64,000 nucleotides of DNA, from positions 4,154,001-4,218,000 of the forward strand of contig NZ_CP092074.1 of NCBI RefSeq assembly GCF_024138715.1. Reading direction: 5' to 3'. This document shows, piece after piece, positions 1 to 64,000 of the stretch; position 1 is the stretch's first letter, and the number at the start of each line of letters is the position of its first letter. The notes under the pieces are model-generated. The model saw only the letters and a list, made by a program, of their open reading frames with translations. It was not told the origin of the DNA and ran no database searches. The translations under genes were made by a program, and so were the position numbers. The stretch comes from Emticicia sp. 21SJ11W-3. GTDB lineage: Bacteria > Bacteroidota > Bacteroidia > Cytophagales > Spirosomataceae.

Positions 1-1965
1 GGTTTGCTCTAGTTTAGCTGTTACTTCTTTAAAGTTACTGGTGTTCACCCTTACCCCCATCAGGTTGCTCGTTCTCCCAAAGAAACGGTTATTGATAATG
101 AATAAAGGAGTAATTTTCTGATGCAATGATGAAAAATGGAAGTCTTTCACTACTCCCACAATGGTATAAGCCATTTCGCCACCATCCTCACGCACCATAT
201 TATCAGGACTAAATATCTTCTGCCCTACAGGGTTCTTTAATCCCAATGCTTTTACGGCCTCCTGATTCAGAATCACTGAAAGCGAATCATTAAAATCCTT
301 ATTAAAAAACCGGCCTTCCGCCACGCTCATATTCAGTGTTTGTAAATAACCCTCGTCAGCAACCATGGTTTTGCCAGTTACGCTCTCTTTTTCTCCGCCC
401 TTCCGGAAGGTTATACCAAAAAACTGCTCCTGGCCGGGTTCAGCGTTTGTGCCGCCTACTTTTTCAATGCCTGCAATTTTCTTTATTTGTTCTTTAAACA
501 CTTCTGTTCGCTCTGCCAAAAATCCGGCCCCACGTAGATGTATCACGAAGTCTTTAGAATAACCCAGCTCTTTATTCTGTATATATGTTAACTGTCGATA
601 AACAACCAAAGTGCCGATTATCAGCACAATTGAGATTGAGAATTGAAAAACAACCAGACCATTACGCAACAGGTGTCCTTGTTTTTTAGATATAAATTTA
701 CCCTTAAGTACCTGAATAGGCTGAAACGACGACAAAACCCCCGCAGGATATATGCCGGCCATTAAACCCACTAAAACTGATAAGAACAACATGAGTGGGA
801 TAGTCTGCCATGTATAAAAAGTATCAAGCAGCAATTGTTTGCCTGTCAGATTGTTAAAAAATGGCAAGGCCAATACCACTATCATAGAAGCCACAAAAAA
901 ACTGGAAACGCTCAGCAAAACCGACTCAGTCAGGAACTGAAAAGCCAGCTGCGACTTGGTGGACCCCAGCGCTTTTCGGATACCCACCTCTTTTGCTCTT
1001 TCAGTAGAGCGTGCGGTAGCCAGATTCATGAAGTTGATACAAGCGATAAGTAACACAAAAATGGCAATAACCATAAAGATATACACCAGATTACTGCTTC
1101 CATTAGTACCCAGCTCACCTTCCAGATGCGATTCCAGGTGAATGCTTTTCAGTGGCTGCAGAAAATAAAAATAACCGTTGCCGGCTTTTACGTAGTCCTG
1201 GTAAGAAACGCCGAAAGTACGTTGTATTTCACCAGAGGCATATTTCTCAACAATGGCAGAAAACTTCGCCTGTGCTTGTTGGGGCAATGTATGTGGTTTC
1301 AGCAGCAGATAAGTAGCAGCTGCAAAACTGACATGGTTGGTAGCCTCGGCAAAGAGATTGCCTTTTACAGCAGCCAGAAAATCGAACTTAAAATGGGTAT
1401 TAGAAGGCACATCTGCACAAACACCCGTTACCTGCAATTTTGGCCCCTGCACCTGTTCCAGATACATGCCCATGGCATTGGCAGTGCCAAAAAAACGCTT
1501 GGCCGTGCTTTCAGTTAGCACTACCGTATTGGGCGCCATTAAAGCCTTTTCAGGATTACCCTGCAACAGTGGTAACTTAAATACTTTAAAGAAGTTAGAG
1601 TCAGCCCATAGCATATTTTTCTCTGCATATACCTCATTATTATGCCTGAAAAGCGTAGTGCCACCGGCGCCAAAAATTCTGGTAGACTCCTCTACTTCCG
1701 GTAATTCTTTCTTAACAGATTGCGCATAAGACGGCGGAATAATGGCATAGCCGGTTGCTCTGCCCGGATATCTGCGCTCCAATGCCATTCTATAAATGCG
1801 GTCTCCGTTGGCCCAGAATTTATCAAAACTCAGCTCATCGAAGACATACATCAGAATCAGCAGGCAGGCAGCCATACCAATAGACAAACCCGTGATGTTT
1901 ATCAGAGTCTGCATTTTGTTTTTCAACAAACTCCTCCTGGCAATTTTGAAATAGTTACGTATCAT
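1..1965 (-). CDS. P1: MacB/FtsX-type ABC transporter permease, 3' end outside window
   Basis: The frame is open from the ATG at 1965 to the window edge (655 codons visible), so the C-terminal part is missing. The family architecture, which also applies to the other thirteen permeases, is: a short cytoplasmic N-terminus, TM1 (about 19-42), a first MacB-type periplasmic domain (about 45-290), TM2-TM4 with an FtsX-type domain, TM5 (about 437-456), a second periplasmic domain, and TM6-TM8. In P1 the first cytoplasmic coupling motif reads AKEVGIRKALG just after TM2 (LLIACINFMNL). Members of this family are inner-membrane subunits of MacB/LolCDE-like (type VII) transporters that convert ATP hydrolysis in the cytoplasm into movement of the periplasmic domains. 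The substrate is unknown. P1 is the last visible gene of unit B, whose promoter lies upstream of P5. A palindromic spacer separates it from P2. Confidence 0.9.
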   Translation of the reverse strand, partial: MIRNYFKIARRSLLKNKMQTLINITGLSIGMAACLLILMYVFDELSFDKFWANGDRIYRMALERRYPGRATGYAIIPPSYAQSVKKELPEVEESTRIFGAGGTTLFRHNNEVYAEKNMLWADSNFFKVFKLPLLQGNPEKALMAPNTVVLTESTAKRFFGTANAMGMYLEQVQGPKLQVTGVCADVPSNTHFKFDFLAAVKGNLFAEATNHVSFAAATYLLLKPHTLPQQAQAKFSAIVEKYASGEIQRTFGVSYQDYVKAGNGYFYFLQPLKSIHLESHLEGELGTNGSSNLVYIFMVIAIFVLLIACINFMNLATARSTERAKEVGIRKALGSTKSQLAFQFLTESVLLSVSSFFVASMIVVLALPFFNNLTGKQLLLDTFYTWQTIPLMLFLSVLVGLMAGIYPAGVLSSFQPIQVLKGKFISKKQGHLLRNGLVVFQFSISIVLIIGTLVVYRQLTYIQNKELGYSKDFVIHLRGAGFLAERTEVFKEQIKKIAGIEKVGGTNAEPGQEQFFGITFRKGGEKESVTGKTMVADEGYLQTLNMSVAEGRFFNKDFNDSLSVILNQEAVKALGLKNPVGQKIFSPDNMVREDGGEMAYTIVGVVKDFHFSSLHQKITPLFIINNRFFGRTSNLMGVRVNTSNFKEVTAKLEQT

Positions 1966-2056
1966 AATGCCCTCCGATTCGTCGGACCGTCCCCTAAAGG
2001 GGAACTTGTTTTATGGTTATAGAAAATGTTTCCCTCAACTCCCCTTTAGGAGGCGT
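1966..2056. repeat. Intergenic palindromic spacer S1 (type A)
   Basis: The P1/P2 junction starts next to the P1 start codon with a 14-bp dyad TCCGA-TTCG-TCGGA (1973-1986), followed by CCCC-TAAA-GGGG (1991-2002). A second arm, CCCCTTTAGG (2041-2050), closes the spacer just before the P2 stop codon. The two arms are complementary, so a transcript of this junction could fold into one long hairpin. Confidence 0.85.
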
Positions 2057-4480
2057 TTATTCACTTTTCAACGACTTCACCGGATTCATCAAAGCAGCTT
2101 TGATAGCCTGATAACTCACCGTTAGCATTGCAACCGCCAGTGTTACCAGACCTGCCAATGCAAAAAACCACCATTCCAGATTTATGCGATAGGTGAAGTC
2201 CTGCAACCAGCTGTTCATTAAAAAGTAAGCGATCGGGCTTGCAATTAACAAGGCCAGCACAATGAGCCTGATAAAGTCTATGGTAAGTAGCGAAACTATA
2301 CCCAAAACCGATGCCCCCAATACTTTTCTGATACCCACTTCTTTGGTTCTTTGCTCGGCCATGTAGGTTACCAGCCCAAACAAACCCAGGCAGGCAATAA
2401 CAATAGTAATTATAGCAAAAGTAACTGCCACTTTGCCCACCCGCTGTTCGGCACGATACATTTCATCAAATCGTTCATCAAGAAAGCTATAATTAAAAGG
2501 CATTTCAGGCGCAATGGCTTTCCATTTGTTTTTTATCTGGCTAACTAAACCTGGCATATCTGAGGTTTTTACTTTAAAGGCCATCGCCCAGCTACTCACG
2601 CCCAGACGCATACATAAAGGGCCCACATTCTGCCGCATGGATTCGAAATGGAAATTCTTCACCACGCCAACTATATGATAAAAACTTCTCTCATCTTCTA
2701 TAGAGTACACTCTTTTACCGATGGGGTCATCAAAACCCAACACTTTTGCGGCGGTTTCATTGATGATAATCCCGCTTGAATCAGTGCCAAACTGTTTAGA
2801 GAAATTCCGGCCTTTTAGCAACTCCATTCCTAATGTAGGCACATAATCGTAATCTACATTCCACATCTGCATCTGAAAACCGTCATTTGAACTGATGGTT
2901 GATTCTTTGGAGAAACTATGGTCGGTACGTGATGAGTTGGCAACAGGCAAGAAACCTGCCGACGCACCGCTTTGCACGCCCGAGAGTTTAAGTATTTCTT
3001 TTTTAAACGCCTCTTTGTTTTCGCGCAAGGCACCTGTTCCGTTAATAACCAGTACCTGGTCTTTATTAAAACCCAGGTTTTTTGTCTGTATAAAATTTAA
3101 CTGGCGGTAAACCACAATAGTACCTATTACCAGTAGAATTGAAGTAAAAAACTGAAAGGTAACCAGCACATTTCGAAAACTACTGCGTTGCACACCTGTG
3201 TTTAATTTGCTTTTAAGCACTACAATAGGCCTGAAAGACGACAGGAAAAACGCAGGGTAATAGCCTGCCAGCATACCCACAACCAATGGCAAAAGCAGCA
3301 ATACTGGAAGTGTTTTAGGCGCAATCAGGTCTCTGTAGGTGAATGCCTTGGCAGCAATATCATTAAAATATGGCATTACAAGCCAGGTTATTACTAATGC
3401 AACACCAAAAGCAAGGTAACTCATAAAGGCAGATTCGGCCATAAACTGGCTCATTAAAGTACCTTTGGGTGTGCCCAGTACTTTACGTATACCAACTTCC
3501 TTAGCTCTGTTGGCAGAACGCGCGGTAGACAGGTTCATGAAATTGATACACGCCAGCAGCAATACAAACAAAGCCACTGCCGAGAAGATATACACATACT
3601 GTATGCTACCGTTTACCCCAAGTTCAGGCGCACGGTCTGATTTCAGGTGTATGTCAGTCATAGGCATCAGGTGATACTCTAATTTATTGCCTGCCTTCCT
3701 GAACTCCTCAAGACTATTGATATTCATTAACTGTTTTGCCTGTGGCATCACATACTTAATAATCATACCCTCAAGTTTGTTTTCAAAGGCATGGTAATCA
3801 GTACCTTTTTTCAAGACCACATAGGTATGAAAATTATTACTCAGAAAATTGCCGAACTGATATTCCAGGTTATCCATCGATAGCAGAATATCAAAGTGGA
3901 AGTGAGAACTCGCCGGCATGTCTTTCATTACTGCTGTAATGTTGTAGCGTGTTTTTTCTTCCAGCCCTACTTCAAGCGTTTTGCCTAGTACATCTGTTGT
4001 GCCAAAATACTTTTTAGCAGTGGTTTCACTTACTACGGCAGTGTTGGGTTGGTCTAAAGCAGTTTTCGGGTTACCAGCTATAACCGGAAAGGTAAACACA
4101 TCAAAAATGGTAGAATCGGCGTAAGTAATATCGGCTTCTCTGATATACTCGCTACCTTTGCGTATAAACTTGGGGCCCTCATTGGCATATAATCTGGCAT
4201 ATTGCTCTACCTCGGGGTAGTCTTTCTTCATATATTCACCAACGGGGTCTGCGCTGGTAGCCAGTTTTAAATCAGTCCCGCCGAATCTGACATCCACGTC
4301 CAGGCGATAAATACGGTCTGCTTTTTCATGAAACTCATCAAAGCTCAGCTCGTCTATCACATAAAGACCAATAAGAATAAAACTGCTGAACCCAATGGCC
4401 AGCCCAAATATATTAATAAATGAGAAGGTCTTATTTTTTAGCAAGTTCCTCCAAGCAATTTTTAAATAGTTACTCAGCAT
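2057..4480 (-). CDS. P2: MacB/FtsX-type ABC transporter permease
   Basis: The protein has 807 residues. I start it at the ATG at 4480 (MLSNYLKIAWRN), because every paralogue begins this way; the frame is open 90 bases further upstream, but that extension encodes spacer-derived sequence. TM1 is about 19-42, the first periplasmic domain about 45-290, TM2 about 297-312 (LLACINFMNLSTARS), TM3 and TM4 about 345-415, TM5 about 437-456, the second periplasmic domain about 457-675, and three further helices follow to the C-terminus. The coupling motifs are AKEVGIRKVLG (about 326) and TKEVGIRKVLGASVLGI (about 700). The tail NPVKSLKSE is shared by nearly all paralogues. It is the canonical member of the array; its substrate is unknown. 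Confidence 0.93.
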   Translation of the reverse strand: MLSNYLKIAWRNLLKNKTFSFINIFGLAIGFSSFILIGLYVIDELSFDEFHEKADRIYRLDVDVRFGGTDLKLATSADPVGEYMKKDYPEVEQYARLYANEGPKFIRKGSEYIREADITYADSTIFDVFTFPVIAGNPKTALDQPNTAVVSETTAKKYFGTTDVLGKTLEVGLEEKTRYNITAVMKDMPASSHFHFDILLSMDNLEYQFGNFLSNNFHTYVVLKKGTDYHAFENKLEGMIIKYVMPQAKQLMNINSLEEFRKAGNKLEYHLMPMTDIHLKSDRAPELGVNGSIQYVYIFSAVALFVLLLACINFMNLSTARSANRAKEVGIRKVLGTPKGTLMSQFMAESAFMSYLAFGVALVITWLVMPYFNDIAAKAFTYRDLIAPKTLPVLLLLPLVVGMLAGYYPAFFLSSFRPIVVLKSKLNTGVQRSSFRNVLVTFQFFTSILLVIGTIVVYRQLNFIQTKNLGFNKDQVLVINGTGALRENKEAFKKEILKLSGVQSGASAGFLPVANSSRTDHSFSKESTISSNDGFQMQMWNVDYDYVPTLGMELLKGRNFSKQFGTDSSGIIINETAAKVLGFDDPIGKRVYSIEDERSFYHIVGVVKNFHFESMRQNVGPLCMRLGVSSWAMAFKVKTSDMPGLVSQIKNKWKAIAPEMPFNYSFLDERFDEMYRAEQRVGKVAVTFAIITIVIACLGLFGLVTYMAEQRTKEVGIRKVLGASVLGIVSLLTIDFIRLIVLALLIASPIAYFLMNSWLQDFTYRINLEWWFFALAGLVTLAVAMLTVSYQAIKAALMNPVKSLKSE

Positions 4481-4576
4481 AATACACCTCCGATACGTTG
4501 GTTCGCCCCTAAAAGGCGAACTCATTTTATGGTTGTAGATATATTTCTTTCCGCTCCCGTTCAGGGGCAAAGGTGG
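4481..4576. repeat. Intergenic palindromic spacer S2 (diverged type A)
   Basis: The P2/P3 junction resembles S1, but the first dyad is degenerate (TCCGA-TACG-TTGGT). The central arm has changed to GTTCGCC-N7-GGCGAAC (4501-4521), a perfect 7-bp stem, so base pairing is kept although the sequence differs from the CCCC-TAAA-GGGG norm. The right arm is CCC-N5-GGG (about 4555-4566). Confidence 0.7.
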
Positions 4577-6967
4577 TTATTCTGTTTTCAAACTCTTTAC
4601 CGGATTGGCCAGCGCGGCCTTAATGGCCTGATAACTTACTGTGATCAGGGTAACCAATATGGCAACAAATAATACCATTAAGAATACCCCCACGCCGATA
4701 TCTATTTTATAAGTATAATCACTGAGCCATTCAGACATACCGTACCAGGCAATAGGTGAGGCAATAACGCAGGATATAATAATGAGTTTCACGAAGTCTT
4801 TTGATAAAAGCCCCCACAGATTAGCTACACTTGCGCCTAAAACCTTACGAACCCCGATTTCTTTTTTGCGTTGCTCGGCCATGAAAGACGCCAGACCAAA
4901 TAAGCCCAGACAAGAAATAAATATGGCAAGCACAGATATAATAGCCGCCAGATTGCCGATCAGTTCTTCATAATTAAACTTAGCTGCATATTCAAGGTCA
5001 GCAAACTTGTAGTCGAACGGGAAACCCGGATTATACTTATCAAATATCGGTTGAATCTGTTTGATAGCCTGCGCACTTGAAACAGTAGGGTTTAACCTGA
5101 TATTGATGTAACTCACCCAGTCTTTCTCAAACACAATAGTTAAAGGCGATATATTTCTGAAGGGAGATTCCATCATTACATTGGCAACCACACCCACTAC
5201 GCGTCTTTCGCGCCCGTTCCATTTCAAGATTTCTCCAACAGGATTCTTAAGCCCCATGCGTTTTACGGCGGCTTCATTGAGTAGTACGCCAACAGAATCG
5301 GTTGAATATTCTCTTGAAAAATCCCGACCCTCTTTTAACTTAACCCCTATGGTTTTTACGTAATTAAAACTGGTGGCAATTGTACTGAAAATAGCCGATT
5401 TGTCTTCAGGTGTAGAGCCTTTCCACTCCCACCCGTTATTGTTACTATATATTTGTGTTGGCGGTGAATTAGATTTACAAATAGATAAGACAGCACCGGT
5501 GGCCAGCAATTCATTGTTCAGTGCATCATAATTTCTTAACAGGTCGCTTGAACTTTCAACAGAAATCAATCCTTTGCTGTTAAAGCCGATAGGCCTGTTT
5601 TTAGCATATTGTATCTGCTGGTAAATAATTACCGTACCAATCATAAGCACAATAGAAAAAGTAAACTGCAAAACAACCAGGATTTTTCGAGGCAGGGAAG
5701 CGTTTTTACCTACATGAATACCCCCTTTAAGTATCTTTACTGGATTGAACGACGATAGGTAAAGCGCAGGGTAACTACCCGCCAGCAAACCGGTAATAAG
5801 TGTAAAAGCAAGCATGATTGCCCAGAAAACCGGATTAGCAAGCTCCATTGACATTTGTTTTTCGGTCATTCTATTGAAATAAGGCAATGACAGCCCTACC
5901 AAAACAATAGCCAGTACAAGAGAAATAAAAGCAATGAGAATGGATTCGCTCAGAAACTGACCTATTAACTGATTTCGTGCCGAACCTACAGCCTTACGGA
6001 CACCAACTTCTTTGGCGCGTTTTTCAGAACGGGCGGTGCTCAGGTTCATGAAGTTGATACAGGCAATAACCAGAACAAAAATGCCAAAAATACCAAACAG
6101 GTTTACGTAACGAATAAACCCGCCGGTGTTTTTACCTTCGGTAAAATCTGAATACAAACGCCATTTGGCCATTGGGTGTACAAATACCTCTGGTTTGATG
6201 CTCTTCTGCATCAGCTGGTCTTCTTTAAAATGGTCAAGCACTACGTTTTTTATTCTGGCATTGGTTTTTTCGGGGTCTACACCATCTTTCAGCTGAACAA
6301 ATGTTTGCCAAGAATTATTACCCCAGTTAGTTTTATGAAATTTGGCCACCCAGTCATAAATTTTCTCCTGCAAATCAAAGGGGATCAGGTAGTCATATTG
6401 CAATGATGCATTTTTGGGCTGTTTTTTTACAACGGCCGTTACCTTCAAATCCATGGTATTATCAACTTTCACTATCTTTCCTACGGGGTCTTGCTTGCCA
6501 AAAAGGGCTTCTGCTGTTTCTTCTGTCAATACTATTGAGTATGGTTCTTTCAGCGGTTGCTTATCGCCGTTGGTTACCTGAATACTAAACATTTCCATGG
6601 CATCTGGCCCAATAAAGTGGCCGAATTTCAGAAACTTCTGGTTGCCCACCAGCAAAGACCGCGTACTGCCCCAGTCGCACATGGCCACACCTTTAAAATC
6701 CGGGTATTTTGATTTCAGTTCCTCTCCCATCGGAAACGGCAAAGCATCCTGAGTTCCTCTGCGGCCATCAAACGTCTGGTGCATTTTTACCTGATAGAGC
6801 GTGGCATAATTGGCATGGTGCTTATTGGCCGACATCTCGTCGTTTATCCAAAGCCCAATCAATATGGCAACCGCCATACCAACGGCCAGGCCAAAAACAT
6901 TAATAAAAGAGTACACCTTACTTTTTACAAGGTTTCTCCAGGCGATTTTCAAGTAATTGCGTATCAT
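4577..6967 (-). CDS. P3: MacB/FtsX-type ABC transporter permease
   Basis: The protein has 796 residues and starts at MIRNYLKIAWRN. It has two MacB-type periplasmic domains and eight predicted helices. The first coupling motif is RAKEVGVRKAVGSARNQL and the second is EQRKKEIGVRKVLGASVANL; the tail is NPVKSLKTE. The N-terminal domain (LIGLWINDE, MHQTF, KYPDFK, VAM, WGS) and the second domain (NNGWEWKG) match P12 in order and wording far better than the other paralogues, so P3 and P12 form a subfamily split between the two transcription units. The AT-rich, pyrimidine-poor start region overlaps nothing. Substrate unknown. Confidence 0.93.
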   Translation of the reverse strand: MIRNYLKIAWRNLVKSKVYSFINVFGLAVGMAVAILIGLWINDEMSANKHHANYATLYQVKMHQTFDGRRGTQDALPFPMGEELKSKYPDFKGVAMCDWGSTRSLLVGNQKFLKFGHFIGPDAMEMFSIQVTNGDKQPLKEPYSIVLTEETAEALFGKQDPVGKIVKVDNTMDLKVTAVVKKQPKNASLQYDYLIPFDLQEKIYDWVAKFHKTNWGNNSWQTFVQLKDGVDPEKTNARIKNVVLDHFKEDQLMQKSIKPEVFVHPMAKWRLYSDFTEGKNTGGFIRYVNLFGIFGIFVLVIACINFMNLSTARSEKRAKEVGVRKAVGSARNQLIGQFLSESILIAFISLVLAIVLVGLSLPYFNRMTEKQMSMELANPVFWAIMLAFTLITGLLAGSYPALYLSSFNPVKILKGGIHVGKNASLPRKILVVLQFTFSIVLMIGTVIIYQQIQYAKNRPIGFNSKGLISVESSSDLLRNYDALNNELLATGAVLSICKSNSPPTQIYSNNNGWEWKGSTPEDKSAIFSTIATSFNYVKTIGVKLKEGRDFSREYSTDSVGVLLNEAAVKRMGLKNPVGEILKWNGRERRVVGVVANVMMESPFRNISPLTIVFEKDWVSYINIRLNPTVSSAQAIKQIQPIFDKYNPGFPFDYKFADLEYAAKFNYEELIGNLAAIISVLAIFISCLGLFGLASFMAEQRKKEIGVRKVLGASVANLWGLLSKDFVKLIIISCVIASPIAWYGMSEWLSDYTYKIDIGVGVFLMVLFVAILVTLITVSYQAIKAALANPVKSLKTE

Positions 6968-7051
6968 ATTGACTTTAGCCCCTAAAGGGGGATTTTTTTA
7001 TTTATATAATATACTTTACTCAACTCCCCATTTGGGGTTGGTGGTGTTTTT
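6968..7051. repeat. Intergenic palindromic spacer S3 (type B)
   Basis: The P3/P4 junction carries a left arm with CCCC-TAAA-GGGG (6979-6990) directly upstream of the P3 start on the coding strand. The right arm is CCCC-ATTT-GGGG (about 7026-7037). The loop of the right arm differs from the usual TTTA, but its four-base stem is intact. Confidence 0.8.
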
Positions 7052-9481
7052 TTACTCTGACTTTAAAGATTGAACCGGATTGGCTAATGCCGCTCTTACT
7101 GCCTGATACCCTACTGTTATTAATGCAATCAGAATAGCGCCTGCACCTGATACGGCAAATATCCACCATGAAATATCTACTTTATAGGCAAAATTCTCCA
7201 GCCATTGGCTCATAAGGTAATAAGCAACCGGGCTGGCAATTACAATTGAAATAACTACCAGTTTTATAAAGTCTTTGCTAAGCAAGGCTGTAATACCTAA
7301 AACGCCTGCCCCCAGCACCTTACGAATGCCCACTTCTTTAGTGCGGCTTTCGGTAGTAAATGTGGCCAGCCCAAACAACCCAAGACAAGCTATGATAATT
7401 GCCCAGCCAGAAGCCGTGGTAAATATTTTACTATACTGTTGCTCTGTCTGATACTGTTTATTGAAGTTTTCGTCAATAAAAAAATATTCGTAAGGATTAC
7501 CCGGGAAATTAGCTTTATAGAGTTTTTCAAGACTTGCAACCTTGGCATTTATATTGTCTGGGGTAATACGAAGCGTGTAATAGGCTGATGAATTTTGCGG
7601 ATAGAAAATAATCGGGTCTATGGTTCTTTGCACACCGGTATGATGGTAGTTTTTTACAACTCCAATAATTTCCAATGGGCGCTCGTCCCACTGAATACGC
7701 TTCTGAACAGCCTCTTCTGCCGAAGCAAAGCCTAAAGACTCTACCGCTTTTTCGTTGAGCAGTATTTTGCTGTTATCGTTCCAGTCCAGATTACATTCGG
7801 CAGGGGTAAAGTTTCGGCCGGCTTTTAGTTCAATCTGATACGTTTTCAGGAATCTGTCTCCTATTATGGCAAATGAATAGGCTTTCAGTTCATCGCCGGG
7901 TTTAGATTTAGGCTGTGTAAAGCCAGAGGTTGTAAAATTATACCAACCACTGGGTATTGTGCCTGAAGCACAATAATCTATAACAAAGCTTTGCTGGGCA
8001 AGGCCATCAATAAATGCGGTTTTGCGGGTACCATACGTACTGTCTTTACCTACCTCAGGGCCTTTTACTACCAGAAGCTGGTGGCTGTTCATGCCTAAAT
8101 CTTTGTTTTGCATATAATGCAACTGCCGATAGATAAGCACTGTGCCTAAAATAAGCATAATAGATATACTGAACTGAGAAACCACTAATGCCTTACGAAG
8201 AAATATACCTTTTGACTGCCTGCCCAGTTTGCCTTTCAGGGTTTCAATTGGGTTGAAATTAGACAATACAAAAGCCGTAAGAGCCCCGGCCAGAACAGAA
8301 CCAACCAACAACAAACCAAGCCCGGCAACTGAAACCAGCGAGAAATCAATAGTTGTAAACGATAGTTCTTTCCCTATTAAATCATTAAAAAATGGCTGAA
8401 GAGAATAAACAAATACGGCTGCTAAAGTAAATCCTAACAGATTAACCAACAATGCCTCTCCCAGAAACTGGCTGATAAGGTTAAACTGAGTAGCGCCAAT
8501 TACTTTTCTTACACCCACTTCGTTGGCTCTTTTTAAAGAATTGGCCGTTGAAAGATTGATGTAATTAAACCAGGCAATTAATAAAATAAGAAAGGCTATT
8601 CCGCCCAGCATGTACACATACTTGAGGTTACCCGTGGTTTGAAGGTTATCATTTAATGAGGCAGCCAGATGAACGTTGGCCAACGGCTGTAAACGAAAGC
8701 GTACACCATCGTTTTCTTTGCCAAGTTTCTTCCGTAAGGCAGATAGTTTATTTTCAAAGGCTTTAACATTTACTCCGTCGTTCAACTGAAAAAATGTGTT
8801 GATATACTGCGAGTCCAGATTAGTTAATGTAGCCCAGTTGTTGCCTTTCAGATTGGCCGGATTCTTTAACGTTTCTAAAGAGAAAACCATATCTAATCTG
8901 ATGTCAGAATTGTCTTTCATATCCATAAAAACCCCCTCTATGGTATGAGATGAAGACCCAAACTGATTATCAAGCACAAGTACCTGCCCCAATGGGTTGA
9001 GGGTTCCGAAATACTTTCTGGCGGTGGATTCTGAAATAAAGACAGTATTGGGTTTTTGAAGCGCCTTTTTACTGCCTGCCACCAACGGAAAGGTAAAAAA
9101 ATCGAAGAAGTTGCTTTCAGCAAAACTGATGTTGGCTTCGCGGAATGCCTCGGCATTTGCAACTGACCTCCTGACCACACCCTTGGTTATACCCTGTTCG
9201 AATCGACAAAAATCTTTCACCTCCGGAAAATTCTCTTTGGCTTTCAATGCCCAGCCCGGCTCTATTTCGGCCCAGGTGACACCGTGGATATCTTCATTAA
9301 GCAAACGATAAGTACTTGACAGATTTTTATGGAAGTTATTGACGCTTTTCTCCAGACTGATATATTCAAGAATGAATAAAAAAGCGGTAATACCCATAGC
9401 CAGGCCCACAATGTTGACAAAGCTGTAAATCTTGTTCCGAACCAGGTTCCGAAAAGCGATTTTGAAATAATTACGTATCAT
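7052..9481 (-). CDS. P4: MacB/FtsX-type ABC transporter permease
   Basis: The protein has 809 residues and starts MIRNYFKIAFRNLVRNK. The first FtsX half departs from its relatives: the TM2 motif reads LIAWFNYINLSTANS, with Trp replacing the Cys present in most paralogues, and the coupling motif is RANEVGVRKVIG. The second half is standard (IIACLGLFGL; TKEVGIRKVLGAGVLGI). The tail is NPVQSLKSE, with Gln in place of the usual Lys. The periplasmic domains are rich in Asn/Gly and contain a distinctive KNYHHTGVQRTIDP segment before TM6. The second gene of unit B; substrate unknown. Confidence 0.93.
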   Translation of the reverse strand: MIRNYFKIAFRNLVRNKIYSFVNIVGLAMGITAFLFILEYISLEKSVNNFHKNLSSTYRLLNEDIHGVTWAEIEPGWALKAKENFPEVKDFCRFEQGITKGVVRRSVANAEAFREANISFAESNFFDFFTFPLVAGSKKALQKPNTVFISESTARKYFGTLNPLGQVLVLDNQFGSSSHTIEGVFMDMKDNSDIRLDMVFSLETLKNPANLKGNNWATLTNLDSQYINTFFQLNDGVNVKAFENKLSALRKKLGKENDGVRFRLQPLANVHLAASLNDNLQTTGNLKYVYMLGGIAFLILLIAWFNYINLSTANSLKRANEVGVRKVIGATQFNLISQFLGEALLVNLLGFTLAAVFVYSLQPFFNDLIGKELSFTTIDFSLVSVAGLGLLLVGSVLAGALTAFVLSNFNPIETLKGKLGRQSKGIFLRKALVVSQFSISIMLILGTVLIYRQLHYMQNKDLGMNSHQLLVVKGPEVGKDSTYGTRKTAFIDGLAQQSFVIDYCASGTIPSGWYNFTTSGFTQPKSKPGDELKAYSFAIIGDRFLKTYQIELKAGRNFTPAECNLDWNDNSKILLNEKAVESLGFASAEEAVQKRIQWDERPLEIIGVVKNYHHTGVQRTIDPIIFYPQNSSAYYTLRITPDNINAKVASLEKLYKANFPGNPYEYFFIDENFNKQYQTEQQYSKIFTTASGWAIIIACLGLFGLATFTTESRTKEVGIRKVLGAGVLGITALLSKDFIKLVVISIVIASPVAYYLMSQWLENFAYKVDISWWIFAVSGAGAILIALITVGYQAVRAALANPVQSLKSE

Positions 9482-9576
9482 GGTGCCCCTAGCCCCTAAA
9501 GGGGGATTTATTTAAAATTACAGAAAGTATTTCACTCAACTCCCCTTTAGGGGTTGGGCGGCGGCCGCGCGGGGTG
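9482..9576. repeat. Intergenic palindromic spacer S4 (type B)
   Basis: The P4/P5 junction has the left arm GCCCCTAGCCCC-TAAA-GGGG (from about 9484) and the right arm CCCC-TTTA-GGGG-TTGGG (from 9542). It ends in an unusually GC-rich stretch with a GCGGCCGC octamer (about 9561-9568) immediately before the P5 stop codon. Confidence 0.85.
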
Positions 9577-11970
9577 TTATTCACTTTTCAGCGACTTCAC
9601 CGGATTCATCAACGCGGCTTTTAACACCTGATACCCCACTGTTAAAGCAGCTACTACAAATGTGGAAACAATGGCTACTATAAAAACTTCAGCGCCTATA
9701 TCTATATGAAACTTAAAGTCTTGCAGCCAGCTATTCATTAACCACCAGGCAAATGGTGAGGCAATGATGAAAGCTACAGAAATAAGACCGGAAAACTCTT
9801 TTCCGAATATCCAGATAATCTGCGGTATTGTGCCACCCAAAACTTTTCTGATGCCAATTTCTTTGGTTTTCTGCGTAACCATAAACGCCACCATACCATA
9901 TAAACCCAGGCACCCAATGAAAATGGCGATTCCTGAAAACGCCTGAATCAATTTCAGCATCACGTTTTCCGTTTCATAAAATTCTGCTATTAATTTATCA
10001 TAAAACTGATATTCGTAAATCTGGTCAGGGTGGTGTTTGGCCCATATTTTTTCAATTTCCGGCATTATTTGCTGAGCATTTGCCATATTCAATTTCAGGC
10101 CATAGCTATCGTAGTTCTCTTGTAAGGTAGTGATAAGTATAGGATTGATATCTTCATGGAACGTTCTGTCATGAAAATCTTTTACCACGCCAACTATGGG
10201 GCCGCTGCTCCGGCCGTCGTTCAGTTTAACAATTTTACCTATTACTTCCAGTGGCGATTTAAAATTCAGCTTTTTTACAAATGTTTCATTTACCAGGCAT
10301 TCTTTCATACTATCAGCCGGAAAAACATTTCTACCGGCTACCAATTCTAACCCGAAGGTAGGCAAGTATTGGTCGTCAGCCGATTTTACGTTTACTCTGA
10401 AAACCTCGTCTTCTGAGCGGTTATCAAACTTTACAGATGTGTTCCAGTTTGAGCTGGAAGCCGGAGGGCGAAAAAACAATGAAATGTTTTCTACGCCGTT
10501 TAGCGCAGCCAGCTGATTCCTGATTGTTTTTTGCTTGTTTACTTCTGTACCGGAAGCAATGGGAACAAATACCAGTGCATCTTTTTTAAAGCCGAGGTCA
10601 GAATGCTGGGCATATTTCATCTGGCTGGCAATAACTACCATACCAATAATTAAAACCTGCGAGATAGCAAACTGGGTAATGATGAGGGTGCGTCGTGTGT
10701 TAAAACCACCAATGTTTTGTTGTGATAGTTTTCCTTTAAGAGCGAGAACAGGCTGGAAGCCGGCAAGAATAAGGCCGGGATACGAACCGGAAAAAATTGT
10801 AACTACTAATACCAATAAGAAGGTAAAGAGTATCAGATAAACATCTGAGAAGAAATTGATACTGATTTGAGAATTAAACCACAGGTTAACGTAAGGCAAA
10901 GCCATGAAAGCCAGGCTGATGGCCACAATTGCGCCAATGATGGTTATAATACCGGTTTCGGCAATAAACTGCCAGAAAAGTTGAAATCTTAAGCTGCCCA
11001 GTACTTTTCTTACACCCACTTCTTTTGAACGTTTTAAAGCCTGTGCCGTTGCCAGATTAATGAAGTTTACACAAGCCGTAATTATCAGAAACAAGCCTAT
11101 GAACGATAACACCCATAGATTTTTCTTGTCCATTGGGCCACCGTAGCGCGCATCAAAGTGCATTTCGGCCAATGGCTGAAATTTGTAATGATGCACGTTT
11201 TTAGACGTTGGGCGGTATTTTTTCACGTATGCCGGCATTACTTTTTCTACCTCTGCAATAGAAACACCCGGGCGCATCAATACAAAGCATTGCATTGAAC
11301 TGGCAATACCCCCCCAGGAGTCATCACTGGCAAACCATTCATTGTATGCTTTAAGGGTTGGGTAAGATGCATAAATCTCGGTTTTTCTGTCGCTATTAGC
11401 AGGCAAATCTTTAAGCACCCCGGTAACCTTAAACTCAATCCGGTTATCGAGCTTAAAGGTTTTGTTGATAGGGCTCTCATTGCCAAAATACTTTTTGGCA
11501 GCTCTTTCGGTAAGAATCGCCGTATTGGGCTCTCTTAAAACTGTCTTTTTATCGCCCTGCAAAAGCGGATAATTAAATATCTCAAAAAACTCAGGTTCGG
11601 TAAAGGCTACACCTTGTTCATCTTTAAATTTTTTAATTTCTCCACCCTGTTTCACGGTAATCAGTTGTTCATCAAAGGTGCAGATGCGTGCAACTTTCTC
11701 ACCAAATGTGTAATCATTTCTGAATGCCTTTCCAAGCGGATTGGGTACGCTGTTGGCAAAGCTTATGTTGTCGCGGTGTTGTTCGGTAACAAGGCGGTAA
11801 ATGCGGCTTGAGTTGTAATGGAAGTTATCAAAACTAAGATGGTGTTTCACCAAAGCAAAAATAAGGATTCCGCAACTCATACTCAACGCCAACCCCAGTA
11901 TATTGATGGTGGCATATACCTTGTTTCGTTGCAGATTCCTTATAGCTATTTTAAGATAGTTTTTAAACAT
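9577..11970 (-). CDS. P5: MacB/FtsX-type ABC transporter permease, first gene of unit B
   Basis: The protein has 797 residues from the ATG at 11970 (MFKNYLKIAIRNLQRNK). The longer open frame starting at 12069 is rejected because it would cover the promoter region and adds nothing found in paralogues. The coupling motifs are RSKEVGVRKVLGSLRFQL and TKEIGIRKVLGGTIPQI; the tail is NPVKSLKSE. Its TM1 region (GILIFALVKHHLSFDNFHYN) and first periplasmic domain (FTEPEFFEIFNYPLLQGD) resemble P7 most closely. It is the promoter-proximal gene of unit B: a twin-dyad operator at 12077-12111 and a -24-like box at 12006-12021 lie upstream. Confidence 0.93.
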   Translation of the reverse strand: MFKNYLKIAIRNLQRNKVYATINILGLALSMSCGILIFALVKHHLSFDNFHYNSSRIYRLVTEQHRDNISFANSVPNPLGKAFRNDYTFGEKVARICTFDEQLITVKQGGEIKKFKDEQGVAFTEPEFFEIFNYPLLQGDKKTVLREPNTAILTERAAKKYFGNESPINKTFKLDNRIEFKVTGVLKDLPANSDRKTEIYASYPTLKAYNEWFASDDSWGGIASSMQCFVLMRPGVSIAEVEKVMPAYVKKYRPTSKNVHHYKFQPLAEMHFDARYGGPMDKKNLWVLSFIGLFLIITACVNFINLATAQALKRSKEVGVRKVLGSLRFQLFWQFIAETGIITIIGAIVAISLAFMALPYVNLWFNSQISINFFSDVYLILFTFLLVLVVTIFSGSYPGLILAGFQPVLALKGKLSQQNIGGFNTRRTLIITQFAISQVLIIGMVVIASQMKYAQHSDLGFKKDALVFVPIASGTEVNKQKTIRNQLAALNGVENISLFFRPPASSSNWNTSVKFDNRSEDEVFRVNVKSADDQYLPTFGLELVAGRNVFPADSMKECLVNETFVKKLNFKSPLEVIGKIVKLNDGRSSGPIVGVVKDFHDRTFHEDINPILITTLQENYDSYGLKLNMANAQQIMPEIEKIWAKHHPDQIYEYQFYDKLIAEFYETENVMLKLIQAFSGIAIFIGCLGLYGMVAFMVTQKTKEIGIRKVLGGTIPQIIWIFGKEFSGLISVAFIIASPFAWWLMNSWLQDFKFHIDIGAEVFIVAIVSTFVVAALTVGYQVLKAALMNPVKSLKSE

Positions 11971-12005
11971 AGTTTTTTCATAATTTTGTATTGTATTTAT
12001 TAAAT

Positions 12006-12021
12006 AACCAAAGCCATGCCA
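12006..12021 (-). promoter_or_regulatory. Candidate sigma-54-like promoter of unit B
   Basis: On the minus strand, TGGCATG-GCTT-TGGTT begins at 12021. The -24 half (TGGCA) fits the sigma-54 consensus TGGCAC-N5-TTGC; the -12 half is imperfect, having G but not the following C. The first base is exactly 56 bp from the lower edge of the twin-dyad operator, the same distance as in the copy at 37743. The P5 start codon lies 36 bp beyond the box. The spacing match is the main support. Confidence 0.6.
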
Positions 12022-12076
12022 AAAACTTAAACAACTTATAATAAGCATATTAAAGAAAATCAAACTCAAATAATCT

Positions 12077-12111
12077 GTCCGTTTTCGGACAAATTTAGTA
12101 CGCTGTCGGAC
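12077..12111. promoter_or_regulatory. Twin-dyad operator upstream of unit B
   Basis: Two 14-bp dyads lie side by side: GTCCG-TTTT-CGGAC (12077-12090) and GTACG-CTGT-CGGAC (12098-12111). They are separated by 7 bp, so their centres are 21 bp (about two helical turns) apart. The same two dyads, with the same spacing and the same G-to-A imperfection in the second left half, occur at 37799-37833. Paired dyads upstream of a -24 type box are typical of NtrC-family enhancer sites, and the divergent regulator at 37984 is the likely ligand. Confidence 0.8.
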
Positions 12112-12326
12112 AGGCCCTTTTCTTTGTTTTCACTACATTTTTTTGGGCATAAACTGCTGCAATTATACCCGAAAGGCTCACTTAAAAGATTTAAGATTTT
12201 ATCAGAACACAAATAACATTATACAATTTTACGCAACTGCCTCACTATAAATAAATTTCAGGAAGATTTTCCAACCATTTCGGGGGCAGAAGAGTCTGTA
12301 TCATTGAAACGTTAATCTATTTATTT

Positions 12327-12836
12327 ATGAAAAAATTAATGCTACTATTGGGATTTCTGACCGTGGTGATGGCTTGCAAAAATGAAGCAGAAGATATGGC
12401 GGGTGGTGATTTATCAGGGAAGCCCGGCGCTGGCATGCTCAACCCGAATGCGCCTAAGTCTGGCAAAGACCCTGTTAATCCACGCTCAGAGACCTTTTAT
12501 TATTTTGCAGGATACCAGGTAAGCAAAACTGCCGGTTCTGATAAAATGGGTATGGATATTGGTAAAGCCCCAGACAACCCTACTCAATTGTATGTGAGCG
12601 GCTATAGTTTTGTAAATATGTATGGTGCCGGTTATACCTGCGATGAAAAAACAGGTGCCCTGAAAATTAAAGAACTGATAGCTACCGAGATGGCAGGTAG
12701 CGAAGAAGCCAATAAAGCTGAGGCTGAGTATTTCAAAAATCTGCAGGAAGCCACCAGAATAGTTTTTGAAACCCAACAAGTACAAATACTGGTGGGTAAT
12801 CCGGTAAAAGAAGTTATGTTTTTTAAGAAAAGATAA
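12327..12836 (+). CDS. Small predicted lipoprotein of unknown function
   Basis: The 169-residue product begins with a lipoprotein signal: Lys-Lys, a hydrophobic run, then the lipobox VMAC with the acylated cysteine at residue 17, followed by an acidic/Gly-rich linker. The remainder (about 45-169) is soluble with no motif I recognise. A YFFAGYQVS segment and an amphipathic Glu/Ala-rich helix near 118-140 are visible. It is the only plus-strand gene inside the permease region. It sits between the two permease units, downstream of the unit B operator and converging on P6, with a shared terminator. It may be an accessory factor of the transporter or an unrelated gene; the sequence does not decide. 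Confidence 0.8.
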   Translation: MKKLMLLLGFLTVVMACKNEAEDMAGGDLSGKPGAGMLNPNAPKSGKDPVNPRSETFYYFAGYQVSKTAGSDKMGMDIGKAPDNPTQLYVSGYSFVNMYGAGYTCDEKTGALKIKELIATEMAGSEEANKAEAEYFKNLQEATRIVFETQQVQILVGNPVKEVMFFKKR

Positions 12837-12851
12837 GGTCTGAAACAAATT

Positions 12852-12886
12852 AAAAAAGGCAGTGGGGTTTTCCATTGCCTTTTTTT
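12852..12886. terminator. Bidirectional terminator between lipoprotein gene and P6
   Basis: The hairpin AAAAAGGCA-G-TGG, loop GGTTTT, CCA-T-TGCCTTTTT has an A-run on the left and a T-run on the right, so it can stop both the plus-strand lipoprotein gene and the minus-strand unit A after P6. Confidence 0.85.
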
Positions 12887-12904
12887 GTCCGTTTTTTCCG
12901 GCTG

Positions 12905-15298
12905 TTATTCTGCTTTCAGCGAATTCACCGGGTTCATCAATGCCGCTCTGATGGCCTGTCCGCCTACAGTTAAAAGTGCCACAGCAATGGTTACCATTGC
13001 CGTTATTATAAATATATATGCGTTAATAGAAATGCGATACGGGTAGTTTTCGAGCCATTTTTGTGCGGCCAAAAAAGCGATTGGGAACGCAAAAATAAAT
13101 GATAGACCCACCAGTTTCAGGAAGTCAGAAGACAATAATTGCACTATACTACTTACCGAAGCACCTAACACTTTACGGATACCAATTTCTTTGGTACGTT
13201 TCTCTGCCGACAAAGTGGCCAGGCCAAACAAACCTATGCAGGAAATACAAATGGTAAGCGCAGTGCCAAAAAGCATAATTTGTTTCCATTTTGCCTCTGA
13301 TTCATAGTTTTTCAGATTTTCGGCTTCCTGAAACTTAAAATCATAAGAGTTAATCGGGAATAGCTTTTTGAAAGTCTTCTCTATATGTTTCAGGCTGGCT
13401 ACTTCAGACCCCGGCTTAATTTTGATAAATACTCTACCGTATACATTACCGGGTTTCATGGTAAATAATTGTGGCCCAATCTCCTGGCTCAGTGAATTAA
13501 AATGGTGGTTTTTTACAACTCCTATTACCGTGTACTTATCGTTACTGTTATAGAAATTAACTTCCTGCCCTAGGGGATTCTTCCAGCCTGCTTTTTTCAC
13601 AAAGGCTTCATTCACAATGACCGATTTTGTTGAATCAGATGGAAAATCAGGAGAGAAATTTCGCCCCTTCAGAACGGGTATCTTCATTAAAGGCAAGAAA
13701 ACATGATTAACTGTTTCATAGGCAAAATCAATCTGTGTATCGCCGTTCACTTTCGCTATTGTCCCCCACGAACCTGCATTTTTGGGTGCTACCTCAATAA
13801 TATTCGGGTCACTCTTCAATTCGTTGATAAACAAAGCCGACTGGCTGTGAGTTAAAAGCCACTTGTCAACCAATATCAGATTTTTATCGTCATACCCCAA
13901 CTCTTTGGTTGTCAGGTAATTGAATTGCGAATAGATGGTCATGGTAGCAATAATCAGAAACGAAGCCAAACTAAACTGCACCACCACCAATGTTTTTTGC
14001 AGATAGTTTTTTCCTGTCAGGTTAAATCGGCTGTATAAGGTTCTCACCGGGTCATATCCTGACAGCACAAGAGCCGGATAAAACCCAGCCAGCAGACTTG
14101 TTATGGCAAATAGTATGACATAGGCTGATATCAGCCTGATGTCAAATAAATAGGAGAAAGCCAAAGACTTATTTGCTAATTGATTGAAGGTAGGCAACAC
14201 CATCTGCACAATAAATACTGCCAGCACAAAGGCTATCAGGCAAAGTATGGAAGACTCGCCCAAAAACTGAAAAATCAGTTGTTTTCTGTCGCCGCCAACT
14301 ACTTTTCTTATGCCAATTTCTTTGGCGCGTTTCAACGAACGGGCTACTGTAAGATTAATGAAGTTGATGCAGGCTATTAATAATATAAAAATAGCAATGC
14401 CTGTAAGGATATAAGAAAAAGTAGGGTTGCTGGCATCAGACAAACCATTCTGGGCAGCAAATGTAGTACTCAGGTGCATGTCGGCCAATGGTTGCAGGGC
14501 ATATCTGGCATTTTCTTTTACATCAAACTCTTTGGCCATTTTCTGAATACTCTCTTTTGCATCTGCCTCATAAACCCGTTTCATTTTAGCCTCTGCTGAT
14601 ACCACATTGGCATGCGGCTTAAGTACCACAAATGTATTAAGAAAGAAATTGAACCAGTTATCGCTATTCTGGTATTCTTCATTTTCTACAACTAAGGGCA
14701 GCAGAAAATCAAACTTAATAGAAGAGTTTTGCGGCGCTTTTTTTGCTACCCCCGTAATCTGGTAAGGCACCAGTTTGTTATCCTCTACAAAATCAATGGT
14801 TTTACCCATCACATCTTTAGTTTTGAACAGTCTTTCTGCCATTTGCTCTGAAATAACTAAAGTGTTAGGTTGTATCAATGCTGTTTTGGGATTTCCACTT
14901 AGCAAAGGGAAAGAAAACACAGAAAAGAAGTTTGCGTCGGCCGCTAATAATTCATACCCTTTTATTTCGTTACCCTGACGGATATTCCGAAAATCACTGC
15001 GTAAACGCATAAACGACTGAATCTCAGGCACACCTGCTTTAAACTTAGGGCCTTGAAAATACCCCGTTACACCGTCTGACTGTTTCACGTTGCCATCCGG
15101 ATTAATCCATTCGGTAGTAACCCGGTAGATACTTGCTTGGTTGGCATGGAAACGGTCATAGCTTACTTCATCTTTGGTATAAAGCATAATAAGCATAGCC
15201 GCTGCAAGACCGATGCTGAGCCCCGCAATGTTAATAAAACTGTAAACCTTATTGCGAAAAAGGTTACGGATGGCGATTTTAAAGTAGTTTTTTAACAT
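12905..15298 (-). CDS. P6: MacB/FtsX-type ABC transporter permease, last gene of unit A
   Basis: The protein has 797 residues (MLKNYFKIAIRNLFRNK). The coupling motifs are RAKEIGIRKVVGGDRKQL after LIACINFINLTVARS, and TKEIGIRKVLGASVSSI after SCIGLFGL. The tail NPVNSLKAE departs slightly from the family. The first periplasmic domain has the usual PLL.GNPKTAL, TLVISE and FDFLLPL landmarks of these permeases. It is the promoter-distal end of unit A and is followed, 19 bp after its stop, by a strong terminator, which separates it from unit B. Confidence 0.93.
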   Translation of the reverse strand: MLKNYFKIAIRNLFRNKVYSFINIAGLSIGLAAAMLIMLYTKDEVSYDRFHANQASIYRVTTEWINPDGNVKQSDGVTGYFQGPKFKAGVPEIQSFMRLRSDFRNIRQGNEIKGYELLAADANFFSVFSFPLLSGNPKTALIQPNTLVISEQMAERLFKTKDVMGKTIDFVEDNKLVPYQITGVAKKAPQNSSIKFDFLLPLVVENEEYQNSDNWFNFFLNTFVVLKPHANVVSAEAKMKRVYEADAKESIQKMAKEFDVKENARYALQPLADMHLSTTFAAQNGLSDASNPTFSYILTGIAIFILLIACINFINLTVARSLKRAKEIGIRKVVGGDRKQLIFQFLGESSILCLIAFVLAVFIVQMVLPTFNQLANKSLAFSYLFDIRLISAYVILFAITSLLAGFYPALVLSGYDPVRTLYSRFNLTGKNYLQKTLVVVQFSLASFLIIATMTIYSQFNYLTTKELGYDDKNLILVDKWLLTHSQSALFINELKSDPNIIEVAPKNAGSWGTIAKVNGDTQIDFAYETVNHVFLPLMKIPVLKGRNFSPDFPSDSTKSVIVNEAFVKKAGWKNPLGQEVNFYNSNDKYTVIGVVKNHHFNSLSQEIGPQLFTMKPGNVYGRVFIKIKPGSEVASLKHIEKTFKKLFPINSYDFKFQEAENLKNYESEAKWKQIMLFGTALTICISCIGLFGLATLSAEKRTKEIGIRKVLGASVSSIVQLLSSDFLKLVGLSFIFAFPIAFLAAQKWLENYPYRISINAYIFIITAMVTIAVALLTVGGQAIRAALMNPVNSLKAE

Positions 15299-15422
15299 AA
15301 GCCCCTAACCCCTAAAGGGGAATTTAAAATTGAATAATGAATTTCTGCCCCCCAACCCCTAAAGGGGAGCTATTAAAAACCTCAGTATTTTTGTAGTCCC
15401 CCTTTAGGGGTTAAGGGCATGT
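15299..15422. repeat. Intergenic palindromic spacer S5 (compound, three arms)
   Basis: The P6/P7 junction is longer than most and has three arms instead of two. Two are in the left-arm orientation, CCCC-TAAA-GGGG (15309-15320 and 15356-15367), and one is in the right-arm orientation, CCCC-TTTA-GGGG (about 15402-15413). This looks like partial duplication of the element or insertion of one copy into another. Confidence 0.85.
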
Positions 15423-17789
15423 TTATTCTGATTTCAAACTCTTCACCGGATTAATCAATGCTGCCTTTACGGCCTGAAAACTGACAGTCATGATGGCAAT
15501 CAGAATCGCTACGGCTCCGGTGGCTGCAAATATCCACCACTCAATAGATACTCGATAGGCGAAATCCTGTAGCCATTGCGCCATAAAGTAATAAGCAACA
15601 GGTACGGCCACCACAAGAGCAATTAGCACCAGTTTCAGAAAATCGAGCGAAAGCAAAGTGGTGATACCAAATACCGAAGCGCCCAGTACTTTTCTGATAC
15701 CAATCTCTTTGGTGCGCTGCCTGATAGAAAAAGTAGCCAGACCAAACAAACCCAGGCAAGAAATGAAAACTGCCAGCGTGGCAAAGGTCTTGGTAAGGTT
15801 ACTGATTAGTTCTTCGCGCTCATAAAAACTCGCCACGTCTTCATTAAAAAAAGAGTATTCAAAAACGTTGTCTGGGTACAATTTCTCCCATAATCCGGCA
15901 ACTTTTTTCAGGGTTGACTGGTCAAAGGATTTTAGCTGAATAGCTACCTTACGATAATGCGCTCTTGACGAAAAGATAACCGTGGGCTCAATGCCCGAAT
16001 AGAGGTCGGTATTATTAAAATCGGCTACTACGCCTACTATGGTTCCGGTTTTGCTGTGGTCGCCTACCAATAGTTTTCTGTTCAGAATTTCTTCGGCTGA
16101 TTTCAATCCTAAATCTTTTACCATTTTCTGATTCACCAGTAACTCTCTCAGGGTGTCAGAAGCAACAGGCTTACGGCCGCTGATTAGCTTGATGCCATAG
16201 GTATCAATATAGGCTTCATCAGCTATTTTAGACCTTGCCACAAATTTCTCCCAGTCTCTGTTTTCAAATCTGATGCTTCCGCCACTACCGGTCTGCGAAG
16301 TTGGTGCAGTGCGAAAGAAAGACACAGAGCTTACATTTGCCTGTTGAAGCAATTGGTTTTTAAGTGTTCTAAGTTTGCCGGTTTCAGCATCCGGAATATT
16401 TACTTGCAGAATCAGGTCTTTTCTTAAGCCCAGATCTTTATTTTCCAGGTAATCAAGCTGCAACACAACCAGCATAGACACGGCTATCAATATGCAGGCA
16501 ATGCTGAATTGTATTACTACCAACCCTTTGCGAAGTGTAAATTTCTTAGGCAACTCAGTGACATTTTTCAATGCCTTTAAAGGCTGAAAATTGGCAATGA
16601 TAAGTGACGGATAAAACCCAGCCATAAAAACAACGGCCGCCAGCAGAAGAGCCATGAAACCAATTAGGGTGAGGTCAGAGAACAGGCTAATGTGAACAGG
16701 GGTAGCTAACCATTGAGCAAGTAAAGGAGCAGCCACGTAGGCGATAACTACTGCCAGTATGCCGGAAAACAAAGCTAACAATGTGGTTTCACTAATAAAC
16801 TGCCAGAAAATTTGGGCTTGTGAACTGCCCAAAGTTTTTCTTACCCCTACTTCTTTGTGTCGTTTAAAAGATTGCGCCGTTGAAAGATTAACGAAATTGA
16901 TACAGGCAATAACCACCATTAGCAATCCGATACCTATCAGCAAATGGATGGTTGATTTCCTGATTTTTCCGTCATAGTCGATGTTAAAGTGAATATCAGA
17001 TAAATCTTGTAGATGATACCTGAATATTTCTGAGTCTGCGCCATAATAATTTTTAGAAAAAGCAGGCATCTGACTTTCAAGCTTATTCTTTAATTCCTTC
17101 GAGCGCAGCATCACAAAGGTTTCCCTGCTGCTGTCAATCCAACCCCAGTCTTGGTAGCCATATTCAGGCACAAGGATTTTCAATGTAGGCAGTGAAACAA
17201 AAATATCGGTTTTCAAATCCGTATTGGCCGGGTAATCTTTCAGTACCCCCGCCACCACAACTTCCTGTTTACTTTCAAGTTTAATAACCTTTCCCAAAGG
17301 GTTATCATTTCCGAAAAACTTCCGGGCATAGCGCTCCGTAATTACCACTTGATTAGGATTCTCAAGTACCCCGGGCTTACCTGCCTTCCACTCATAATCA
17401 AATATCTTAAAGTAGTCGGCATTGGTAAAAGCAGCCGATTCCCGCTCTGCGTATTTCCTGACTTCGCCATTTGTTGCAACCGAAATTGTCAATGGTTGAT
17501 GCGCCAGATATGTAGTTTTTTCAATGGCCGAATACTCCTTCGCCCAGGTCTGATGCAATTGATAGGCACTACCCTTTTCTTTTTCTATGCTGCCATCTTC
17601 CAGATGCAGGTCAACCACTGCTCTATAAATCCGGTCTGCATTTTTATGATAGGTATCAACACTTAAATGGTATTTCACCAATTGAAAAACCAGTATCCCA
17701 CCGGCCATGCCCAAAGCCAGACCGAACACATTCAGAAAGGTGAAGAGTCTGTTTCTAACCAGTACTCTTAATATAAAATTTAGTTTCAT
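15423..17789 (-). CDS. P7: MacB/FtsX-type ABC transporter permease
   Basis: The protein has 788 residues from the ATG at 17789 (MKLNFILRVLVRNRLF). An in-frame ATG at 17855, abutting the P8 stop codon, would add 22 charged residues; I prefer 17789 because it aligns with paralogues. The N-terminus lacks the usual NYLKIA motif, but TM1 and the first domain match P5 (GILVFQLVKYHLSVDTYHKN; FTNADYFKIFDYE). The coupling motifs are RHKEVGVRKTLGSSQAQI and TKEIGIRKVLGASVFGI; the tail is NPVKSLKSE. The P8/P7 junction has no palindromic spacer, so these two are likely translated closely together. Confidence 0.9.
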   Translation of the reverse strand: MKLNFILRVLVRNRLFTFLNVFGLALGMAGGILVFQLVKYHLSVDTYHKNADRIYRAVVDLHLEDGSIEKEKGSAYQLHQTWAKEYSAIEKTTYLAHQPLTISVATNGEVRKYAERESAAFTNADYFKIFDYEWKAGKPGVLENPNQVVITERYARKFFGNDNPLGKVIKLESKQEVVVAGVLKDYPANTDLKTDIFVSLPTLKILVPEYGYQDWGWIDSSRETFVMLRSKELKNKLESQMPAFSKNYYGADSEIFRYHLQDLSDIHFNIDYDGKIRKSTIHLLIGIGLLMVVIACINFVNLSTAQSFKRHKEVGVRKTLGSSQAQIFWQFISETTLLALFSGILAVVIAYVAAPLLAQWLATPVHISLFSDLTLIGFMALLLAAVVFMAGFYPSLIIANFQPLKALKNVTELPKKFTLRKGLVVIQFSIACILIAVSMLVVLQLDYLENKDLGLRKDLILQVNIPDAETGKLRTLKNQLLQQANVSSVSFFRTAPTSQTGSGGSIRFENRDWEKFVARSKIADEAYIDTYGIKLISGRKPVASDTLRELLVNQKMVKDLGLKSAEEILNRKLLVGDHSKTGTIVGVVADFNNTDLYSGIEPTVIFSSRAHYRKVAIQLKSFDQSTLKKVAGLWEKLYPDNVFEYSFFNEDVASFYEREELISNLTKTFATLAVFISCLGLFGLATFSIRQRTKEIGIRKVLGASVFGITTLLSLDFLKLVLIALVVAVPVAYYFMAQWLQDFAYRVSIEWWIFAATGAVAILIAIMTVSFQAVKAALINPVKSLKSE

Positions 17790-17855
17790 TTTATTAGTTT
17801 TAGAAAAAGCAAACGTGCTTTTTATGTTTTCCTTTGTCTTTTTCTCATGCTCCAT

Positions 17856-20255
17856 TTACTCCGTTTTCAACGATTTCACCGGATCCACCAACGCTGCTTT
17901 GATAGCCTGATAACTTACGGTAAGAAGCGCAATCAGAGTAGCTAAGAGACCAGTAACCACAAATACCCACCATTGGATAGTTACCTGATAAGCAAAGTTT
18001 TTCAACCAGCTATTCATAAAATACCAGGCAATTGGGCTGGCTATTACTACAGCAACTACTATCAGTTTCATAAAATCTTTCGATATCAATGTGGTCAGGC
18101 CGGCTACCGAAGCCCCTAAAACCTTACGGATACCAATCTCTTTGGTTCGTTGCTCTGCTGTAAAAGCTGCCAGACCAAAAAGCCCCAGGCAGGCAATAAG
18201 TATAGCCAGACCAGAAAAAACAAATACCACTCTGGCCGTTTGCGTTTCTGTAGCATATAATGTGTTCAGGTACTGGTCCAGAAAGAGATATTCAAATGCT
18301 GAGTTGGGTATGCTTTTTCTGAAAGTAGCTTCCAGTTGTTTCATGGTCTGCTCAACATTACCAGTATTTATTTTAACGAGTACGTATGGCCTTGACTCGG
18401 TGTCATTATTATGAAAAACATAAGACCCGATAGGCTGATGGAAAGAATCATAGTGAAAGTCTCTTACCACACCCACAATTTCGGCCTTGCGGTTCCAGAA
18501 CAAATCTTCTGAAAACTTACCGATGGCATCCTGTGGGGTTTTATAACCCAACAGTTTGACAGTTGTTTCATTCACAACAATCTGCACGGTTGTGTCTTTT
18601 TCTGCTTTAGTAAGTGGCAGCGTTTTGCCTGCAACGAATTTGAGGTTCAGCACTTTTGCAAAATCGCCATTTACGCGGTTGGTGCGCACTGCAAAAGATT
18701 CATTAGGATTATTTACTTTACTCATGCTGCGGCCGCTACCGCCAGTACCCGGATAAGCCTGCGCACGGGCAATCTCCAGCACATTGCTTAAATCTTTATA
18801 GTTATTAATCAACGCATCTATCTGTTCTTTATTCTCAGCTGCTGAGGTCATCACGGCTACCACCTGCTCCGGGTTATACCCCAGCTTTTTGTTTTGAATA
18901 AACCTAAGTTGCTGGAAAAAAATAAAGGTGCAGATTATCAGGATTATGGAGGCTGAAAACTGAATAACCACAAGCGACTGGCGGAATAATCCGGCTCCGG
19001 TTTTACGGCTAACAGGTGCCTGCAAAAGACTTTTAGGAGCAAATGAAGACAGGTAAAAAGCCGGATATGACCCTGACACAAACGTAACGAACGTAAAAAT
19101 TGCCAATAAACCCAGCCCCACTTCAGGTGTAAAAACATCTCTTACTGATAACTCTTTACCGGCGATGTCATTAAAAAATGGCATCATTAACACCAGAATA
19201 ACAAGCCCTAATATAAGGGCCAGCAAGACTGTCAAGAGGGTTTCAGTATAAAACCTGCCTATCAGCTGGGCGTTGGTGGCGCCTATTGTTTTATTAATAC
19301 CCACTTCTTTAAATCTTTTCTGCGAACGCGCCGTAGACAGATTCATGTAGTTAATACAGGCAATTACCAATACCACCAAAGCAAGAATGGACAGTATCTT
19401 TACCTGGGCGGCATCTCCTGCCCTTTTTGTATTGGAATTGGTGATGTCTGCAGAGTTAAGGTGGATATCAGTTAGGGGTTGCAGCCATAAACTAAACCAG
19501 CGGTCTGATTTGTCCGGAATGTTCTTTTCAAGTAAAGCCGTCATTTGGGCTTCTACCTTTTGCTGGCTGGCACCTGGTTTCAATAACACGTAAGTTTCAA
19601 AACTTGAATTGCTCCACACAAGGTTTTTTGAGGCCCACTCAACACTATTAAAAGAACCCATCAATTCGGCATCCAACGTAAAATTATGCGGCAGGTCTTC
19701 GTAAACCCCTGTTACTTCCATTGTGTATTTGGCGCCAATTTTTACAATTTTGCCCATAGGGTTGGCATCACCAAAATACTTTTTGGCAGTAGCCTGGCTT
19801 AAAACAATTTTATTGGGTTCTTGCAAAGCCGTTTTGGGGTTACCCTGTAGAAGCTTAATATCAAAAATTTCAAAGATGGTGCCATCTACCCAATACAATT
19901 TTTTCTCGGTAAATTTCTTATCTCCAAGGTTTACAAAGGCGGTTTCCCCGTAATCATTCAGCAAAATACGCGCTTGCTGAACTACCTCTGGCACTTCATT
20001 TTTCAGGCTGGGGCCAACAGCATTGGGGGCATTGGCCCACTTAGCACTTTTACCATCAAAAGTAGCCGTTACCCCGATGCGGTAAATATTTGCGGCATTG
20101 GTATGATACTTATCAAAAGACAGTTCGTCTTTTACATATAGTATCAACAAAAGAGATACAGTAAGCCCAAGGGCTAAACCCAACAAGTTAAGTAAAGTAA
20201 AGAGTCTGCTTTTTACCAGACTTCTCCAGGCAATTTTCAAGTAGTTACGTAGCAT
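17856..20255 (-). CDS. P8: MacB/FtsX-type ABC transporter permease
   Basis: The protein has 799 residues from the ATG at 20255 (MLRNYLKIAWRSLVKSR); a 10-residue upstream extension in the spacer is rejected. The first coupling motif is altered to FKEVGINKTIGATNAQL, where Asn replaces the Arg found in every other copy. The second is standard (TKEIGIRKVLGASVAGL). The tail reads DPVKSLKTE instead of NPVK. The N-terminal membrane segment is especially Leu-rich (LLNLLGLALGLTVSLLLILY). Whether the R-to-N change alters contact with the ATPase cannot be judged here. Confidence 0.93.
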   Translation of the reverse strand: MLRNYLKIAWRSLVKSRLFTLLNLLGLALGLTVSLLLILYVKDELSFDKYHTNAANIYRIGVTATFDGKSAKWANAPNAVGPSLKNEVPEVVQQARILLNDYGETAFVNLGDKKFTEKKLYWVDGTIFEIFDIKLLQGNPKTALQEPNKIVLSQATAKKYFGDANPMGKIVKIGAKYTMEVTGVYEDLPHNFTLDAELMGSFNSVEWASKNLVWSNSSFETYVLLKPGASQQKVEAQMTALLEKNIPDKSDRWFSLWLQPLTDIHLNSADITNSNTKRAGDAAQVKILSILALVVLVIACINYMNLSTARSQKRFKEVGINKTIGATNAQLIGRFYTETLLTVLLALILGLVILVLMMPFFNDIAGKELSVRDVFTPEVGLGLLAIFTFVTFVSGSYPAFYLSSFAPKSLLQAPVSRKTGAGLFRQSLVVIQFSASIILIICTFIFFQQLRFIQNKKLGYNPEQVVAVMTSAAENKEQIDALINNYKDLSNVLEIARAQAYPGTGGSGRSMSKVNNPNESFAVRTNRVNGDFAKVLNLKFVAGKTLPLTKAEKDTTVQIVVNETTVKLLGYKTPQDAIGKFSEDLFWNRKAEIVGVVRDFHYDSFHQPIGSYVFHNNDTESRPYVLVKINTGNVEQTMKQLEATFRKSIPNSAFEYLFLDQYLNTLYATETQTARVVFVFSGLAILIACLGLFGLAAFTAEQRTKEIGIRKVLGASVAGLTTLISKDFMKLIVVAVVIASPIAWYFMNSWLKNFAYQVTIQWWVFVVTGLLATLIALLTVSYQAIKAALVDPVKSLKTE

Positions 20256-20404
20256 AGTCCCTCCGATACGTCGGACCGCCCCCATCAGGGGGATTTTTAA
20301 ATTATTAATATTTTTCTCTTCCTGTTAGCAGTATTTTAGCACTCAATGGCTACTCTTCTCACCCTCATTTAAAGTTCGGGGCGCAAGTGGCATGTACGCC
20401 ACCA
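20256..20404. repeat. Intergenic spacer S6 (type A left arm, degraded right side)
   Basis: The P8/P9 junction begins with TCCGA-TACG-TCGGA (about 20262-20275), then CCCCC-ATCA-GGGGG (about 20280-20293), where the stem is kept but the loop differs from TAAA. The usual right arm is missing; instead there is unrelated AT-rich sequence and a small hairpin, GTGGC-N6-GCCAC (about 20388-20403). Confidence 0.7.
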
Positions 20405-22828
20405 TTATTCTGACTTCAGGCTTTTCACAGGATTCATCAACGCCGCCGATACAGCCTGATAACAAACCGTAATCATAGCAATAACAATTGCCATAGCCCC
20501 CGCGGCAGGAAATATCCACCATTCAATCTCCACTTTGTAGGCAAAGTCTGTCAGCCAGCTTGTCATGGCATACCAGGCAATAGGCGAGGCTATAAAAATG
20601 GATACCATTACAGGTTTGATAAAATCTTTAGATAGCAAAGAAGTAATACTACCCACAGACGCACCTAAAACTTTACGAACGCCAATCTCTTTCCGGCGCT
20701 GTTCAGCCATAAAAGCAGCCAATGCAAACAAACCAAGGCAGGATATAAAAATTGAAAGACCTGCAAAAATTACAAATAGGGTGCGTTGCTTTTGTTCTGC
20801 CTTATACTGATTATTGAATCGTTCGTCTAAGAACTGGTAGCTAAAAGGCGTATCAGGCACGTAGGTTTTCCAGGTCTTTTCAATGCCTGCTATGGTAGAC
20901 TGAAAATCTCCGGCCGATAGCTTGACAGAAAACCAGTTTCGCCTGCTATTATTGATGAACATCACCATCGGAACTATTTTCTGATGCAATGACTCAAAAT
21001 GATAGTCTTTTACCACACCAATTACCCGCCCTCTTTTGCCACCATAAACAAATATTTCGTTAATGGCATCGCTGCTACTTTTCCATCCGATTGATTTCAC
21101 GGCCGCTTCATTCAGAATATAAGCCGTTGAGTCGTCAGACTTAAATGCTCTTGAAAAATCCCTGCCTGCCGCCAGAGGTATCTGGTATGTCTGCAAATAA
21201 TCATGGTCAACTGCCAACGCTTTTATTTCAGTGCTTGTAGGCGCCAGCGAATCTCCTTTGGTTACTCTTGCTCCTTGCGAATCAAGCAAGCGGCCTGTAG
21301 GCGTTCTTGATGATTGGCTTACATTCGTTACCCCGGCCTGGCGTTTCAGTTCCTGTTTAAAACTTTCAAAGTCAATAGCGTTGCTGTTACCCACTCGCAT
21401 CAACAGCACCTGGTCTTTTTTGTAGCCGGTGTCCTGGTTTAGCATAAAGCTCAGTTGTTTGTACACCACACCTGTGCTGATAATCAGAATACAGGCTATT
21501 GAAAATTGTATCACCACCAGCGCCTCACGCAGGCGACCATTCCGCATGGCATTTTTTATTTTTCCCTTCAATACTTCAACCGGCTGGAAGGCAGTAAGAA
21601 AAAATGCAGGGTAGCTTCCGGCCAGAACGCCGGTGAAAAAGATAATTCCGATTATTAAGGTTAAAAACTCAAAATCGAATAACCCATTAAAAGTCAGATT
21701 CTTTTCTGTAAAGTCGTTCAGAACCGGAATCAATAATACTGTTGATACAAGTGCTATGGTTAAGGCAAACAGCGTTACCAGCAGAGATTCACTTAAAAAC
21801 TGGGCTATCAACTGAGCCCTTACCGCACCTACTACTTTACGCAAACCCACCTCCTTGGCTCTGCTGGCCGAACGCGCAGTGGCCAGGTTCATATAGTTTA
21901 TGCAGGCTATGAGCAGAATAAAGAATGCAATAGCCGAAAACGTATATACGTATTTAATGTTGCCGTTGGCTTCATGCTCTGAATCAAGATGAGAATACAA
22001 ATGTATGTCTGTCAGTTTCTGAAACTTCAGGTCAGAATACTCAGACCCTTTTCTGCCATCATACACAGGCAGATGTTGGTCAAGAAAAGACTTGGTTCTT
22101 TTCTCGAAGCTGGCAATATCATAGCCTTTAGGCAACAAAAAATAGGTAGCAAAATTGTTTCCTCCCCAGTCATTATTCATTTCCTCCTTACCATACAGGC
22201 GCTTATCATTCAGCGTACTCATTGCCATCAGGAAGTCGGCATGAAAGTGCGATTGTGTTGGCAATGGTTCAAATACCCCCGAGACAGTGAAATCATATTT
22301 TCCTTCTATTTTTAATAGTTTGCCTATAGGGTCTTCTTTACCAAAATACTTTTCGGCTATTGGTTTAGCAATGGCAACGGTAAACGGATTAGCCAGCACC
22401 TTATCGGCATTACCGGATAACAGATTAATTGAAAATACTTTTAATAAATTGGCATCAGCAAAATACATTCGCTGCTCCTGGTATTTCTTCTCTATATTCT
22501 CTGGTCTGTAAATTACCGAATTTAAACCATACAATCGTGTGATCTGCTCAGCCTCTGTGAAGTCGGTTTGAAAGTGCTGCATAAAAGCCGGAGCCACATG
22601 CCCCAGATGCAGGCTCACAGTGCCGTCATTCGACTTAAAAATGCGAGAAACCCTGTAAATTCTGTCAGCATTTTTGTTGAATCGATCATAACTCAATTCA
22701 TCTTTTATGTACAAACCAATCAACAAAAAGCAGGTTAGTCCTATGGCTAAACCGGCGATGTTGATAAAAGTGAAACCTTTCTGTTTAATCAGATTTCTAA
22801 AAGCGATTTTCAAGTAAGTGCGTATCAT
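20405..22828 (-). CDS. P9: MacB/FtsX-type ABC transporter permease
   Basis: The protein has 807 residues (MIRTYLKIAFRNLIKQK). The motifs are LIACINYMNLATARS, RAKEVGLRKVVGAVRAQL, FISCLGLFALAAFMAEQ and RRKEIGVRKVLGASVGSI; the tail is NPVKSLKSE. It belongs with P2 and P8 to the canonical group in which the first periplasmic domain ends in a LTDIHLYS-type segment before TM2. It is preceded by spacer S7 and followed by S6. Substrate unknown. Confidence 0.93.
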   Translation of the reverse strand: MIRTYLKIAFRNLIKQKGFTFINIAGLAIGLTCFLLIGLYIKDELSYDRFNKNADRIYRVSRIFKSNDGTVSLHLGHVAPAFMQHFQTDFTEAEQITRLYGLNSVIYRPENIEKKYQEQRMYFADANLLKVFSINLLSGNADKVLANPFTVAIAKPIAEKYFGKEDPIGKLLKIEGKYDFTVSGVFEPLPTQSHFHADFLMAMSTLNDKRLYGKEEMNNDWGGNNFATYFLLPKGYDIASFEKRTKSFLDQHLPVYDGRKGSEYSDLKFQKLTDIHLYSHLDSEHEANGNIKYVYTFSAIAFFILLIACINYMNLATARSASRAKEVGLRKVVGAVRAQLIAQFLSESLLVTLFALTIALVSTVLLIPVLNDFTEKNLTFNGLFDFEFLTLIIGIIFFTGVLAGSYPAFFLTAFQPVEVLKGKIKNAMRNGRLREALVVIQFSIACILIISTGVVYKQLSFMLNQDTGYKKDQVLLMRVGNSNAIDFESFKQELKRQAGVTNVSQSSRTPTGRLLDSQGARVTKGDSLAPTSTEIKALAVDHDYLQTYQIPLAAGRDFSRAFKSDDSTAYILNEAAVKSIGWKSSSDAINEIFVYGGKRGRVIGVVKDYHFESLHQKIVPMVMFINNSRRNWFSVKLSAGDFQSTIAGIEKTWKTYVPDTPFSYQFLDERFNNQYKAEQKQRTLFVIFAGLSIFISCLGLFALAAFMAEQRRKEIGVRKVLGASVGSITSLLSKDFIKPVMVSIFIASPIAWYAMTSWLTDFAYKVEIEWWIFPAAGAMAIVIAMITVCYQAVSAALMNPVKSLKSE

Positions 22829-22913
22829 AATGCGCCCCTAACCCCTAAAGGGGAATTAAAGTTAAAAGATATATATGTTATCACCCTCAACTCCCCTTTA
22901 GGGGTGGGGGGCT
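22829..22913. repeat. Intergenic palindromic spacer S7 (type B)
   Basis: The P9/P10 junction has the left arm GCCCCTAACCCC-TAAA-GGGG (22834-22853) and the right arm CCCC-TTTA-GGGG-TGGGGGGC (22893-22912). The whole 85 bp can fold into a single stem of roughly 18-20 bp with an AT-rich loop. Confidence 0.88.
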
Positions 22914-25328
22914 TTATTCAATTTTCAAACTCTTCACCGGATTCAACCTGGCAGCTTTGAGGGTCTGGATACCCACCAGCGCCGCTATCAGCACCCCGAA
23001 AACAGCACCAATAACCACAAACGTAAACCAGCTTAAATTAATACGGTACGCATAATTCTGCAACCAGTTATTCATGCCCAGAATGGCCAGCGGAAAAGCA
23101 ATGAATGCTGCTAACGCCATTACCACTATAAATTCTTTCAGAAACAAATAGGTAATACTAATGCCAGAGGCACCTAACACCTTGCGGATACCTATTTCTT
23201 TGGTTCGTCTGACAATGTTTAACGACACCATGCCAAGTACACCCAGCAAAACAATAACTATTGCCAAAATGGTAGCTATCTGTGCAGCCTGCTGCATCTG
23301 CAACTCAGACCTGTACATCTTCTGTACCGTTTCATCCATAAAAGTGTATTCAAATGGTGCATCTGGCATCAGCTGCTTCCATTTATTTTCTACGTTTGCC
23401 ATGGCTTCTTTCAGATTACCGGGGTTAAGCCTGAACGACAAATACCTGTAAATTGGGTTGTCTTTTACCTGCATAAAGGCCACCGGCCCGATAGTGCTGT
23501 GCATCGACTGAAAATGAAAATCTTTTACCACCCCGGCAATGAAATAGACACCCGGAAAATAGTGCATCTTTACCTGCTTACCAATGGCCTCTGCAGGCGT
23601 TTTAAATCCTAAAGCCTTTACAGCAGCCATATTAAGCACCATTCTGTTGGCCTGAAAGGCTTCGTTCTCTGCCTGAAAAAACTCCCCTTCTTTAACAGCA
23701 ATGCCGTATGTGGTGGCATATTTTTCATCTGCTACCAAGGTAGGCGTATAAACCGCCTGTGTGGAGTCTTGCCCTATTCTGTAGATTGCGCCACTAAACC
23801 CAGCTGCCCCGTCGGGTATCTCATAAGACAAACTTGCCTCTTTAATTTCTTTAACCCTGGCCAGCTCATTACGCATGGTTTCCATTTTATTTACGCCTTC
23901 TGCCGACCAGTCTCGTGGTACTTTTACTGAAAAAACTGATTCTTTAACATAACCCAGGTCTTTATTGAAAAAGTAGCTTACCTGTTGCGAAACAACCACT
24001 GCCCCACCAAAAACAAACAAAGCCACCGTAAATTGCGACGCCAGAAGCACACGCCTGAAAAAGATATTTTCTTTAACCGACTTCAATTTTCCTTTCATTG
24101 AATCAACCGATGGCAGACTGGCCAACACAACAGCCGGGTAAAGCCCGCTTAACAAACCAATCAGCAAGCTTAAAACTAGTGCTGCCAGGTAAAAATAGGG
24201 TGATGCCTGAAAGAGCGATACCATTGGTTTGTTGAGCAATTCAGAAAAATAAGGCCGAAACAACCCATAAAGCGCTAACGAAACGATAAGGCTGAACAAA
24301 CTGATAAGGACAGATTCAGTTAAAAACTGACGAAGCACCTGTTGTTTGTCTCCGCCTAGTACTTTGCGAACGCCAATCTCTTTTAATCTTGACGACGAGT
24401 TACCAATTGATATATTCACAAAATTGACAACCGCCATCAACAAAATAAACACGGCAACCAGGCTTAATGTGAGTATGGTCTTTTTCACAAGACCATTGCT
24501 TGCATCAAGATAAGCCATTCTGATCGGTTTGAGGTAAGCGTGCAGGTTCTCACTGATTTCCTTTGGTGCATTGGTTGCAATCAGCTGTGCCATTGCCTTT
24601 TCAACATCTGTTTTTTTAACTCCCTTTTTCAGTTCTATAAAACTGCCTATGTAGGGGTTGTTCCAGAACTCAAAGCCATTGCGCCCGAAAAACGAAGCAC
24701 TGCTAAACGAAATAAGAACGGGCAATTTGTTATTGATATTCACCAGATTAGTCACCGAGTTAGCAGGTGTTTCTTTCAAAACCCCTGTTATCATAAACTC
24801 GCGCTTATCGCCTGAAAAAGACTCCAGTCTCAGTGTCTGGCCCAGAACATCAGTTCTACCGAAATATTTGAGGGCGTGGTCGGTAGAAATAACCATAGTA
24901 TTGGGCTGATTCAGCGCAGCGCCTGCATTGCCATGCAAAAGCTCAAATCCATACATATTCAGAATGGTTGAATCGCCCAGTTGAATATCTTCTCTGAAAA
25001 CCTTGTCAGCCCTGGCAACAACGGTAGTTACACCATCAAACCTGTAATAGTTTTCTACAAGTGCCGGGTAATTATCTTTTAATGCTTTAGCCAGGGGCCC
25101 TAATGATGTAAACTCTAAGCCCATGTTCTCTTTGTCCCACCTGCTCTGAATCACAAACTGGTTTTCAACATTCCTCAGGTTAGTATTTACCATCCATTCA
25201 TTCGAAACATAGCTGCCTATAAGCAAAGCAAAGGTGATTCCGACCGAAAGACCGAAAATAGTAACCGATGTATAAAACCTGCGTTTCATAAGGTTACGCC
25301 AGGAAGTTTTCAGATAGTTCTTTAACAT
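22914..25328 (-). CDS. P10: divergent MacB/FtsX-type ABC transporter permease
   Basis: The protein has 804 residues (MLKNYLKTSWRNLMKRR). It keeps the eight-helix layout and both coupling motifs (RLKEIGVRKVLGGDKQQV; TKEIGIRKVLGASGISI), but is one of the two most divergent copies. The helix motif before the first coupling helix is LMAVVNFVNIS instead of LIACINFMNLS, and the one before the second is LLGVLGMVSL instead of ISCLGLFGL, so both otherwise common cysteines are absent. The usual DELS...H...IYR segment after TM1 is SNEWMVNTNLRNVENQFV. The tail is NPVKSLKIE. Confidence 0.92.
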   Translation of the reverse strand: MLKNYLKTSWRNLMKRRFYTSVTIFGLSVGITFALLIGSYVSNEWMVNTNLRNVENQFVIQSRWDKENMGLEFTSLGPLAKALKDNYPALVENYYRFDGVTTVVARADKVFREDIQLGDSTILNMYGFELLHGNAGAALNQPNTMVISTDHALKYFGRTDVLGQTLRLESFSGDKREFMITGVLKETPANSVTNLVNINNKLPVLISFSSASFFGRNGFEFWNNPYIGSFIELKKGVKKTDVEKAMAQLIATNAPKEISENLHAYLKPIRMAYLDASNGLVKKTILTLSLVAVFILLMAVVNFVNISIGNSSSRLKEIGVRKVLGGDKQQVLRQFLTESVLISLFSLIVSLALYGLFRPYFSELLNKPMVSLFQASPYFYLAALVLSLLIGLLSGLYPAVVLASLPSVDSMKGKLKSVKENIFFRRVLLASQFTVALFVFGGAVVVSQQVSYFFNKDLGYVKESVFSVKVPRDWSAEGVNKMETMRNELARVKEIKEASLSYEIPDGAAGFSGAIYRIGQDSTQAVYTPTLVADEKYATTYGIAVKEGEFFQAENEAFQANRMVLNMAAVKALGFKTPAEAIGKQVKMHYFPGVYFIAGVVKDFHFQSMHSTIGPVAFMQVKDNPIYRYLSFRLNPGNLKEAMANVENKWKQLMPDAPFEYTFMDETVQKMYRSELQMQQAAQIATILAIVIVLLGVLGMVSLNIVRRTKEIGIRKVLGASGISITYLFLKEFIVVMALAAFIAFPLAILGMNNWLQNYAYRINLSWFTFVVIGAVFGVLIAALVGIQTLKAARLNPVKSLKIE

Positions 25329-25412
25329 AGTTTTGAAATTTTGATGATTAAAGCTGAAAGTTAAAACCGCATTTAATCATTCTCATTTCGTTTAAGTTAT
25401 TTTAACATTCTG

Positions 25413-27779
25413 CTATTCAGCCTTTAAACTCTTTACCGGATTCATCAATGCAGCCTGATAGGTCTTAATGCCAATGGTAAGCAAGGCAAACAGAAAAACA
25501 AGAGCAAAACTGCCTAACAATAAACCCAAACGCACACCCGGATTAAATACAAAAATATTTAAAACCAGTGCATTACATACGTATCCTAACGGAAGGGCAA
25601 TTAACCCGGCAATCATGAGTAATTTCAGAAAACCCCATGACAACAAACGCACTACCTCGGTCTCTGACGCACCCATTACTTTTCTGATTCCAATTTCCTT
25701 CCACCGCTTTTCAGTATTGTATGTAACCATACCCAGCAAGCCCATTATGGCAACCGCAAAGCCAGCTATTGTGGTAAGGCCGAAGAGTTTCATATCTTCA
25801 CCCGGGAAATAGCGGTCATACATTTCCTGCTCGTACCAGTTATAAACCATGGCATCATAAGGCTGATAGTGTTTCCAGATTTTACTAATTGATGCTTCCA
25901 GAGAAGCCTTATCAGCACCCCGGGTAGTTTTAACAGACATGAGGCGAAACTGCTTTGGGTTATACTGAAATACTGCAGGCGTTACCTCAAACTGATAATT
26001 ATTAAAGCAAAAGTCTTTTACTACACCACTCACCAGCGCTTCGGTCTGGTTATTCAGAAAAACCATCTTGCCAATTGCCTCGTTCGGGCTGCCCAAGTGA
26101 AGCAGTTTCACTGCTTTTTCATTCAATAAAATAAAGTTGCCTGATGAGTCGACAGATGCATCCGGAAGGTTCTCACCAGCCACAATGGTAAGTTTCATGT
26201 TATCGATGAAACGGTTGTCAACCGCAAAGTAAGATGCTTGCATATTTTCATCCGTTCGTCTGGCTTTAAGGGCATACTGGCCAGCACCGTTTCCGAACGC
26301 GTCAGAACTCATACCTACGGCCTCAATACCTGATAACCTTGCAACCTCATTTTTCAGCAGTTTATAATCTGTATCGGCCAGGGTAATATTCAGAATATCC
26401 TTGCGATTAAAATTCCCGTTTTCAGTAGCCATGTAATCAAACTGACTATACATACCCAGATTTAACGCCATATACACAAGCGTTACCACCAACTGAATCA
26501 CAATCAAGGTTTTACGAAAATTGATTTTACCGAACGAAGCAGGCATGAGTTCGCCTTTCAAAACCTGAGCGGGCTGAAACCGTGAGAGAATCTGCGCCGG
26601 AAATACCCCTGCCATTACACCCGTAACAATCGTGAAGCCTGTGAAAGCGAGCCACATTATCCATTTGTTTTCTACTTCCCATACAATCCACGGAACACGA
26701 ACGTATTCTTTAACGGCTATAAAACCGAAATAAGCAACCACTAGAGAAAAGAAAGCCAATACCACGGCTTCAACCAGAAACTGACTTACCAGTTGCCGAC
26801 GCAAAGCTCCGGAAACCTTTCTGACGCCAACCTCACGGGCCCTGCTTAACGAGCGCGCCAGCGTAAGGTTGGTGTAATTAAACCCGGCCAGCAACACTAC
26901 AACCAATGCCATTATTATATTAACCAACTGGTCAGAAATTTTTTCAACGTATGCATTTCTTTCCAGCTGCTCAAAAGCTGGAGAAATATCTCTGAGCGCT
27001 TGAACTCTGTAAGCATGGCTGCTTCTGCCGAAATCCGAATCTTTTCTGTTATCCTTTGCCACCGATACCAACGCACGGTTCAAGGCGCCCACACTGGCAT
27101 TTTTGTTCAAGAGAACAAAAGTAAAAGTTTCGAATTTTGTCCAGCTTTTAAGGTCGGGCTTATCGGCGTTCAAGTGCTCAAAAGTAGCCATTGACACCAT
27201 CAAATCGCTTCTGAAATGTGTTCCCCTGTATTTATAAGGTTTCAACACGCCGGTAATGGTAAATACACCGTAGTCGGGGTGAGTAATGGTTTTGCCGATG
27301 GGGCTGGTACTACCAAAAAACTTCACTGCGGTTTCTTTGTTCAATACTACTGTGTTGGCTGCCACCGGATAGGCTCCACTTTCAAGCGGAAAGCCGAAAA
27401 TATCAAAGAACGAACGGTCTACATAAATGCCATTTACACGGATAGTCTTCAGGCGGTTGTTCATATCACCCGAAAAATAGCGCACCACTCTTGCCGATTT
27501 CTCAACAAAACCGTAATCATTCTTTAATTTATCGGCCAGCAGAAAAGGAGACGATGCATAGGCCGTTTGCCTCCCGCCAGCATCTTTAAAATCGGTAAGA
27601 ATACGATATGTCCGGTCCGGATAAGGGTGGAAATTATCGTACTCAAAAACATTCTGCACCTGCATCAAGGCTATAAGCCCGAAGGTCATGGCAAGGCCAA
27701 GCCCAACAATATTGATGAACGAAAAAAGCTTGTTTTTCCAGAGGCTTCTAAACGTTATTTTGAAGTAGTTACGGATCAT
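25413..27779 (-). CDS. P11: divergent MacB/FtsX-type ABC transporter permease
   Basis: The protein has 788 residues (MIRNYFKITFRSLWKNK). Like P10 it lacks both conserved cysteines (LLAGFNYTNLTLARS; IMGLLGMVTYNTEKR). The coupling motifs are RAREVGVRKVSGALRRQL and WKEIGIRKVMGASETEV; the tail is NPVKSLKAE. The 84-bp gap to P10 has no palindromic spacer. Shared deviations and adjacency suggest P10 and P11 are an ancient pair, perhaps one heterodimeric transporter; that is inference. Confidence 0.92.
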   Translation of the reverse strand: MIRNYFKITFRSLWKNKLFSFINIVGLGLAMTFGLIALMQVQNVFEYDNFHPYPDRTYRILTDFKDAGGRQTAYASSPFLLADKLKNDYGFVEKSARVVRYFSGDMNNRLKTIRVNGIYVDRSFFDIFGFPLESGAYPVAANTVVLNKETAVKFFGSTSPIGKTITHPDYGVFTITGVLKPYKYRGTHFRSDLMVSMATFEHLNADKPDLKSWTKFETFTFVLLNKNASVGALNRALVSVAKDNRKDSDFGRSSHAYRVQALRDISPAFEQLERNAYVEKISDQLVNIIMALVVVLLAGFNYTNLTLARSLSRAREVGVRKVSGALRRQLVSQFLVEAVVLAFFSLVVAYFGFIAVKEYVRVPWIVWEVENKWIMWLAFTGFTIVTGVMAGVFPAQILSRFQPAQVLKGELMPASFGKINFRKTLIVIQLVVTLVYMALNLGMYSQFDYMATENGNFNRKDILNITLADTDYKLLKNEVARLSGIEAVGMSSDAFGNGAGQYALKARRTDENMQASYFAVDNRFIDNMKLTIVAGENLPDASVDSSGNFILLNEKAVKLLHLGSPNEAIGKMVFLNNQTEALVSGVVKDFCFNNYQFEVTPAVFQYNPKQFRLMSVKTTRGADKASLEASISKIWKHYQPYDAMVYNWYEQEMYDRYFPGEDMKLFGLTTIAGFAVAIMGLLGMVTYNTEKRWKEIGIRKVMGASETEVVRLLSWGFLKLLMIAGLIALPLGYVCNALVLNIFVFNPGVRLGLLLGSFALVFLFALLTIGIKTYQAALMNPVKSLKAE

Positions 27780-27875
27780 ATACCTCTCCGATGCGTCGGA
27801 CCGTCCCCTAAAGGGGAACTTGTTTAATGGTTATGGAAAATACTCGTCCCGGCTCCCCTTTAGGGGCGGGGGGCG
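27780..27875. repeat. Intergenic palindromic spacer S8 (type A)
   Basis: The P11/P12 junction has TCCGA-TGCG-TCGGA (27787-27800), CCCC-TAAA-GGGG (27805-27816) and a right arm CCCC-TTTA-GGGG (27855-27866). Its left 45 bp match S1 almost base for base, although the flanking genes are strongly diverged. Confidence 0.88.
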
Positions 27876-30263
27876 CTATTCACTTTTTAATGATTTAATC
27901 GGATTCATTAATGCTGCCCTAATGGCCTGAAAACTTACTGTAAGTAATGTAATGGCTAATGCTCCGAAACCGGAAACTGCAAAAATCCACCAGGATACCT
28001 CAGTTCTATACTCATATTTCTGCAACCATTCGTTCAGAAAATAATAGGCAATTGGTATGGCTATCACGCAGGAAATTAGCACCAATACCACAAAGTCTCT
28101 TGAGAGCAGTGTCCATAAATTAGATACAGAGGCACCCAATACCTTGCGGATACCTATCTCTTTTGTGCGTTGCTCTGCAACAAAAGATGCCAGCCCGAAT
28201 AAACCCAGACATGAAATAAAAATAGCCAGAACCGCAAAGAAAGAAGCCAGTTTACCCACTCGTTCTTCAGCTGCAAACTTCTTACCGAACTCCTGATCTA
28301 TAAATTTGTAATCGAACGGACTACCCGGGTTATGTTTTCTGAAAACCGTTTCTACTTTACTCAATGCCTCGCTGGTGCTCATGGCAGGTTTCAATTTTAC
28401 TGTTACTACATTTGCCCAATCATAATCCAGAAGAAATACAGAAGGCAGTACCGGCTCGTAAGGAGACCGCATAACCATATCTTTTATTACACCCACCACT
28501 TGGTATTTTTTACCATTCCAATTAATAAACTTACCTACAGAAGTATCCTTATTTGGTGAAATTATTTTGGCTGCAGATTCATTTAAAATAATACCTGATG
28601 AATCTGTCTTGAAGTCTCTTGAGAAATCCCGGCCTTCTTTCATTTCAAATCCTACGGTTTTACCAAAATCATGTGTACAGGCAATGGTACCAAAAAGAGG
28701 ATTCAGACCGGGGGCAATTCCATCCCAGGAGAAACCAAAGTTATCGGCCCAAACACCAGTAACAGGGCTTGATGATTCTGCCATGTTATCTACCGCTCCG
28801 GTTGATAGTAAATCACCCCTTAATACATCATATTTACCATATAAATCCGGAGTGTTCATATCAATGTAAATCAATCCGCTGCGGTCATAACCAATCGGTC
28901 TGTCTTTGGCGTGTTGAATCTGACGATAAACGATTATGGTACCGATGATAAGCGTTACTGACACCGTAAACTGTACCACAACCAATACTTTGCGCGGTAT
29001 GGAGGCGAAGCGCCCTACCCTGAAAGTTCCTTTTAATACACTGACCGGCTTAAATGAAGAAAGATACAAGGCAGGATAACTGCCCGATAACAAACCAGTA
29101 ATTATTACAAAGCCAATACTGATTGCCCAAAACACCGGATTTGCCCACAGCATAATCATTTTTTTGCTTGCCAAATCACTAAACCAGGGTAGTGAAATAT
29201 TTACCAAAACAAGGGCAACAAGAAAAGCTACCAGAACAATGAGCATTGATTCACTTAGAAACTGTTTGACTAATTGGGAACGAACAGAACCTACTGCCTT
29301 TCGGATTCCTACCTCTTTGGCTCTTTTTTCTGAACGGGCAGTGCTCAGGTTCATAAAATTGATACAGGCCAGCAATAAAACAAAAATGCCTGTGATGCTG
29401 AACAACCAAACAAACTGAATACGTCCACCAACATTAAACCCATTCTTAAATTCAGAATACAGGTGCCATTTACTTAGCGGATGAAGAAAAAGAACGGGCT
29501 TCGTGTGTCTGTCTTCCTTATTGCGCTTGTTAAACACAACATCTTTAATTTTTGCTGATACCTGATCAAAATCTGCTTTCTCATTCAACTGCACGAAGCA
29601 CTGAAAAGAGTTATCCTCCCATCTGTCTGCAGCGTTTTTTACCCATGCTTCCTGCGACAGATAATAGGCCCAGGATGTAAGTAAGCCTAATTCTGCGAAA
29701 TCTGAATTAGTCGGAAAATCTTCAAAAACTCCGGTAACTTTCAGATTTGATTTATTATCAATTTTAACAATTTTCCCGATTGGGTCTTCTGTGCCAAAAA
29801 GTGACTCAGCCAATGATGCATTAATCATCACCGAATTGATTTCACCCAAACCATCCTGCACTCCTTTCAACATCTTTAAAGAAAACATTCTGGTAAATTG
29901 TGGCTCTACATGCATACCCAAACGAGAAAACTTAGCCTCCTTATAGGCCAGAATATTCATTTCGCCCCAGCTACCCATCGCCACATCTTTAAAGTCAGGA
30001 TATTTCTCCCTCAGCTCTTTTCCTAATGGATGTGCCATAGACATCTGAGAGCTTGTTTGTCCATTAAAGGTCTGATGCATGTAGGTCTGCCCCAGCTTAT
30101 TATAATTGGCAAACGACTTATTAAAGCTCAGCTCATCATTAATCCACAGCCCGATAAGCATGGCAACGCCCATACCTATAGCAAGCCCCATAATGTTGAT
30201 GAATGAGTAAACCTTGTTATTAACAAGATTTCGGAACGCGATTTTGATGTAGTTACGGATCAT
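27876..30263 (-). CDS. P12: MacB/FtsX-type ABC transporter permease
   Basis: The protein has 795 residues (MIRNYIKIAFRNLVNNK). The motifs are LLACINFMNLSTARS, RAKEVGIRKAVGSVRSQL, FISCLGLFGLASFVAEQ and TKEIGIRKVLGASVSNL; the tail is NPIKSLKSE. Landmarks shared with P3, and not with the others, include LIGLWINDE, a Tyr/Met-His-Gln-Thr-Phe segment near residue 65, KYPDFKDVAMGSWGE and the HPLSKWHLYSEF segment before TM2. P3 and P12 are therefore the clearest cross-unit pair. Confidence 0.93.
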   Translation of the reverse strand: MIRNYIKIAFRNLVNNKVYSFINIMGLAIGMGVAMLIGLWINDELSFNKSFANYNKLGQTYMHQTFNGQTSSQMSMAHPLGKELREKYPDFKDVAMGSWGEMNILAYKEAKFSRLGMHVEPQFTRMFSLKMLKGVQDGLGEINSVMINASLAESLFGTEDPIGKIVKIDNKSNLKVTGVFEDFPTNSDFAELGLLTSWAYYLSQEAWVKNAADRWEDNSFQCFVQLNEKADFDQVSAKIKDVVFNKRNKEDRHTKPVLFLHPLSKWHLYSEFKNGFNVGGRIQFVWLFSITGIFVLLLACINFMNLSTARSEKRAKEVGIRKAVGSVRSQLVKQFLSESMLIVLVAFLVALVLVNISLPWFSDLASKKMIMLWANPVFWAISIGFVIITGLLSGSYPALYLSSFKPVSVLKGTFRVGRFASIPRKVLVVVQFTVSVTLIIGTIIVYRQIQHAKDRPIGYDRSGLIYIDMNTPDLYGKYDVLRGDLLSTGAVDNMAESSSPVTGVWADNFGFSWDGIAPGLNPLFGTIACTHDFGKTVGFEMKEGRDFSRDFKTDSSGIILNESAAKIISPNKDTSVGKFINWNGKKYQVVGVIKDMVMRSPYEPVLPSVFLLDYDWANVVTVKLKPAMSTSEALSKVETVFRKHNPGSPFDYKFIDQEFGKKFAAEERVGKLASFFAVLAIFISCLGLFGLASFVAEQRTKEIGIRKVLGASVSNLWTLLSRDFVVLVLISCVIAIPIAYYFLNEWLQKYEYRTEVSWWIFAVSGFGALAITLLTVSFQAIRAALMNPIKSLKSE

Positions 30264-30346
30264 AGCCCCTAGCCCCTAAAGGGGGACTTATTTAATGGTT
30301 TTAGAAAAAGTTTCTCCTCAACTCCCCTTTAGGGGCTGGGGTTGTT
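30264..30346. repeat. Intergenic palindromic spacer S9 (type B)
   Basis: The P12/P13 junction has the left arm GCCCCTAGCCCC-TAAA-GGGG (30265-30284) starting two bases from the P12 start codon, and the right arm CCCC-TTTA-GGGG-CTGGGG (about 30324-30341). In the transcript the 3' arm would pair right up to the P12 start codon. Confidence 0.88.
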
Positions 30347-32791
30347 TTACTCAGATTTCAAACTCTTTACAGGGTTCATTAATGCGGCTCTGATGGAATG
30401 AAAACTAATTGTAAACAGGGCAATTAAGACCAATAATATACCTGCCAGTGCAAAAATCCACCAATATAACTCGGTTCGGTGGGCAAAATCCTTTAACCAG
30501 TTCTGCATGGCAAAATAGGCCACCGGTGTTGCTATTACGAATGCAACGGCTACCATTTTCAGGAAGTCGATTGAGATAAGGCCAACGATACCGCTGATAC
30601 TGGCACCTAAAACTTTACGGATACCTATTTCTTTGGTACGTTGCTCTAGCACTATAAGCGCCACTGCAAACAGCCCCATACAAGAAAGCAAAACGGCTAT
30701 ACCTGCTGCCAGGCTGAATATCTGAGACAGACGCTCTTCTTTCTTATACCATCGGTCAACGTTTTCATTAATAAAAGAGCCATTGAATTCTTCGGTAGGC
30801 GCCAGCTTTTTCCATGTATTTTTTACTAATTCCATCGACTCACTCAGGTTCTTTGTATGCGTGCGAATCAAAATATAGTTTACACTGCCTTTAGGTGCCA
30901 TTTCAAGTGTGATTGAACGGCCTTCTCTGCGAAGCGAATACAGATAGAAGTCAGGAATTACACCTATAATTCTCTGCCGTCCAATTGCTGAATCTGGCAT
31001 CAGAAATTTATCAACCACAAGGGTTTCACCCATTTGTTTCACCAGACTTTCGGTTACAATTAAAGCCGTAGAGTCGGTACCAAATGCCGGGGAGAAATCG
31101 CGCCCCTGTATGGTTTTTATACCAAGCGTTTTCAGAAAATCATAATCCACATAAAGCCAGTCGCTTATAATAGGACGCACATTTTTAGTGTCGTTTTCAT
31201 TAGGATAATAATCAAACCCGGCGGTGCTTCTGGAAGAGGCACCATCAAGCCCATTACCAAAATTAATGCCCGAACCACTAACTGATACGATAGAAGGATA
31301 CCTGGCAAGCTCATTTTTTATTTGCTTTACAGCCGTTTTATGGTCTAAAGCGCTACCAATAGGCACGCTTATAACCTGCTCTTTGTCATAACCAAGCGGT
31401 TTGTTTTTCAGGTATTGCAGCTGTTCAAATATCACAATTGTACAACTGATAAGCAGACATGAAATTGAAAACTGAACAATAATCAACGAATTACGTAATA
31501 CACCGGGTTTCTTTTTTGTAAGCCTGCCTTTTAAAACTTCTACTATATTAAAACGAGACGACACAAACGCAGGGTACCCGCCTGCAATGAGGGTTACTAA
31601 CAGAAAGGCGGGCAACACAATAACCAGATTGGAAGAATTCAGAAAGTTTTCAATAGATAGGCTTGATTGAAACAAACTATTAAACTGTGGCAGAAAACCA
31701 TAAGCTGCCGCCAGACCTAAAAATATAGCCAATGTGCAAATCAAAAACGATTCTCCCCAGCCTTGTATAAAAAGTTGCCCTTTGTTAGCTCCCAGCGACT
31801 TCCGCACACCTACTTCTTTGGCCTGTGTTAATGATTTGGCTATGGTAAGGTTAATAAAGTTGATAGAGGCTATGAGCACTATCAGCAAGGCAATTATTAA
31901 CAAAGTATAGATATAGCTTTTACTTACGCCACTGCCCCAACCCGTAATGGTATCGAAATGCACATCTTTAAGCGGCATCATTAACAAGCTCAGGTATTGC
32001 CCTTGCCCGTTCTTGATTTTGCCCGATTTCCGGGCGTCTTCTAAGGCGGGTTTCATGTATTTACTTACCAGTGCCTCAAACCGCTTTTCAGTAGCCGCCT
32101 GAGTAGCGTTTTCTGCAAGCTTTACATATACCTGATGATTCTGGCTTGTCCATTTGTCTTTTATAGCTTCATAGCTGCCATGATTCTCAGACCTGATGAG
32201 AACGTCATACTCAATGCTTGAGTTTTTAGGGGCATCGTCAATAACGCCGGTTACCACAAAAGGTGTTTTACCCGTGGCCAGGTCAATAAGTAGTTGCTTA
32301 CCTAAGGGGTCTACTTTACCAAATATATTCTCAGCTGTGGTTTTGCTGATAACCATACCGTTTTTATCTGCCAGAGCAGAATTAACATTGCCTTTCAGCA
32401 GAGGAAAAGAAAAAACCTTCAGGAAGTCGGCATCAACGGTTCTGACATTCTTTTCAAATTTCTTACCGTTATAAATAATTGGCCCGCCTCCCCAGTTTAT
32501 GCGGGTAGCCGCTTCTACCTCCGGATACTCGGCTTTTAAAGCAGGTGTAAGCGGATAGGCCATAGCAGCGCTGTATTCTGGTTTACCCAGCTTATCTACA
32601 CTATTAAAATAGAGATAGTAAACCCGGTTGGCATCTTTATGAAAAGTATCATAAGAAAACTCGTAAGCCACAGTCAGGTAAAGCAGAATACTACTGCCAA
32701 AAGCCACAGATAGGCCAATAATATTAATGGCAGTATGTGTCTTGTTTTTCAACAACTTACGAAAAGCTATTTTTAAGTAATTTCGTATCAT
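30347..32791 (-). CDS. P13: MacB/FtsX-type ABC transporter permease
   Basis: At 814 residues this is the longest complete copy (MIRNYLKIAFRKLLKNK). The motifs are LIASINFINLTIAKS (Ser replaces Cys), QAKEVGVRKSLGANKGQL, LLSCMGLFAVALIVLEQ and TKEIGIRKVLGASISGI; the tail is NPVKSLKSE. With P14 it shares GLSVAFGSSILL-type TM1, the PLTPAL segment, GWGES/FWGEA after the coupling helix, a long Lys-rich insert before the MPLKDVHF/APLIGLHF segment, and the MGLFA ending of TM6. These two adjacent genes look like the most recent tandem duplicates in the array. Confidence 0.93.
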   Translation of the reverse strand: MIRNYLKIAFRKLLKNKTHTAINIIGLSVAFGSSILLYLTVAYEFSYDTFHKDANRVYYLYFNSVDKLGKPEYSAAMAYPLTPALKAEYPEVEAATRINWGGGPIIYNGKKFEKNVRTVDADFLKVFSFPLLKGNVNSALADKNGMVISKTTAENIFGKVDPLGKQLLIDLATGKTPFVVTGVIDDAPKNSSIEYDVLIRSENHGSYEAIKDKWTSQNHQVYVKLAENATQAATEKRFEALVSKYMKPALEDARKSGKIKNGQGQYLSLLMMPLKDVHFDTITGWGSGVSKSYIYTLLIIALLIVLIASINFINLTIAKSLTQAKEVGVRKSLGANKGQLFIQGWGESFLICTLAIFLGLAAAYGFLPQFNSLFQSSLSIENFLNSSNLVIVLPAFLLVTLIAGGYPAFVSSRFNIVEVLKGRLTKKKPGVLRNSLIIVQFSISCLLISCTIVIFEQLQYLKNKPLGYDKEQVISVPIGSALDHKTAVKQIKNELARYPSIVSVSGSGINFGNGLDGASSRSTAGFDYYPNENDTKNVRPIISDWLYVDYDFLKTLGIKTIQGRDFSPAFGTDSTALIVTESLVKQMGETLVVDKFLMPDSAIGRQRIIGVIPDFYLYSLRREGRSITLEMAPKGSVNYILIRTHTKNLSESMELVKNTWKKLAPTEEFNGSFINENVDRWYKKEERLSQIFSLAAGIAVLLSCMGLFAVALIVLEQRTKEIGIRKVLGASISGIVGLISIDFLKMVAVAFVIATPVAYFAMQNWLKDFAHRTELYWWIFALAGILLVLIALFTISFHSIRAALMNPVKSLKSE

Positions 32792-32916
32792 AGCCCCTAG
32801 CCCCTAAAGGGGGACTTTTTTAAGTTAGATAATATTTTTACAAACTCCCCTTTTGGTTACTTTGTACTCGCTTTTTAAAATTAGGCGTAAGCAACTCCCC
32901 TTTAGGGGCGGGGACG
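32792..32916. repeat. Intergenic palindromic spacer S10 (type B with extra right arm)
   Basis: The P13/P14 junction has the left arm GCCCCTAGCCCC-TAAA-GGGG (32793-32812), a broken right arm CTCCCCTTTTGG (about 32845-32856), about 38 bp of unrelated sequence, and then an intact right arm CCCC-TTTA-GGGG (about 32896-32907). It looks like an insertion or re-duplication within an older spacer. Confidence 0.82.
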
Positions 32917-35340
32917 TTACTCACTTTTAAGTGATTTTACCGGATTCATCAAAGCGGCCCTGATTGACTGGTAGCTTACCGTAAACAAGGCAATCATAAT
33001 GGCAGTGGCGCCTGCTACTGCAAAAATCCACCAGCTGATGTTCGTTTGGTAGGCGAAATCCTCAATCCATTTATTCATCAGGTAGTAAGCCAATGGCGTG
33101 GCCAGCAGGATGGCTATTAAAACAAGGCTCAGAAACTCTTTTGAAAGCAGCATAACCAGATTTGGGATACTTGCGCCCAATACTTTACGGATGCCTATTT
33201 CTTTGGTACGCTGCGCCATGATCATCAGCGCAATGGCAAACAACCCCATGCAGGAAAGAATAATGGTAAGCACTGCGGCGCTCATCACAATCTGCGACAT
33301 CCGCTCTTCTTTTCTATATTGATTATTGGTGTTTTCGTCAAGAAACGACGGAAGGAATTCAGATTTAGGCGCAATTTCTTTATAGGCATTGCCTATTACA
33401 TCTACAATTGATTTGGGAGCATCAGGAGCCAGTTTTACAAAAACATAGTTGATGCCAAAATCGCCGGGCATCATAAAAGTAATGGCTTCTATTCTATTTT
33501 TTAATGATTCAAAATGGTAGTCTTTTACAACGCCCACTATGGTTTTGCCGATACTATCGCCAATAGCTACTTTCTTGCCAATCGGGTCTTTGTAGCCCAT
33601 TTGCTTGGCCATGGTTTCATTGATGATACATCCGCGGTCTTTATCGGTTGTAAACTGCCGAGAAAAGTCGCGGCCTTCTACCAGCTTTAACCCAAGTGTT
33701 TTTATGTAGTCGTAATCAATAGTCAGGCCATTGGTTCTATAGCTTTTACCTTCCATCTCAAAAGTAAACACTGATTTTGAACTTGACCCGTCCTTTCCTC
33801 TGCCGATGTTGATATCAGCGCCTGATATTCCCAGAATCCTTGAGTCATTGGCCAGTTTATTGCGCACGTAGTCAAGCACCTTGCTGCCCTGTACCTCATT
33901 ACCTACCGGAAAACTAATCACCTGTGTTTCATCAAAACCCAAAGGTTTGTTACGCAGGAAATCAATCTGTTTCCAGATTATTAACGTACAGCTAATCAAT
34001 AAAATAGCAATGCTGAATTGCGCCACAATCAACGCGCTTCTGATTCCGCCTGAACGCGAACTTACTTTTACTTTGCCCTTTAGCACCTCTATGGTATTAA
34101 ACCGGGCAACGGCCAATGCCGGGTAACCACCTGCTATAAGGGTTATAAACAGAAAACTAAGCAATAGCAATATACCGACTGTGGGATTAAGCAGGTTATG
34201 AAACGTCAGCTCGCTTCTGAACATGGCATTGTACTGTGGCATAAGCATGGTGGCCAGTACGCATCCTATACCAAAGGCCATAACGCATATAATAAATGCC
34301 TCGCCCCAGAACTGACCCACAATCTGGGTTTTCAATGCTCCCAGGGCTTTTCTCATGCCCACTTCTTTGGCGCGGGTCATTGAGCGGGCAATAGACAGAT
34401 TAATAAAATTAATACAGGCTATTAACAAAATGAGCCCGCTTATAACCAGCAGAATATACGGGTAAGTAATATCAATAGCCCGGTTGCCTTCAGCCTGTTT
34501 GTTAAAATGTAATCCGATTAGTGGTGCTATTCTAACACTTATAATTTCTCCTCTGTCATCAGGTTTCGCACCCTCTTTTTTTAGCTGGTCTATGCTTCCT
34601 TTAAAATATTTTCCGGCAAAAGACTTCATTTGCTTTTCTAAACTCTCAGCTTCTACCTTATCGGCCAACTGCACGTAGGCATCATGGTAATTTGAATTCC
34701 AACTGTCTTTTGTATCTTTATATTCTGGGTTGTTTTCAAAACGCATCAGTATTTCATTCTCTAACGATGAGTTTTTAGGAGCCTTTTCTATAACACCCGT
34801 TACCACAAACGCTTCAACTTGCCCGCCAAAATTCATATTAATTGTTTTCCCTATCGGGTCTGCCTTGCCGAATATATTCGCTGCCACTTCTTCATTTAAA
34901 ACCACACTCCGAAGGTCGTTCAAGGCCGTAGCCGGACTCCCCTTCAGCATTTTAAATGAAAACATCTTCAGGAAATCGGCGTCTACATACCTTATGCTCT
35001 CGTCAATCGTCTTTTCTCCTTGCATAATCTGCACACCACCCCCTACAATGCGTGTGGCATATTTTATTTCAGAGCCAAAATCAGAAATTAAAGCCGGAGT
35101 AAGCGGCGTAGGCATGTTGCCCTGGTAATGTATTTTATCTGGTTGATTAATTTTAAAGTAGACCTTAAAGATGCGGTCTTTATTGGCCTGGAAGTCGTCG
35201 AAGGTAAATTCAAACCAGGCAGTAAGAAACAATAAAATGGCGCTCCCGAAAGCAATAGAGAGCCCAACAACGTTGATTGAAGTATAAGATTTATTCTTCC
35301 AAAGGTTTCGGAATGCGATTTTGAAATAATTTTTTAACAT
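32917..35340 (-). CDS. P14: MacB/FtsX-type ABC transporter permease, first permease of unit A
   Basis: The protein has 807 residues (MLKNYFKIAFRNLWKNK). The motifs are LIACINFINLSIARS, RAKEVGMRKALGALKTQI, ILSCMGLFAIALMIMAQ and TKEIGIRKVLGASIPNL; the tail is NPVKSLKSE. It follows the ATPase gene after 151 bp that contain a 9-bp stem-loop but no palindromic spacer. Position next to the ATPase and adaptor suggests it is the original partner in a MacAB-like set, with the other permeases added downstream; this is inference. Confidence 0.94.
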   Translation of the reverse strand: MLKNYFKIAFRNLWKNKSYTSINVVGLSIAFGSAILLFLTAWFEFTFDDFQANKDRIFKVYFKINQPDKIHYQGNMPTPLTPALISDFGSEIKYATRIVGGGVQIMQGEKTIDESIRYVDADFLKMFSFKMLKGSPATALNDLRSVVLNEEVAANIFGKADPIGKTINMNFGGQVEAFVVTGVIEKAPKNSSLENEILMRFENNPEYKDTKDSWNSNYHDAYVQLADKVEAESLEKQMKSFAGKYFKGSIDQLKKEGAKPDDRGEIISVRIAPLIGLHFNKQAEGNRAIDITYPYILLVISGLILLIACINFINLSIARSMTRAKEVGMRKALGALKTQIVGQFWGEAFIICVMAFGIGCVLATMLMPQYNAMFRSELTFHNLLNPTVGILLLLSFLFITLIAGGYPALAVARFNTIEVLKGKVKVSSRSGGIRSALIVAQFSIAILLISCTLIIWKQIDFLRNKPLGFDETQVISFPVGNEVQGSKVLDYVRNKLANDSRILGISGADINIGRGKDGSSSKSVFTFEMEGKSYRTNGLTIDYDYIKTLGLKLVEGRDFSRQFTTDKDRGCIINETMAKQMGYKDPIGKKVAIGDSIGKTIVGVVKDYHFESLKNRIEAITFMMPGDFGINYVFVKLAPDAPKSIVDVIGNAYKEIAPKSEFLPSFLDENTNNQYRKEERMSQIVMSAAVLTIILSCMGLFAIALMIMAQRTKEIGIRKVLGASIPNLVMLLSKEFLSLVLIAILLATPLAYYLMNKWIEDFAYQTNISWWIFAVAGATAIMIALFTVSYQSIRAALMNPVKSLKSE

Positions 35341-35396
35341 AGTTTTTCATAATTATGATTAATGAAGAATCCTTCGGAAGGCAATAGCAATGCGAG

Positions 35397-35422
35397 CTTA
35401 CTATATTTTTTGTTATAGTAAG
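35397..35422. promoter_or_regulatory. Stem-loop between ATPase and P14 genes
   Basis: A perfect 9-bp inverted repeat CTTACTATA / TATAGTAAG with an 8-base loop lies inside unit A. No T-run follows on the minus strand, so it is not a classic terminator; it may stabilise or process the mRNA between the ATPase and the permeases. A smaller CCTT-CGG-AAGG hairpin (about 35371-35381) is nearby. Confidence 0.5.
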
Positions 35423-35491
35423 CCCATTTTATATCAATTTTGCTTTAATTAAGTATAACTTATGAGACTAAAGCTCTGGTAAGGCAGTTAA

Positions 35492-36169
35492 TTAAACGTG
35501 GAAGTTTTCAGTTACGACCTTGCCGTCAAACAGGTTAATGATTCGGTGAGAAAAGCCTGCATCATAAGGTGAGTGGGTAACCATTATAATGGTTGTGCCT
35601 TCGTTGTTCAATTCCTGAAGCAACTTCATTACCTCTTCTCCATTGGTTGAGTCAAGGTTACCAGTAGGCTCATCGGCCAGAATCAACTTTGGTTTGGCCA
35701 CTACGGCACGGGCAATAGCCACACGTTGTTGCTGGCCACCCGATAGCTGCTGCGGAAAGTGATTACGGCGGTGCATGATGTTCATGCGCTCTAATACTTC
35801 TTCAACTTTTTTCTTGCGTTCGGTAACCGGAGTTTTCAGATACAAAAGCGGAAGCTCTACGTTTTCAAAAACGGTTAGCTCATCAATCAGGTTAAAGCTC
35901 TGAAAAACAAACCCGATATTTCCTTTGCGGTGAGAAGCCCGCTCTCTCTCACTAAGTTTAGCTACTTCCACTCCATAAAAGTCATAACTTCCTTCTGATG
36001 GATTATCCAGCAAACCCATGATATTTAGCAGAGTTGATTTTCCGCAACCAGAAGGCCCCATAATAGCTACAAACTCGCCATCTTTGATGCTCATATCAAT
36101 GCCATTGAGGGCTGTGGTTTCCACCTCTTCGGTAGTGAACACTTTCTGAAGATTAGATATTTTAATCAT
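35492..36169 (-). CDS. LolD/MacB-type ABC transporter ATP-binding protein
   Basis: The protein has 225 residues from the ATG at 36169 ([11 protein letters not shown]), chosen because LolD/MacB ATPases start there; a 19-residue upstream extension is rejected. Walker A is GPSGCGKST (about 37-45), the Q-loop segment is FVFQSFNLI, the signature is [14 protein letters not shown], Walker B is [13 protein letters not shown], and the H-loop is [10 protein letters not shown]. The usual Asp after the switch His is Ser here. It hydrolyses ATP on the cytoplasmic side and drives MacB-type permeases. It is the only ATPase in the window for 14 permeases, which all keep the E(V/I)G(I/V)RK-type coupling motif, so sharing is likely. 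Confidence 0.95.
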
Positions 36170-36300
36170 AATTTTGTTTTTAGGTTTGCGAAAATGGAAA
36201 AGTAAAATGGAGAAAGTATGCCTCAACTATTCTCTGCTTCTTTCCATGTTCAATTTATATCTTTAAGTTAATAATCTGCTTTAAACTATTGGTTGGCTAA

Positions 36301-36319
36301 CGGCACTTAATTGGTGCCG
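36301..36319. promoter_or_regulatory. Stem-loop between adaptor and ATPase genes
   Basis: A perfect 6-bp inverted repeat CGGCAC-N7-GTGCCG lies in the 208-bp gap. There is no T-run on the minus strand. It could be an RNA stem or a protein site; a role in setting the adaptor-to-ATPase expression ratio is only a guess. Confidence 0.35.
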
Positions 36320-36377
36320 GCATTGAGTCTTTAAATGTTGTACCAAGAAAGAATGTTTTTTATCGATACCCACCCCT

Positions 36378-37628
36378 TTACTTCAATTGAAGCACTTCGT
36401 TGTCGCCAAAGTTTTCGTATGACGAAGTAATTACCTTTTCGCCCACCTCAAGCCCTTCCAGTACTTCAAAGAATTCAGGATTTTTACGACCCAAAGTAAT
36501 TTTGCGTTTTACAGCTTTGGTTCCAGACTTATCTACCACATATACCCAGTTTCCGCCGGTATCTGAGAAGAAACCACCAACAGGCAGCAATACCGCTTTG
36601 GTAGCTTTGCCTAACTCGAGACGGATGGGTGATGACTGCCCTCTCTTAATACCTTCTGGTACTCCCTTCGAGAAAATCATGTCTACCTGAAAACGTCCGT
36701 TGCGAACTTCGGGATATATTTTGGTAATTTCAAGCGGATACTCTTTTCCGTTAAACTCAAAAGAGCCGCCAAGACCTGAAAAAATTCTTGAAATATAGTG
36801 TTCATCAATATCTACACGCATTTTAAATCCGTTCAGGTCATCTATCTGCCCGATGTTCTGGCCCTGGCTGATGTTTGAACCCACCTCAACATCAATAGAT
36901 GACAACAAACCTGAAACGGGGGCTTTTACTACCAGATTCTCTAGTGTTTCGCGCCATAGCTGAACGTTCTTCTGGGTGCGCTCCAAGGTGCCCTCCAACT
37001 GTTTAATCTGCATGGCGGAGTTTTCTTCCTGATACTTTTGCGATTCCACATCAATTTCGCGTTGGCTTAACAGTTTTTCATAATCGCGTTTGGCTTTCAG
37101 ATAATCTGCCTCTGGTATCACTTTGTCTGCATATAGTTTTTTGTTTCTGTCGTAGAGGTCTTTTGCCTGGTCGGTCAGGAAATCCAGGTCAGACATATTT
37201 TTGCGAATCGTAAATTTCTCCACCTTCAACCGCTGGCGCGTATTCTGCAGGTCATTCACCAATCGGCTGGCTTCTGTTTCCGACTGCAGGAAATTCAGTT
37301 TAAGGTTCTGGTTCTCCAGTTTCAGAATAACCTGGCCTTGTTTTACCATATTACCACCGTCTACTACTTTTTCTTTTACGTACCCACCCACAATGGCATC
37401 CAGACGGATAATTCTTAAAGGTAAAACCACACCTGTTACCACAATAAATTCATCAAAATTACCATTAGACACCTGCGAAATCGTCATTTTATCTTTTTCG
37501 GCATTCAGAGTCGAGCGGCGGTCTGCAAAAAGCAGGCTGTAGGCTGCAAATGAAGCAAATAATACTCCGCCGAGGGTTAACAGGATTCGTTGTTTATTCC
37601 AGAATTTCTTTTTAATCTGCTTGTCCAT
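36378..37628 (-). CDS. MacA/HlyD-type periplasmic adaptor (membrane fusion) protein
   Basis: The protein has 416 residues from the ATG at 37628 (MDKQIKKKFWNKQRI); the open frame extends 13 codons further but this start matches the family. It shows a positively charged N-terminus, one membrane anchor (about 15-33), a split lipoyl/biotinyl-like domain (about 73-105 and 235-270; GGYVKEKVVDGGNMVKQGQ and VKAPVSGLLSSIDVEVGSN), a long coiled-coil hairpin (about 110-232), then beta-barrel and membrane-proximal domains to the C-terminus. Such proteins bridge an inner-membrane permease and an outer-membrane TolC-type duct in the periplasm. No TolC homologue is in the window. First gene of unit A, 99 bp downstream of the -24-like box. 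Confidence 0.93.
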   Translation of the reverse strand: MDKQIKKKFWNKQRILLTLGGVLFASFAAYSLLFADRRSTLNAEKDKMTISQVSNGNFDEFIVVTGVVLPLRIIRLDAIVGGYVKEKVVDGGNMVKQGQVILKLENQNLKLNFLQSETEASRLVNDLQNTRQRLKVEKFTIRKNMSDLDFLTDQAKDLYDRNKKLYADKVIPEADYLKAKRDYEKLLSQREIDVESQKYQEENSAMQIKQLEGTLERTQKNVQLWRETLENLVVKAPVSGLLSSIDVEVGSNISQGQNIGQIDDLNGFKMRVDIDEHYISRIFSGLGGSFEFNGKEYPLEITKIYPEVRNGRFQVDMIFSKGVPEGIKRGQSSPIRLELGKATKAVLLPVGGFFSDTGGNWVYVVDKSGTKAVKRKITLGRKNPEFFEVLEGLEVGEKVITSSYENFGDNEVLQLK

Positions 37629-37727
37629 TGTATTCTTTAAAATTGCCGTACAATTTGCTTCTGACAAATTGCCGCAGTGACTGTTAGTTTAATTGATTAA
37701 TTGCGATTTAAATCTGTAATTCCTTAA

Positions 37728-37743
37728 TTCACAATGTGTGCCA
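37728..37743 (-). promoter_or_regulatory. Candidate sigma-54-like promoter of unit A
   Basis: On the minus strand TGGCACA-CATT-GTGAA begins at 37743. TGGCAC is a perfect -24 half; the -12 half (GTGAA) keeps only part of TTGCA. It starts 56 bp from the lower edge of the twin-dyad operator, identical to the unit B arrangement. This points to activation from a distance by an enhancer-binding protein. Confidence 0.62.
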
Positions 37744-37798
37744 AATATTTCAAATAACTGATTATCAACATTTTATGAAATATTTACTCTTTAAAATT

Positions 37799-37833
37799 GT
37801 CCGTTTTCGGACAATACTTGTACGCACACGGAC
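37799..37833. promoter_or_regulatory. Twin-dyad operator upstream of unit A and the response regulator gene
   Basis: GTCCG-TTTT-CGGAC (37799-37812) and GTACG-CACA-CGGAC (37820-37833) have centres 21 bp apart. The first 16 bases from GTCCG are identical to the unit B copy. Lying between divergent genes, it could also mediate autoregulation of the response regulator, although no matching box is visible on the plus strand. Confidence 0.82.
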
Positions 37834-37983
37834 GAATGGCTGAAAAGCATTAAATTAACAGAAAAAATTAATCAGTTTATTATCAATTAGTTATCTTCGT
37901 CTTAAGAAAGTTATACTTTGAAAGGTATAATTTTTGTCGTAAAATGCATAAAACTACCTGATATTCTAATCTGACCCCGAATT

Positions 37984-39336
37984 ATGTCTAAACTATTGAT
38001 AATTGATGATGATGTAGATGTACTAAGCGCTGCTAAATTATTCCTGAAAAGACATTTTACTCAAGTTGATATTGAAAAAAATCCGGAGCGAATACCTTTT
38101 CTGGTTTCTAACGGGGATTACGACGTTATTTTGCTGGACATGAATTTCACACGTGACGTAAACACCGGCAAAGAAGGTTTTGAATGGCTCGACCGTATCC
38201 TGGATATAGATCCGAAGGCTTCTGTTGTGTTATTTACTGCATACGGAGATGTGGAAATGGCCGTACGTGCCATTAAAGTTGGTGCGTCTGACTTTGTGCT
38301 GAAACCCTGGGAAAACGAAAAATTACTGGCCACGATGCAGTCGGCGCTGGAAATCAGAGAACACCGAACAGGCAAAACACCAACGGTAAAACGCAAAGCC
38401 GAAGGTAAAGTTGAGATAATAGGCAAAAGCCCTGCCATGCTTAAAATTTTTGAGACCATTGAGCGTGTAGCAGCTACAGATGCCAATATTCTGATACTGG
38501 GCGAAAACGGAACCGGAAAGGATGTAATAGCAAGGGCATTACACGAAAGATCGGACCGGGCAGACAGCCCTTTTGTACATGCCGACCTGGGGTCAATATC
38601 AGAGTCTTTGTTTGAGAGCGAGTTGTTTGGCCATGTAAAAGGGGCTTTTACCGATGCGCGGGAAGACCGCGTAGGTCGCTTTGAAGAAGCCAACGGCGGT
38701 ACGATATTTCTGGACGAAATTGGCAATATACCTTTGCCTTTACAAGCCAAACTGCTGACGGTATTGCAGAACCGGAGTGTAACCAAAGTTGGTTCAAACA
38801 AATCAAAAAACGTTGATGTACGGCTTATCTGCGCAACCAACGAGCCAATTCATGCCCGTGTGGCGCAGCGCACTTTCAGGCAGGATTTACTTTACCGAAT
38901 CAATACCATTGAAATCAAACTTCCGGCTTTACGGGAAAGAACGGAGGATATTCTGCCACTGGCTGAACATTTTCTTAAGATTTATCGTAAAAAATATAAC
39001 CGCCCGGTTAGTAGCATCAGCGCTGCTTTGGTAAAACAACTGCAACGCTACCAATGGCCTGGCAACGTGCGTGAGCTGCAACATGCCATTGAACGGGCTG
39101 TAATATTGTGCCAGGGCAACGTACTGCAACCTGAAGACTTTTTTGAAGGCCACCCTTTTGAAAAGCAGCAGGATTCGATGCCGTCTTTTGAACAGACATT
39201 CCAACTGGATGAAATGGAAAAGATGCTGATCATTAAAACCCTGAAGAAATTTAATGGTAACATAACCGAGGCCGCCCGCGAAATGGGTCTTACCCGGCAA
39301 GCCTTGTATAGACGAGTAGAGAAATACGGGATTTAA
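37984..39336 (+). CDS. NtrC-family sigma-54-dependent response regulator
   Basis: The protein has 450 residues. The receiver domain (1-115) has the acidic pocket IIDDD (6-10), phosphoacceptor Asp52 (LLDMNF), Thr85 (FTAYGD) and Lys107 (VLKPW). The AAA+ domain (about 145-375) has Walker A GENGTGKD (173-180), the sigma-54 contact loop as GAFTDA (220-225) instead of the usual GAFTGA, Walker B GGTIFLDEIG (238-247) and an arginine-finger region (ATNEP, FRQDLLYRI). The C-terminus is a Fis-type helix-turn-helix (NITEAAREMGLTRQALYRR). Such proteins bind enhancer dyads and open sigma-54 promoters with ATP. No histidine kinase gene adjoins it. The divergent twin-dyad operator and its repeat at unit B make the permease operons its likely targets. 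Confidence 0.93.
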   Translation: MSKLLIIDDDVDVLSAAKLFLKRHFTQVDIEKNPERIPFLVSNGDYDVILLDMNFTRDVNTGKEGFEWLDRILDIDPKASVVLFTAYGDVEMAVRAIKVGASDFVLKPWENEKLLATMQSALEIREHRTGKTPTVKRKAEGKVEIIGKSPAMLKIFETIERVAATDANILILGENGTGKDVIARALHERSDRADSPFVHADLGSISESLFESELFGHVKGAFTDAREDRVGRFEEANGGTIFLDEIGNIPLPLQAKLLTVLQNRSVTKVGSNKSKNVDVRLICATNEPIHARVAQRTFRQDLLYRINTIEIKLPALRERTEDILPLAEHFLKIYRKKYNRPVSSISAALVKQLQRYQWPGNVRELQHAIERAVILCQGNVLQPEDFFEGHPFEKQQDSMPSFEQTFQLDEMEKMLIIKTLKKFNGNITEAAREMGLTRQALYRRVEKYGI

Positions 39337-39364
39337 TGCGCAGTTTTTACCTGAATATAAACTG

Positions 39365-39398
39365 AAAGGCCGGCTTAACCAGATTGAAGCCGGCCTTT
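39365..39398. terminator. Bidirectional terminator
   Basis: A perfect 12-bp stem AAAGGCCGGCTT / AAGCCGGCCTTT with a 10-base loop lies between the converging response regulator and PNPOx-family genes. Confidence 0.9.
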
Positions 39399-39402
39399 CT
39401 GT

Positions 39403-40047
39403 TTATCGCTTATAATTCAACACATAATGGGGCACGGGTATTTCCTGCACCATTTTTGGGTCTGGTATAGGTGTATGCGGTTGTTGGCTTAGTGGCAGCA
39501 CACCAGCCCATACAGGCCATTCCAAATCTTCTTCATCGTCATTCGGATTTCCGGTTCTTACCTTGGCAGATACCTCTTCAATAGCAAAAGAAATAACCAT
39601 TGTGGCTTTCATTTCTTTTGTATTGGGCTGTCTTACTTCTTCCCACCTGCCCGGTATTACCTGATTCGTAAATGCTTCCAGGGCATCCCAACGCTCCTGC
39701 TCGTCAGTTACCATAGTTGCCGCACTAAAAAGCACTACAGAGCGGTAATTGACCGAGTGACTGAAAGCTGAACGCGCCAGCACCAGACCGTCCAGAAAAG
39801 AAACGGTAAGGCAAACCCGACGTCCGTCGGCAATATTGCGCATGAAATGGCTACCCACCGAACCATGAATATATAATTTATTACCCATACGGCAGTAGCC
39901 TGTTGGTATCATCATTGGTTGGCCCTCATGTACATAGGCAATATGGCAAAGCAGGCCTTCATCCAGAATCTTATAAATGGTTTCCTGGTCATACAGCCCT
40001 CTTTTAGCAGACCGGCTGATTTTGGTATTGTTTGTAATCGGATACAT
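39403..40047 (-). CDS. Pyridoxamine 5'-phosphate oxidase family (flavin-binding) protein
   Basis: The protein has 214 residues from the ATG at 40047 (MYPITNNTKISRSAKRG); an upstream ATG at 40080 adds 11 residues and would sit in the divergent promoter. The split-barrel fold of the NimA/PNPOx-like family is indicated by HIAYVHEGQPMMIPTGYCRM, LYIHGSVGSHFMRN, CLTVSFLDGLVLARSAF and NYRSVVLFSAA. Relatives bind FMN or F420/heme cofactors; the exact reaction is not predictable. Its gene is divergent from a MocR-type regulator across 91 bp, a common pairing that suggests regulation by that protein and a link to vitamin B6 or flavin metabolism. Confidence 0.85.
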   Translation of the reverse strand: MYPITNNTKISRSAKRGLYDQETIYKILDEGLLCHIAYVHEGQPMMIPTGYCRMGNKLYIHGSVGSHFMRNIADGRRVCLTVSFLDGLVLARSAFSHSVNYRSVVLFSAATMVTDEQERWDALEAFTNQVIPGRWEEVRQPNTKEMKATMVISFAIEEVSAKVRTGNPNDDEEDLEWPVWAGVLPLSQQPHTPIPDPKMVQEIPVPHYVLNYKR

Positions 40048-40093
40048 AATATTTAATGATAATAGCGATTTATAAGGCAAATGTATATCTTTA

Positions 40094-40138
40094 CTGGATT
40101 AGCCCACTCATCCAATTTCACATAATCGGGTAGTCCAG
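40094..40138. promoter_or_regulatory. Candidate MocR operator
   Basis: The inverted arms CTGGATTAGCCC (40094-40105) and GGGTAGTCCAG (40128-40138) flank a 22-bp centre and match except for one inserted base and one mismatch. The right arm ends at the regulator's start codon, as expected for an autoregulated, divergently acting MocR-type protein. Confidence 0.5.
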
Positions 40139-41620
40139 ATGAAAACACCATTTAAAAGCCTTATCAGTTTAGACAAGTCGCATTCTATTCCCTTGTATAT
40201 TCAGATTGCCAACGCCATCATCAAGCAAATTCAGGCAGGAACTCTGCCCACTAACTCGCCTTTGCCCGGCACCCGCCAAATGGCTGCGTTACTGCAAATA
40301 CATCGAAAAACAGTAATTGCAGCGTACGAGGAGCTGTTGTCGCAGAACTGGGTAGAAACCTTACCACAAAGAGGGACTTTCGTAGCAGGTAAACTGCCGG
40401 TGCTGCAACCCACGCAATTCTCAACAGAGGTGGGCAGAGTAGAACAGGGAATTATTCTAAAAAACAGATTGAATAAACAATGGACAATACCTTTACCCCC
40501 CAGTATTAACCACAGGCTGGCGTTTAATGATGGAATACCCGACGTAAGACTGGCCCCACGCGAAGAGTGGGCAAAGCTCTACGCACACCATATACGCTAT
40601 GCCGATACTGCCACTATGACTTATACCAACCCCAGGGGAAGTCTCAGATTCCGCTCTATTTTTGCCAGATACCTGAACGAAACCAGAGGAATACAGGCCA
40701 ATGCTGAAAACATTATCACTACCCGCGGTAGCCAGATGGGTATTTACCTGGCCGGTTTAACCTTGCTGCAAAAAGGTGATACAGCCATTGTAGGTGAGTT
40801 GAATTACAGGGCTACCAATTATACCTTCAAACAATTGGGCGCCAACCTGGCTACTATACCGGTTGATGAAGAAGGCTTACAGGTGGAAGCCATTGAGGAT
40901 ATTTGTCTGACTAAAAAAGTAAAACTGGTTTATGTTACTTCGCACCATTATCATCCTACTACAGTAACACTAAAACCCGAACGGCGACTAAAACTATTGG
41001 CACTGGCTGAAAAATACCAGTTCTTTATTTTAGAAGATGACTACGACTATGACTACCATTATGCCAATGCGCCTATATTACCCCTTGCCAGTGCCGACAG
41101 ATACGGCTGGGTTGTATATCTGGGGTCATTCACCAAACAGATTGCCCCTGCTTTCAGGGTGGGTTATGTAGCCGCCCATGAAGCCATTATTGATGAAATG
41201 ACTCGCTTAAGACGCGTAATAGACCGCCAGAATGATTCTATTCTTGAAGAATGCCTGGCAGATATGCTCGAGAACGGAGATTTGAAACGCTATACTACTA
41301 AAGCACTGAAAGTGTACAGAGAACGACGAGACTTTACATGCAGCCTATTGAAAGAATCGCTGGGAGATGTTATTCAATTCAGAATTCCTGACGGTGGTAT
41401 GGCCATCTGGGCGCAGTTTGCGCAGGATATACCACTTGGCACGCTATCTGAAAAAGTTGCTTCATACGGCTTATACCTGGCAAACGGCCAAACCTACGCC
41501 GACGAAAAACCGGATATAAATGCCTGCAGAATGGGCTTTGCAGGCATGAATCAAAAAGAAACAGAAGATGCTGTCAGAATCCTGAAAAAAGTTGTAGGCT
41601 CGTTTAAGCCCCGGGGGTAA
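40139..41620 (+). CDS. MocR/PdxR-type GntR-family transcriptional regulator
   Basis: The protein has 493 residues. The N-terminal winged helix of the GntR type (about 15-85: PLYIQIANAIIKQIQAGTLP, LPGTRQMAALLQIHRKTV) is joined by a linker to a class I aminotransferase-like domain (about 125-490). The pyridoxal-phosphate lysine is likely in GSFTKQIAP, with upstream landmarks TRGSQMGIY, LVYVTSHHYHPT and LEDDYDYDYHY. Such proteins sense PLP or its amino-acid adducts and do not act as transaminases. The 3' end overlaps the converging YffB-like gene by 17 bp. Confidence 0.92.
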   Translation: MKTPFKSLISLDKSHSIPLYIQIANAIIKQIQAGTLPTNSPLPGTRQMAALLQIHRKTVIAAYEELLSQNWVETLPQRGTFVAGKLPVLQPTQFSTEVGRVEQGIILKNRLNKQWTIPLPPSINHRLAFNDGIPDVRLAPREEWAKLYAHHIRYADTATMTYTNPRGSLRFRSIFARYLNETRGIQANAENIITTRGSQMGIYLAGLTLLQKGDTAIVGELNYRATNYTFKQLGANLATIPVDEEGLQVEAIEDICLTKKVKLVYVTSHHYHPTTVTLKPERRLKLLALAEKYQFFILEDDYDYDYHYANAPILPLASADRYGWVVYLGSFTKQIAPAFRVGYVAAHEAIIDEMTRLRRVIDRQNDSILEECLADMLENGDLKRYTTKALKVYRERRDFTCSLLKESLGDVIQFRIPDGGMAIWAQFAQDIPLGTLSEKVASYGLYLANGQTYADEKPDINACRMGFAGMNQKETEDAVRILKKVVGSFKPRG

Positions 41621-41963
41621 AAATAGCTTTGTACTCGTCTGCCTTAAAACCAACGGCCAGTACCTTACCGTCTTTTTCTACAACGGGTCTTTTAATAACT
41701 GAAGTTTTTTCCTGCATTAGCTGAACTGCCACAGCGGGGTCTCCTACGGTTGGTTTAACCTCGTCAGGCAATTCTTTAAAAGTAGTGCTGGCTTTATTGA
41801 AAAGCTTTTCTAAGGGTACTTGTGCAAGCCAGTCATTCAGTTTTTCTTCACTAATACCCTCTTTTCTGTAATCATGAAACTGAAACTCAATCTGGTTGGC
41901 TTTCAGCCAGTCTAGTGTTTTTTTAATTGTGTCGCAATTAGGGATTCCGTAAACCGTTAGCAT
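41604..41963 (-). CDS. YffB/Spx-like ArsC-family protein
   Basis: The protein has 119 residues and a thioredoxin-like fold of the arsenate reductase family. It starts VYGIPNCDTIKK, with a single cysteine at the active-site position, followed by LDWLKANQIEFQFHDYRKEG and a late KRPVVEKDGKVLAVGF motif. This pattern, with one Cys and no CX2C, is that of YffB-like proteins, not of true arsenate reductases; function in the family is poorly known and probably glutathione- or thiol-related. It converges on the MocR gene. Confidence 0.85.
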   Translation of the reverse strand: MLTVYGIPNCDTIKKTLDWLKANQIEFQFHDYRKEGISEEKLNDWLAQVPLEKLFNKASTTFKELPDEVKPTVGDPAVAVQLMQEKTSVIKRPVVEKDGKVLAVGFKADEYKAIFTPGA

Positions 41964-41975
41964 AATGATAAATTA

Positions 41976-42006
41976 AAAATGAGGAACGTGTCGCATTCCT
42001 CATTTT
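41976..42006. terminator. Terminator downstream of DUF4136 gene
   Basis: A perfect 11-bp stem AAAATGAGGAA / TTCCTCATTTT with a 9-base loop is followed by T-rich sequence on the minus strand. It lies between the DUF4136 gene and the YffB-like gene. Confidence 0.75.
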
Positions 42007-42089
42007 GTGTATAAAATTCTCAATACAAAAATACTAAAAAAGTATTGGCTCTTGGTAAGCAGGCAATTAAAAAAACACACTAACCAGCC

Positions 42090-42650
42090 CTAAAGGTCCT
42101 CAATTTTTCGGGGTTTTTCGCCAGCTGCAAAAAGCGGATACTGGTCAAAAATATTACGCACCACACTTCTGTAATAATTAACCGGTTTGTTAACTTTTTT
42201 ATTAAAAACGCCCGAAGCGTATCCCCTCCAGATTAACCTGCTGCTTTCGGCATCCAGCAAAGAAACCAGTATCATGCCTCCGCCAAAATGCAAATTCTGT
42301 GTCTTGTAAGTTTCATCATCATCAAAATGATTCACCCAGCGATCTAATGACGGTTGAAAATACCCTTTGTAATCCACGCGGTCACGGATAATGCTGTAGC
42401 TAACCAATAAGCCCGGGTCGTTGTCGGTTACTTTATATCCCCTGGCTTTCATTTGCCTTCGAATAGCATCCTGAATTTCAGTACAGATAAAGGAGGTGTC
42501 GACTTCGCAATTTAAAAAGTTGTAGGTCTTGTATTTGGTAAAGTCAGTCTCATAACTGTAATCATTGTCAACCAATAATCTGAGCGAATTACAGCTGGTA
42601 GAGGCAATACCTAAAACAAGAAGAGCAGAGAGCAAATACAGTTTTTTCAT
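42090..42650 (-). CDS. DUF4136-family lipoprotein
   Basis: The protein has 186 residues with a lipoprotein signal peptide and lipid-attachment Cys20 (IASTSC). The mature part has the DUF4136 hallmarks: an early DFTKYKTYNFL segment, a helix with IQDAIRRQMKARGYKVTDNDPGLLVSY, and a late segment GGMILVSLLDAESSRLIWRGYASGVF. These proteins are envelope lipoproteins of unknown role. It stands alone between aroB and the YffB-like gene on the same strand, with its own terminator. Confidence 0.88.
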   Translation of the reverse strand: MKKLYLLSALLVLGIASTSCNSLRLLVDNDYSYETDFTKYKTYNFLNCEVDTSFICTEIQDAIRRQMKARGYKVTDNDPGLLVSYSIIRDRVDYKGYFQPSLDRWVNHFDDDETYKTQNLHFGGGMILVSLLDAESSRLIWRGYASGVFNKKVNKPVNYYRSVVRNIFDQYPLFAAGEKPRKIEDL

Positions 42651-42864
42651 ACGACATACAGATTAGATTAATTTCAGTTAAATAAAGCTTAGAAACAAAA
42701 AACTTAATAACAACCTCACAAATCTGCCGAGCGGATACTCATCAAATTTATCTATAGTTTTGTTAAAAGTCAAGATATGCTTAAGGGTGATATTTTACTG
42801 GCATCTATCCGTAAATCGACTTTTTCTCCTGCCCGTTTTCAGGTTTTTTGGTTAACCTGCTCCA

Positions 42865-43890
42865 TCACTTAACGTAATACTCCAGGGCTTTTTTCATTTC
42901 GTTTTTTGACACCGCGATATCGTAAAGACAGCTACCCGCACCATTAATTAATGAGAACCGTATTTCTTTACCCTTATTTTTTTTGTCCTGAAGGGTATGC
43001 TCTATTATAGCCCCGAAGTCTTCGGTTTTCATGGCTATTTTTCCATAAACCGAAAATATAAACTCTTCTATGCGGGCCAATGTTTGCTCGTCAATCAATT
43101 TTCTTTCAAAAGCTATATACGACTCGCAGAGCATTCCGGTTGCAATGGCTTCGCCATGAAGCAGTTTTTTTTTGCCTTTATCTAAAAAATAGGTCTCAAT
43201 GGCATGCCCAAGCGTATGCCCGAAGTTGAGAATTTTCCGCAGGCCTTTCTCTGTGGGGTCTTGTTCAACTACCTTTTTCTTGATTTCAACCGAGTGCGCA
43301 ATCAGGTCTCGCAGGTCTTGCTGCTCAAGGTCTTTTTTTCTGATTTCGTTCCATTTTTCACCATCCTGAATGAGGCAGTGCTTAATAATCTCGGCAAAAC
43401 CAGAGCGCTTTTCCCGTTCAGAAAGCGTATCCAGAAACACCGGGTCTATCAACACGGCTTTAGGAAGCGTAAAAACACCAAGGTGGTTTTTCAGGCCCTT
43501 GAAGTCAATTCCGAGTTTTCCACCTACACTGGCATCAACCTGCGCCAGAAGTGTGGTCGGAACCTGAATAAAATCTATGCCTCTCTTATAGGTGGCAGCA
43601 CAAAAGCCACCCATGTCGCCTATTACGCCTCCGCCCAGGTTTATCATCAGGGCATGGCGGTCAAGCTCTGCATCGGTCATGGCCGACCAGATTTCTTCGC
43701 AAGTAGCCAGATTTTTATGCTCTTCTCCGTTTTTTACGGTTATAAGCGTATGTTTTGGCAGTGAATCTTTTACTAAAGTGTAGCAGTATTTCCTGGTGTT
43801 GGTATCGGTCAGAACAACAATTTTAGAATAGTCTTTCTGCGCCAGATAATTTTTCAGGCTTTCGGAAATAGGAGATATAATAACAGACAT
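42865..43890 (-). CDS. aroB: 3-dehydroquinate synthase
   Basis: The 341-residue protein converts DAHP to 3-dehydroquinate in the shikimate pathway, using NAD and a divalent metal in the cytosol. Visible signatures are GEEHKNLATCEEIW, GGGVIGDMGGFCAATYKRG, VPTTLLAQVDASVGGK (substrate lysine), and metal ligands in SGFAEIIKH, NFGHTLGHAIE and LLHGEAIATGM. It is slightly short for the family (about 360) but complete. aroE is in the same window about 3.6 kb away but not in the same operon. A TACCTTTG box lies 25 bp upstream of the start. Confidence 0.96.
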   Translation of the reverse strand: MSVIISPISESLKNYLAQKDYSKIVVLTDTNTRKYCYTLVKDSLPKHTLITVKNGEEHKNLATCEEIWSAMTDAELDRHALMINLGGGVIGDMGGFCAATYKRGIDFIQVPTTLLAQVDASVGGKLGIDFKGLKNHLGVFTLPKAVLIDPVFLDTLSEREKRSGFAEIIKHCLIQDGEKWNEIRKKDLEQQDLRDLIAHSVEIKKKVVEQDPTEKGLRKILNFGHTLGHAIETYFLDKGKKKLLHGEAIATGMLCESYIAFERKLIDEQTLARIEEFIFSVYGKIAMKTEDFGAIIEHTLQDKKNKGKEIRFSLINGAGSCLYDIAVSKNEMKKALEYYVK

Positions 43891-43914
43891 TTTACCTTTC
43901 GTTCGTTAAAGAAC

Positions 43915-43922
43915 CAAAGGTA
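43915..43922 (-). promoter_or_regulatory. Bacteroidota-type -7 box of aroB
   Basis: TACCTTTG on the minus strand fits the TAnnTTTG consensus, 24 bp upstream of the aroB start codon. No clear TTTG -33 box is visible at the expected distance. Confidence 0.45.
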
Positions 43923-43996
43923 AGGAATCATTTAAAGATTTACCAGATGCCATACTTACATTTAGGGTTTAAACCCTGGCAAAGACAAAACAAAAA

Positions 43997-44017
43997 GCCC
44001 AAAATTAAATTTTGGGC
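43997..44017 (-). terminator. Terminator of the ECF sigma / small ORF unit
   Basis: A 9-bp perfect stem GCCCAAAAT / ATTTTGGGC is followed by TTTTTG on the minus strand. The hairpin includes the last codons and the stop of the small ORF. Confidence 0.8.
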
Positions 44018-44241
44018 TCGTAATTCCGTGAGAAATTCAATATGTTGTCAATAGCTTTATCAGAGGGCGAAAGTTGGATCTGGTCTAATCCTAGTTTAAT
44101 ATCTGCACAATCAAGATAGAAGTCAAGCAACTCCGGTTCATGAAGCATGGCGTCTTCAATCAGTGCGTTTTCCTGACCTGATGTCTCGTTATACAAATAG
44201 CGAATTACATCATTTTGCGTATTGGTAAAGGTTTGTATCAT
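44005..44241 (-). CDS. Small acidic protein encoded with the ECF sigma factor
   Basis: The 78-residue product starts at MIQTFTNTQNDVIRYLYNET (a second in-frame ATG lies 6 bp upstream). It overlaps the sigma factor gene by 32 bp in another frame, so translation is probably coupled. The sequence is acidic and helical, with an ALIEDAMLHEPELLDFYLDC segment that recalls the short N-terminal helices of anti-sigma (ASD-type) proteins, but it has no membrane segment. It may be a soluble anti-sigma or stability partner; there is no direct evidence. The single Cys is not part of a zinc motif. Confidence 0.75.
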   Translation of the reverse strand: MIQTFTNTQNDVIRYLYNETSGQENALIEDAMLHEPELLDFYLDCADIKLGLDQIQLSPSDKAIDNILNFSRNYEPKI

Positions 44242-44815
44242 AAGCATATGCTGTTTTACTCATCATTTTTCTAAGGTTGATGAGAGCATAACGCATTCTG
44301 CCTAACGCCGTGTTGATACTTACGCCAGTAGCATCTGCAATTTCCTGAAAACTCATGTCGTCATAATGACGCATCACAAGCACTTCTCGCTGCTGGTCAG
44401 GAAGACGTTTAATCAGATCTCTCAGATGCTCGTGAGACTCCCGTTTGATTTGCATCGATTCGATAGAGTCTTCCGCAAACTCAAGTGTATTAAATACACT
44501 GCTTCCGTCTTCAAACACTACGCTAGGGTAACGTTTCTCTCTCCGGAAAAAGTCAATTGCCAAATTGTGAGCTATTCTTAATACCCATGGAAGAAACTTG
44601 CCTTCTTCGTTATACTTACCTTCGCGTAAAACTTCTACAGCTTTTATGAAGGTGTCTTGTAGCAAATCTTCTGCTACATACTGATCTTTAACAACAAGGT
44701 AAATGGTAGTATAGACTTTAGACTTATAGCGTTGTACAAGTGTCGCAAAAGCCTTTTCGTTACCGCGGATATACAATGATACTAGCTCACTATCGCTAAC
44801 TTGGATTTTTCCCAT
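44210..44815 (-). CDS. ECF-family RNA polymerase sigma factor
   Basis: The protein has 201 residues. Region 2 (about 20-95) has the core-binding and -10 recognition segment YVAEDLLQDTFIKAVEVL...FLPWVLRIAHNLAIDFFRREKR. Region 4 (about 130-185) has LPDQQREVLVMRHYDDMSFQEIADATGVSINTALGRMRYAL, a helix-turn-helix for the -35 element. It directs RNA polymerase to a specific promoter set. No transmembrane anti-sigma factor adjoins it; only the overlapping 78-residue ORF follows. A long AT-rich gap lies upstream. The regulon is unknown. Confidence 0.94.
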   Translation of the reverse strand: MGKIQVSDSELVSLYIRGNEKAFATLVQRYKSKVYTTIYLVVKDQYVAEDLLQDTFIKAVEVLREGKYNEEGKFLPWVLRIAHNLAIDFFRREKRYPSVVFEDGSSVFNTLEFAEDSIESMQIKRESHEHLRDLIKRLPDQQREVLVMRHYDDMSFQEIADATGVSINTALGRMRYALINLRKMMSKTAYAYDTNLYQYAK

Positions 44816-45496
44816 TTCTGTATTTCAATTTAGTTAACGTAGAGGTTCAAATCATATTGTATATTCTGGTTTTTAATTTAGAAGATTTTTTTGAATGGTT
44901 AAAGATAGACAATAAAATCAATTTCTGTCAAGGGTTTGGCACAAAATTTTAGTTAACAAAATGTTAACAAACCAAATGTTATTCTGGGTTTATCGTTATA
45001 CGCAAAATAAAAAGAAAAAAAATGCGTGTAGCATTTTGTTTAATCGTTTTTTAATAAAAAACTGAAAATCAATACATTATGCAGGCATAATATTACATAT
45101 TTTTTTTCGTCCCGGCACCCGCTTTTTCGTGCGGCTATTCCTCAGCAAAATACTTGCTCTCTCTAGAATTCAACCGGTAATGCTCTCTTATTTTTTTTAA
45201 AATTAACAAATCACGTAGAAAAAAATCTTTATCTGCAATTAGCCTACATTCACAACTCGATAGTGCATCTTGATAAACTAATGTTTTTTCAGGTAAAAAT
45301 CATAATTGTATTATTCTAATATGCCCTATGCCCCAGGTGAATTCTATGAAGGAGAGTCTTTGATGGCACGTATTTAACACTATACCATTAAAAAATTTAC
45401 AATTAAAATAATTGGCTTGAAAGTTTTTTTTAGTAATTCTGATAAGCCATCTATTCGGCTCTTCTCAAATAAGATTTAATCTATAGGTAGAATTCT
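44816..45496. other. 681-bp AT-rich gap without a supported gene
   Basis: This is the most AT-rich part of the window. It must hold the promoter of the ECF sigma gene, but I cannot assign boxes with confidence. A 12-bp sequence GAATTCTATGAA occurs twice (about 45339 and 45488), once at the start codon of the small membrane ORF. An 18-codon ORF at 45321-45377 is too short to support. Confidence 0.6.
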
Positions 45497-45778
45497 ATGA
45501 AAAATTTAGCAGGCATTTATAAACTGACAAATTCAAGGGTATTTGCAGTTCTTTATCCTTTAAGTTTTATTTTAGCCGACATATTAACGAAGAACCAACA
45601 GATAACATTTCAGTTAAAAGTCACCATTTGTCTTTTGGGAATTGCAATAATAGGGTTCAATTACTTATGTAGTTATCTGCTCAAAGACAAGAATATGACA
45701 ACAAGGTGGTTACTATCCTTGCTTAGTGGAATCATTTGCGTTATGGCTTATGTCGTATATTTTAAGCCTCAATTTTAA
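45497..45778 (+). CDS. Small hypothetical membrane protein
   Basis: The 93-residue product has three predicted membrane helices (about 14-31, 38-62 and 68-89), and Lys-rich loops. I recognise no family. The surrounding DNA is more AT-rich than the rest of the window and the ORF ends just before a MITE-like hairpin, so it could be a recent arrival. The lack of neighbours on the same strand leaves its role open. Confidence 0.6.
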   Translation: MKNLAGIYKLTNSRVFAVLYPLSFILADILTKNQQITFQLKVTICLLGIAIIGFNYLCSYLLKDKNMTTRWLLSLLSGIICVMAYVVYFKPQF

Positions 45779-45786
45779 CCCACAAA

Positions 45787-45865
45787 GGGGCTGTCCAAAA
45801 GTATTTTCAGGCAAATAATCTTCGGCAAAGATTATTTGGCAGCACTTGGCTTTTTAGACACCCCC
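45787..45865. mobile_element. MITE-like inverted-repeat element or composite terminator
   Basis: The outer imperfect terminal inverted repeats begin GGGGCTGTCCAAAAG on the left and, read on the other strand, GGGGGTGTCTAAAAAG on the right. Inside is a perfect 11-bp stem CAAATAATCTT / AAGATTATTTG around CGGCA. The total is 79 bp. GGGnTGTC-type ends are typical of several insertion-sequence families, so a non-autonomous remnant is plausible; it would also act as a terminator between two converging genes. Confidence 0.5.
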
Positions 45866-45866
45866 T

Positions 45867-46559
45867 TTATAGTATCTCTTTCAGCTCTACCAGCCGCTTA
45901 ATATCAAAAGTGGGCTTCTGGTCAGTCTTTATACCATCCGGATTAAAGAAGACCGAATCCATTTGCGCATTAATAGCCCCCAGAATGTCGGCTTCATAAT
46001 TATCACCAATCATCAGGCTTTCATCAATTCGGGCTTTGGTTACATTTACGGCGTAGTCAAAAATCTTCTTATCGGGCTTGCGGGCTTCGGCTCTTTCGTT
46101 TGTAATTACTTCCCGAAAATAATGCTCTATCTTTGAACTTTTTATTTTCTTTGCCTGTACATCCTGCCAGCCATTACTGATAATATGTATTTCATAATTG
46201 GGGGCAAGGAAATCGAGCACGTCTAGCGTACCCTCAATCAAATGCGATTTTTGTGGCAGTAATTCAAGAAAGGCTTCGTTCAGTTCCAAACCCAGTTTTT
46301 CATCAGCCTCAACGCCCAGATTAACCAGTGTGTCTCTGAACCGTCTACGGCGCAGTTCTTCATGGGTTATCTGGTTAGACTCCAGCATGGCCCAATAGCG
46401 GCGGTTAACTACTGAAAATTCGGCCTGAAAAACACCAAGACCGGCAATATTCCAGGAATGCAAACCGAAACTTTCATATAACTCAGCCAATGACTCCCTT
46501 GAGTTCTTCTCAAAGTCCCACAGGGTGTGGTCAAGGTCAAAAAAGAGGTGCTTATACAT
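45867..46559 (-). CDS. YjjG-type HAD-superfamily phosphatase (noncanonical nucleotidase)
   Basis: The protein has 230 residues from the ATG at 46559 (MYKHLFFDLDHTLWDFEKNS); an in-frame TTG two codons upstream is less likely. HAD motif I is FFDLDHTLWDFE, motif II lies in HIISNGWQDVQ, motif III in ARKPDKKIFDYA, and motif IV is MIGDNYEADILGA, with an inserted helical cap (about 18-110). The DHTLWDFE variant is typical of YjjG-like pyrimidine nucleotidases, which dephosphorylate modified dUMP/dTMP analogues in the cytosol. It lies 9 bp downstream of the ferredoxin gene, probably co-transcribed. Confidence 0.88.
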   Translation of the reverse strand: MYKHLFFDLDHTLWDFEKNSRESLAELYESFGLHSWNIAGLGVFQAEFSVVNRRYWAMLESNQITHEELRRRRFRDTLVNLGVEADEKLGLELNEAFLELLPQKSHLIEGTLDVLDFLAPNYEIHIISNGWQDVQAKKIKSSKIEHYFREVITNERAEARKPDKKIFDYAVNVTKARIDESLMIGDNYEADILGAINAQMDSVFFNPDGIKTDQKPTFDIKRLVELKEIL

Positions 46560-46568
46560 GGCCAAATA

Positions 46569-46886
46569 TTAAGCTCTTGCAGGAAACTTGAGCGTAAGGC
46601 GCTCAACAGGCTGGTTATTTACCAGGTGACTTTCTACAATTTCTTCTACGTCAGACAACTGAACATTGCCATACCAAACCCCTTCAGGATAAACCACCAT
46701 TGATGGCCCAAAAGCGCAGGCATCCAGACATCCGGATTTCTGTGCTCTGATATCAAGCTGTAAACCTTTCTCTTTAAGAGATGCCTTAAAGGCTTCAACT
46801 AGCTCCATGCCATGTACACTGCCGCACGATTTCTTCGGTGCTTCCTTGTCGTTGGTACAAATAAATACGTGTTTCTTAAACTTCAT
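46569..46886 (-). CDS. Thioredoxin-like [2Fe-2S] ferredoxin domain protein
   Basis: The 105-residue protein has the cysteine pattern of thioredoxin-fold 2Fe-2S ferredoxins: Cys10 (FICTND), Cys21 (KSCGS), Cys53 and Cys57 (GCLDACAFGP), followed by MVVYPEGVWYGNV. Such proteins carry electrons or sense redox state in the cytosol; the partner is unknown. It is transcribed with the HAD phosphatase gene. The start codon is 21 bp downstream of a terminator hairpin that overlaps a promoter box. Confidence 0.9.
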   Translation of the reverse strand: MKFKKHVFICTNDKEAPKKSCGSVHGMELVEAFKASLKEKGLQLDIRAQKSGCLDACAFGPSMVVYPEGVWYGNVQLSDVEEIVESHLVNNQPVERLTLKFPARA

Positions 46887-46906
46887 AAAATATGGTTATA
46901 AATAAA

Positions 46907-46939
46907 GACGCCACAAAGGTACAAAAACTTTGTGGCGTC
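46907..46939. terminator. Terminator overlapping a promoter box
   Basis: A perfect 12-bp stem GACGCCACAAAG / CTTTGTGGCGTC with a 9-base loop ends the upstream small membrane protein gene. On the minus strand the loop and right arm contain TACCTTTG (46914-46921), a -7 type box for the ferredoxin gene. Confidence 0.75.
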
Positions 46940-46969
46940 TCATGCTATTTAAATATGTTCATTCTATTA

Positions 46970-47398
46970 TCAGAACCAGCCGAATGGGTCCCATAAACCA
47001 CCCAGACCCCAAAAGATAGTAGATATTACACAACCCCACAGCGCTTTTCGTACTTCGTCGTGGTCATTATCTGTTATAAAATATACCAGCCCGAGGCCTA
47101 CAATTCCTAAGCAACAACCCCACCAGAAACCACCTGCAATGGGCATTTCCTGTGGTGTTAAAAGGTTAGTTTCAGTAGTTGTAACCAATTTATAACCCTC
47201 CAGCAATTCAGGGTGATTTTTCTTTACCGTTTCAAGTGTTGCCTCCGGGTGGTCTGCCAGATACTTTTCAAGTTTATCAACTTTGGCAAACTCGTCATTA
47301 ACAGAGGTTTCTTTATACTCCAGATCAACCGGAGCAGCAAAGCCTGAAACAACCAGACAAAAAAAGAAAATAAGTAGAAAAGATAGTCTCGTTTTCAT
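46970..47398 (-). CDS. Small exported membrane protein of unknown function
   Basis: The 142-residue product has a signal peptide (1-21, cleavage likely after GFA-A), a charged periplasmic stretch (about 22-85) and two closely spaced hydrophobic segments (about 88-107 and 117-136) rich in Gly and Trp, ending in GGLWDPFGWF. No family is recognised. It is transcribed alone, between aroE and a terminator. Confidence 0.75.
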   Translation of the reverse strand: MKTRLSFLLIFFFCLVVSGFAAPVDLEYKETSVNDEFAKVDKLEKYLADHPEATLETVKKNHPELLEGYKLVTTTETNLLTPQEMPIAGGFWWGCCLGIVGLGLVYFITDNDHDEVRKALWGCVISTIFWGLGGLWDPFGWF

Positions 47399-47486
47399 AA
47401 GGTGTGCTAAGATTATTTATTAAACAATACATTTCTTACCGGCAAGATGCACTTTACATTTAAAGCGTTGCATAGCAGGCCATATT

Positions 47487-48224
47487 TTATGAGTTCCAGA
47501 TTTCCCAGGCTTTTTCAGCTTGCAGATGAAGCATTTCTAAACCATTGTGGGTTTTTGCCCCTTGCTCCTCTCCTTTTTGCAGAAACAACGTCTGTACGGG
47601 GTTATAAACCAGGTCATAGAGGTAATGGTTAGCCGTTAACCTTTCATAGGGGATGTCCGGGCATACCTCAGACTTCGGATAAGTACCTACCGGAGAACAA
47701 TTGATAATAAGCTGATAATTATCAATTTCAGACTTTAAATCATCATAACTAATGGTATCATCGGTTTTTGTTCTCGAAACTATCCTGAAAGGAATCGATA
47801 AATCATTCAATGCAGCTATTACTGCTTTGGCAGCTCCGCCATTACCCAAAACCAGGGCTTTTAATGCACTATTGGCCGGAATAAACTCTTCCAGAGAGGT
47901 TTTAAAACCGTAATAGTCAGAATTGAAGCCTATCAGTTTGCCATCTGCGGCAATTTTAATAACGTTTACGGCACCAACTTTAAGGGCAGAAGCATCCAAT
48001 CCGTCCAAAAAAGGCATCACAGCCTGTTTATGCGGAATTGTAACATTAAGCCCTTTGAGACCAGGGGAATTACTGATTATTTGCGGAAATTGCTCAATCT
48101 CGGGTAGTTCAAACAGCTCGTAGGCATGGCTATCAGCCAGACCCAATTGCTCAAACTTTCCGGTGAAATACTTCTTCGAAAAAGAATGCCCCAGCGGATA
48201 CCCTATCAGTCCGTAGATATTCAT
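47487..48224 (-). CDS. aroE: Shikimate dehydrogenase
   Basis: The 245-residue protein reduces 3-dehydroshikimate with NADPH. Signatures are GYPLGHSFS at the N-terminus, NVTIPHKQAV with the catalytic lysine, GFNSDYYGF with the catalytic aspartate, and the dinucleotide-binding LVLGNGGAAKAV. It is at the short end for the family. The start codon overlaps the dedA stop by 4 bp, so translation is coupled, and it is the last gene of a comA-dedA-aroE run. Confidence 0.95.
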   Translation of the reverse strand: MNIYGLIGYPLGHSFSKKYFTGKFEQLGLADSHAYELFELPEIEQFPQIISNSPGLKGLNVTIPHKQAVMPFLDGLDASALKVGAVNVIKIAADGKLIGFNSDYYGFKTSLEEFIPANSALKALVLGNGGAAKAVIAALNDLSIPFRIVSRTKTDDTISYDDLKSEIDNYQLIINCSPVGTYPKSEVCPDIPYERLTANHYLYDLVYNPVQTLFLQKGEEQGAKTHNGLEMLHLQAEKAWEIWNS

Positions 48225-48871
48225 TTGGCCTTACTGAAAAATTTAGCTTTAATAATTGCCCATATCATAGGGGCAATAGAAATGAAAACTATGCCTAAAA
48301 CAACTTTTTCGAAGTTAAGCTTTACCCATTGGTTTGAGCCCAGGAAATAACCCAGTAACGTAATAGAAGTTACCCATAAAATAGCCCCCAGAATACAGAA
48401 CATAATATATTTTGGGTACTTCATGCTTCCGGCACCGGCCACAAAAGGGGCTATGGTACGCACAATTGGCATAAAGCGGGCCAGAATTACGGTTCTGCCA
48501 CCATGTTTTTCGTAAAACTCTTCGGTTTGGGTAATATATGAGCGCTTCAGAAAAAGGATTTTATCTCTTGACTTGATATAGTTGCTGAAGTTTTTACCAA
48601 CCAGGTAATTAACATTGTCGCCCAGTAAAGCCGCCAGAATTAAAAGCGGGATGATGAGGGTAACGTCCAGTTTTCCTGTTGATGAAGCCAGCAAACCGGC
48701 TGCAAAAAGTAATGAGTCGCCGGGTAACAGAGGCATAATAATGAGACCGGTTTCAACAAAAACTATCAGAAACAATATGCCGTAAGTAAGGGTATCGTAT
48801 TTATCAAGAAAACCCTGCAAGGTAAAAAGAGGGTCTTTGAGTAAGTCAATCAGAAAGTGTATAATTTCCAT
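48221..48871 (-). CDS. DedA-family membrane protein
   Basis: The 216-residue protein carries the SNARE-associated/DedA signatures: VETGLIIMPLLPGDSLLFAAG (about 42-62) and GGRTVILARFMPIVRTIAPFVAGAGSM (about 122-148), the latter with the Arg residues needed in DedA proteins. There are four to five membrane segments. Members act as undecaprenyl-phosphate or phospholipid flippases in the inner membrane; the substrate here is not shown. It lies between comA (47 bp gap) and aroE (4-bp overlap). Confidence 0.93.
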   Translation of the reverse strand: MEIIHFLIDLLKDPLFTLQGFLDKYDTLTYGILFLIVFVETGLIIMPLLPGDSLLFAAGLLASSTGKLDVTLIIPLLILAALLGDNVNYLVGKNFSNYIKSRDKILFLKRSYITQTEEFYEKHGGRTVILARFMPIVRTIAPFVAGAGSMKYPKYIMFCILGAILWVTSITLLGYFLGSNQWVKLNFEKVVLGIVFISIAPMIWAIIKAKFFSKAK

Positions 48872-48918
48872 AAATGTGGAGTGCTTTACTAAGATGAAGG
48901 GTAAGTGTTTTAAGAATA

Positions 48919-49743
48919 TTATTCGTCCTGAGTAATACGGCGGTCGCTACTATATTTACCCAGTTTGAAACGTTTTTTGGTTTTTTCGGTCAGGAAATTA
49001 CCGAAAGTATCTCCTCTTAGCCCTAAACGTATGGTTTCCAAAGGTATAACCTCGTTCGGAGCAATGTTACCCACATTTACATTAGGCCCTACCAGTTTTA
49101 CAAAGTAAACCTGTTGCGATTTCTGAGGTGCCTCCCAAATTATTTTCTCGGCCGGTATGGCATGAATAATCTCATCTACCAGACCCTGACGAACCTCACC
49201 ACTGCTACGGAACAAACCCACGTTGCCACCCTCACGCGCCTCGCCAATTACCTTCCAGGCGCCTGCGTCCAGTTCTGCCTGCATCATTTCAATCCATTTG
49301 TAGGGGGCAAATATCTTTTCAGCATCTTTTGAACCTACCTCAGACAGTACCTTGGCACGTTTAGCCAGCCGCGTAATATATTCGCACTTTTCATCATGTG
49401 CTATTTCAATAGAGCCGTCTGATACCTCGCAGTGTTCAAGACCAAATTCATCCAATACCCGCAGGTAGTCTTCAAACTGGTCTCTCACAACAAAAGCTTC
49501 AAATAATGTACCGCCAAAATAAACCGGTATTCCGGCGTCTTTATAAGCTTTTAATTTATCTTTCAGATTAGGTGTTACGTATGAAGTGGCCCAGCCCAGC
49601 TTTACAATATCAATGTGTGGTGCAGAAATAGAAAGCATATCTTCTACTTCTCTGATGCTCAAGCCTTTATCCATCACCATTGTTAAACCTGACTCACGGG
49701 GCTTGCCTGTACGTTTGGGAACTTGACTTAGGTTATAATTCAT
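48919..49743 (-). CDS. comA: Phosphosulfolactate synthase
   Basis: The protein has 274 residues from the ATG at 49743 (MNYNLSQVPKRTGKPRE); a 31-residue upstream extension is rejected because it covers the promoter. Landmarks are GLTMVMDKGLSIREVEDML, HIDIVKLGWATSY, PVYFGGTLFEAF, CEVSDGSIEIAHDEK and GNVGLFRSSGEVR, matching the ComA family, which adds sulfite to phosphoenolpyruvate to give (R)-phosphosulfolactate. In archaea this begins coenzyme M synthesis; in Bacteroidota the product may feed sulfonate or sulfonolipid metabolism, which is inference. No ComB/ComC partners are in the window. Confidence 0.92.
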   Translation of the reverse strand: MNYNLSQVPKRTGKPRESGLTMVMDKGLSIREVEDMLSISAPHIDIVKLGWATSYVTPNLKDKLKAYKDAGIPVYFGGTLFEAFVVRDQFEDYLRVLDEFGLEHCEVSDGSIEIAHDEKCEYITRLAKRAKVLSEVGSKDAEKIFAPYKWIEMMQAELDAGAWKVIGEAREGGNVGLFRSSGEVRQGLVDEIIHAIPAEKIIWEAPQKSQQVYFVKLVGPNVNVGNIAPNEVIPLETIRLGLRGDTFGNFLTEKTKKRFKLGKYSSDRRITQDE

Positions 49744-49763
49744 TCTATGTCTCAACTTTTTTG

Positions 49764-49771
49764 CAAATGTA
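49764..49771 (-). promoter_or_regulatory. Bacteroidota-type -7 box of comA
   Basis: TACATTTG on the minus strand, 20 bp upstream of the comA start, fits TAnnTTTG. No good -33 box is visible. Confidence 0.4.
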
Positions 49772-49871
49772 ATAATTTTTAGATAATAGCACTTACTTTG
49801 TATAGATGTGGCAGTAAATAAAATGGCAATGACCACATCAAAAACTTACAAAATCTGAATACGAGGCAAAC

Positions 49872-50714
49872 TCAATATTTCTTAAACAAAAGCTGGTTGA
49901 GACCAATAAAGTAGCCGATAACCGGAGATAACCCATACCCCATTATAATAACCGGAAAATTGCCAATAAACGCAGATAGAAGGGTGATAGAAAAATACAC
50001 GCCTAATGAAAAAGACAACAAGCTATTGCTACCGGTACCCTGCACAAAAAAAGGTGCGGCTAATAATGCCAGTAATACAATTGCTACATATTGTAAGAAT
50101 TTACTGATATGGCCGGCCAGATAAACAATCCGCTCAACGTAATCCACCGGGCCAAGGCCGTCCAGGTTCAGCCATGTATAAAGGTTGGCAGCAGATACAA
50201 ACAATATTAATAATACCTTGTGCAATGGGGGTTTGCAACGGCTCCACAACAGAAGCATTGCCGCAATTGAAAATGCTGAAACCTGCGATGCGTCTGGCTG
50301 CATAAGCAAAATAACAGTTACTATCGTAAATAAAAGCAAAGGCCTGAGGGCGTCATCCTGCCTTACAATCAGCATCAGAAAAACCGGGCAGGTTATCAGG
50401 CCGGCATTCAGATTCAGGCCCCCTGCAAAAACCCACCGGTGCACGCCATACATATCTTTATTAAAAAAGGTAAGCAAAAGAAAACCAACAGATAAACCTG
50501 CAACTAAATTAAGGTTGCGGGCTGGAAAAGTCTTTTGCCGGCTTTGGATAAACAAAGTTACCAGAATACCCAAAATAGTAGCCGCAAGGTTGGTAAGCCA
50601 GAAAACTTTTGATACACCGGTATGGTACATGATGTACGCACCGAACAGACAAGCGGGTAAAGGAATGAGAGAGTGTCTGAAAACTCTCCATCCGGGAAAT
50701 TTAATGGCCGACAT
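49872..50714 (-). CDS. Polytopic membrane protein of unknown function
   Basis: The 280-residue protein has about eight hydrophobic segments, short charged loops and no signal peptide. Two stretches vaguely recall FtsW/RodA-type proteins: GVHRWVFAGGLNLNAGL before a helix, and LLMQPDASQVSAFSIAAMLL. The protein is about 100 residues shorter than FtsW and lacks its other motifs, so this is only a hint. It lies upstream of comA on the same strand with a 128-bp gap. Confidence 0.75.
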   Translation of the reverse strand: MSAIKFPGWRVFRHSLIPLPACLFGAYIMYHTGVSKVFWLTNLAATILGILVTLFIQSRQKTFPARNLNLVAGLSVGFLLLTFFNKDMYGVHRWVFAGGLNLNAGLITCPVFLMLIVRQDDALRPLLLFTIVTVILLMQPDASQVSAFSIAAMLLLWSRCKPPLHKVLLILFVSAANLYTWLNLDGLGPVDYVERIVYLAGHISKFLQYVAIVLLALLAAPFFVQGTGSNSLLSFSLGVYFSITLLSAFIGNFPVIIMGYGLSPVIGYFIGLNQLLFKKY

Positions 50715-50841
50715 GTAAGAAAGCTAAGTGGTTAAGGATTATCAGGAATAAGCATACGGGAAATATTTCAACAGAAACATTTCAGATTCAAAATTAGTGA
50801 AGCAGAACAGTAAAACCATTTACAACCCAACAAAAAAAAAT

Positions 50842-50883
50842 GGCTTTACGGCTCTCAGATTTTATTCAGGGAGCCATAAAGCC
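50842..50883 (-). terminator. Terminator of the pseudouridine synthase gene
   Basis: The 12-bp stem GGCTTTA-c-GGCTC / GAGCC-a-TAAAGCC (one mismatch) is followed by nine T on the minus strand. Confidence 0.85.
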
Positions 50884-50926
50884 TATTATACCTAAGAATA
50901 GATACTAATTAACTAATATCTGGTTT

Positions 50927-52747
50927 TTATATCATATACTTGAGTCTGATAACCTCTTTCTCGGTCAAAAAACGCCACTTGCCTCTTGGCAAATCTTTTT
51001 TATTCAAACCTGCATAGGTGGTGCGGTCAAGTTTGAGTACTTCATAACCGAAATGCTCAAAAATACGACGTACAATGCGGTTTTTACCACTGTGTATCTC
51101 AATACCTACTACTTCTGCATCTGGTGTTACCAAAGCAAGGTCGTCTGCTTTTATGAAGCCATCTTCCAGGTCAATACCTTCTTTAATAGCATCAAAATGC
51201 TCGGTTGAAATAGGCTTGTCAAGTTCAACCTGATAAATTTTTCTTATCTCGTTAGAAGGGTGAGATAGCTTTTCAGCCAGCTCGCCATCGTTTGTCAAAA
51301 GCAGCAAGCCCGTTGTGTTTCTATCAAGCCTGCCCACCGGATACACCCTTTCTTCGCAGGCATTGGCCACCAGGTCCATTACGGTTTTGCGCTCATTGGG
51401 GTCTTCGGTAGTAGTAATAAAATCTTTGGGTTTGTTCAGCAACAAATAAACCAGTTTTTCGCGGTTCAATATTTTTTTACCATATTTTACTACATCACTG
51501 GGTTTAACTTTGTAGCCCATTTCAGTTATTTCCTTGCCATTAACCGTAATCTGACCTGAGGCAATCAGCTCGTCAGCATCACGGCGCGAAGCAATACCTG
51601 CATTTGAAATGTATCGGTTCAGTCTTATTAATCCATCAATATCTTTCTCTTCCTGTTCTACTTTACGCTTTACCCTGGGGGGTAAAGAGTTTTTCATTTT
51701 ATCAAGATTGTAGTTAGGAGCAGCTACTTTAGATGCGCTTGCCTGGTTTTCTTTTCTTTCATCTCTGGCACCTCTGCTGTAACCTCTTTCTTCGCGTCTG
51801 TCGTCACGTTTTTCGAATCGTGGTTTCTCTCTGTCAAATGGTTTTTTCTCAGCAAAATCACCACCTTCTCTTCTAAACGATGGTCGTTCTGCGCGTTCAG
51901 TGCCAAATGGCTTTTTGTCGCCGAAAGTACGTTTATTTTCAAATCCACCTTCCTCTTTTTTAAAGAACGGTCTCTCGGGGCGGTCGCCGGTAGCTGGTTT
52001 TCTGTCGCCAAAACCACTTTTTTTATCAAATCCACCTTCTGTTCTTTTCTGAAAAGGGCGGTCTGGGCGGTCGCTACTATAAGATTTTTTCTCTCCATAA
52101 GGGCGTTTATTTTCGAACCCGCCATCCTCTTTTTTTACATAAGGACGTGCCGGACGCTCATCACCATAGGATTTTCTCTCACCATAAGGGCGTTTATTTT
52201 CGAATCCGCCATCCTCTTTTTTTACATAAGGACGAGCCGGACGGTCATCACCATAGGATTTTTTCTCTCCATAAGGGCGTTTGCTTTCAAATCCGCCCTC
52301 GTCTTTTTTCGCGTAAGGACGGGCCGGACGGTCGCTACCATAGGATTTTTTCTCTCCATAAGGGCGTTTGCTTTCAAATCCGCCCTCGTCTTTTTTCGCA
52401 TAAGGACGAGCCGGACGGTCGCTGCCAAAGGATTTCTTTTCTCCATAAGGGCGTTTATCGTCAGTAGCTTTCCTTTCAAAAGGTCGGTCTGAAGATGTTG
52501 CGGCAAACGGCTTTTTTGCGCCGAAAGATCTCTTCTCTCCGAAACGTGGTTCAGAGAAACTTCTTTCAAATCCTTCTTTTTTTGGAAAATTGCCTTTTGG
52601 CCTGGCGGCGGAGTCAGTTTTTTTACTTGCGTAAGGACGTTTGTCGTCTGAGTAGCTTTTTTTATCCGAGCGTTGGTCGGATCTTGATGAGACCGGTTTT
52701 TCTTTACCCTCCGTTCTTGGTCTCCGGGGTCTTTCAGTATTCTTCAT
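50927..52747 (-). CDS. RsuA/RluB-type rRNA pseudouridine synthase with repetitive N-terminal extension
   Basis: The protein has 606 residues. The C-terminal third is the enzyme: an S4 RNA-binding domain (about 366-415; IRLNRYISNAGIASRRDADELI) and the catalytic domain with GRLDRNTTGLLLLTNDG (the Asp is the nucleophile), then KIYQVEL and GKNRIVRRIFEHFGY. The N-terminal 345 or so residues are a low-complexity Lys/Arg/Glu/Gly/Tyr/Phe-rich region containing tandem 29-residue repeats built on RPYGEKKSYG and RPARPY.KK. The enzyme isomerises uridines in rRNA; the extension is probably disordered and RNA-binding. A TACCTTTG box lies upstream. Confidence 0.93.
   Translation of the reverse strand: MKNTERPRRPRTEGKEKPVSSRSDQRSDKKSYSDDKRPYASKKTDSAARPKGNFPKKEGFERSFSEPRFGEKRSFGAKKPFAATSSDRPFERKATDDKRPYGEKKSFGSDRPARPYAKKDEGGFESKRPYGEKKSYGSDRPARPYAKKDEGGFESKRPYGEKKSYGDDRPARPYVKKEDGGFENKRPYGERKSYGDERPARPYVKKEDGGFENKRPYGEKKSYSSDRPDRPFQKRTEGGFDKKSGFGDRKPATGDRPERPFFKKEEGGFENKRTFGDKKPFGTERAERPSFRREGGDFAEKKPFDREKPRFEKRDDRREERGYSRGARDERKENQASASKVAAPNYNLDKMKNSLPPRVKRKVEQEEKDIDGLIRLNRYISNAGIASRRDADELIASGQITVNGKEITEMGYKVKPSDVVKYGKKILNREKLVYLLLNKPKDFITTTEDPNERKTVMDLVANACEERVYPVGRLDRNTTGLLLLTNDGELAEKLSHPSNEIRKIYQVELDKPISTEHFDAIKEGIDLEDGFIKADDLALVTPDAEVVGIEIHSGKNRIVRRIFEHFGYEVLKLDRTTYAGLNKKDLPRGKWRFLTEKEVIRLKYMI
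51900..52520 (-). repeat. Tandem 87-bp coding repeats in the pseudouridine synthase gene
   Basis: Five to seven imperfect units of 87 bp (29 codons) encode the motif RPYGEKKSYG..RPARPY.KK..GGFE.K. The central units are nearly identical in DNA; the outer ones are decayed. Unit number is likely to vary by slippage or unequal recombination. Confidence 0.8.
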
Positions 52748-52789
52748 GAGTTTGCAGCATCACTGCTGTAATTAATTGATTATCAATTG

Positions 52790-52797
52790 CAAAGGTA
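52790..52797 (-). promoter_or_regulatory. Bacteroidota-type -7 box of the pseudouridine synthase gene
   Basis: TACCTTTG followed by C on the minus strand, 42 bp upstream of the start codon, fits the TAnnTTTG consensus. Confidence 0.5.
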
Positions 52798-52861
52798 CAA
52801 CAATAATACAAGATTCCTATATTGCTATAATTATTACTGTACCACCGCTGTTAAAAAAACA

Positions 52862-52891
52862 AACGGGGCATCACCTGAGTTATGCCCCGTT
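52862..52891 (-). terminator. Terminator of inorganic pyrophosphatase gene
   Basis: A perfect 10-bp stem AACGGGGCAT / ATGCCCCGTT is followed by a T-run (TTTGTTTTTTT) on the minus strand, 20 bp after the pyrophosphatase stop codon. Confidence 0.9.
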
Positions 52892-52911
52892 GATATCTTG
52901 TGACTTTAAAC

Positions 52912-53529
52912 TTAAATAGGTTTAAAGATTAAATCTCTGTAATCCATCATCGACTTCCTGATTACCTCATGCGCACCTTCACGGCCATAAACATTAGATA
53001 TCTCAATGGCATTTTTCTCGTCAGGTAAGCTCTTATAGGTAAGGAAATAGTGTTTCAGACGCGTAATGATAGCTTCCGGCAGCTCGCTGATATCCTTAAA
53101 TTTCTGATAAATTGGGTCTGCTACCAGCACAGCAATAATTTTATCGTCAGCCTCGCCTTTGTCTAATAAACACAAACCGCCAATAGGTATAGCTTGTAAT
53201 AAAATGTCACCATGCGGAATATGGTGGCTCGACAACACACAGATATCAAGCGGGTCACCGTCTCCTTCTGTTACTTTATCTGAGCCACGTTCGCGGGCCA
53301 GTTTTGCTACTTCTTCTCCGCAATAGGTTTGTGGAATAAACCCGTATAACGAAGGGATAATGTTTGAATATTTCTGAGGACGATCGATTTTCAAATAACC
53401 TGACTCCTTATCTACTTCATATTTAATGGTATCAGAAGGCACAATTTCAATAAATACTGTTACTGTTTCTGGGGCCTTTTCTCCAACAGGAATACCATGC
53501 CAAGGGTGTGCTTTGTAAACTGGCTTCAT
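52912..53529 (-). CDS. ppa: Inorganic pyrophosphatase (family I)
   Basis: The protein has 205 residues from the ATG at 53529 (MKPVYKAHPWHGI); a 17-residue extension is rejected. It hydrolyses pyrophosphate in the cytosol using Mg. Signatures are YEVDKESGYLKIDRPQ, YGFIPQTYCG, the Asp-rich EGDGDPLDICV and GEADDKIIAV, and the late KHYFLTYK. It is transcribed alone and ends at a strong terminator. Confidence 0.95.
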   Translation of the reverse strand: MKPVYKAHPWHGIPVGEKAPETVTVFIEIVPSDTIKYEVDKESGYLKIDRPQKYSNIIPSLYGFIPQTYCGEEVAKLARERGSDKVTEGDGDPLDICVLSSHHIPHGDILLQAIPIGGLCLLDKGEADDKIIAVLVADPIYQKFKDISELPEAIITRLKHYFLTYKSLPDEKNAIEISNVYGREGAHEVIRKSMMDYRDLIFKPI

Positions 53530-53842
53530 AAAAACTTGATTTTTGGGCAAAATAAATATAATTCTTCCGAAATCTAACACCGTTTTTTCTATGTAATTAC
53601 ATTTGGCAGAAACTTAATCTTAGATTCTATGAATTGTCCTGTAACAACTTTAACCAGTCATATCCTTTCCTGAAATTCGTACTGTGGCCTTACTTTTTAT
53701 TCTTACTTTGCTCGTGCTTCAAAATCTGTCTGCTATTGCCCTGAAAAAGTTTATGTATAGTTTCTGATAAACAAAAAACACGAAACTATAACAACCCGAC
53801 TTTTGTTTTAAAACGATAGGCTTACTGACCAGACTGTAAATT

Positions 53843-55870
53843 ATGCAATACAAACTAACCTCAGAGTACAAACCTACCGGCGACCAGCCAGTGGCCATAA
53901 AAAAACTGGTGGAGGGAATCAGAAATGGAGAAGAAACCCAGGTTTTACTGGGTGTTACGGGTTCTGGTAAAACATTTACCGTTGCCAATGTTATTGCCCA
54001 GCTAGACCGCCCCGTGCTGATACTAAGCCATAATAAAACACTGGCCGCCCAGCTTTATGGCGAGTTTAAGCAGTTCTTCCCCGAAAACGCTGTTGAATAC
54101 TTCATCAGCTATTATGATTACTACCAGCCGGAGGCGTACATTGCCACTACCAATACCTATATTGAAAAAGACCTGATGATTAATGAGGAAATTGACAAGC
54201 TGCGGCTTTCAACGGTTTCGTCACTGATGTCTGGTCGGCGCGATGTAATCGTAATAGCATCGGTTTCATGTATTTATGGTGCTGGTAACCCCCATGAAAT
54301 GAAGCAGAGCATTATTCAGATAAAAGTGGGCGAGCAGGTAAGCCGGAACCAGTTTTTATATCAGCTTGTTTCGATACTTTATTCGCGTACGGAAGCGGAG
54401 TTTACGCGGGGGAATTTCAGAGTAAAGGGAGATACCGTTGATTTATACCCCAGTTACGCCGACTTTGCCTACCGTTTTATTTTCTTTGGCGATGAGATTG
54501 AAGAAATACAACGGATTGACCCCACCAATGGTAAAAAACTATCGACTGAAAAACAAATAGCGATTTTTCCTGCTAACCTGTTTGTAACCGGTAGAGATGT
54601 GATGCAAAACGCTATTCACGAGATTCAGGACGAGATGGTAAGGCAGGTAAAGTACTTTGAGTCTGACGGCCGCAGGCTTGAAGCGCAACGCATACAGGAA
54701 CGAACCGAGTTTGACCTGGAAATGATGCGCGAACTGGGCTATTGCTCAGGTATAGAAAACTACTCACGCTTTTTTGACAGACGCCAGCCGGGCCAGAGGC
54801 CTTTCTGCCTGCTTGACTACTTCCCGGAAGACTTTATATTGGTAGTAGACGAGAGCCACGTATCAATGCCCCAGATTAGGGCCATGTGGGGAGGAGACCG
54901 CTCTCGCAAGGAATCGCTGGTGGAATACGGATTCCGGCTGCCATCAGCTATGGACAACCGGCCATTGAAATTTCAGGAATTTGAAGAGCTGATAGGCCAG
55001 GCCATTTACGTAAGCGCCACCCCGGCCGATTATGAGATAAGAAAAGCAGAAGGTGTGGTAGTAGAGCAGATTATCCGGCCGACCGGGCTGCTTGACCCTA
55101 AGATTGAAGTAAGACCAAGCATTAACCAGATTGATGATTTACTGGAAGAAATTCATTTAAGGGTTGAACGCAAAGAAAGGGTTTTGGTAACCACACTAAC
55201 CAAAAGGATGGCCGAAGAAATGAGCCGGTATCTCGACAAAGTGGGTATCAAGGGCCGCTACATACACTCTGAGGTAAAAACTTTTGAACGGGTTGAAATC
55301 CTTCGTGAATTGCGCCTCGGCATTTTTGATGTTCTGGTGGGGGTAAACCTGTTGAGAGAGGGGCTGGACCTGCCTGAGGTATCGCTGGTTGCTATTATGG
55401 ATGCCGATAAGGAGGGCTTCCTGCGTGATATCCGCTCGCTGATACAAACGATTGGTCGTGCAGCACGTAACGAAAACGGTAAAGTACTGATGTATGCAGA
55501 TACCATAACGGGCTCAATGGCAAAAGCCATTGAAGAAACCGAAAGACGCCGGGCCAGACAGATGGCCTACAATGAGGAGCATGGTATTACACCCAAAACG
55601 GTATTTAAAAGCAGAGAGGCCATTATGGAGCAAACCTCTATTGCCGACAGCCGTGCCAGCACCAAAACGTATTATATTGAACCACTGGAGGTTAGCATAG
55701 CCGCCGACCCTGTTGTAAGCTATATGAACAAAGGCCAGCTACAGAAATTAATGGATGAAACCCAGAAAAAAATGGAGCGTGCTGCCAAAGAGCTTGACTT
55801 CCTGGAGGCTGCCCGTTTCAGAGACGAAATGATGCAACTGAAAGAGAAAATAGAACAAGTGCCTGTTTAA
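53843..55870 (+). CDS. uvrB: Excinuclease ABC subunit B
   Basis: The 675-residue protein is the damage-verification helicase of nucleotide excision repair. Walker A is GVTGSGKTFTVANVI (about 36-50), the beta-hairpin that probes DNA is YYDYYQPEAYI (about 92-102), Walker B is LVVDESHVSMPQ, helicase motifs V and VI are GVNLLREGLDLPEVSLV and QTIGRAARN, and the C-terminal UVR domain (about 630-665; MERAAKELDFLEAARFRDEM) binds UvrA/UvrC. It is a monocistronic plus-strand gene converging on ssb across a perfect palindromic terminator. Confidence 0.97.
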   Translation: MQYKLTSEYKPTGDQPVAIKKLVEGIRNGEETQVLLGVTGSGKTFTVANVIAQLDRPVLILSHNKTLAAQLYGEFKQFFPENAVEYFISYYDYYQPEAYIATTNTYIEKDLMINEEIDKLRLSTVSSLMSGRRDVIVIASVSCIYGAGNPHEMKQSIIQIKVGEQVSRNQFLYQLVSILYSRTEAEFTRGNFRVKGDTVDLYPSYADFAYRFIFFGDEIEEIQRIDPTNGKKLSTEKQIAIFPANLFVTGRDVMQNAIHEIQDEMVRQVKYFESDGRRLEAQRIQERTEFDLEMMRELGYCSGIENYSRFFDRRQPGQRPFCLLDYFPEDFILVVDESHVSMPQIRAMWGGDRSRKESLVEYGFRLPSAMDNRPLKFQEFEELIGQAIYVSATPADYEIRKAEGVVVEQIIRPTGLLDPKIEVRPSINQIDDLLEEIHLRVERKERVLVTTLTKRMAEEMSRYLDKVGIKGRYIHSEVKTFERVEILRELRLGIFDVLVGVNLLREGLDLPEVSLVAIMDADKEGFLRDIRSLIQTIGRAARNENGKVLMYADTITGSMAKAIEETERRRARQMAYNEEHGITPKTVFKSREAIMEQTSIADSRASTKTYYIEPLEVSIAADPVVSYMNKGQLQKLMDETQKKMERAAKELDFLEAARFRDEMMQLKEKIEQVPV

Positions 55871-55891
55871 AAAAATTGATTTTAAACAATA

Positions 55892-55917
55892 TAGGGGTTC
55901 AAAATTTTGAACCCCTA
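55892..55917. terminator. Bidirectional terminator between uvrB and ssb
   Basis: A 26-bp perfect palindrome TAGGGGTTCAAAA / TTTTGAACCCCTA lies between the converging genes. Confidence 0.85.
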
Positions 55918-55950
55918 CTGAGAATATCTTCATAATTCTATTGCTTATTC

Positions 55951-56415
55951 TTAAAACGGCAAATCATCGCCACCATCGCCGGCCATTTCAATAGGTGGTG
56001 GGGTTGGTACAGGTGCAGGTTTAGGTGCAAAATTGTTGCTGGTACCGTATGACGGCGCTGCGTCACTTTCTTCTGCATTACTGCTTCGGCCACCTATCAG
56101 CTGAATAGCCGTTCCTCTTACTCTGGTTGTATATCTCTCCTGCCCGTTCTGGTCAGTCCATTTTTCGGTTCTTATTTTCCCTTCAATGTAGGCCATGTCT
56201 CCCTTTTTCAGATACTGCTCAGCTACATTTGCCAGATTCTCCCAAAGCTCAATTCTATGCCATTCTGTTTGTTCTACCTTTTCTCCGTTTCTGTTGGTAT
56301 AATTCTCTGAGGTTGCAATGCTAAAGTTTACTACTTTACCACCGCTTGGAAGCGTACGGACTTCGGGGTCAGACCCTAATCTTCCTAATAAAATCACTTT
56401 GTTTACTCCAGCCAT
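55951..56415 (-). CDS. ssb: Single-stranded DNA-binding protein
   Basis: The 154-residue protein has an OB fold (about 1-108: VNKVILLGRLGSDPEVRTL, SIATSENYTN, TEWHRIELW, GDMAYIEGKIRTEKW), a Pro/Ala-rich linker, and the conserved acidic tip DDLPF that recruits replication and repair partners. It is downstream of mutY on the same strand, 127 bp away. Confidence 0.96.
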   Translation of the reverse strand: MAGVNKVILLGRLGSDPEVRTLPSGGKVVNFSIATSENYTNRNGEKVEQTEWHRIELWENLANVAEQYLKKGDMAYIEGKIRTEKWTDQNGQERYTTRVRGTAIQLIGGRSSNAEESDAAPSYGTSNNFAPKPAPVPTPPPIEMAGDGGDDLPF

Positions 56416-56542
56416 TTTTTTATCTGTTTTGAATGTATGTCGTTTTGAATAAGAACAAATTTAATAAAAAACCATAATACTTTCTAAGATGCGCGTCCAA
56501 TTGTTTGATAATCAGACCGCAACCATTTTCAGCCCCTCAGCA

Positions 56543-57613
56543 CTACCTCTGAAATTCCTTATGGTGCTTTTTCAGGTACTTTTCTATCAGAACAGGCTTG
56601 GGCAAATCTTCCACTTCTTCCCAATCAAAAAAAGTGTAATTTGGCGGCAATGGCACATCCATGTTACTATCCAAAACCAGATGCCAGAACCGCACCTCAA
56701 TACGCTGGTGTGTAAGTATATGCCTGTAAACCTCAGATGTACTTCTGATAATAGCGTGTGGCAATAATGCCAACAAAAAATCATTGTCGGTTAATTCAAT
56801 ATCCATCAGGCTTCCGGGGCTTTCTACCAGATAAAAATCGTACAGCCCTTCCCAAATATCTTTTGGCCCGCGTTTGGCCATCAGTAACTTACCGGCCTTT
56901 TCAATTACAAAATAATCAAAGAAACGGCTTCGCACTTTTACTTTTTTCAGTTTCACAGGCAGTATTGCCTGCTTGCCTTGCAGGTTTGCCTGGCAGGAAT
57001 CCTGAAAAATACAGAACATACAACCGGGATTGACCGGCGTGCAATAAGTAGCCCCGAACTCCATCACCGCCTGATTGTGCGTACCCGGTTCCTCTTCTGA
57101 AATTAACTCGTTGGCCAGTTCGTTAAAAATCTTTTTTGCCTCATGGCTGGCTATGTCAGTTTCAATACCAAATACTCTGGCCAAAACTCTGTACACGTTT
57201 CCGTCGACGACTGCCACTTTCTCGTTAAATGCAAAAGAGGCAATGGCAGCTGCGGTGTATGGGCCTATGCCCTTCAGTTTTACCAGTGCTGCATAAGTAT
57301 CCGGAAATATGCCATTGAAAGCACCAGCTATAATTTGGGCTGTCTGGTGCATGTTTCTGGCTCTTGAGTAATAACCCAGGCCTTGCCACAGCCGCAAAAC
57401 GTCTTGTTCATCGGCATTGGCCAGTGCTGTAACTGTTGGGTATTTCTCAACAAATTTATTGTAGTAAGGCATGCCCTGCACAACTCTGGTTTGCTGCAGT
57501 ATAACTTCAGATAACCATATCTTGTACGGGTCGTTTGTATGCCTCCAGGGCAGGTCTCTTTTGTTGCTGAAATACCATTTTCTGAGTACTCCGGAAAACG
57601 TTTGTCTTTCCAA
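56543..57613 (-). CDS. mutY: A/G-specific adenine glycosylase
   Basis: The 356-residue protein removes adenine mispaired with 8-oxoguanine. The helix-hairpin-helix glycosylase domain (about 20-195) has the catalytic VILQQTRV region, LKGIGPYTAAAI and the catalytic Asp in AVVDGNVYRVL. The 4Fe-4S loop follows as Cys-X6-Cys-X2-Cys-X5-Cys (CTPVNPGCMFCIFQDSC). The C-terminal half (about 225-350) is the NUDIX-like domain that recognises 8-oxoG. It is divergent from the HU gene. Confidence 0.96.
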   Translation of the reverse strand: MERQTFSGVLRKWYFSNKRDLPWRHTNDPYKIWLSEVILQQTRVVQGMPYYNKFVEKYPTVTALANADEQDVLRLWQGLGYYSRARNMHQTAQIIAGAFNGIFPDTYAALVKLKGIGPYTAAAIASFAFNEKVAVVDGNVYRVLARVFGIETDIASHEAKKIFNELANELISEEEPGTHNQAVMEFGATYCTPVNPGCMFCIFQDSCQANLQGKQAILPVKLKKVKVRSRFFDYFVIEKAGKLLMAKRGPKDIWEGLYDFYLVESPGSLMDIELTDNDFLLALLPHAIIRSTSEVYRHILTHQRIEVRFWHLVLDSNMDVPLPPNYTFFDWEEVEDLPKPVLIEKYLKKHHKEFQR

Positions 57614-57734
57614 TTTTTATTGAAGTTTTCTTAACAATCGCTTATTTTTTCTTTTTTAAAACGTTTGTTTTACCTATAAAAAAAATATAACTCACTAATT
57701 ATTAAGCAATTATATAAAAAAATACTAAAATGTT

Positions 57735-57767
57735 TTTGGGATACTAAGTTTAAAACCCATATCTTTG
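57735..57767 (+). promoter_or_regulatory. Promoter of the HU gene
   Basis: A -33 type TTTG (57735-57738) and a -7 type TATCTTTG (57760-57767) are 21 bp apart, matching the Bacteroidota housekeeping sigma pattern. The start codon lies about 146 bp downstream, giving a long leader. Confidence 0.65.
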
Positions 57768-57912
57768 CAAACCCAAAATAAACCCAAAGAGTTTGGAGAG
57801 GTTGAATTAATAGAACTGAGCGTCTGCTTTTATTTTGTTTATTAAGTCCTTTCAATTCAATAGTTATCTTGGTAAAATTCAATATTAAAACCTTAAAAAA
57901 TAAGTTACGATC

Positions 57913-58197
57913 GTGACTAAAGCAGAAGTAATTTCAGCGATTGCCGACAAGACTGGCGTGGACAAAGCAAGTGTATCATCTACACTTGAGGCATTTTTTA
58001 ACACAGTAAAAGACACATTGGCACAAGGAGATGCTGTGTATGTCAGAGGTTTCGGAAGTTTTGTAAACAAGAGAAGAGCTGCTAAAAAAGCTCGTAACAT
58101 TTCTGCTAAAACTACGGTAACCGTACCGGCTCACTCTGTTCCGGGCTTTAAGCCAGCCAAAGAATTTACGGAACAAGTGAAAGCCAACGTAAAATAA
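57913..58197 (+). CDS. HU-family DNA-binding protein
   Basis: The 94-residue nucleoid protein begins at a GTG codon (MTKAEVISAIADKTGVDK), the only start that gives a complete HU N-terminus. The DNA-binding arm region reads VRGFGSFVNKRRAAKKARN, then a beta-arm TTVTVPAHSVPGFKPAKEF. HU proteins bend and compact DNA as dimers. Two RNA hairpins follow the stop codon. Confidence 0.94.
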   Translation: MTKAEVISAIADKTGVDKASVSSTLEAFFNTVKDTLAQGDAVYVRGFGSFVNKRRAAKKARNISAKTTVTVPAHSVPGFKPAKEFTEQVKANVK

Positions 58198-58204
58198 TTT
58201 CATT

Positions 58205-58254
58205 GCCCGAAAGGGCTTATCGACCGATTGTGGGTAGTGCAATGCACTACCCAC
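58205..58254 (+). promoter_or_regulatory. Pair of hairpins after the HU gene
   Basis: GCCC-GAAA-GGGC (58205-58216) is a GNRA-type tetraloop hairpin 8 bp after the HU stop. A 25-bp perfect palindrome with 12-bp arms (GTGGGTAGTGCA / TGCACTACCCAC, 58230-58254) follows, ending 15 bp before the TPR start. No T-run follows, so an mRNA stabiliser or attenuator fits better than a terminator. Confidence 0.6.
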
Positions 58255-58269
58255 GGTTATCAGAAACTT

Positions 58270-59100
58270 ATGAAAAAACAATTTTTGATTATAATTGTAG
58301 CAGCGATAGCCCTCACGGGCTTTCTTTATTATCGCCCTAAAGTGGTTGTTAAAAACGAGGCGAAGTCGAACCGTGATAAAGTAGCCGACAACAAAGGCCC
58401 TGCCACAGCAGACAACCACAAAGACGATATTGCCACGCAGGCACCGAAGTTATCGCCGGAGCAGGAAAAACAAATTGCCGACCTGAAACAGAAGCTGACC
58501 ACAGCCACTGACAAAAAAGCTGTTTATAACCAATTGGCAGAAACCTATGCACTTGGTAACCGATTTGACAGCGCCGCTGTGTATATAGAAAAAATTGCCC
58601 TGGCCGCACCGAGCACCGAAAACTGGATGAGAGCCGGTGATGCCTATTTACAGGCATATAATCTGGCATTGAAACCCGAAAACATTGAGTATCTGGCTAA
58701 TAAAACCCGTAATGCATATCATAAGGTTCTGGAGAAAAGCCCAAGACAGCTACAGGCCAAAACCAATCTGGCAATGACTTACGTACAGACAGACTCGCCT
58801 ATGCAGGCCATTATGATGCTGCGCGAAGTATTGGCAGAAGAGCCTAACTACGAGCCGGCTCTGATGAACCTGGGTGTGTTATCGATGCAGTCTAACCAGT
58901 ATGCCAAAGCCGCCGACCGTTTCAGACAGGTGTTGCGTATCAACCCTTCAAATGCCAATGCGCAGTTTGGTTTAGGATACAGCCTACTTGAATTAGGAGA
59001 GAAAGACCAGGCAAAAAAGATATTGCTTGACCTGAAAGAAAAAGTGAAAGACCCTACTTTATTACAAGAACTCAACAAGACTTTGGAGAGTATAAAATAA
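58270..59100 (+). CDS. Membrane-anchored TPR-repeat protein
   Basis: The protein has 276 residues from the ATG at 58270 (MKKQFLIIIVAAIALTGFLYY). It has a single N-terminal membrane segment (about 4-22), a charged linker (about 30-70), then tetratricopeptide repeats (about 72-270; AVYNQLAETYALGNRFDSAAVYIEKIALAAP, AKTNLAMTYVQ, PALMNLGVLSMQ, AQFGLGYSLLELGE). TPR arrays bind peptides or proteins; the partner is unknown. It lies downstream of HU and probably shares its transcript. Confidence 0.88.
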   Translation: MKKQFLIIIVAAIALTGFLYYRPKVVVKNEAKSNRDKVADNKGPATADNHKDDIATQAPKLSPEQEKQIADLKQKLTTATDKKAVYNQLAETYALGNRFDSAAVYIEKIALAAPSTENWMRAGDAYLQAYNLALKPENIEYLANKTRNAYHKVLEKSPRQLQAKTNLAMTYVQTDSPMQAIMMLREVLAEEPNYEPALMNLGVLSMQSNQYAKAADRFRQVLRINPSNANAQFGLGYSLLELGEKDQAKKILLDLKEKVKDPTLLQELNKTLESIK

Positions 59101-59113
59101 TTCACTATCTTTG
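59082..59113 (+). promoter_or_regulatory. Promoter ahead of the COX24/mS38-like gene and RNase G
   Basis: TTTG (59082-59085) and TATCTTTG (59106-59113) are 20 bp apart, matching the Bacteroidota promoter pattern; the promoter overlaps the last codons of the TPR gene. An ACCCCT-N8-AGGGGT hairpin (59196-59215) lies in the leader. Confidence 0.65.
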
Positions 59114-59233
59114 CGGTTCGATAAAAAACACCGTGCCACGGTCTCCCCTGTTGAAAGGCAGAGGAAAAACATATAAATAAATTATTGAATTAAATACCCC
59201 TTACCGACCAGGGGTTTATAATCTTTTACAATT

Positions 59234-59323
59234 ATGCCTTGCGGAAAGAAAAGAAAAAGACACAAGATGTCAACTCACAAAAGAAAGAAACGTCTTAGAA
59301 AAAACCGTCATAAGAAAAAATAA
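59234..59323 (+). CDS. 29-residue basic protein of the AURKAIP1/COX24 (mS38-like) type
   Basis: This tiny gene encodes a 29-residue protein composed almost entirely of Lys, Arg and His (MPCGKKRKRHKMSTHKRKKR plus nine more). The KRKRHKMSTHKRKKRLRKNRHKK pattern matches the C-terminal core of mitochondrial mS38 (AURKAIP1/COX24), which sits in the small ribosomal subunit. Short homologues are widespread in Bacteroidota, and a ribosomal role is likely. It has its own promoter upstream and a long hairpin downstream, before RNase G. Confidence 0.85.
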   Translation: MPCGKKRKRHKMSTHKRKKRLRKNRHKKK

Positions 59324-59334
59324 TCTTTCTTTAC

Positions 59335-59379
59335 TTTGATAGTCATAGGCTCCAGTAATTTGTGCTTATGACTATCAAA
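59335..59379 (+). promoter_or_regulatory. Long stem-loop in the leader of the RNase G gene
   Basis: A perfect 13-bp stem TTTGATAGTCATA / TATGACTATCAAA with a 19-base loop lies between the mS38-like gene and RNase G. It has no strong T-run. It may be an intercistronic processing site or partial terminator; RNase E/G genes elsewhere are controlled through leader structures. Confidence 0.6.
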
Positions 59380-59429
59380 ATCCATCATTTAGCCAAAACA
59401 ATATCTAACCTCTTGATTCTACCTCAGTA

Positions 59430-60980
59430 TTGAGCAACGAATTATATATCAGTACCACACAGAAAGGTGACAGGATAGCCCTAGTACAAGACAAACGGCT
59501 ACTTGAATATCACTTTGATGAGACGGAACACCAGTTTTCCGTCGGAGATATCTATTTGGGTGTAGTTAAGAAAGTTGTACAGGGCAACAACGCTGCCTTT
59601 GTAGACGTCGGCTACGATAAAGATGGTTTTCTGCACTATAACGAAATCATTTCGTACAATTCTCTCAGCAAATTTGTTAAAGACGTTATTGCCAAACGTC
59701 CTGTCAATCTTCGTCTGAAAGGTTTTCAACTTGAAAAAGATATAGACAAATTAGGTAAGATAAACGAAGTTGTTACCAAGAATACCCCTATTCTGGTGCA
59801 GGTTGTGAAAGAACCTATTTCTACTAAAGGCCCGCGGCTATCCTGCGACATCTCGATTGCCGGCCGGAATATCGTTCTGGTACCTTTCAGTACGTCTGTT
59901 AATATCTCCAAGAAAATCACCAATAAGCAAGAGCGTCAGCGTTTACATAAGCTGGTTTCGTCTATCAAACCTGAAAACTTCGGGGTGATAGTAAGAACCG
60001 TGGCCGAAAGCAAAGACCTTGACGAATTGAAGAGAGATATTGATTTTTGTGTAGACAAGTGGGAGTCAGGGATGAAAAACCTTCGGGATGCCAAACCTCG
60101 TGACCGCATCATCAGCGAAATGGATAGAGCATCCTCTATTCTGCGTGATATGCTGAACGATGATTTCGACAATATCTATGTTGATTCGAAAGAAAACTTT
60201 GATGGTATCAAGAGCTTTTTACATACCATTGCCCCAGAAAAAGAAAAGATTCTGAAGCTCCATACCGGAAAAACAAAACTTTTTGAGCAGTTCGGTATAG
60301 AGAAACAAATTAAATCTTTGTTTGGCCGCTCGGTAAGCCTACCAGGTGGAGGGTACCTGATTATTGAACACACTGAAGCGCTTCATGTAATTGACGTAAA
60401 CAGTGGCAATAAATCAACACAGGAGGGCGACCAGGAGTCTACCGCGCTCACTGTTAACCTTGAAGCAGCCAAAGAAATTGCCCGCCAGTTGCGCATGCGC
60501 GATATGGGTGGTATAATAGTGGTTGATTTCATTGACATGAAGAAAAACGAAAACCGTCGTTTGATTCAGGAAGCAATGAAAGAAGAAATGAAAGGCGACA
60601 GGTCTAAATACACTATTCTGCCTATTTCTAAGTTTGGCCTGCTACAAATTACCCGCCAGCGTGTACGCCCCGAAATGAATATTGTAACCCGCGAAACCTG
60701 CCCAACCTGTGGCGGTACCGGTACAATTCAGGCAAGTATTGTTATTACCGATTTGATTGAAAATAATCTGGACTATATCCTGTCGAAACAAAACGAGACA
60801 GGCATCAGCATTATTCTGCATCCGTTCGTTTACGCTTACTACCGTGAAGGTATCATTTCAAAACAAGTGAAGTGGTTCCTGAAATACCGTACCTGGATCA
60901 AACTCGTAAAAGATTCATCTATCGGTATCACCGAGTTTCATTTCCTCAACAAGCACGGGGATGAAATCGAAATAAGCTAA
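59430..60980 (+). CDS. rng: Ribonuclease E/G family endoribonuclease
   Basis: The protein has 516 residues from a TTG start at 59430; the sequence SNELYISTTQKGDRIALVQD matches the family N-terminus and no ATG fits. The S1 RNA-binding domain is about 37-130 (VGDIYLGVVKKVVQGNNAAFVDVG), the catalytic domain about 200-420 with Asp-bearing HVIDVNSGNK and VVDFIDMKKNE, and the Zn-link cysteines are CPTCGGTG. It lacks the long C-terminal scaffold of RNase E. It cleaves single-stranded RNA in rRNA maturation and mRNA decay. The weak TTG start could keep its level low. Confidence 0.95.
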   Translation: MSNELYISTTQKGDRIALVQDKRLLEYHFDETEHQFSVGDIYLGVVKKVVQGNNAAFVDVGYDKDGFLHYNEIISYNSLSKFVKDVIAKRPVNLRLKGFQLEKDIDKLGKINEVVTKNTPILVQVVKEPISTKGPRLSCDISIAGRNIVLVPFSTSVNISKKITNKQERQRLHKLVSSIKPENFGVIVRTVAESKDLDELKRDIDFCVDKWESGMKNLRDAKPRDRIISEMDRASSILRDMLNDDFDNIYVDSKENFDGIKSFLHTIAPEKEKILKLHTGKTKLFEQFGIEKQIKSLFGRSVSLPGGGYLIIEHTEALHVIDVNSGNKSTQEGDQESTALTVNLEAAKEIARQLRMRDMGGIIVVDFIDMKKNENRRLIQEAMKEEMKGDRSKYTILPISKFGLLQITRQRVRPEMNIVTRETCPTCGGTGTIQASIVITDLIENNLDYILSKQNETGISIILHPFVYAYYREGIISKQVKWFLKYRTWIKLVKDSSIGITEFHFLNKHGDEIEIS

Positions 60981-61082
60981 TTATTCCTTTTTCTTACTGC
61001 ATTTTTATTTCCGTCACATCTGTTTGTGCGGGTTGTTTGCTATTAATTTTAGGCATAAATTGCTTTAAATTATATTCAACCC

Positions 61083-62351
61083 ATGAACCGCAGAGACTTT
61101 ATCCAGAAAAACACAATGGCTGGTTTTGCCATTGCAGCGTCACCAGTTATCTCGCAGGCCAACCCTGCCCCTGAAAAAGAAGATACGCGCCTTTACTGGG
61201 CAAAATTACTTTATAAAATTGCCGAACCCGTTCTTAAGAATCTGAGCGAAGGCACCTTGCAGAAAAACTGGCAGGTAGAACTGAGCCCAATCTGGGACAA
61301 CCGAAATGCCAAAGTTGCTTTTCTGGAAGGCTTTGCCCGTACCATGACAGGCATTGCCCCCTGGCTGGCCCTGCCGGATACAGATAACGAAGAAGGCAGA
61401 CTGCGCAAAAAACTAAGAACTTATGCACTGGGCAGTATTAAAAACAGCGTTGACCCGTCAAGCCCCGACTACATGCTCTGGCGAAAAGAAGGGCAAACAC
61501 TGGTAGATGCCGCCTTTCTGGCACAAAGTTTACTGAAAGCCCCTGAGGCTCTCTGGCAACCATTAGATGACACCACCAAAAAACGGGTTATTGAGGAATT
61601 CAGATTGCTGCGCAGGGTTGTACCGGGCAACAATAACTGGCTTTTGTTCTCGGCGATGGTTGAGGTATTTTTACAATTTGCGGGTGAAGAAGCAGACCGT
61701 TTCAGAATAGATTACGGGCTCAGGATTATTGAAAGTTTTTATGTGGGCGACGGCTGGTTTAAAGATGGAGAAGTTTTTCACATGGACTATTACAACTCAT
61801 TCGTTATTCACCCAATGATTGTAGATGTGCTTGACACCCTGCTGAAAGTACAAAAAAGGCAGTGGCCGGATAGAAAAAATCAGGCTCTTGAAGAACAGTA
61901 TACCAAAGCCGTGAAAAGAATGCAGCGGCAAGCCGATTTTCTGGAAAGATTGATATCTCCCGAAGGCTCATTTCCTCCTTTTGGTAGAAGTATCACTTAT
62001 CGCTTAGGTGCCTTTCAGGCATTGGCGCACACGGCGCTTTTACACCAACTACCGGAAGGTGTAAGCCCGGCACAGGTACGCTGTGCAATGACAGCCGTTA
62101 TGAAGCGGATGTTCGGCCAAGAAGGTGTTTTTGATAAAGCCGGATGGCTGACCCTCGGTTTTGCAGGGCACCAGCCGGGCATTGCTGATTCATACTCTAA
62201 CGCGGGCAGCATGTATCTCACCTCTTTGGGATTCCTGACTTTGGGCTTGCCCGAAACCGACCCGTTCTGGTCGGCACCTGATGAAGAATGGACCCAGCAA
62301 AAAGCATGGTCTGGCAAGCCATTTAAAAAAGATAAAGCAGTAAGCTATTGA
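61083..62351 (+). CDS. DUF2264-family protein with Tat-type signal
   Basis: The protein has 422 residues. A twin-arginine signal, NRRDFIQKNTMAGFAIAAS, ends near residue 25 (SQA). The mature part is an alpha-helical barrel type of the DUF2264 family: FLEGFARTMTGIAPWLAL, NNWLLFSAMVEVFLQFAGEE, YGLRIIESFYVGDGWFKDGE, FHMDYYNSFVIHPM and FPPFGRSITYRLGAFQALAH. Relatives are linked to polysaccharide breakdown, possibly as unsaturated-sugar hydrolases or lyase-like enzymes, but activity is not established. It converges on the cytochrome gene across 28 bp. Confidence 0.88.
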   Translation: MNRRDFIQKNTMAGFAIAASPVISQANPAPEKEDTRLYWAKLLYKIAEPVLKNLSEGTLQKNWQVELSPIWDNRNAKVAFLEGFARTMTGIAPWLALPDTDNEEGRLRKKLRTYALGSIKNSVDPSSPDYMLWRKEGQTLVDAAFLAQSLLKAPEALWQPLDDTTKKRVIEEFRLLRRVVPGNNNWLLFSAMVEVFLQFAGEEADRFRIDYGLRIIESFYVGDGWFKDGEVFHMDYYNSFVIHPMIVDVLDTLLKVQKRQWPDRKNQALEEQYTKAVKRMQRQADFLERLISPEGSFPPFGRSITYRLGAFQALAHTALLHQLPEGVSPAQVRCAMTAVMKRMFGQEGVFDKAGWLTLGFAGHQPGIADSYSNAGSMYLTSLGFLTLGLPETDPFWSAPDEEWTQQKAWSGKPFKKDKAVSY

Positions 62352-62379
62352 TTAGGGTTTAAACGGCATCCTGAAAAAC

Positions 62380-64000
62380 TTAGTTGAGGAAGATTTCATC
62401 AACACAAAACCAGCCCGGCTTCCCTTTTTCCGGATGCCACTTAGGCAATTTTGGTAGTGGTTTCACTACTACTTTTATTACTTTATAATCACCGGGTCTG
62501 ATAGGCACATTAATACCCATGTTTACAGCATTCTGCATTTTATCGGGCTGCTCAGGCACTATTTTTTGAAGTTTCTTGAGGTCTGCCTCACTGCTTCCCC
62601 CCCATACTTCAACAGTAGCAGGCGGCATAATGTGCGACCCCGGCTTCATTAAATAGCTAAGGGTTATCATGCTTAAAAACGTCGACTTCTTAAATTTAAG
62701 CAGGCTCACAAAATCTTCCTGCTGGTAACCCAGCCAAGCCGCATCGCCGTGGTTATCGTTCGGGCCTTTCTTTAAATCTATCAGGTTCCTGGCGCCCTTG
62801 CCTGCATACTGCGGTTTGGGTAAGGTAAGCAAAAGGGCTGTATCAGCTACAAAGCCGGCTTTAAAGAAAGTGTAAGATACCCTATTACTTGCAAGCCATC
62901 CATCTTTGGTGGCCAGCGCTTTTAAACGGGTATAGCTATCAACAACCAATGGTTTGGTGTATATCGTTCCGGTGGTTGAGTCAGGGTCGGTGCCATCTAA
63001 AGTATAATGAATCTGCACATTTTTTAATGTATGTTTAAGCTCTACCGGTATGCCTTTTTTAAGTATAAAATCTTCATTAACCAGTATCGGCGGATTCAGT
63101 TTCAGTACTTCTTTCGGATTCCCCCTGTAACCTGTATCAAATACAACCCCCGGATACTTTTTAGCAAATTCCTGAATTGCCACTGAATCTAACGAAGTAT
63201 TCCATACGAAAACTTCTTTTAAAGCTGGCAACACCATTAATTTTTGTAGTTGGGCTTTTCCTATTTTTGTACCTGACAATGTAACAGAATATAATTTTTT
63301 GTTTTGTGCAAGCTGGTCTAAAGTACTGCCTGAAATATCAGTCTGATTCAGATTGAGTTTTTCAAGATTTCTGAATTGGGCAATTAGTTTAATATCCTCA
63401 TCCTTCACAGGCATTTTTGACAGACTCAGTTCTACCAGTTGCTCTTTTACTTTAGCCAGATTCTCAAGCGATTTTTTATCGAATTTCCGACTGACAAAAA
63501 ACTCGGCCTCCAATGCTGGAGACCCGGCTGCCAGCGGACTTACCACACAAAAAGGTGTGTTGACGTCTGTCAATGTACTTTCAGATGCCTCGGCGAAATC
63601 ATAAGTTATTATACTATTGCCACTGCCCGCTATTTTCAGGGCCATTGCTCTGGTTTTTGATGCCTCCGGATAATCCTTCACCGTTTTTTTTATGTTGGCG
63701 CCTTCCTGTATCCAAGCACTCAATAAGGCAATTTCTTCAAAAGTCAGCTGTTCTTTGCCTTTAGGCGGCATGTGCTCTTTTTCTTCAAGCGGTAAGTGTA
63801 CCCTTTGCAGCAATAAGCTATGCAGGGTATCTCCGGCTTTCCATAAAGCGCCATGCTTACCCCCTTTCAGTATTTTTTCTACGCTGCTCATGTTCAGTTC
63901 TCCTTTTACTTTCTGGTCGTTATGGCATGCCATACATTTCTTTTCCAGAATCGGCACAATAGAGACAGCATATAGATTGCTTTCATTCGAAAAATCTGAC
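62380..64000 (-). CDS. Planctomycete-type cytochrome c / LRR / FN3-like protein, 5' end outside window
   Basis: The frame is open to the window edge, so the start is missing; a GTG at 63957 is internal. Visible parts: a heme motif CMACHN near the N-terminus of a cytochrome c-like (PSD1-associated) domain (first 95 residues or so), a helical linker, leucine-rich repeats (about 190-290; FRNLEKLNLNQTDISGSTL), a chitobiase/FN3-type C-terminal domain (HYTLDGTDPDSTTGTIYTKPL), and a carbohydrate-binding-like end. This architecture is known from surface or periplasmic proteins of unknown function in polymer-degrading Bacteroidota and Planctomycetes. It may act with the adjacent DUF2264 protein in sugar-polymer use; that is inference. 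Confidence 0.85.
   Translation of the reverse strand, partial: SDFSNESNLYAVSIVPILEKKCMACHNDQKVKGELNMSSVEKILKGGKHGALWKAGDTLHSLLLQRVHLPLEEKEHMPPKGKEQLTFEEIALLSAWIQEGANIKKTVKDYPEASKTRAMALKIAGSGNSIITYDFAEASESTLTDVNTPFCVVSPLAAGSPALEAEFFVSRKFDKKSLENLAKVKEQLVELSLSKMPVKDEDIKLIAQFRNLEKLNLNQTDISGSTLDQLAQNKKLYSVTLSGTKIGKAQLQKLMVLPALKEVFVWNTSLDSVAIQEFAKKYPGVVFDTGYRGNPKEVLKLNPPILVNEDFILKKGIPVELKHTLKNVQIHYTLDGTDPDSTTGTIYTKPLVVDSYTRLKALATKDGWLASNRVSYTFFKAGFVADTALLLTLPKPQYAGKGARNLIDLKKGPNDNHGDAAWLGYQQEDFVSLLKFKKSTFLSMITLSYLMKPGSHIMPPATVEVWGGSSEADLKKLQKIVPEQPDKMQNAVNMGINVPIRPGDYKVIKVVVKPLPKLPKWHPEKGKPGWFCVDEIFLN

Follow-up and report, generated by a model that had tools for sequence, protein, structure and literature searches.

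Two long permease operons in the window (the whole 64,000-nucleotide stretch of the Emticicia sp. 21SJ11W-3 genome analysed here) are preceded by closely similar pairs of inverted repeats. This raises the question of whether the repeats are the operator of a common regulon, which protein would act on them, and how far such a regulon extends. Judged from sequence comparison, the locus very probably belongs to a widely conserved sigma-54 two-component regulon, in which the twin dyad would be the enhancer (upstream activating sequence) and would drive a tripartite exporter with many permeases.

Predicted exporter operons and regulator gene in the window

The following features were identified, with coordinates in the window.

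37984 to 39336, plus strand: NtrC-type response regulator of 450 aa, the proposed binder, with a receiver, an AAA+ sigma-54 domain carrying a GAFTDA loop, and a Fis-type HTH
37799 to 37833, no strand: twin-dyad operator, located between the regulator gene and the adaptor operon, for which it is the putative upstream activating sequence
37763 to 37775, plus strand: IHF-consensus-like site TATCAACATTTTA, with 0 mismatches to WATCARNNNNTTR, beginning 36 bp from the operator edge
37728 to 37743, minus strand: sigma-54-type -24/-12 box TGGCACACATTGTGAA, separated by 55 bp from the operator at 37799 to 37833
36378 to 37628, minus strand: HlyD/MacA-type periplasmic adaptor (ATG at 37628 from reading the translation; the ORF opens at 37667)
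35492 to 36169, minus strand: LolD/MacB-type ABC ATPase (ATG at 36169 from reading; the ORF opens at 36226)
12905 to 35340, minus strand: nine duplicated MacB_PCD+FtsX permeases (12905, 15423, 17856, 20405, 22914, 25413, 27876, 30347, 32917)
12077 to 12111, no strand: twin-dyad operator preceding the second permease operon
12040 to 12052, plus strand: IHF-like site AATAAGCATATTA, with 1 mismatch, beginning 37 bp from the operator edge
12006 to 12021, minus strand: sigma-54-type box TGGCATGGCTTTGGTT, separated by 55 bp from the operator at 12077 to 12111
2057 to 11970, minus strand: four of the second operon's duplicated permeases, all complete (2057, 4577, 7052, 9577; ATG of the first gene at 11970 from reading)
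1 to 1965, minus strand: the second operon's fifth permease, which extends past the left window end (genome 4153533-4155965)

The regulator matched PF00072, PF00158, and PF02954, all above the Pfam cut-offs. Nine permeases in the first operon and five in the second, the last extending beyond the window, agree with the earlier estimate of 14 or more. Domain scans covered one of the nine permeases (32917) and, in the second operon, 9577; no ABC_tran domain was found in the scanned permeases and the ATPase is encoded separately, so the MacB-type ATPase-permease fusion is absent. Two rpoN genes were present in the genome (two Sigma54_DBD matches over the cut-off).

Twin dyads, promoter boxes, and IHF-like elements

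At up to 3 mismatches of the 20 specified bases, twin dyads occurred in the window only at 12077-12111 and 37799-37833, the two places that had been proposed (four rows, corresponding to two places on both strands; expected 0.00, maximum 0 in 100 shuffles). The sequence-only reading had called the two operators identical; this holds for the first dyad, GTCCGTTTTCGGAC, but neither the linker nor the second N4 is the same, and 28 of 35 bases agree. The dyad centres are about two helical turns apart. The proposed spacing was reproduced, TGGCAT (12021 leftward) and TGGCAC (37743 leftward) each starting 56 bp from the operator edge, with 55 bp between operator and box at both sites.

The -12 position G (GG-N10-G) was present in both window boxes. 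The sigma-54 box consensus is TGGCACR-N4-TTGCW, and boxes were scored by a simple weighting of our own built from it. The -12 element fitted the TTGC of this consensus poorly, being TTGG in 32, TTGA in 25, and TTGC in 5 of 75 boxes.

The DNA between operator and box had been regarded as unrelated at the two sites, which is not entirely accurate, as an IHF-consensus-like element lies 36-37 bp from the operator edge at both. Among three sites in this genome, the IHF consensus was matched exactly at one (on the opposite strand also in one) and with at most one mismatch at all three. Exact matches were found at 16 of 54 sites in family genomes, compared with 0.34 in shuffles (opposite strand also exact in 8), this count leaving out six of the 60 remote places described below (L171, L190, L195, L198, L204, L221); 23 of 25 near matches in the family lay at 35-37 bp. 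At regulator loci the match was exact in 8 of 73, none from Chitinophaga (opposite strand also exact in 5; L100, L106, and L145 left out). Since the IHF-like site is nearly palindromic, binders other than IHF are possible.

The proposed regulon across the genome

Exact twin dyads occurred three times in the 5.18 Mb genome, in every case with a GG-N10-G box at a distance of 55 bp. The operons behind them encode the adaptor, ATPase, and nine permeases; five permeases; and an ABC ATPase with a TolC-type protein. A profile scan, in which 150 of 5769 first-look candidates were scored, detected nine distinct places at E <= 0.016. At six of these, exporter genes are preceded by a twin dyad with a box 53-56 bp from it. 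The in-phase sites with non-exact dyads (4082877, 2762158, and 2338925) had dyad separations of 22, 22, and 23, and the first two contained one dyad each at 2 mismatches. Of the 20 duplicated MacB/FtsX permeases that are full-length, 18 lie behind the six predicted in-phase promoters, as do the adaptor, two ATPases, and the outer-membrane channel. The regulon had been described as covering two operons, which is too low a figure, given six in-phase sites and two looser ones.

A hit list confined to MacB-type permease operons had been put forward as a sign of a dedicated regulon. In this genome the expectation was largely borne out, the nine places including two that deviate, 360171 and 986635. 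The site at 360171, which has boxes at 26 and 99 bp and recurs in two further genomes of the genus (L190, L195), heads a secreted-looking non-exporter protein, whose Por_Secre_tail score of 24.1 bits falls short of the cut-off of 27. The place at 986635 has a box without a twin dyad and is part of a paralogous kinase/regulator/exporter set. The place at 3301060, a twin dyad with 3 mismatches, lacks an in-phase box. Its box lies at 217 bp, and with a pair of permeases downstream it counts only as a possible regulon site.

A paralogous regulator, RR2 (genome 978837), might share or cross-regulate these sites, which would make the system a two-regulator network and not a dedicated regulon. RR2 also carries the GAFTDA loop, and in the region upstream of its exporter set the profile match (E 8e-7) extends over box and spacer. 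However, a search of the 160 bp on either side of the centre of this match, allowing up to 2 mismatches, found not even a single GTNCG-N4-CGNAC dyad, so the recognition sequence of RR2 seems to be different, and we regard such sharing as unlikely.

Conservation of the site with the regulator

Among 80 named regulator loci in relatives, a twin dyad with a box at 53-56 or 64-66 bp was found in all 74 with a divergent adaptor operon and in none of the six without one; two of these six (L100, L106) had a twin dyad lacking a phased box on that side. No twin dyad at up to 2 mismatches occurred in 1400 control windows. The dyad search covered 420 bp upstream of the regulator, or 1500 bp for L140 and L142, for which it was widened after a first look; the site of L145 was located by a separate look at that locus.

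In family genomes, dyads were detected in 73 of 96 genomes with the regulator vs 3 of 24 without it (Fisher p 1.4e-8, a value that overstates independence because the genomes are related). Twenty of the 24 regulator-negative genomes were listed as such, and G099, G107, G115, and G117 were assigned by elimination. Of the three with a dyad, G025 and G035 were 66% and 63% complete; G089 was 99% complete and had kept the adaptor. In G007, regulator and adaptor operon are 70 kb apart; the dyad accompanies the adaptor operon, and the region upstream of the regulator has none. When regulator loci were read directly, 4 of 30 had no dyad at up to 5 mismatches; drift of the dyads likely accounts for the regulator-bearing genomes without a match.

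The proposal that regulator 37984 is the binder is supported by neighbourhood and by this co-occurrence. An alternative is that a different dimeric regulator binds the dyads and controls the same exporter, the NtrC-type gene merely adjoining. The 23 regulator-bearing genomes (of 96) without a dyad at up to 2 mismatches and a paralogous regulator of 44% identity in the same genome would fit this alternative. It is opposed by the position of the site between regulator and adaptor in every one of the 74 named loci where the two have stayed together, and by two genomes of the genus that lack regulator, adaptor, and dyad alike. The phased spacing also speaks against it, together with the requirement of sigma-54 promoters for an enhancer-binding protein, and we consider it improbable.

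It is very improbable that the repeats lack a regulatory role and are just leftovers of duplicated operons or copies of a repeated element. The permeases are paralogues, and upstream DNA could have been copied along with them; however, the same site precedes the ATPase-TolC genes, which are not permeases, site and spacing are kept while spacer sequences differ, and the arrangement persists in other genera at 63-70% regulator identity. Function of the dyads as RNA hairpins in a leader transcript has next to no likelihood: each could, by reading, fold into a hairpin with 5 bp in the stem and 4 bases in the loop, but the dyads lie upstream of the promoter box relative to the exporter genes and so would not be transcribed toward the exporter from this promoter.

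The ATPase and TolC-type genes, which are remote in the present genome, were on the adaptor strand within the 10-kb flank in 10 of the 80 named loci. The loop motif was GAFTDA in 64 and GSFTDA in 15 loci (79 of 80, L125 being left out); according to the available part of PMC4641369, GAFTDA is among the loop variants expected to retain activity. A plus-strand ORF of 442-460 aa, a candidate cognate kinase, followed the regulator in 14 of 18 loci examined, and the three of these 14 that were scanned all contained HATPase_c. The present genome encodes a homologue of this kinase-like ORF, 61% identical, at 4670662-4671984.

Remote sites in family genomes

Sixty remote places were taken mostly in list order from among the matches listed. 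Regulator-linked places were passed over, as were some close to contig ends and some that were the second in their region. In phase windows chosen post hoc, after the box positions had been inspected, 57 of the 60 had a box score of at least 9.0 (control 1941/12000) and 49 a score of at least 10.5 (control 260/12000). The expected restriction to exporter operons was largely seen here: 56 of the 60 places lead into permease, ATPase/TolC, or adaptor genes, with a classified ORF on the box strand starting within 1.2 kb (52 places) or after one extra ORF (4 places), and four do not.

Distribution and descent of the proposed switch

The strict Emticicia-type pattern was found at up to 1 mismatch in none of 245 genomes outside the family (247 searched; the two with matches are both in the family). 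A family-only operator was ruled out by degenerate dyad pairs at regulator loci in other genera, and beyond the family the strict pattern is of little use as a search guide. In a FastTree phylogeny of 79 named regulators and the present one, with RR2 as outgroup, 44 tips of Chitinophaga and near relatives formed a group (support 0.78), as did Emticicia (0.98). A switch older than the Cytophagia/Chitinophagia split was considered and dropped; nine Ferruginibacter tips fall elsewhere in the tree, and vertical descent from that split is therefore unsupported. The switch may have spread by transfer.

Proposed mechanism

The phased spacing of dyad and box supports the earlier view that the sites share a function through a sigma-54-type promoter mechanism. 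Because the twin dyad and promoter stand at fixed spacing ahead of exporter operons, and beside the regulator in many relatives, they would constitute one dedicated on-switch for the exporter. By analogy with the protein families, a membrane histidine kinase would sense a signal, perhaps at the envelope, and phosphorylate regulator 37984, which would then occupy both dyads. The enhancer-promoter DNA may be bent, perhaps by an IHF/HU-type protein at the consensus-like site, and the AAA+ ring of the regulator would open RNA polymerase-sigma-54 at the -24/-12 box 55 bp away. The outcome would be joint expression of one adaptor, two LolD-type ATPases, one TolC-type channel, and many duplicated permeases that have no ATPase of their own. 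A tentative extension, plausible but short of an even chance, is that one kinase-regulator pair drives a modular exporter whose permeases, up to 20 in number, are interchangeable and share a single adaptor, two ATPases, and a single outer-membrane channel, the divergent periplasmic domains forming a repertoire for different substrates. In the open-access literature, most subscription papers being outside the scope, no experimentally assigned role was found for this permease family.

Comparison with known systems

Sigma-54 two-component regulons of the NtrC/ZraR/AtoC type combine a receiver, AAA+ domain, and Fis-type HTH with a dyad enhancer. Regulator 37984 has the same domains, with a putative dyad enhancer about 100 bp upstream of the expected start, a -24/-12-type box, and, in most relatives examined, an adjoining kinase-like ORF. 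It differs in its GAFTDA loop instead of the usual GAFTGA, in having a permease family as targets, and in a -12 element that is mostly TTGG or TTGA. Regulator 37984 scored below the cut-off of the 25 NCBIfam models listed out of 74, the best being a PEP-CTERM regulator (389.9 of 502.6 bits). The nifH/NifA system is an IHF-assisted sigma-54 promoter; part of the family sites likewise have an IHF-consensus-like site at a fixed enhancer-promoter position, whereas here this site is nearly palindromic and is exact in only the 8 of 73 regulator loci noted above.

The exporter resembles MacAB-TolC, LolCDE, and the darobactin exporter DarBCD in its MacB_PCD + FtsX permease, LolD-type ATPase, HlyD-type adaptor, and TolC-type channel. 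Unlike MacB, the permease is a fused pair without an ATPase, and the cluster has a single adaptor gene beside 14 permeases. Dar equivalogs were below the NCBIfam cut-offs (DarC 197 of 450, DarD 285 and 255 of 375, DarB 138-162 of 700 bits). The permeases matched the ADOP family TIGR03434 in full length over about 800 positions, but at 294-322 bits (three permeases without prefix scanned) vs a curated cut-off of 622.3.

Predicted sigma-54 promoters have been reported as enriched at COG0577 permeases, in Bacteroidia among others (PMC12316311, PLoS One 2025), and the link of FtsX-like permeases to sigma-54 was termed first evidence. The available part of that paper gives no regulator or operator for these permeases, and its activator list, as described there, is restricted to sequences with the GAFTGA motif and would thus miss regulator 37984 with its GAFTDA loop. 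Sigma-54 surveys requiring a GAFTGA loop can miss a regulator class, and the present analysis brings together a candidate regulator, operator, and target list for a permease family expanded in this lineage.

Twin-dyad sites in the window and across the genome

The sequence-only reading had described two identical twin-dyad operators, unique in the window and equally spaced from a promoter box. Searching with up to three mismatches returned the same two places and no others, and none in 100 shuffles; the positions stood, but not the identity, as 28 of 35 letters agree. Box distance was also the same at both sites (TGGCAT from 12021 and TGGCAC from 37743, minus strand, 55 bp clear of the operator), and both boxes contained GG-N10-G, corresponding to the -24 element plus the G of the -12 element. 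The proposed content of at least 14 permeases, an adaptor and an ATPase was confirmed as nine plus five permeases, operon membership being assigned from strand and gene order.

Features of the two window operons
37799-37833: twin-dyad operator of the first (adaptor) operon, from pattern search
12077-12111: twin-dyad operator of the second permease operon, from pattern search
First operon (by strand and order): adaptor, ATPase, nine permeases
Second operon (by strand and order): five permeases, of which the last is truncated where the window ends

A 169-aa lipoprotein-like ORF (12327-12836, plus strand) was located between the second operator and the first-operon end, divergent from the second permease operon.

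In the whole 5,177,490-base contig, three exact copies were found. The third (438772) had a box at 55 bp, pointing into genes for an ABC ATPase and then a TolC-type protein, which are tripartite-exporter parts absent from the window. A fourth site, 4082877, came from inspection of further permease loci; its dyads are 22 apart, one of them has two mismatches, its box is at 56 bp, and a permease ORF lies 38 bp beyond the box. A sequence-only profile built from 40 family sites returned 53 rows at E <= 10 when 150 of 5769 first-look candidates in this genome were scored. Among these, the best distinct places (E 2.4e-19 to 0.016) were 438703, 4191729, 4166007, 4082877, 2762158, 986635, 2338925, 3301010 and 360174; the remaining 44 rows were other-strand repeats of these nine or weaker. 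Site 2762158 (dyads 22 apart, one with two mismatches, box at 54 bp) preceded a 945-aa permease whose ORF begins about 470 bp further on, and 2338925 (two mismatch-free dyads 23 apart, box at 53 bp) preceded a permease pair. The shared operator thus held, but not the number in the proposed two-operon regulon: there were three exact copies and, with 4082877, 2762158 and 2338925, six phased sites.

All six phased places headed exporter genes. By our count, the genome has 20 MacB_PCD-matching open frames 788 aa or longer, of which 18 (9 + 5 + 1 + 1 + 2) were behind the six phased sites and two behind 3301060, a site upstream of a permease pair with its box 217 bp off. The scan was not confined to exporters, since 360171 was upstream of a secreted-looking protein, its box 99 bp off. 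A related dyad pair, GTACGGAAACGGAA/GTACGATAACGGAC, was kept in three genus genomes before a small secreted-looking protein (L008:10171-10205; loci L190 and L195 at 4001); in the own genome a TGGCACGAGTTTGTCA box lies at a distance of 99 bp. At 986635 a box was present without the twin dyad; the genes it heads form a paralogous exporter set that includes a separate regulator and kinase (locus L164).

Paralogous exporter set
Genome 977540-986559, one direction: adaptor-like, TolC-like, ATPase-like, two half-size permeases, GAFTDA regulator, kinase-like; sigma-54-type box, no GTCCG twin dyad

The regulon is judged very probably real.

Association of operator, regulator and exporter genes

The pattern was found at up to two mismatches in 76 of 120 family genomes (reversed pattern, 5 of 120), and the regulator at E <= 1e-115 in 96. 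The dyad was present in 73 of 96 regulator-bearing versus 3 of 24 regulator-less genomes (Fisher p 1.4e-8, with kinship ignored and genome sampling not independent). Adaptor matches at E <= 1e-30 occurred in three of 24 regulator-negative genomes (G001, 45%; G067; G089) and in all six regulator-positive genomes run as comparison. Within 1.5 kb of 30 family regulator loci, the pattern at up to 5/20 mismatches was detected in 26 and absent from L052, L062, L067 and L072.

Sixty further family places were chosen and read, with phase windows of 53-56 and 63-67 bp fixed after the data were seen. Boxes scoring at least 9.0 in these windows were found at 57 of 60 places versus 1941 of 12000 random positions, and at 49 versus 260 for scores of at least 10.5. 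The next gene was a permease ORF at 43 places, an ATPase (mostly with TolC) at eight and an adaptor at one; at L183, L184, L186 and L219 one extra ORF preceded the ATPase-TolC pair or permease, and L190, L195, L198 and L221 did not fit the exporter pattern. In L183, L184 and L186, from three genus genomes, this ORF stands after the twin-dyad promoter and before the ATPase-TolC genes; it is about 825-860 aa long and its start is signal-like.

Scanning one genome per species (84,980 species) gave 434 regulator relatives, of which the best 80 were kept. These included Emticicia, Larkinella, Runella, Dyadobacter, Persicitalea, Fulvivirga, Nafulsella, Chitinophaga (class Chitinophagia) and Ferruginibacter; the nearest was from Emticicia agri (94%; NCBI class Cytophagia). 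A divergent adaptor gene was present in 74 of the 80 loci, and all 74 carried the twin dyad (GTNCG-N4-CGNAC, separation 20-22, no more than 3 of 16 core bases mismatched) and, 53-56 or 64-66 bp from it, a box; the combination was found in none of the six adaptor-less loci, of which L100 and L106 carry the dyad and L091 is cut by a contig end. At two mismatches, the dyad was absent from 1400 random windows of the longer loci, versus 74 of 80 upstream of the regulator. Seventy-three boxes fell into two distance classes separated by one helical turn, 62 at 53-56 bp and 11 at 64-66 bp. The search for degenerate sites outside the family covered regulator loci. The arrangement is widely conserved.

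In 10 of the 80 loci the flank contained, on the same strand as the adaptor, the ATPase-TolC pair that is remote in the own genome; in four more the ATPase alone was seen. By eye, a motif like RGGAAC-N4-GTTTGC, possibly the regulator gene's own promoter, was noted about 100 bp from the operator toward the regulator in Chitinophaga loci (L101, L107, L112, L114, L121 and others). The bin label of locus L148 looks wrong: its contig bears the alphaproteobacterial name Thalassovita sp., but the regulator, adaptor and ATPase layout is of Bacteroidota type. In a quick regulator tree, Chitinophaga tips and Emticicia tips each grouped together, but Ferruginibacter fell outside the Chitinophaga group, so the tree does not support vertical descent since the split of the two classes.

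Linkage and co-occurrence suggest that the regulator is likely the binder of the twin dyad. The site itself belongs to the exporter genes, with the regulator as likely partner, because of the named-locus linkage and because in genome G007 the dyad was at the adaptor operon and absent at the regulator 70 kb away.

Regulator, probable kinase and rpoN genes

The 450-aa regulator contained receiver, sigma-54 AAA+ and Fis-type HTH domains, with GAFTDA at the GAFTGA loop position. The loop was GAFTDA in 64 and GSFTDA in 15 of the 80 named loci (L125 not read); the available text of PMC4641369 counts GAFTDA with the variants that should remain active. In 14 of 18 loci (L076, L078, L122 and L139 differ) the regulator was followed by a 442-460-aa ORF on the plus strand, and HATPase_c was detected in all three scanned. 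In the own genome other genes occupy this place, and the nearest homologue (61%, 4670662-4671984), adjoining a transposase-like gene, is probably the kinase gene, away from the regulator.

Probable kinase gene and fragment
L163:10659-11984 (genome 4670659-4671984): probable kinase gene
L163:8630-8836 (genome 4668630-4668836): separate fragment resembling kinase residues 374-442, on the opposite side of the transposase-like gene

Two rpoN genes were identified (5130010 and 142727); a further gene for a sigma-54 activator (141245-142675) adjoins the second, with a kinase-like match (139281) nearby.

Spacer between operator and box

Site alignment revealed a conserved TGATTATCA...TTTA block in the spacer. 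This block, a possible IHF site, fits the IHF consensus WATCARNNNNTTR, which matched exactly in 16 of 54 remote sites versus 0.34 in shuffles, in 8 of 73 regulator loci versus 0.32 (none from Chitinophaga), and in one of three own sites; of 25 near matches among the remote sites, 23 lay at 35-37 bp. The opposite strand likewise gave exact matches (eight remote sites, five regulator loci, one own site) because the block is nearly palindromic, and for the same reason another dimeric protein may possibly bind it.

Permease repertoire and relation to known systems

The fifteen permeases showed 25-52% mutual identity and were least alike in the periplasmic stretches (mean column identity 0.25 versus 0.38 and 0.51 in the FtsX parts, with boundaries set by us). 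This fits a repertoire in which the substrate-meeting part would vary and the coupling part be kept, although any family of paralogues might look the same. That many permeases share common exporter parts is a tentative reading, somewhat short of an even chance. No earlier description of this regulator or operator was found in the open-access literature; in its available text, one survey (PMC12316311) has predicted sigma-54 promoters at FtsX-like permeases. For permeases and ATPases, the nearest models were the darobactin exporter and ADOP, with scores below cut-off, and the adaptor cleared only the general RND_mfp subfamily cut-off.
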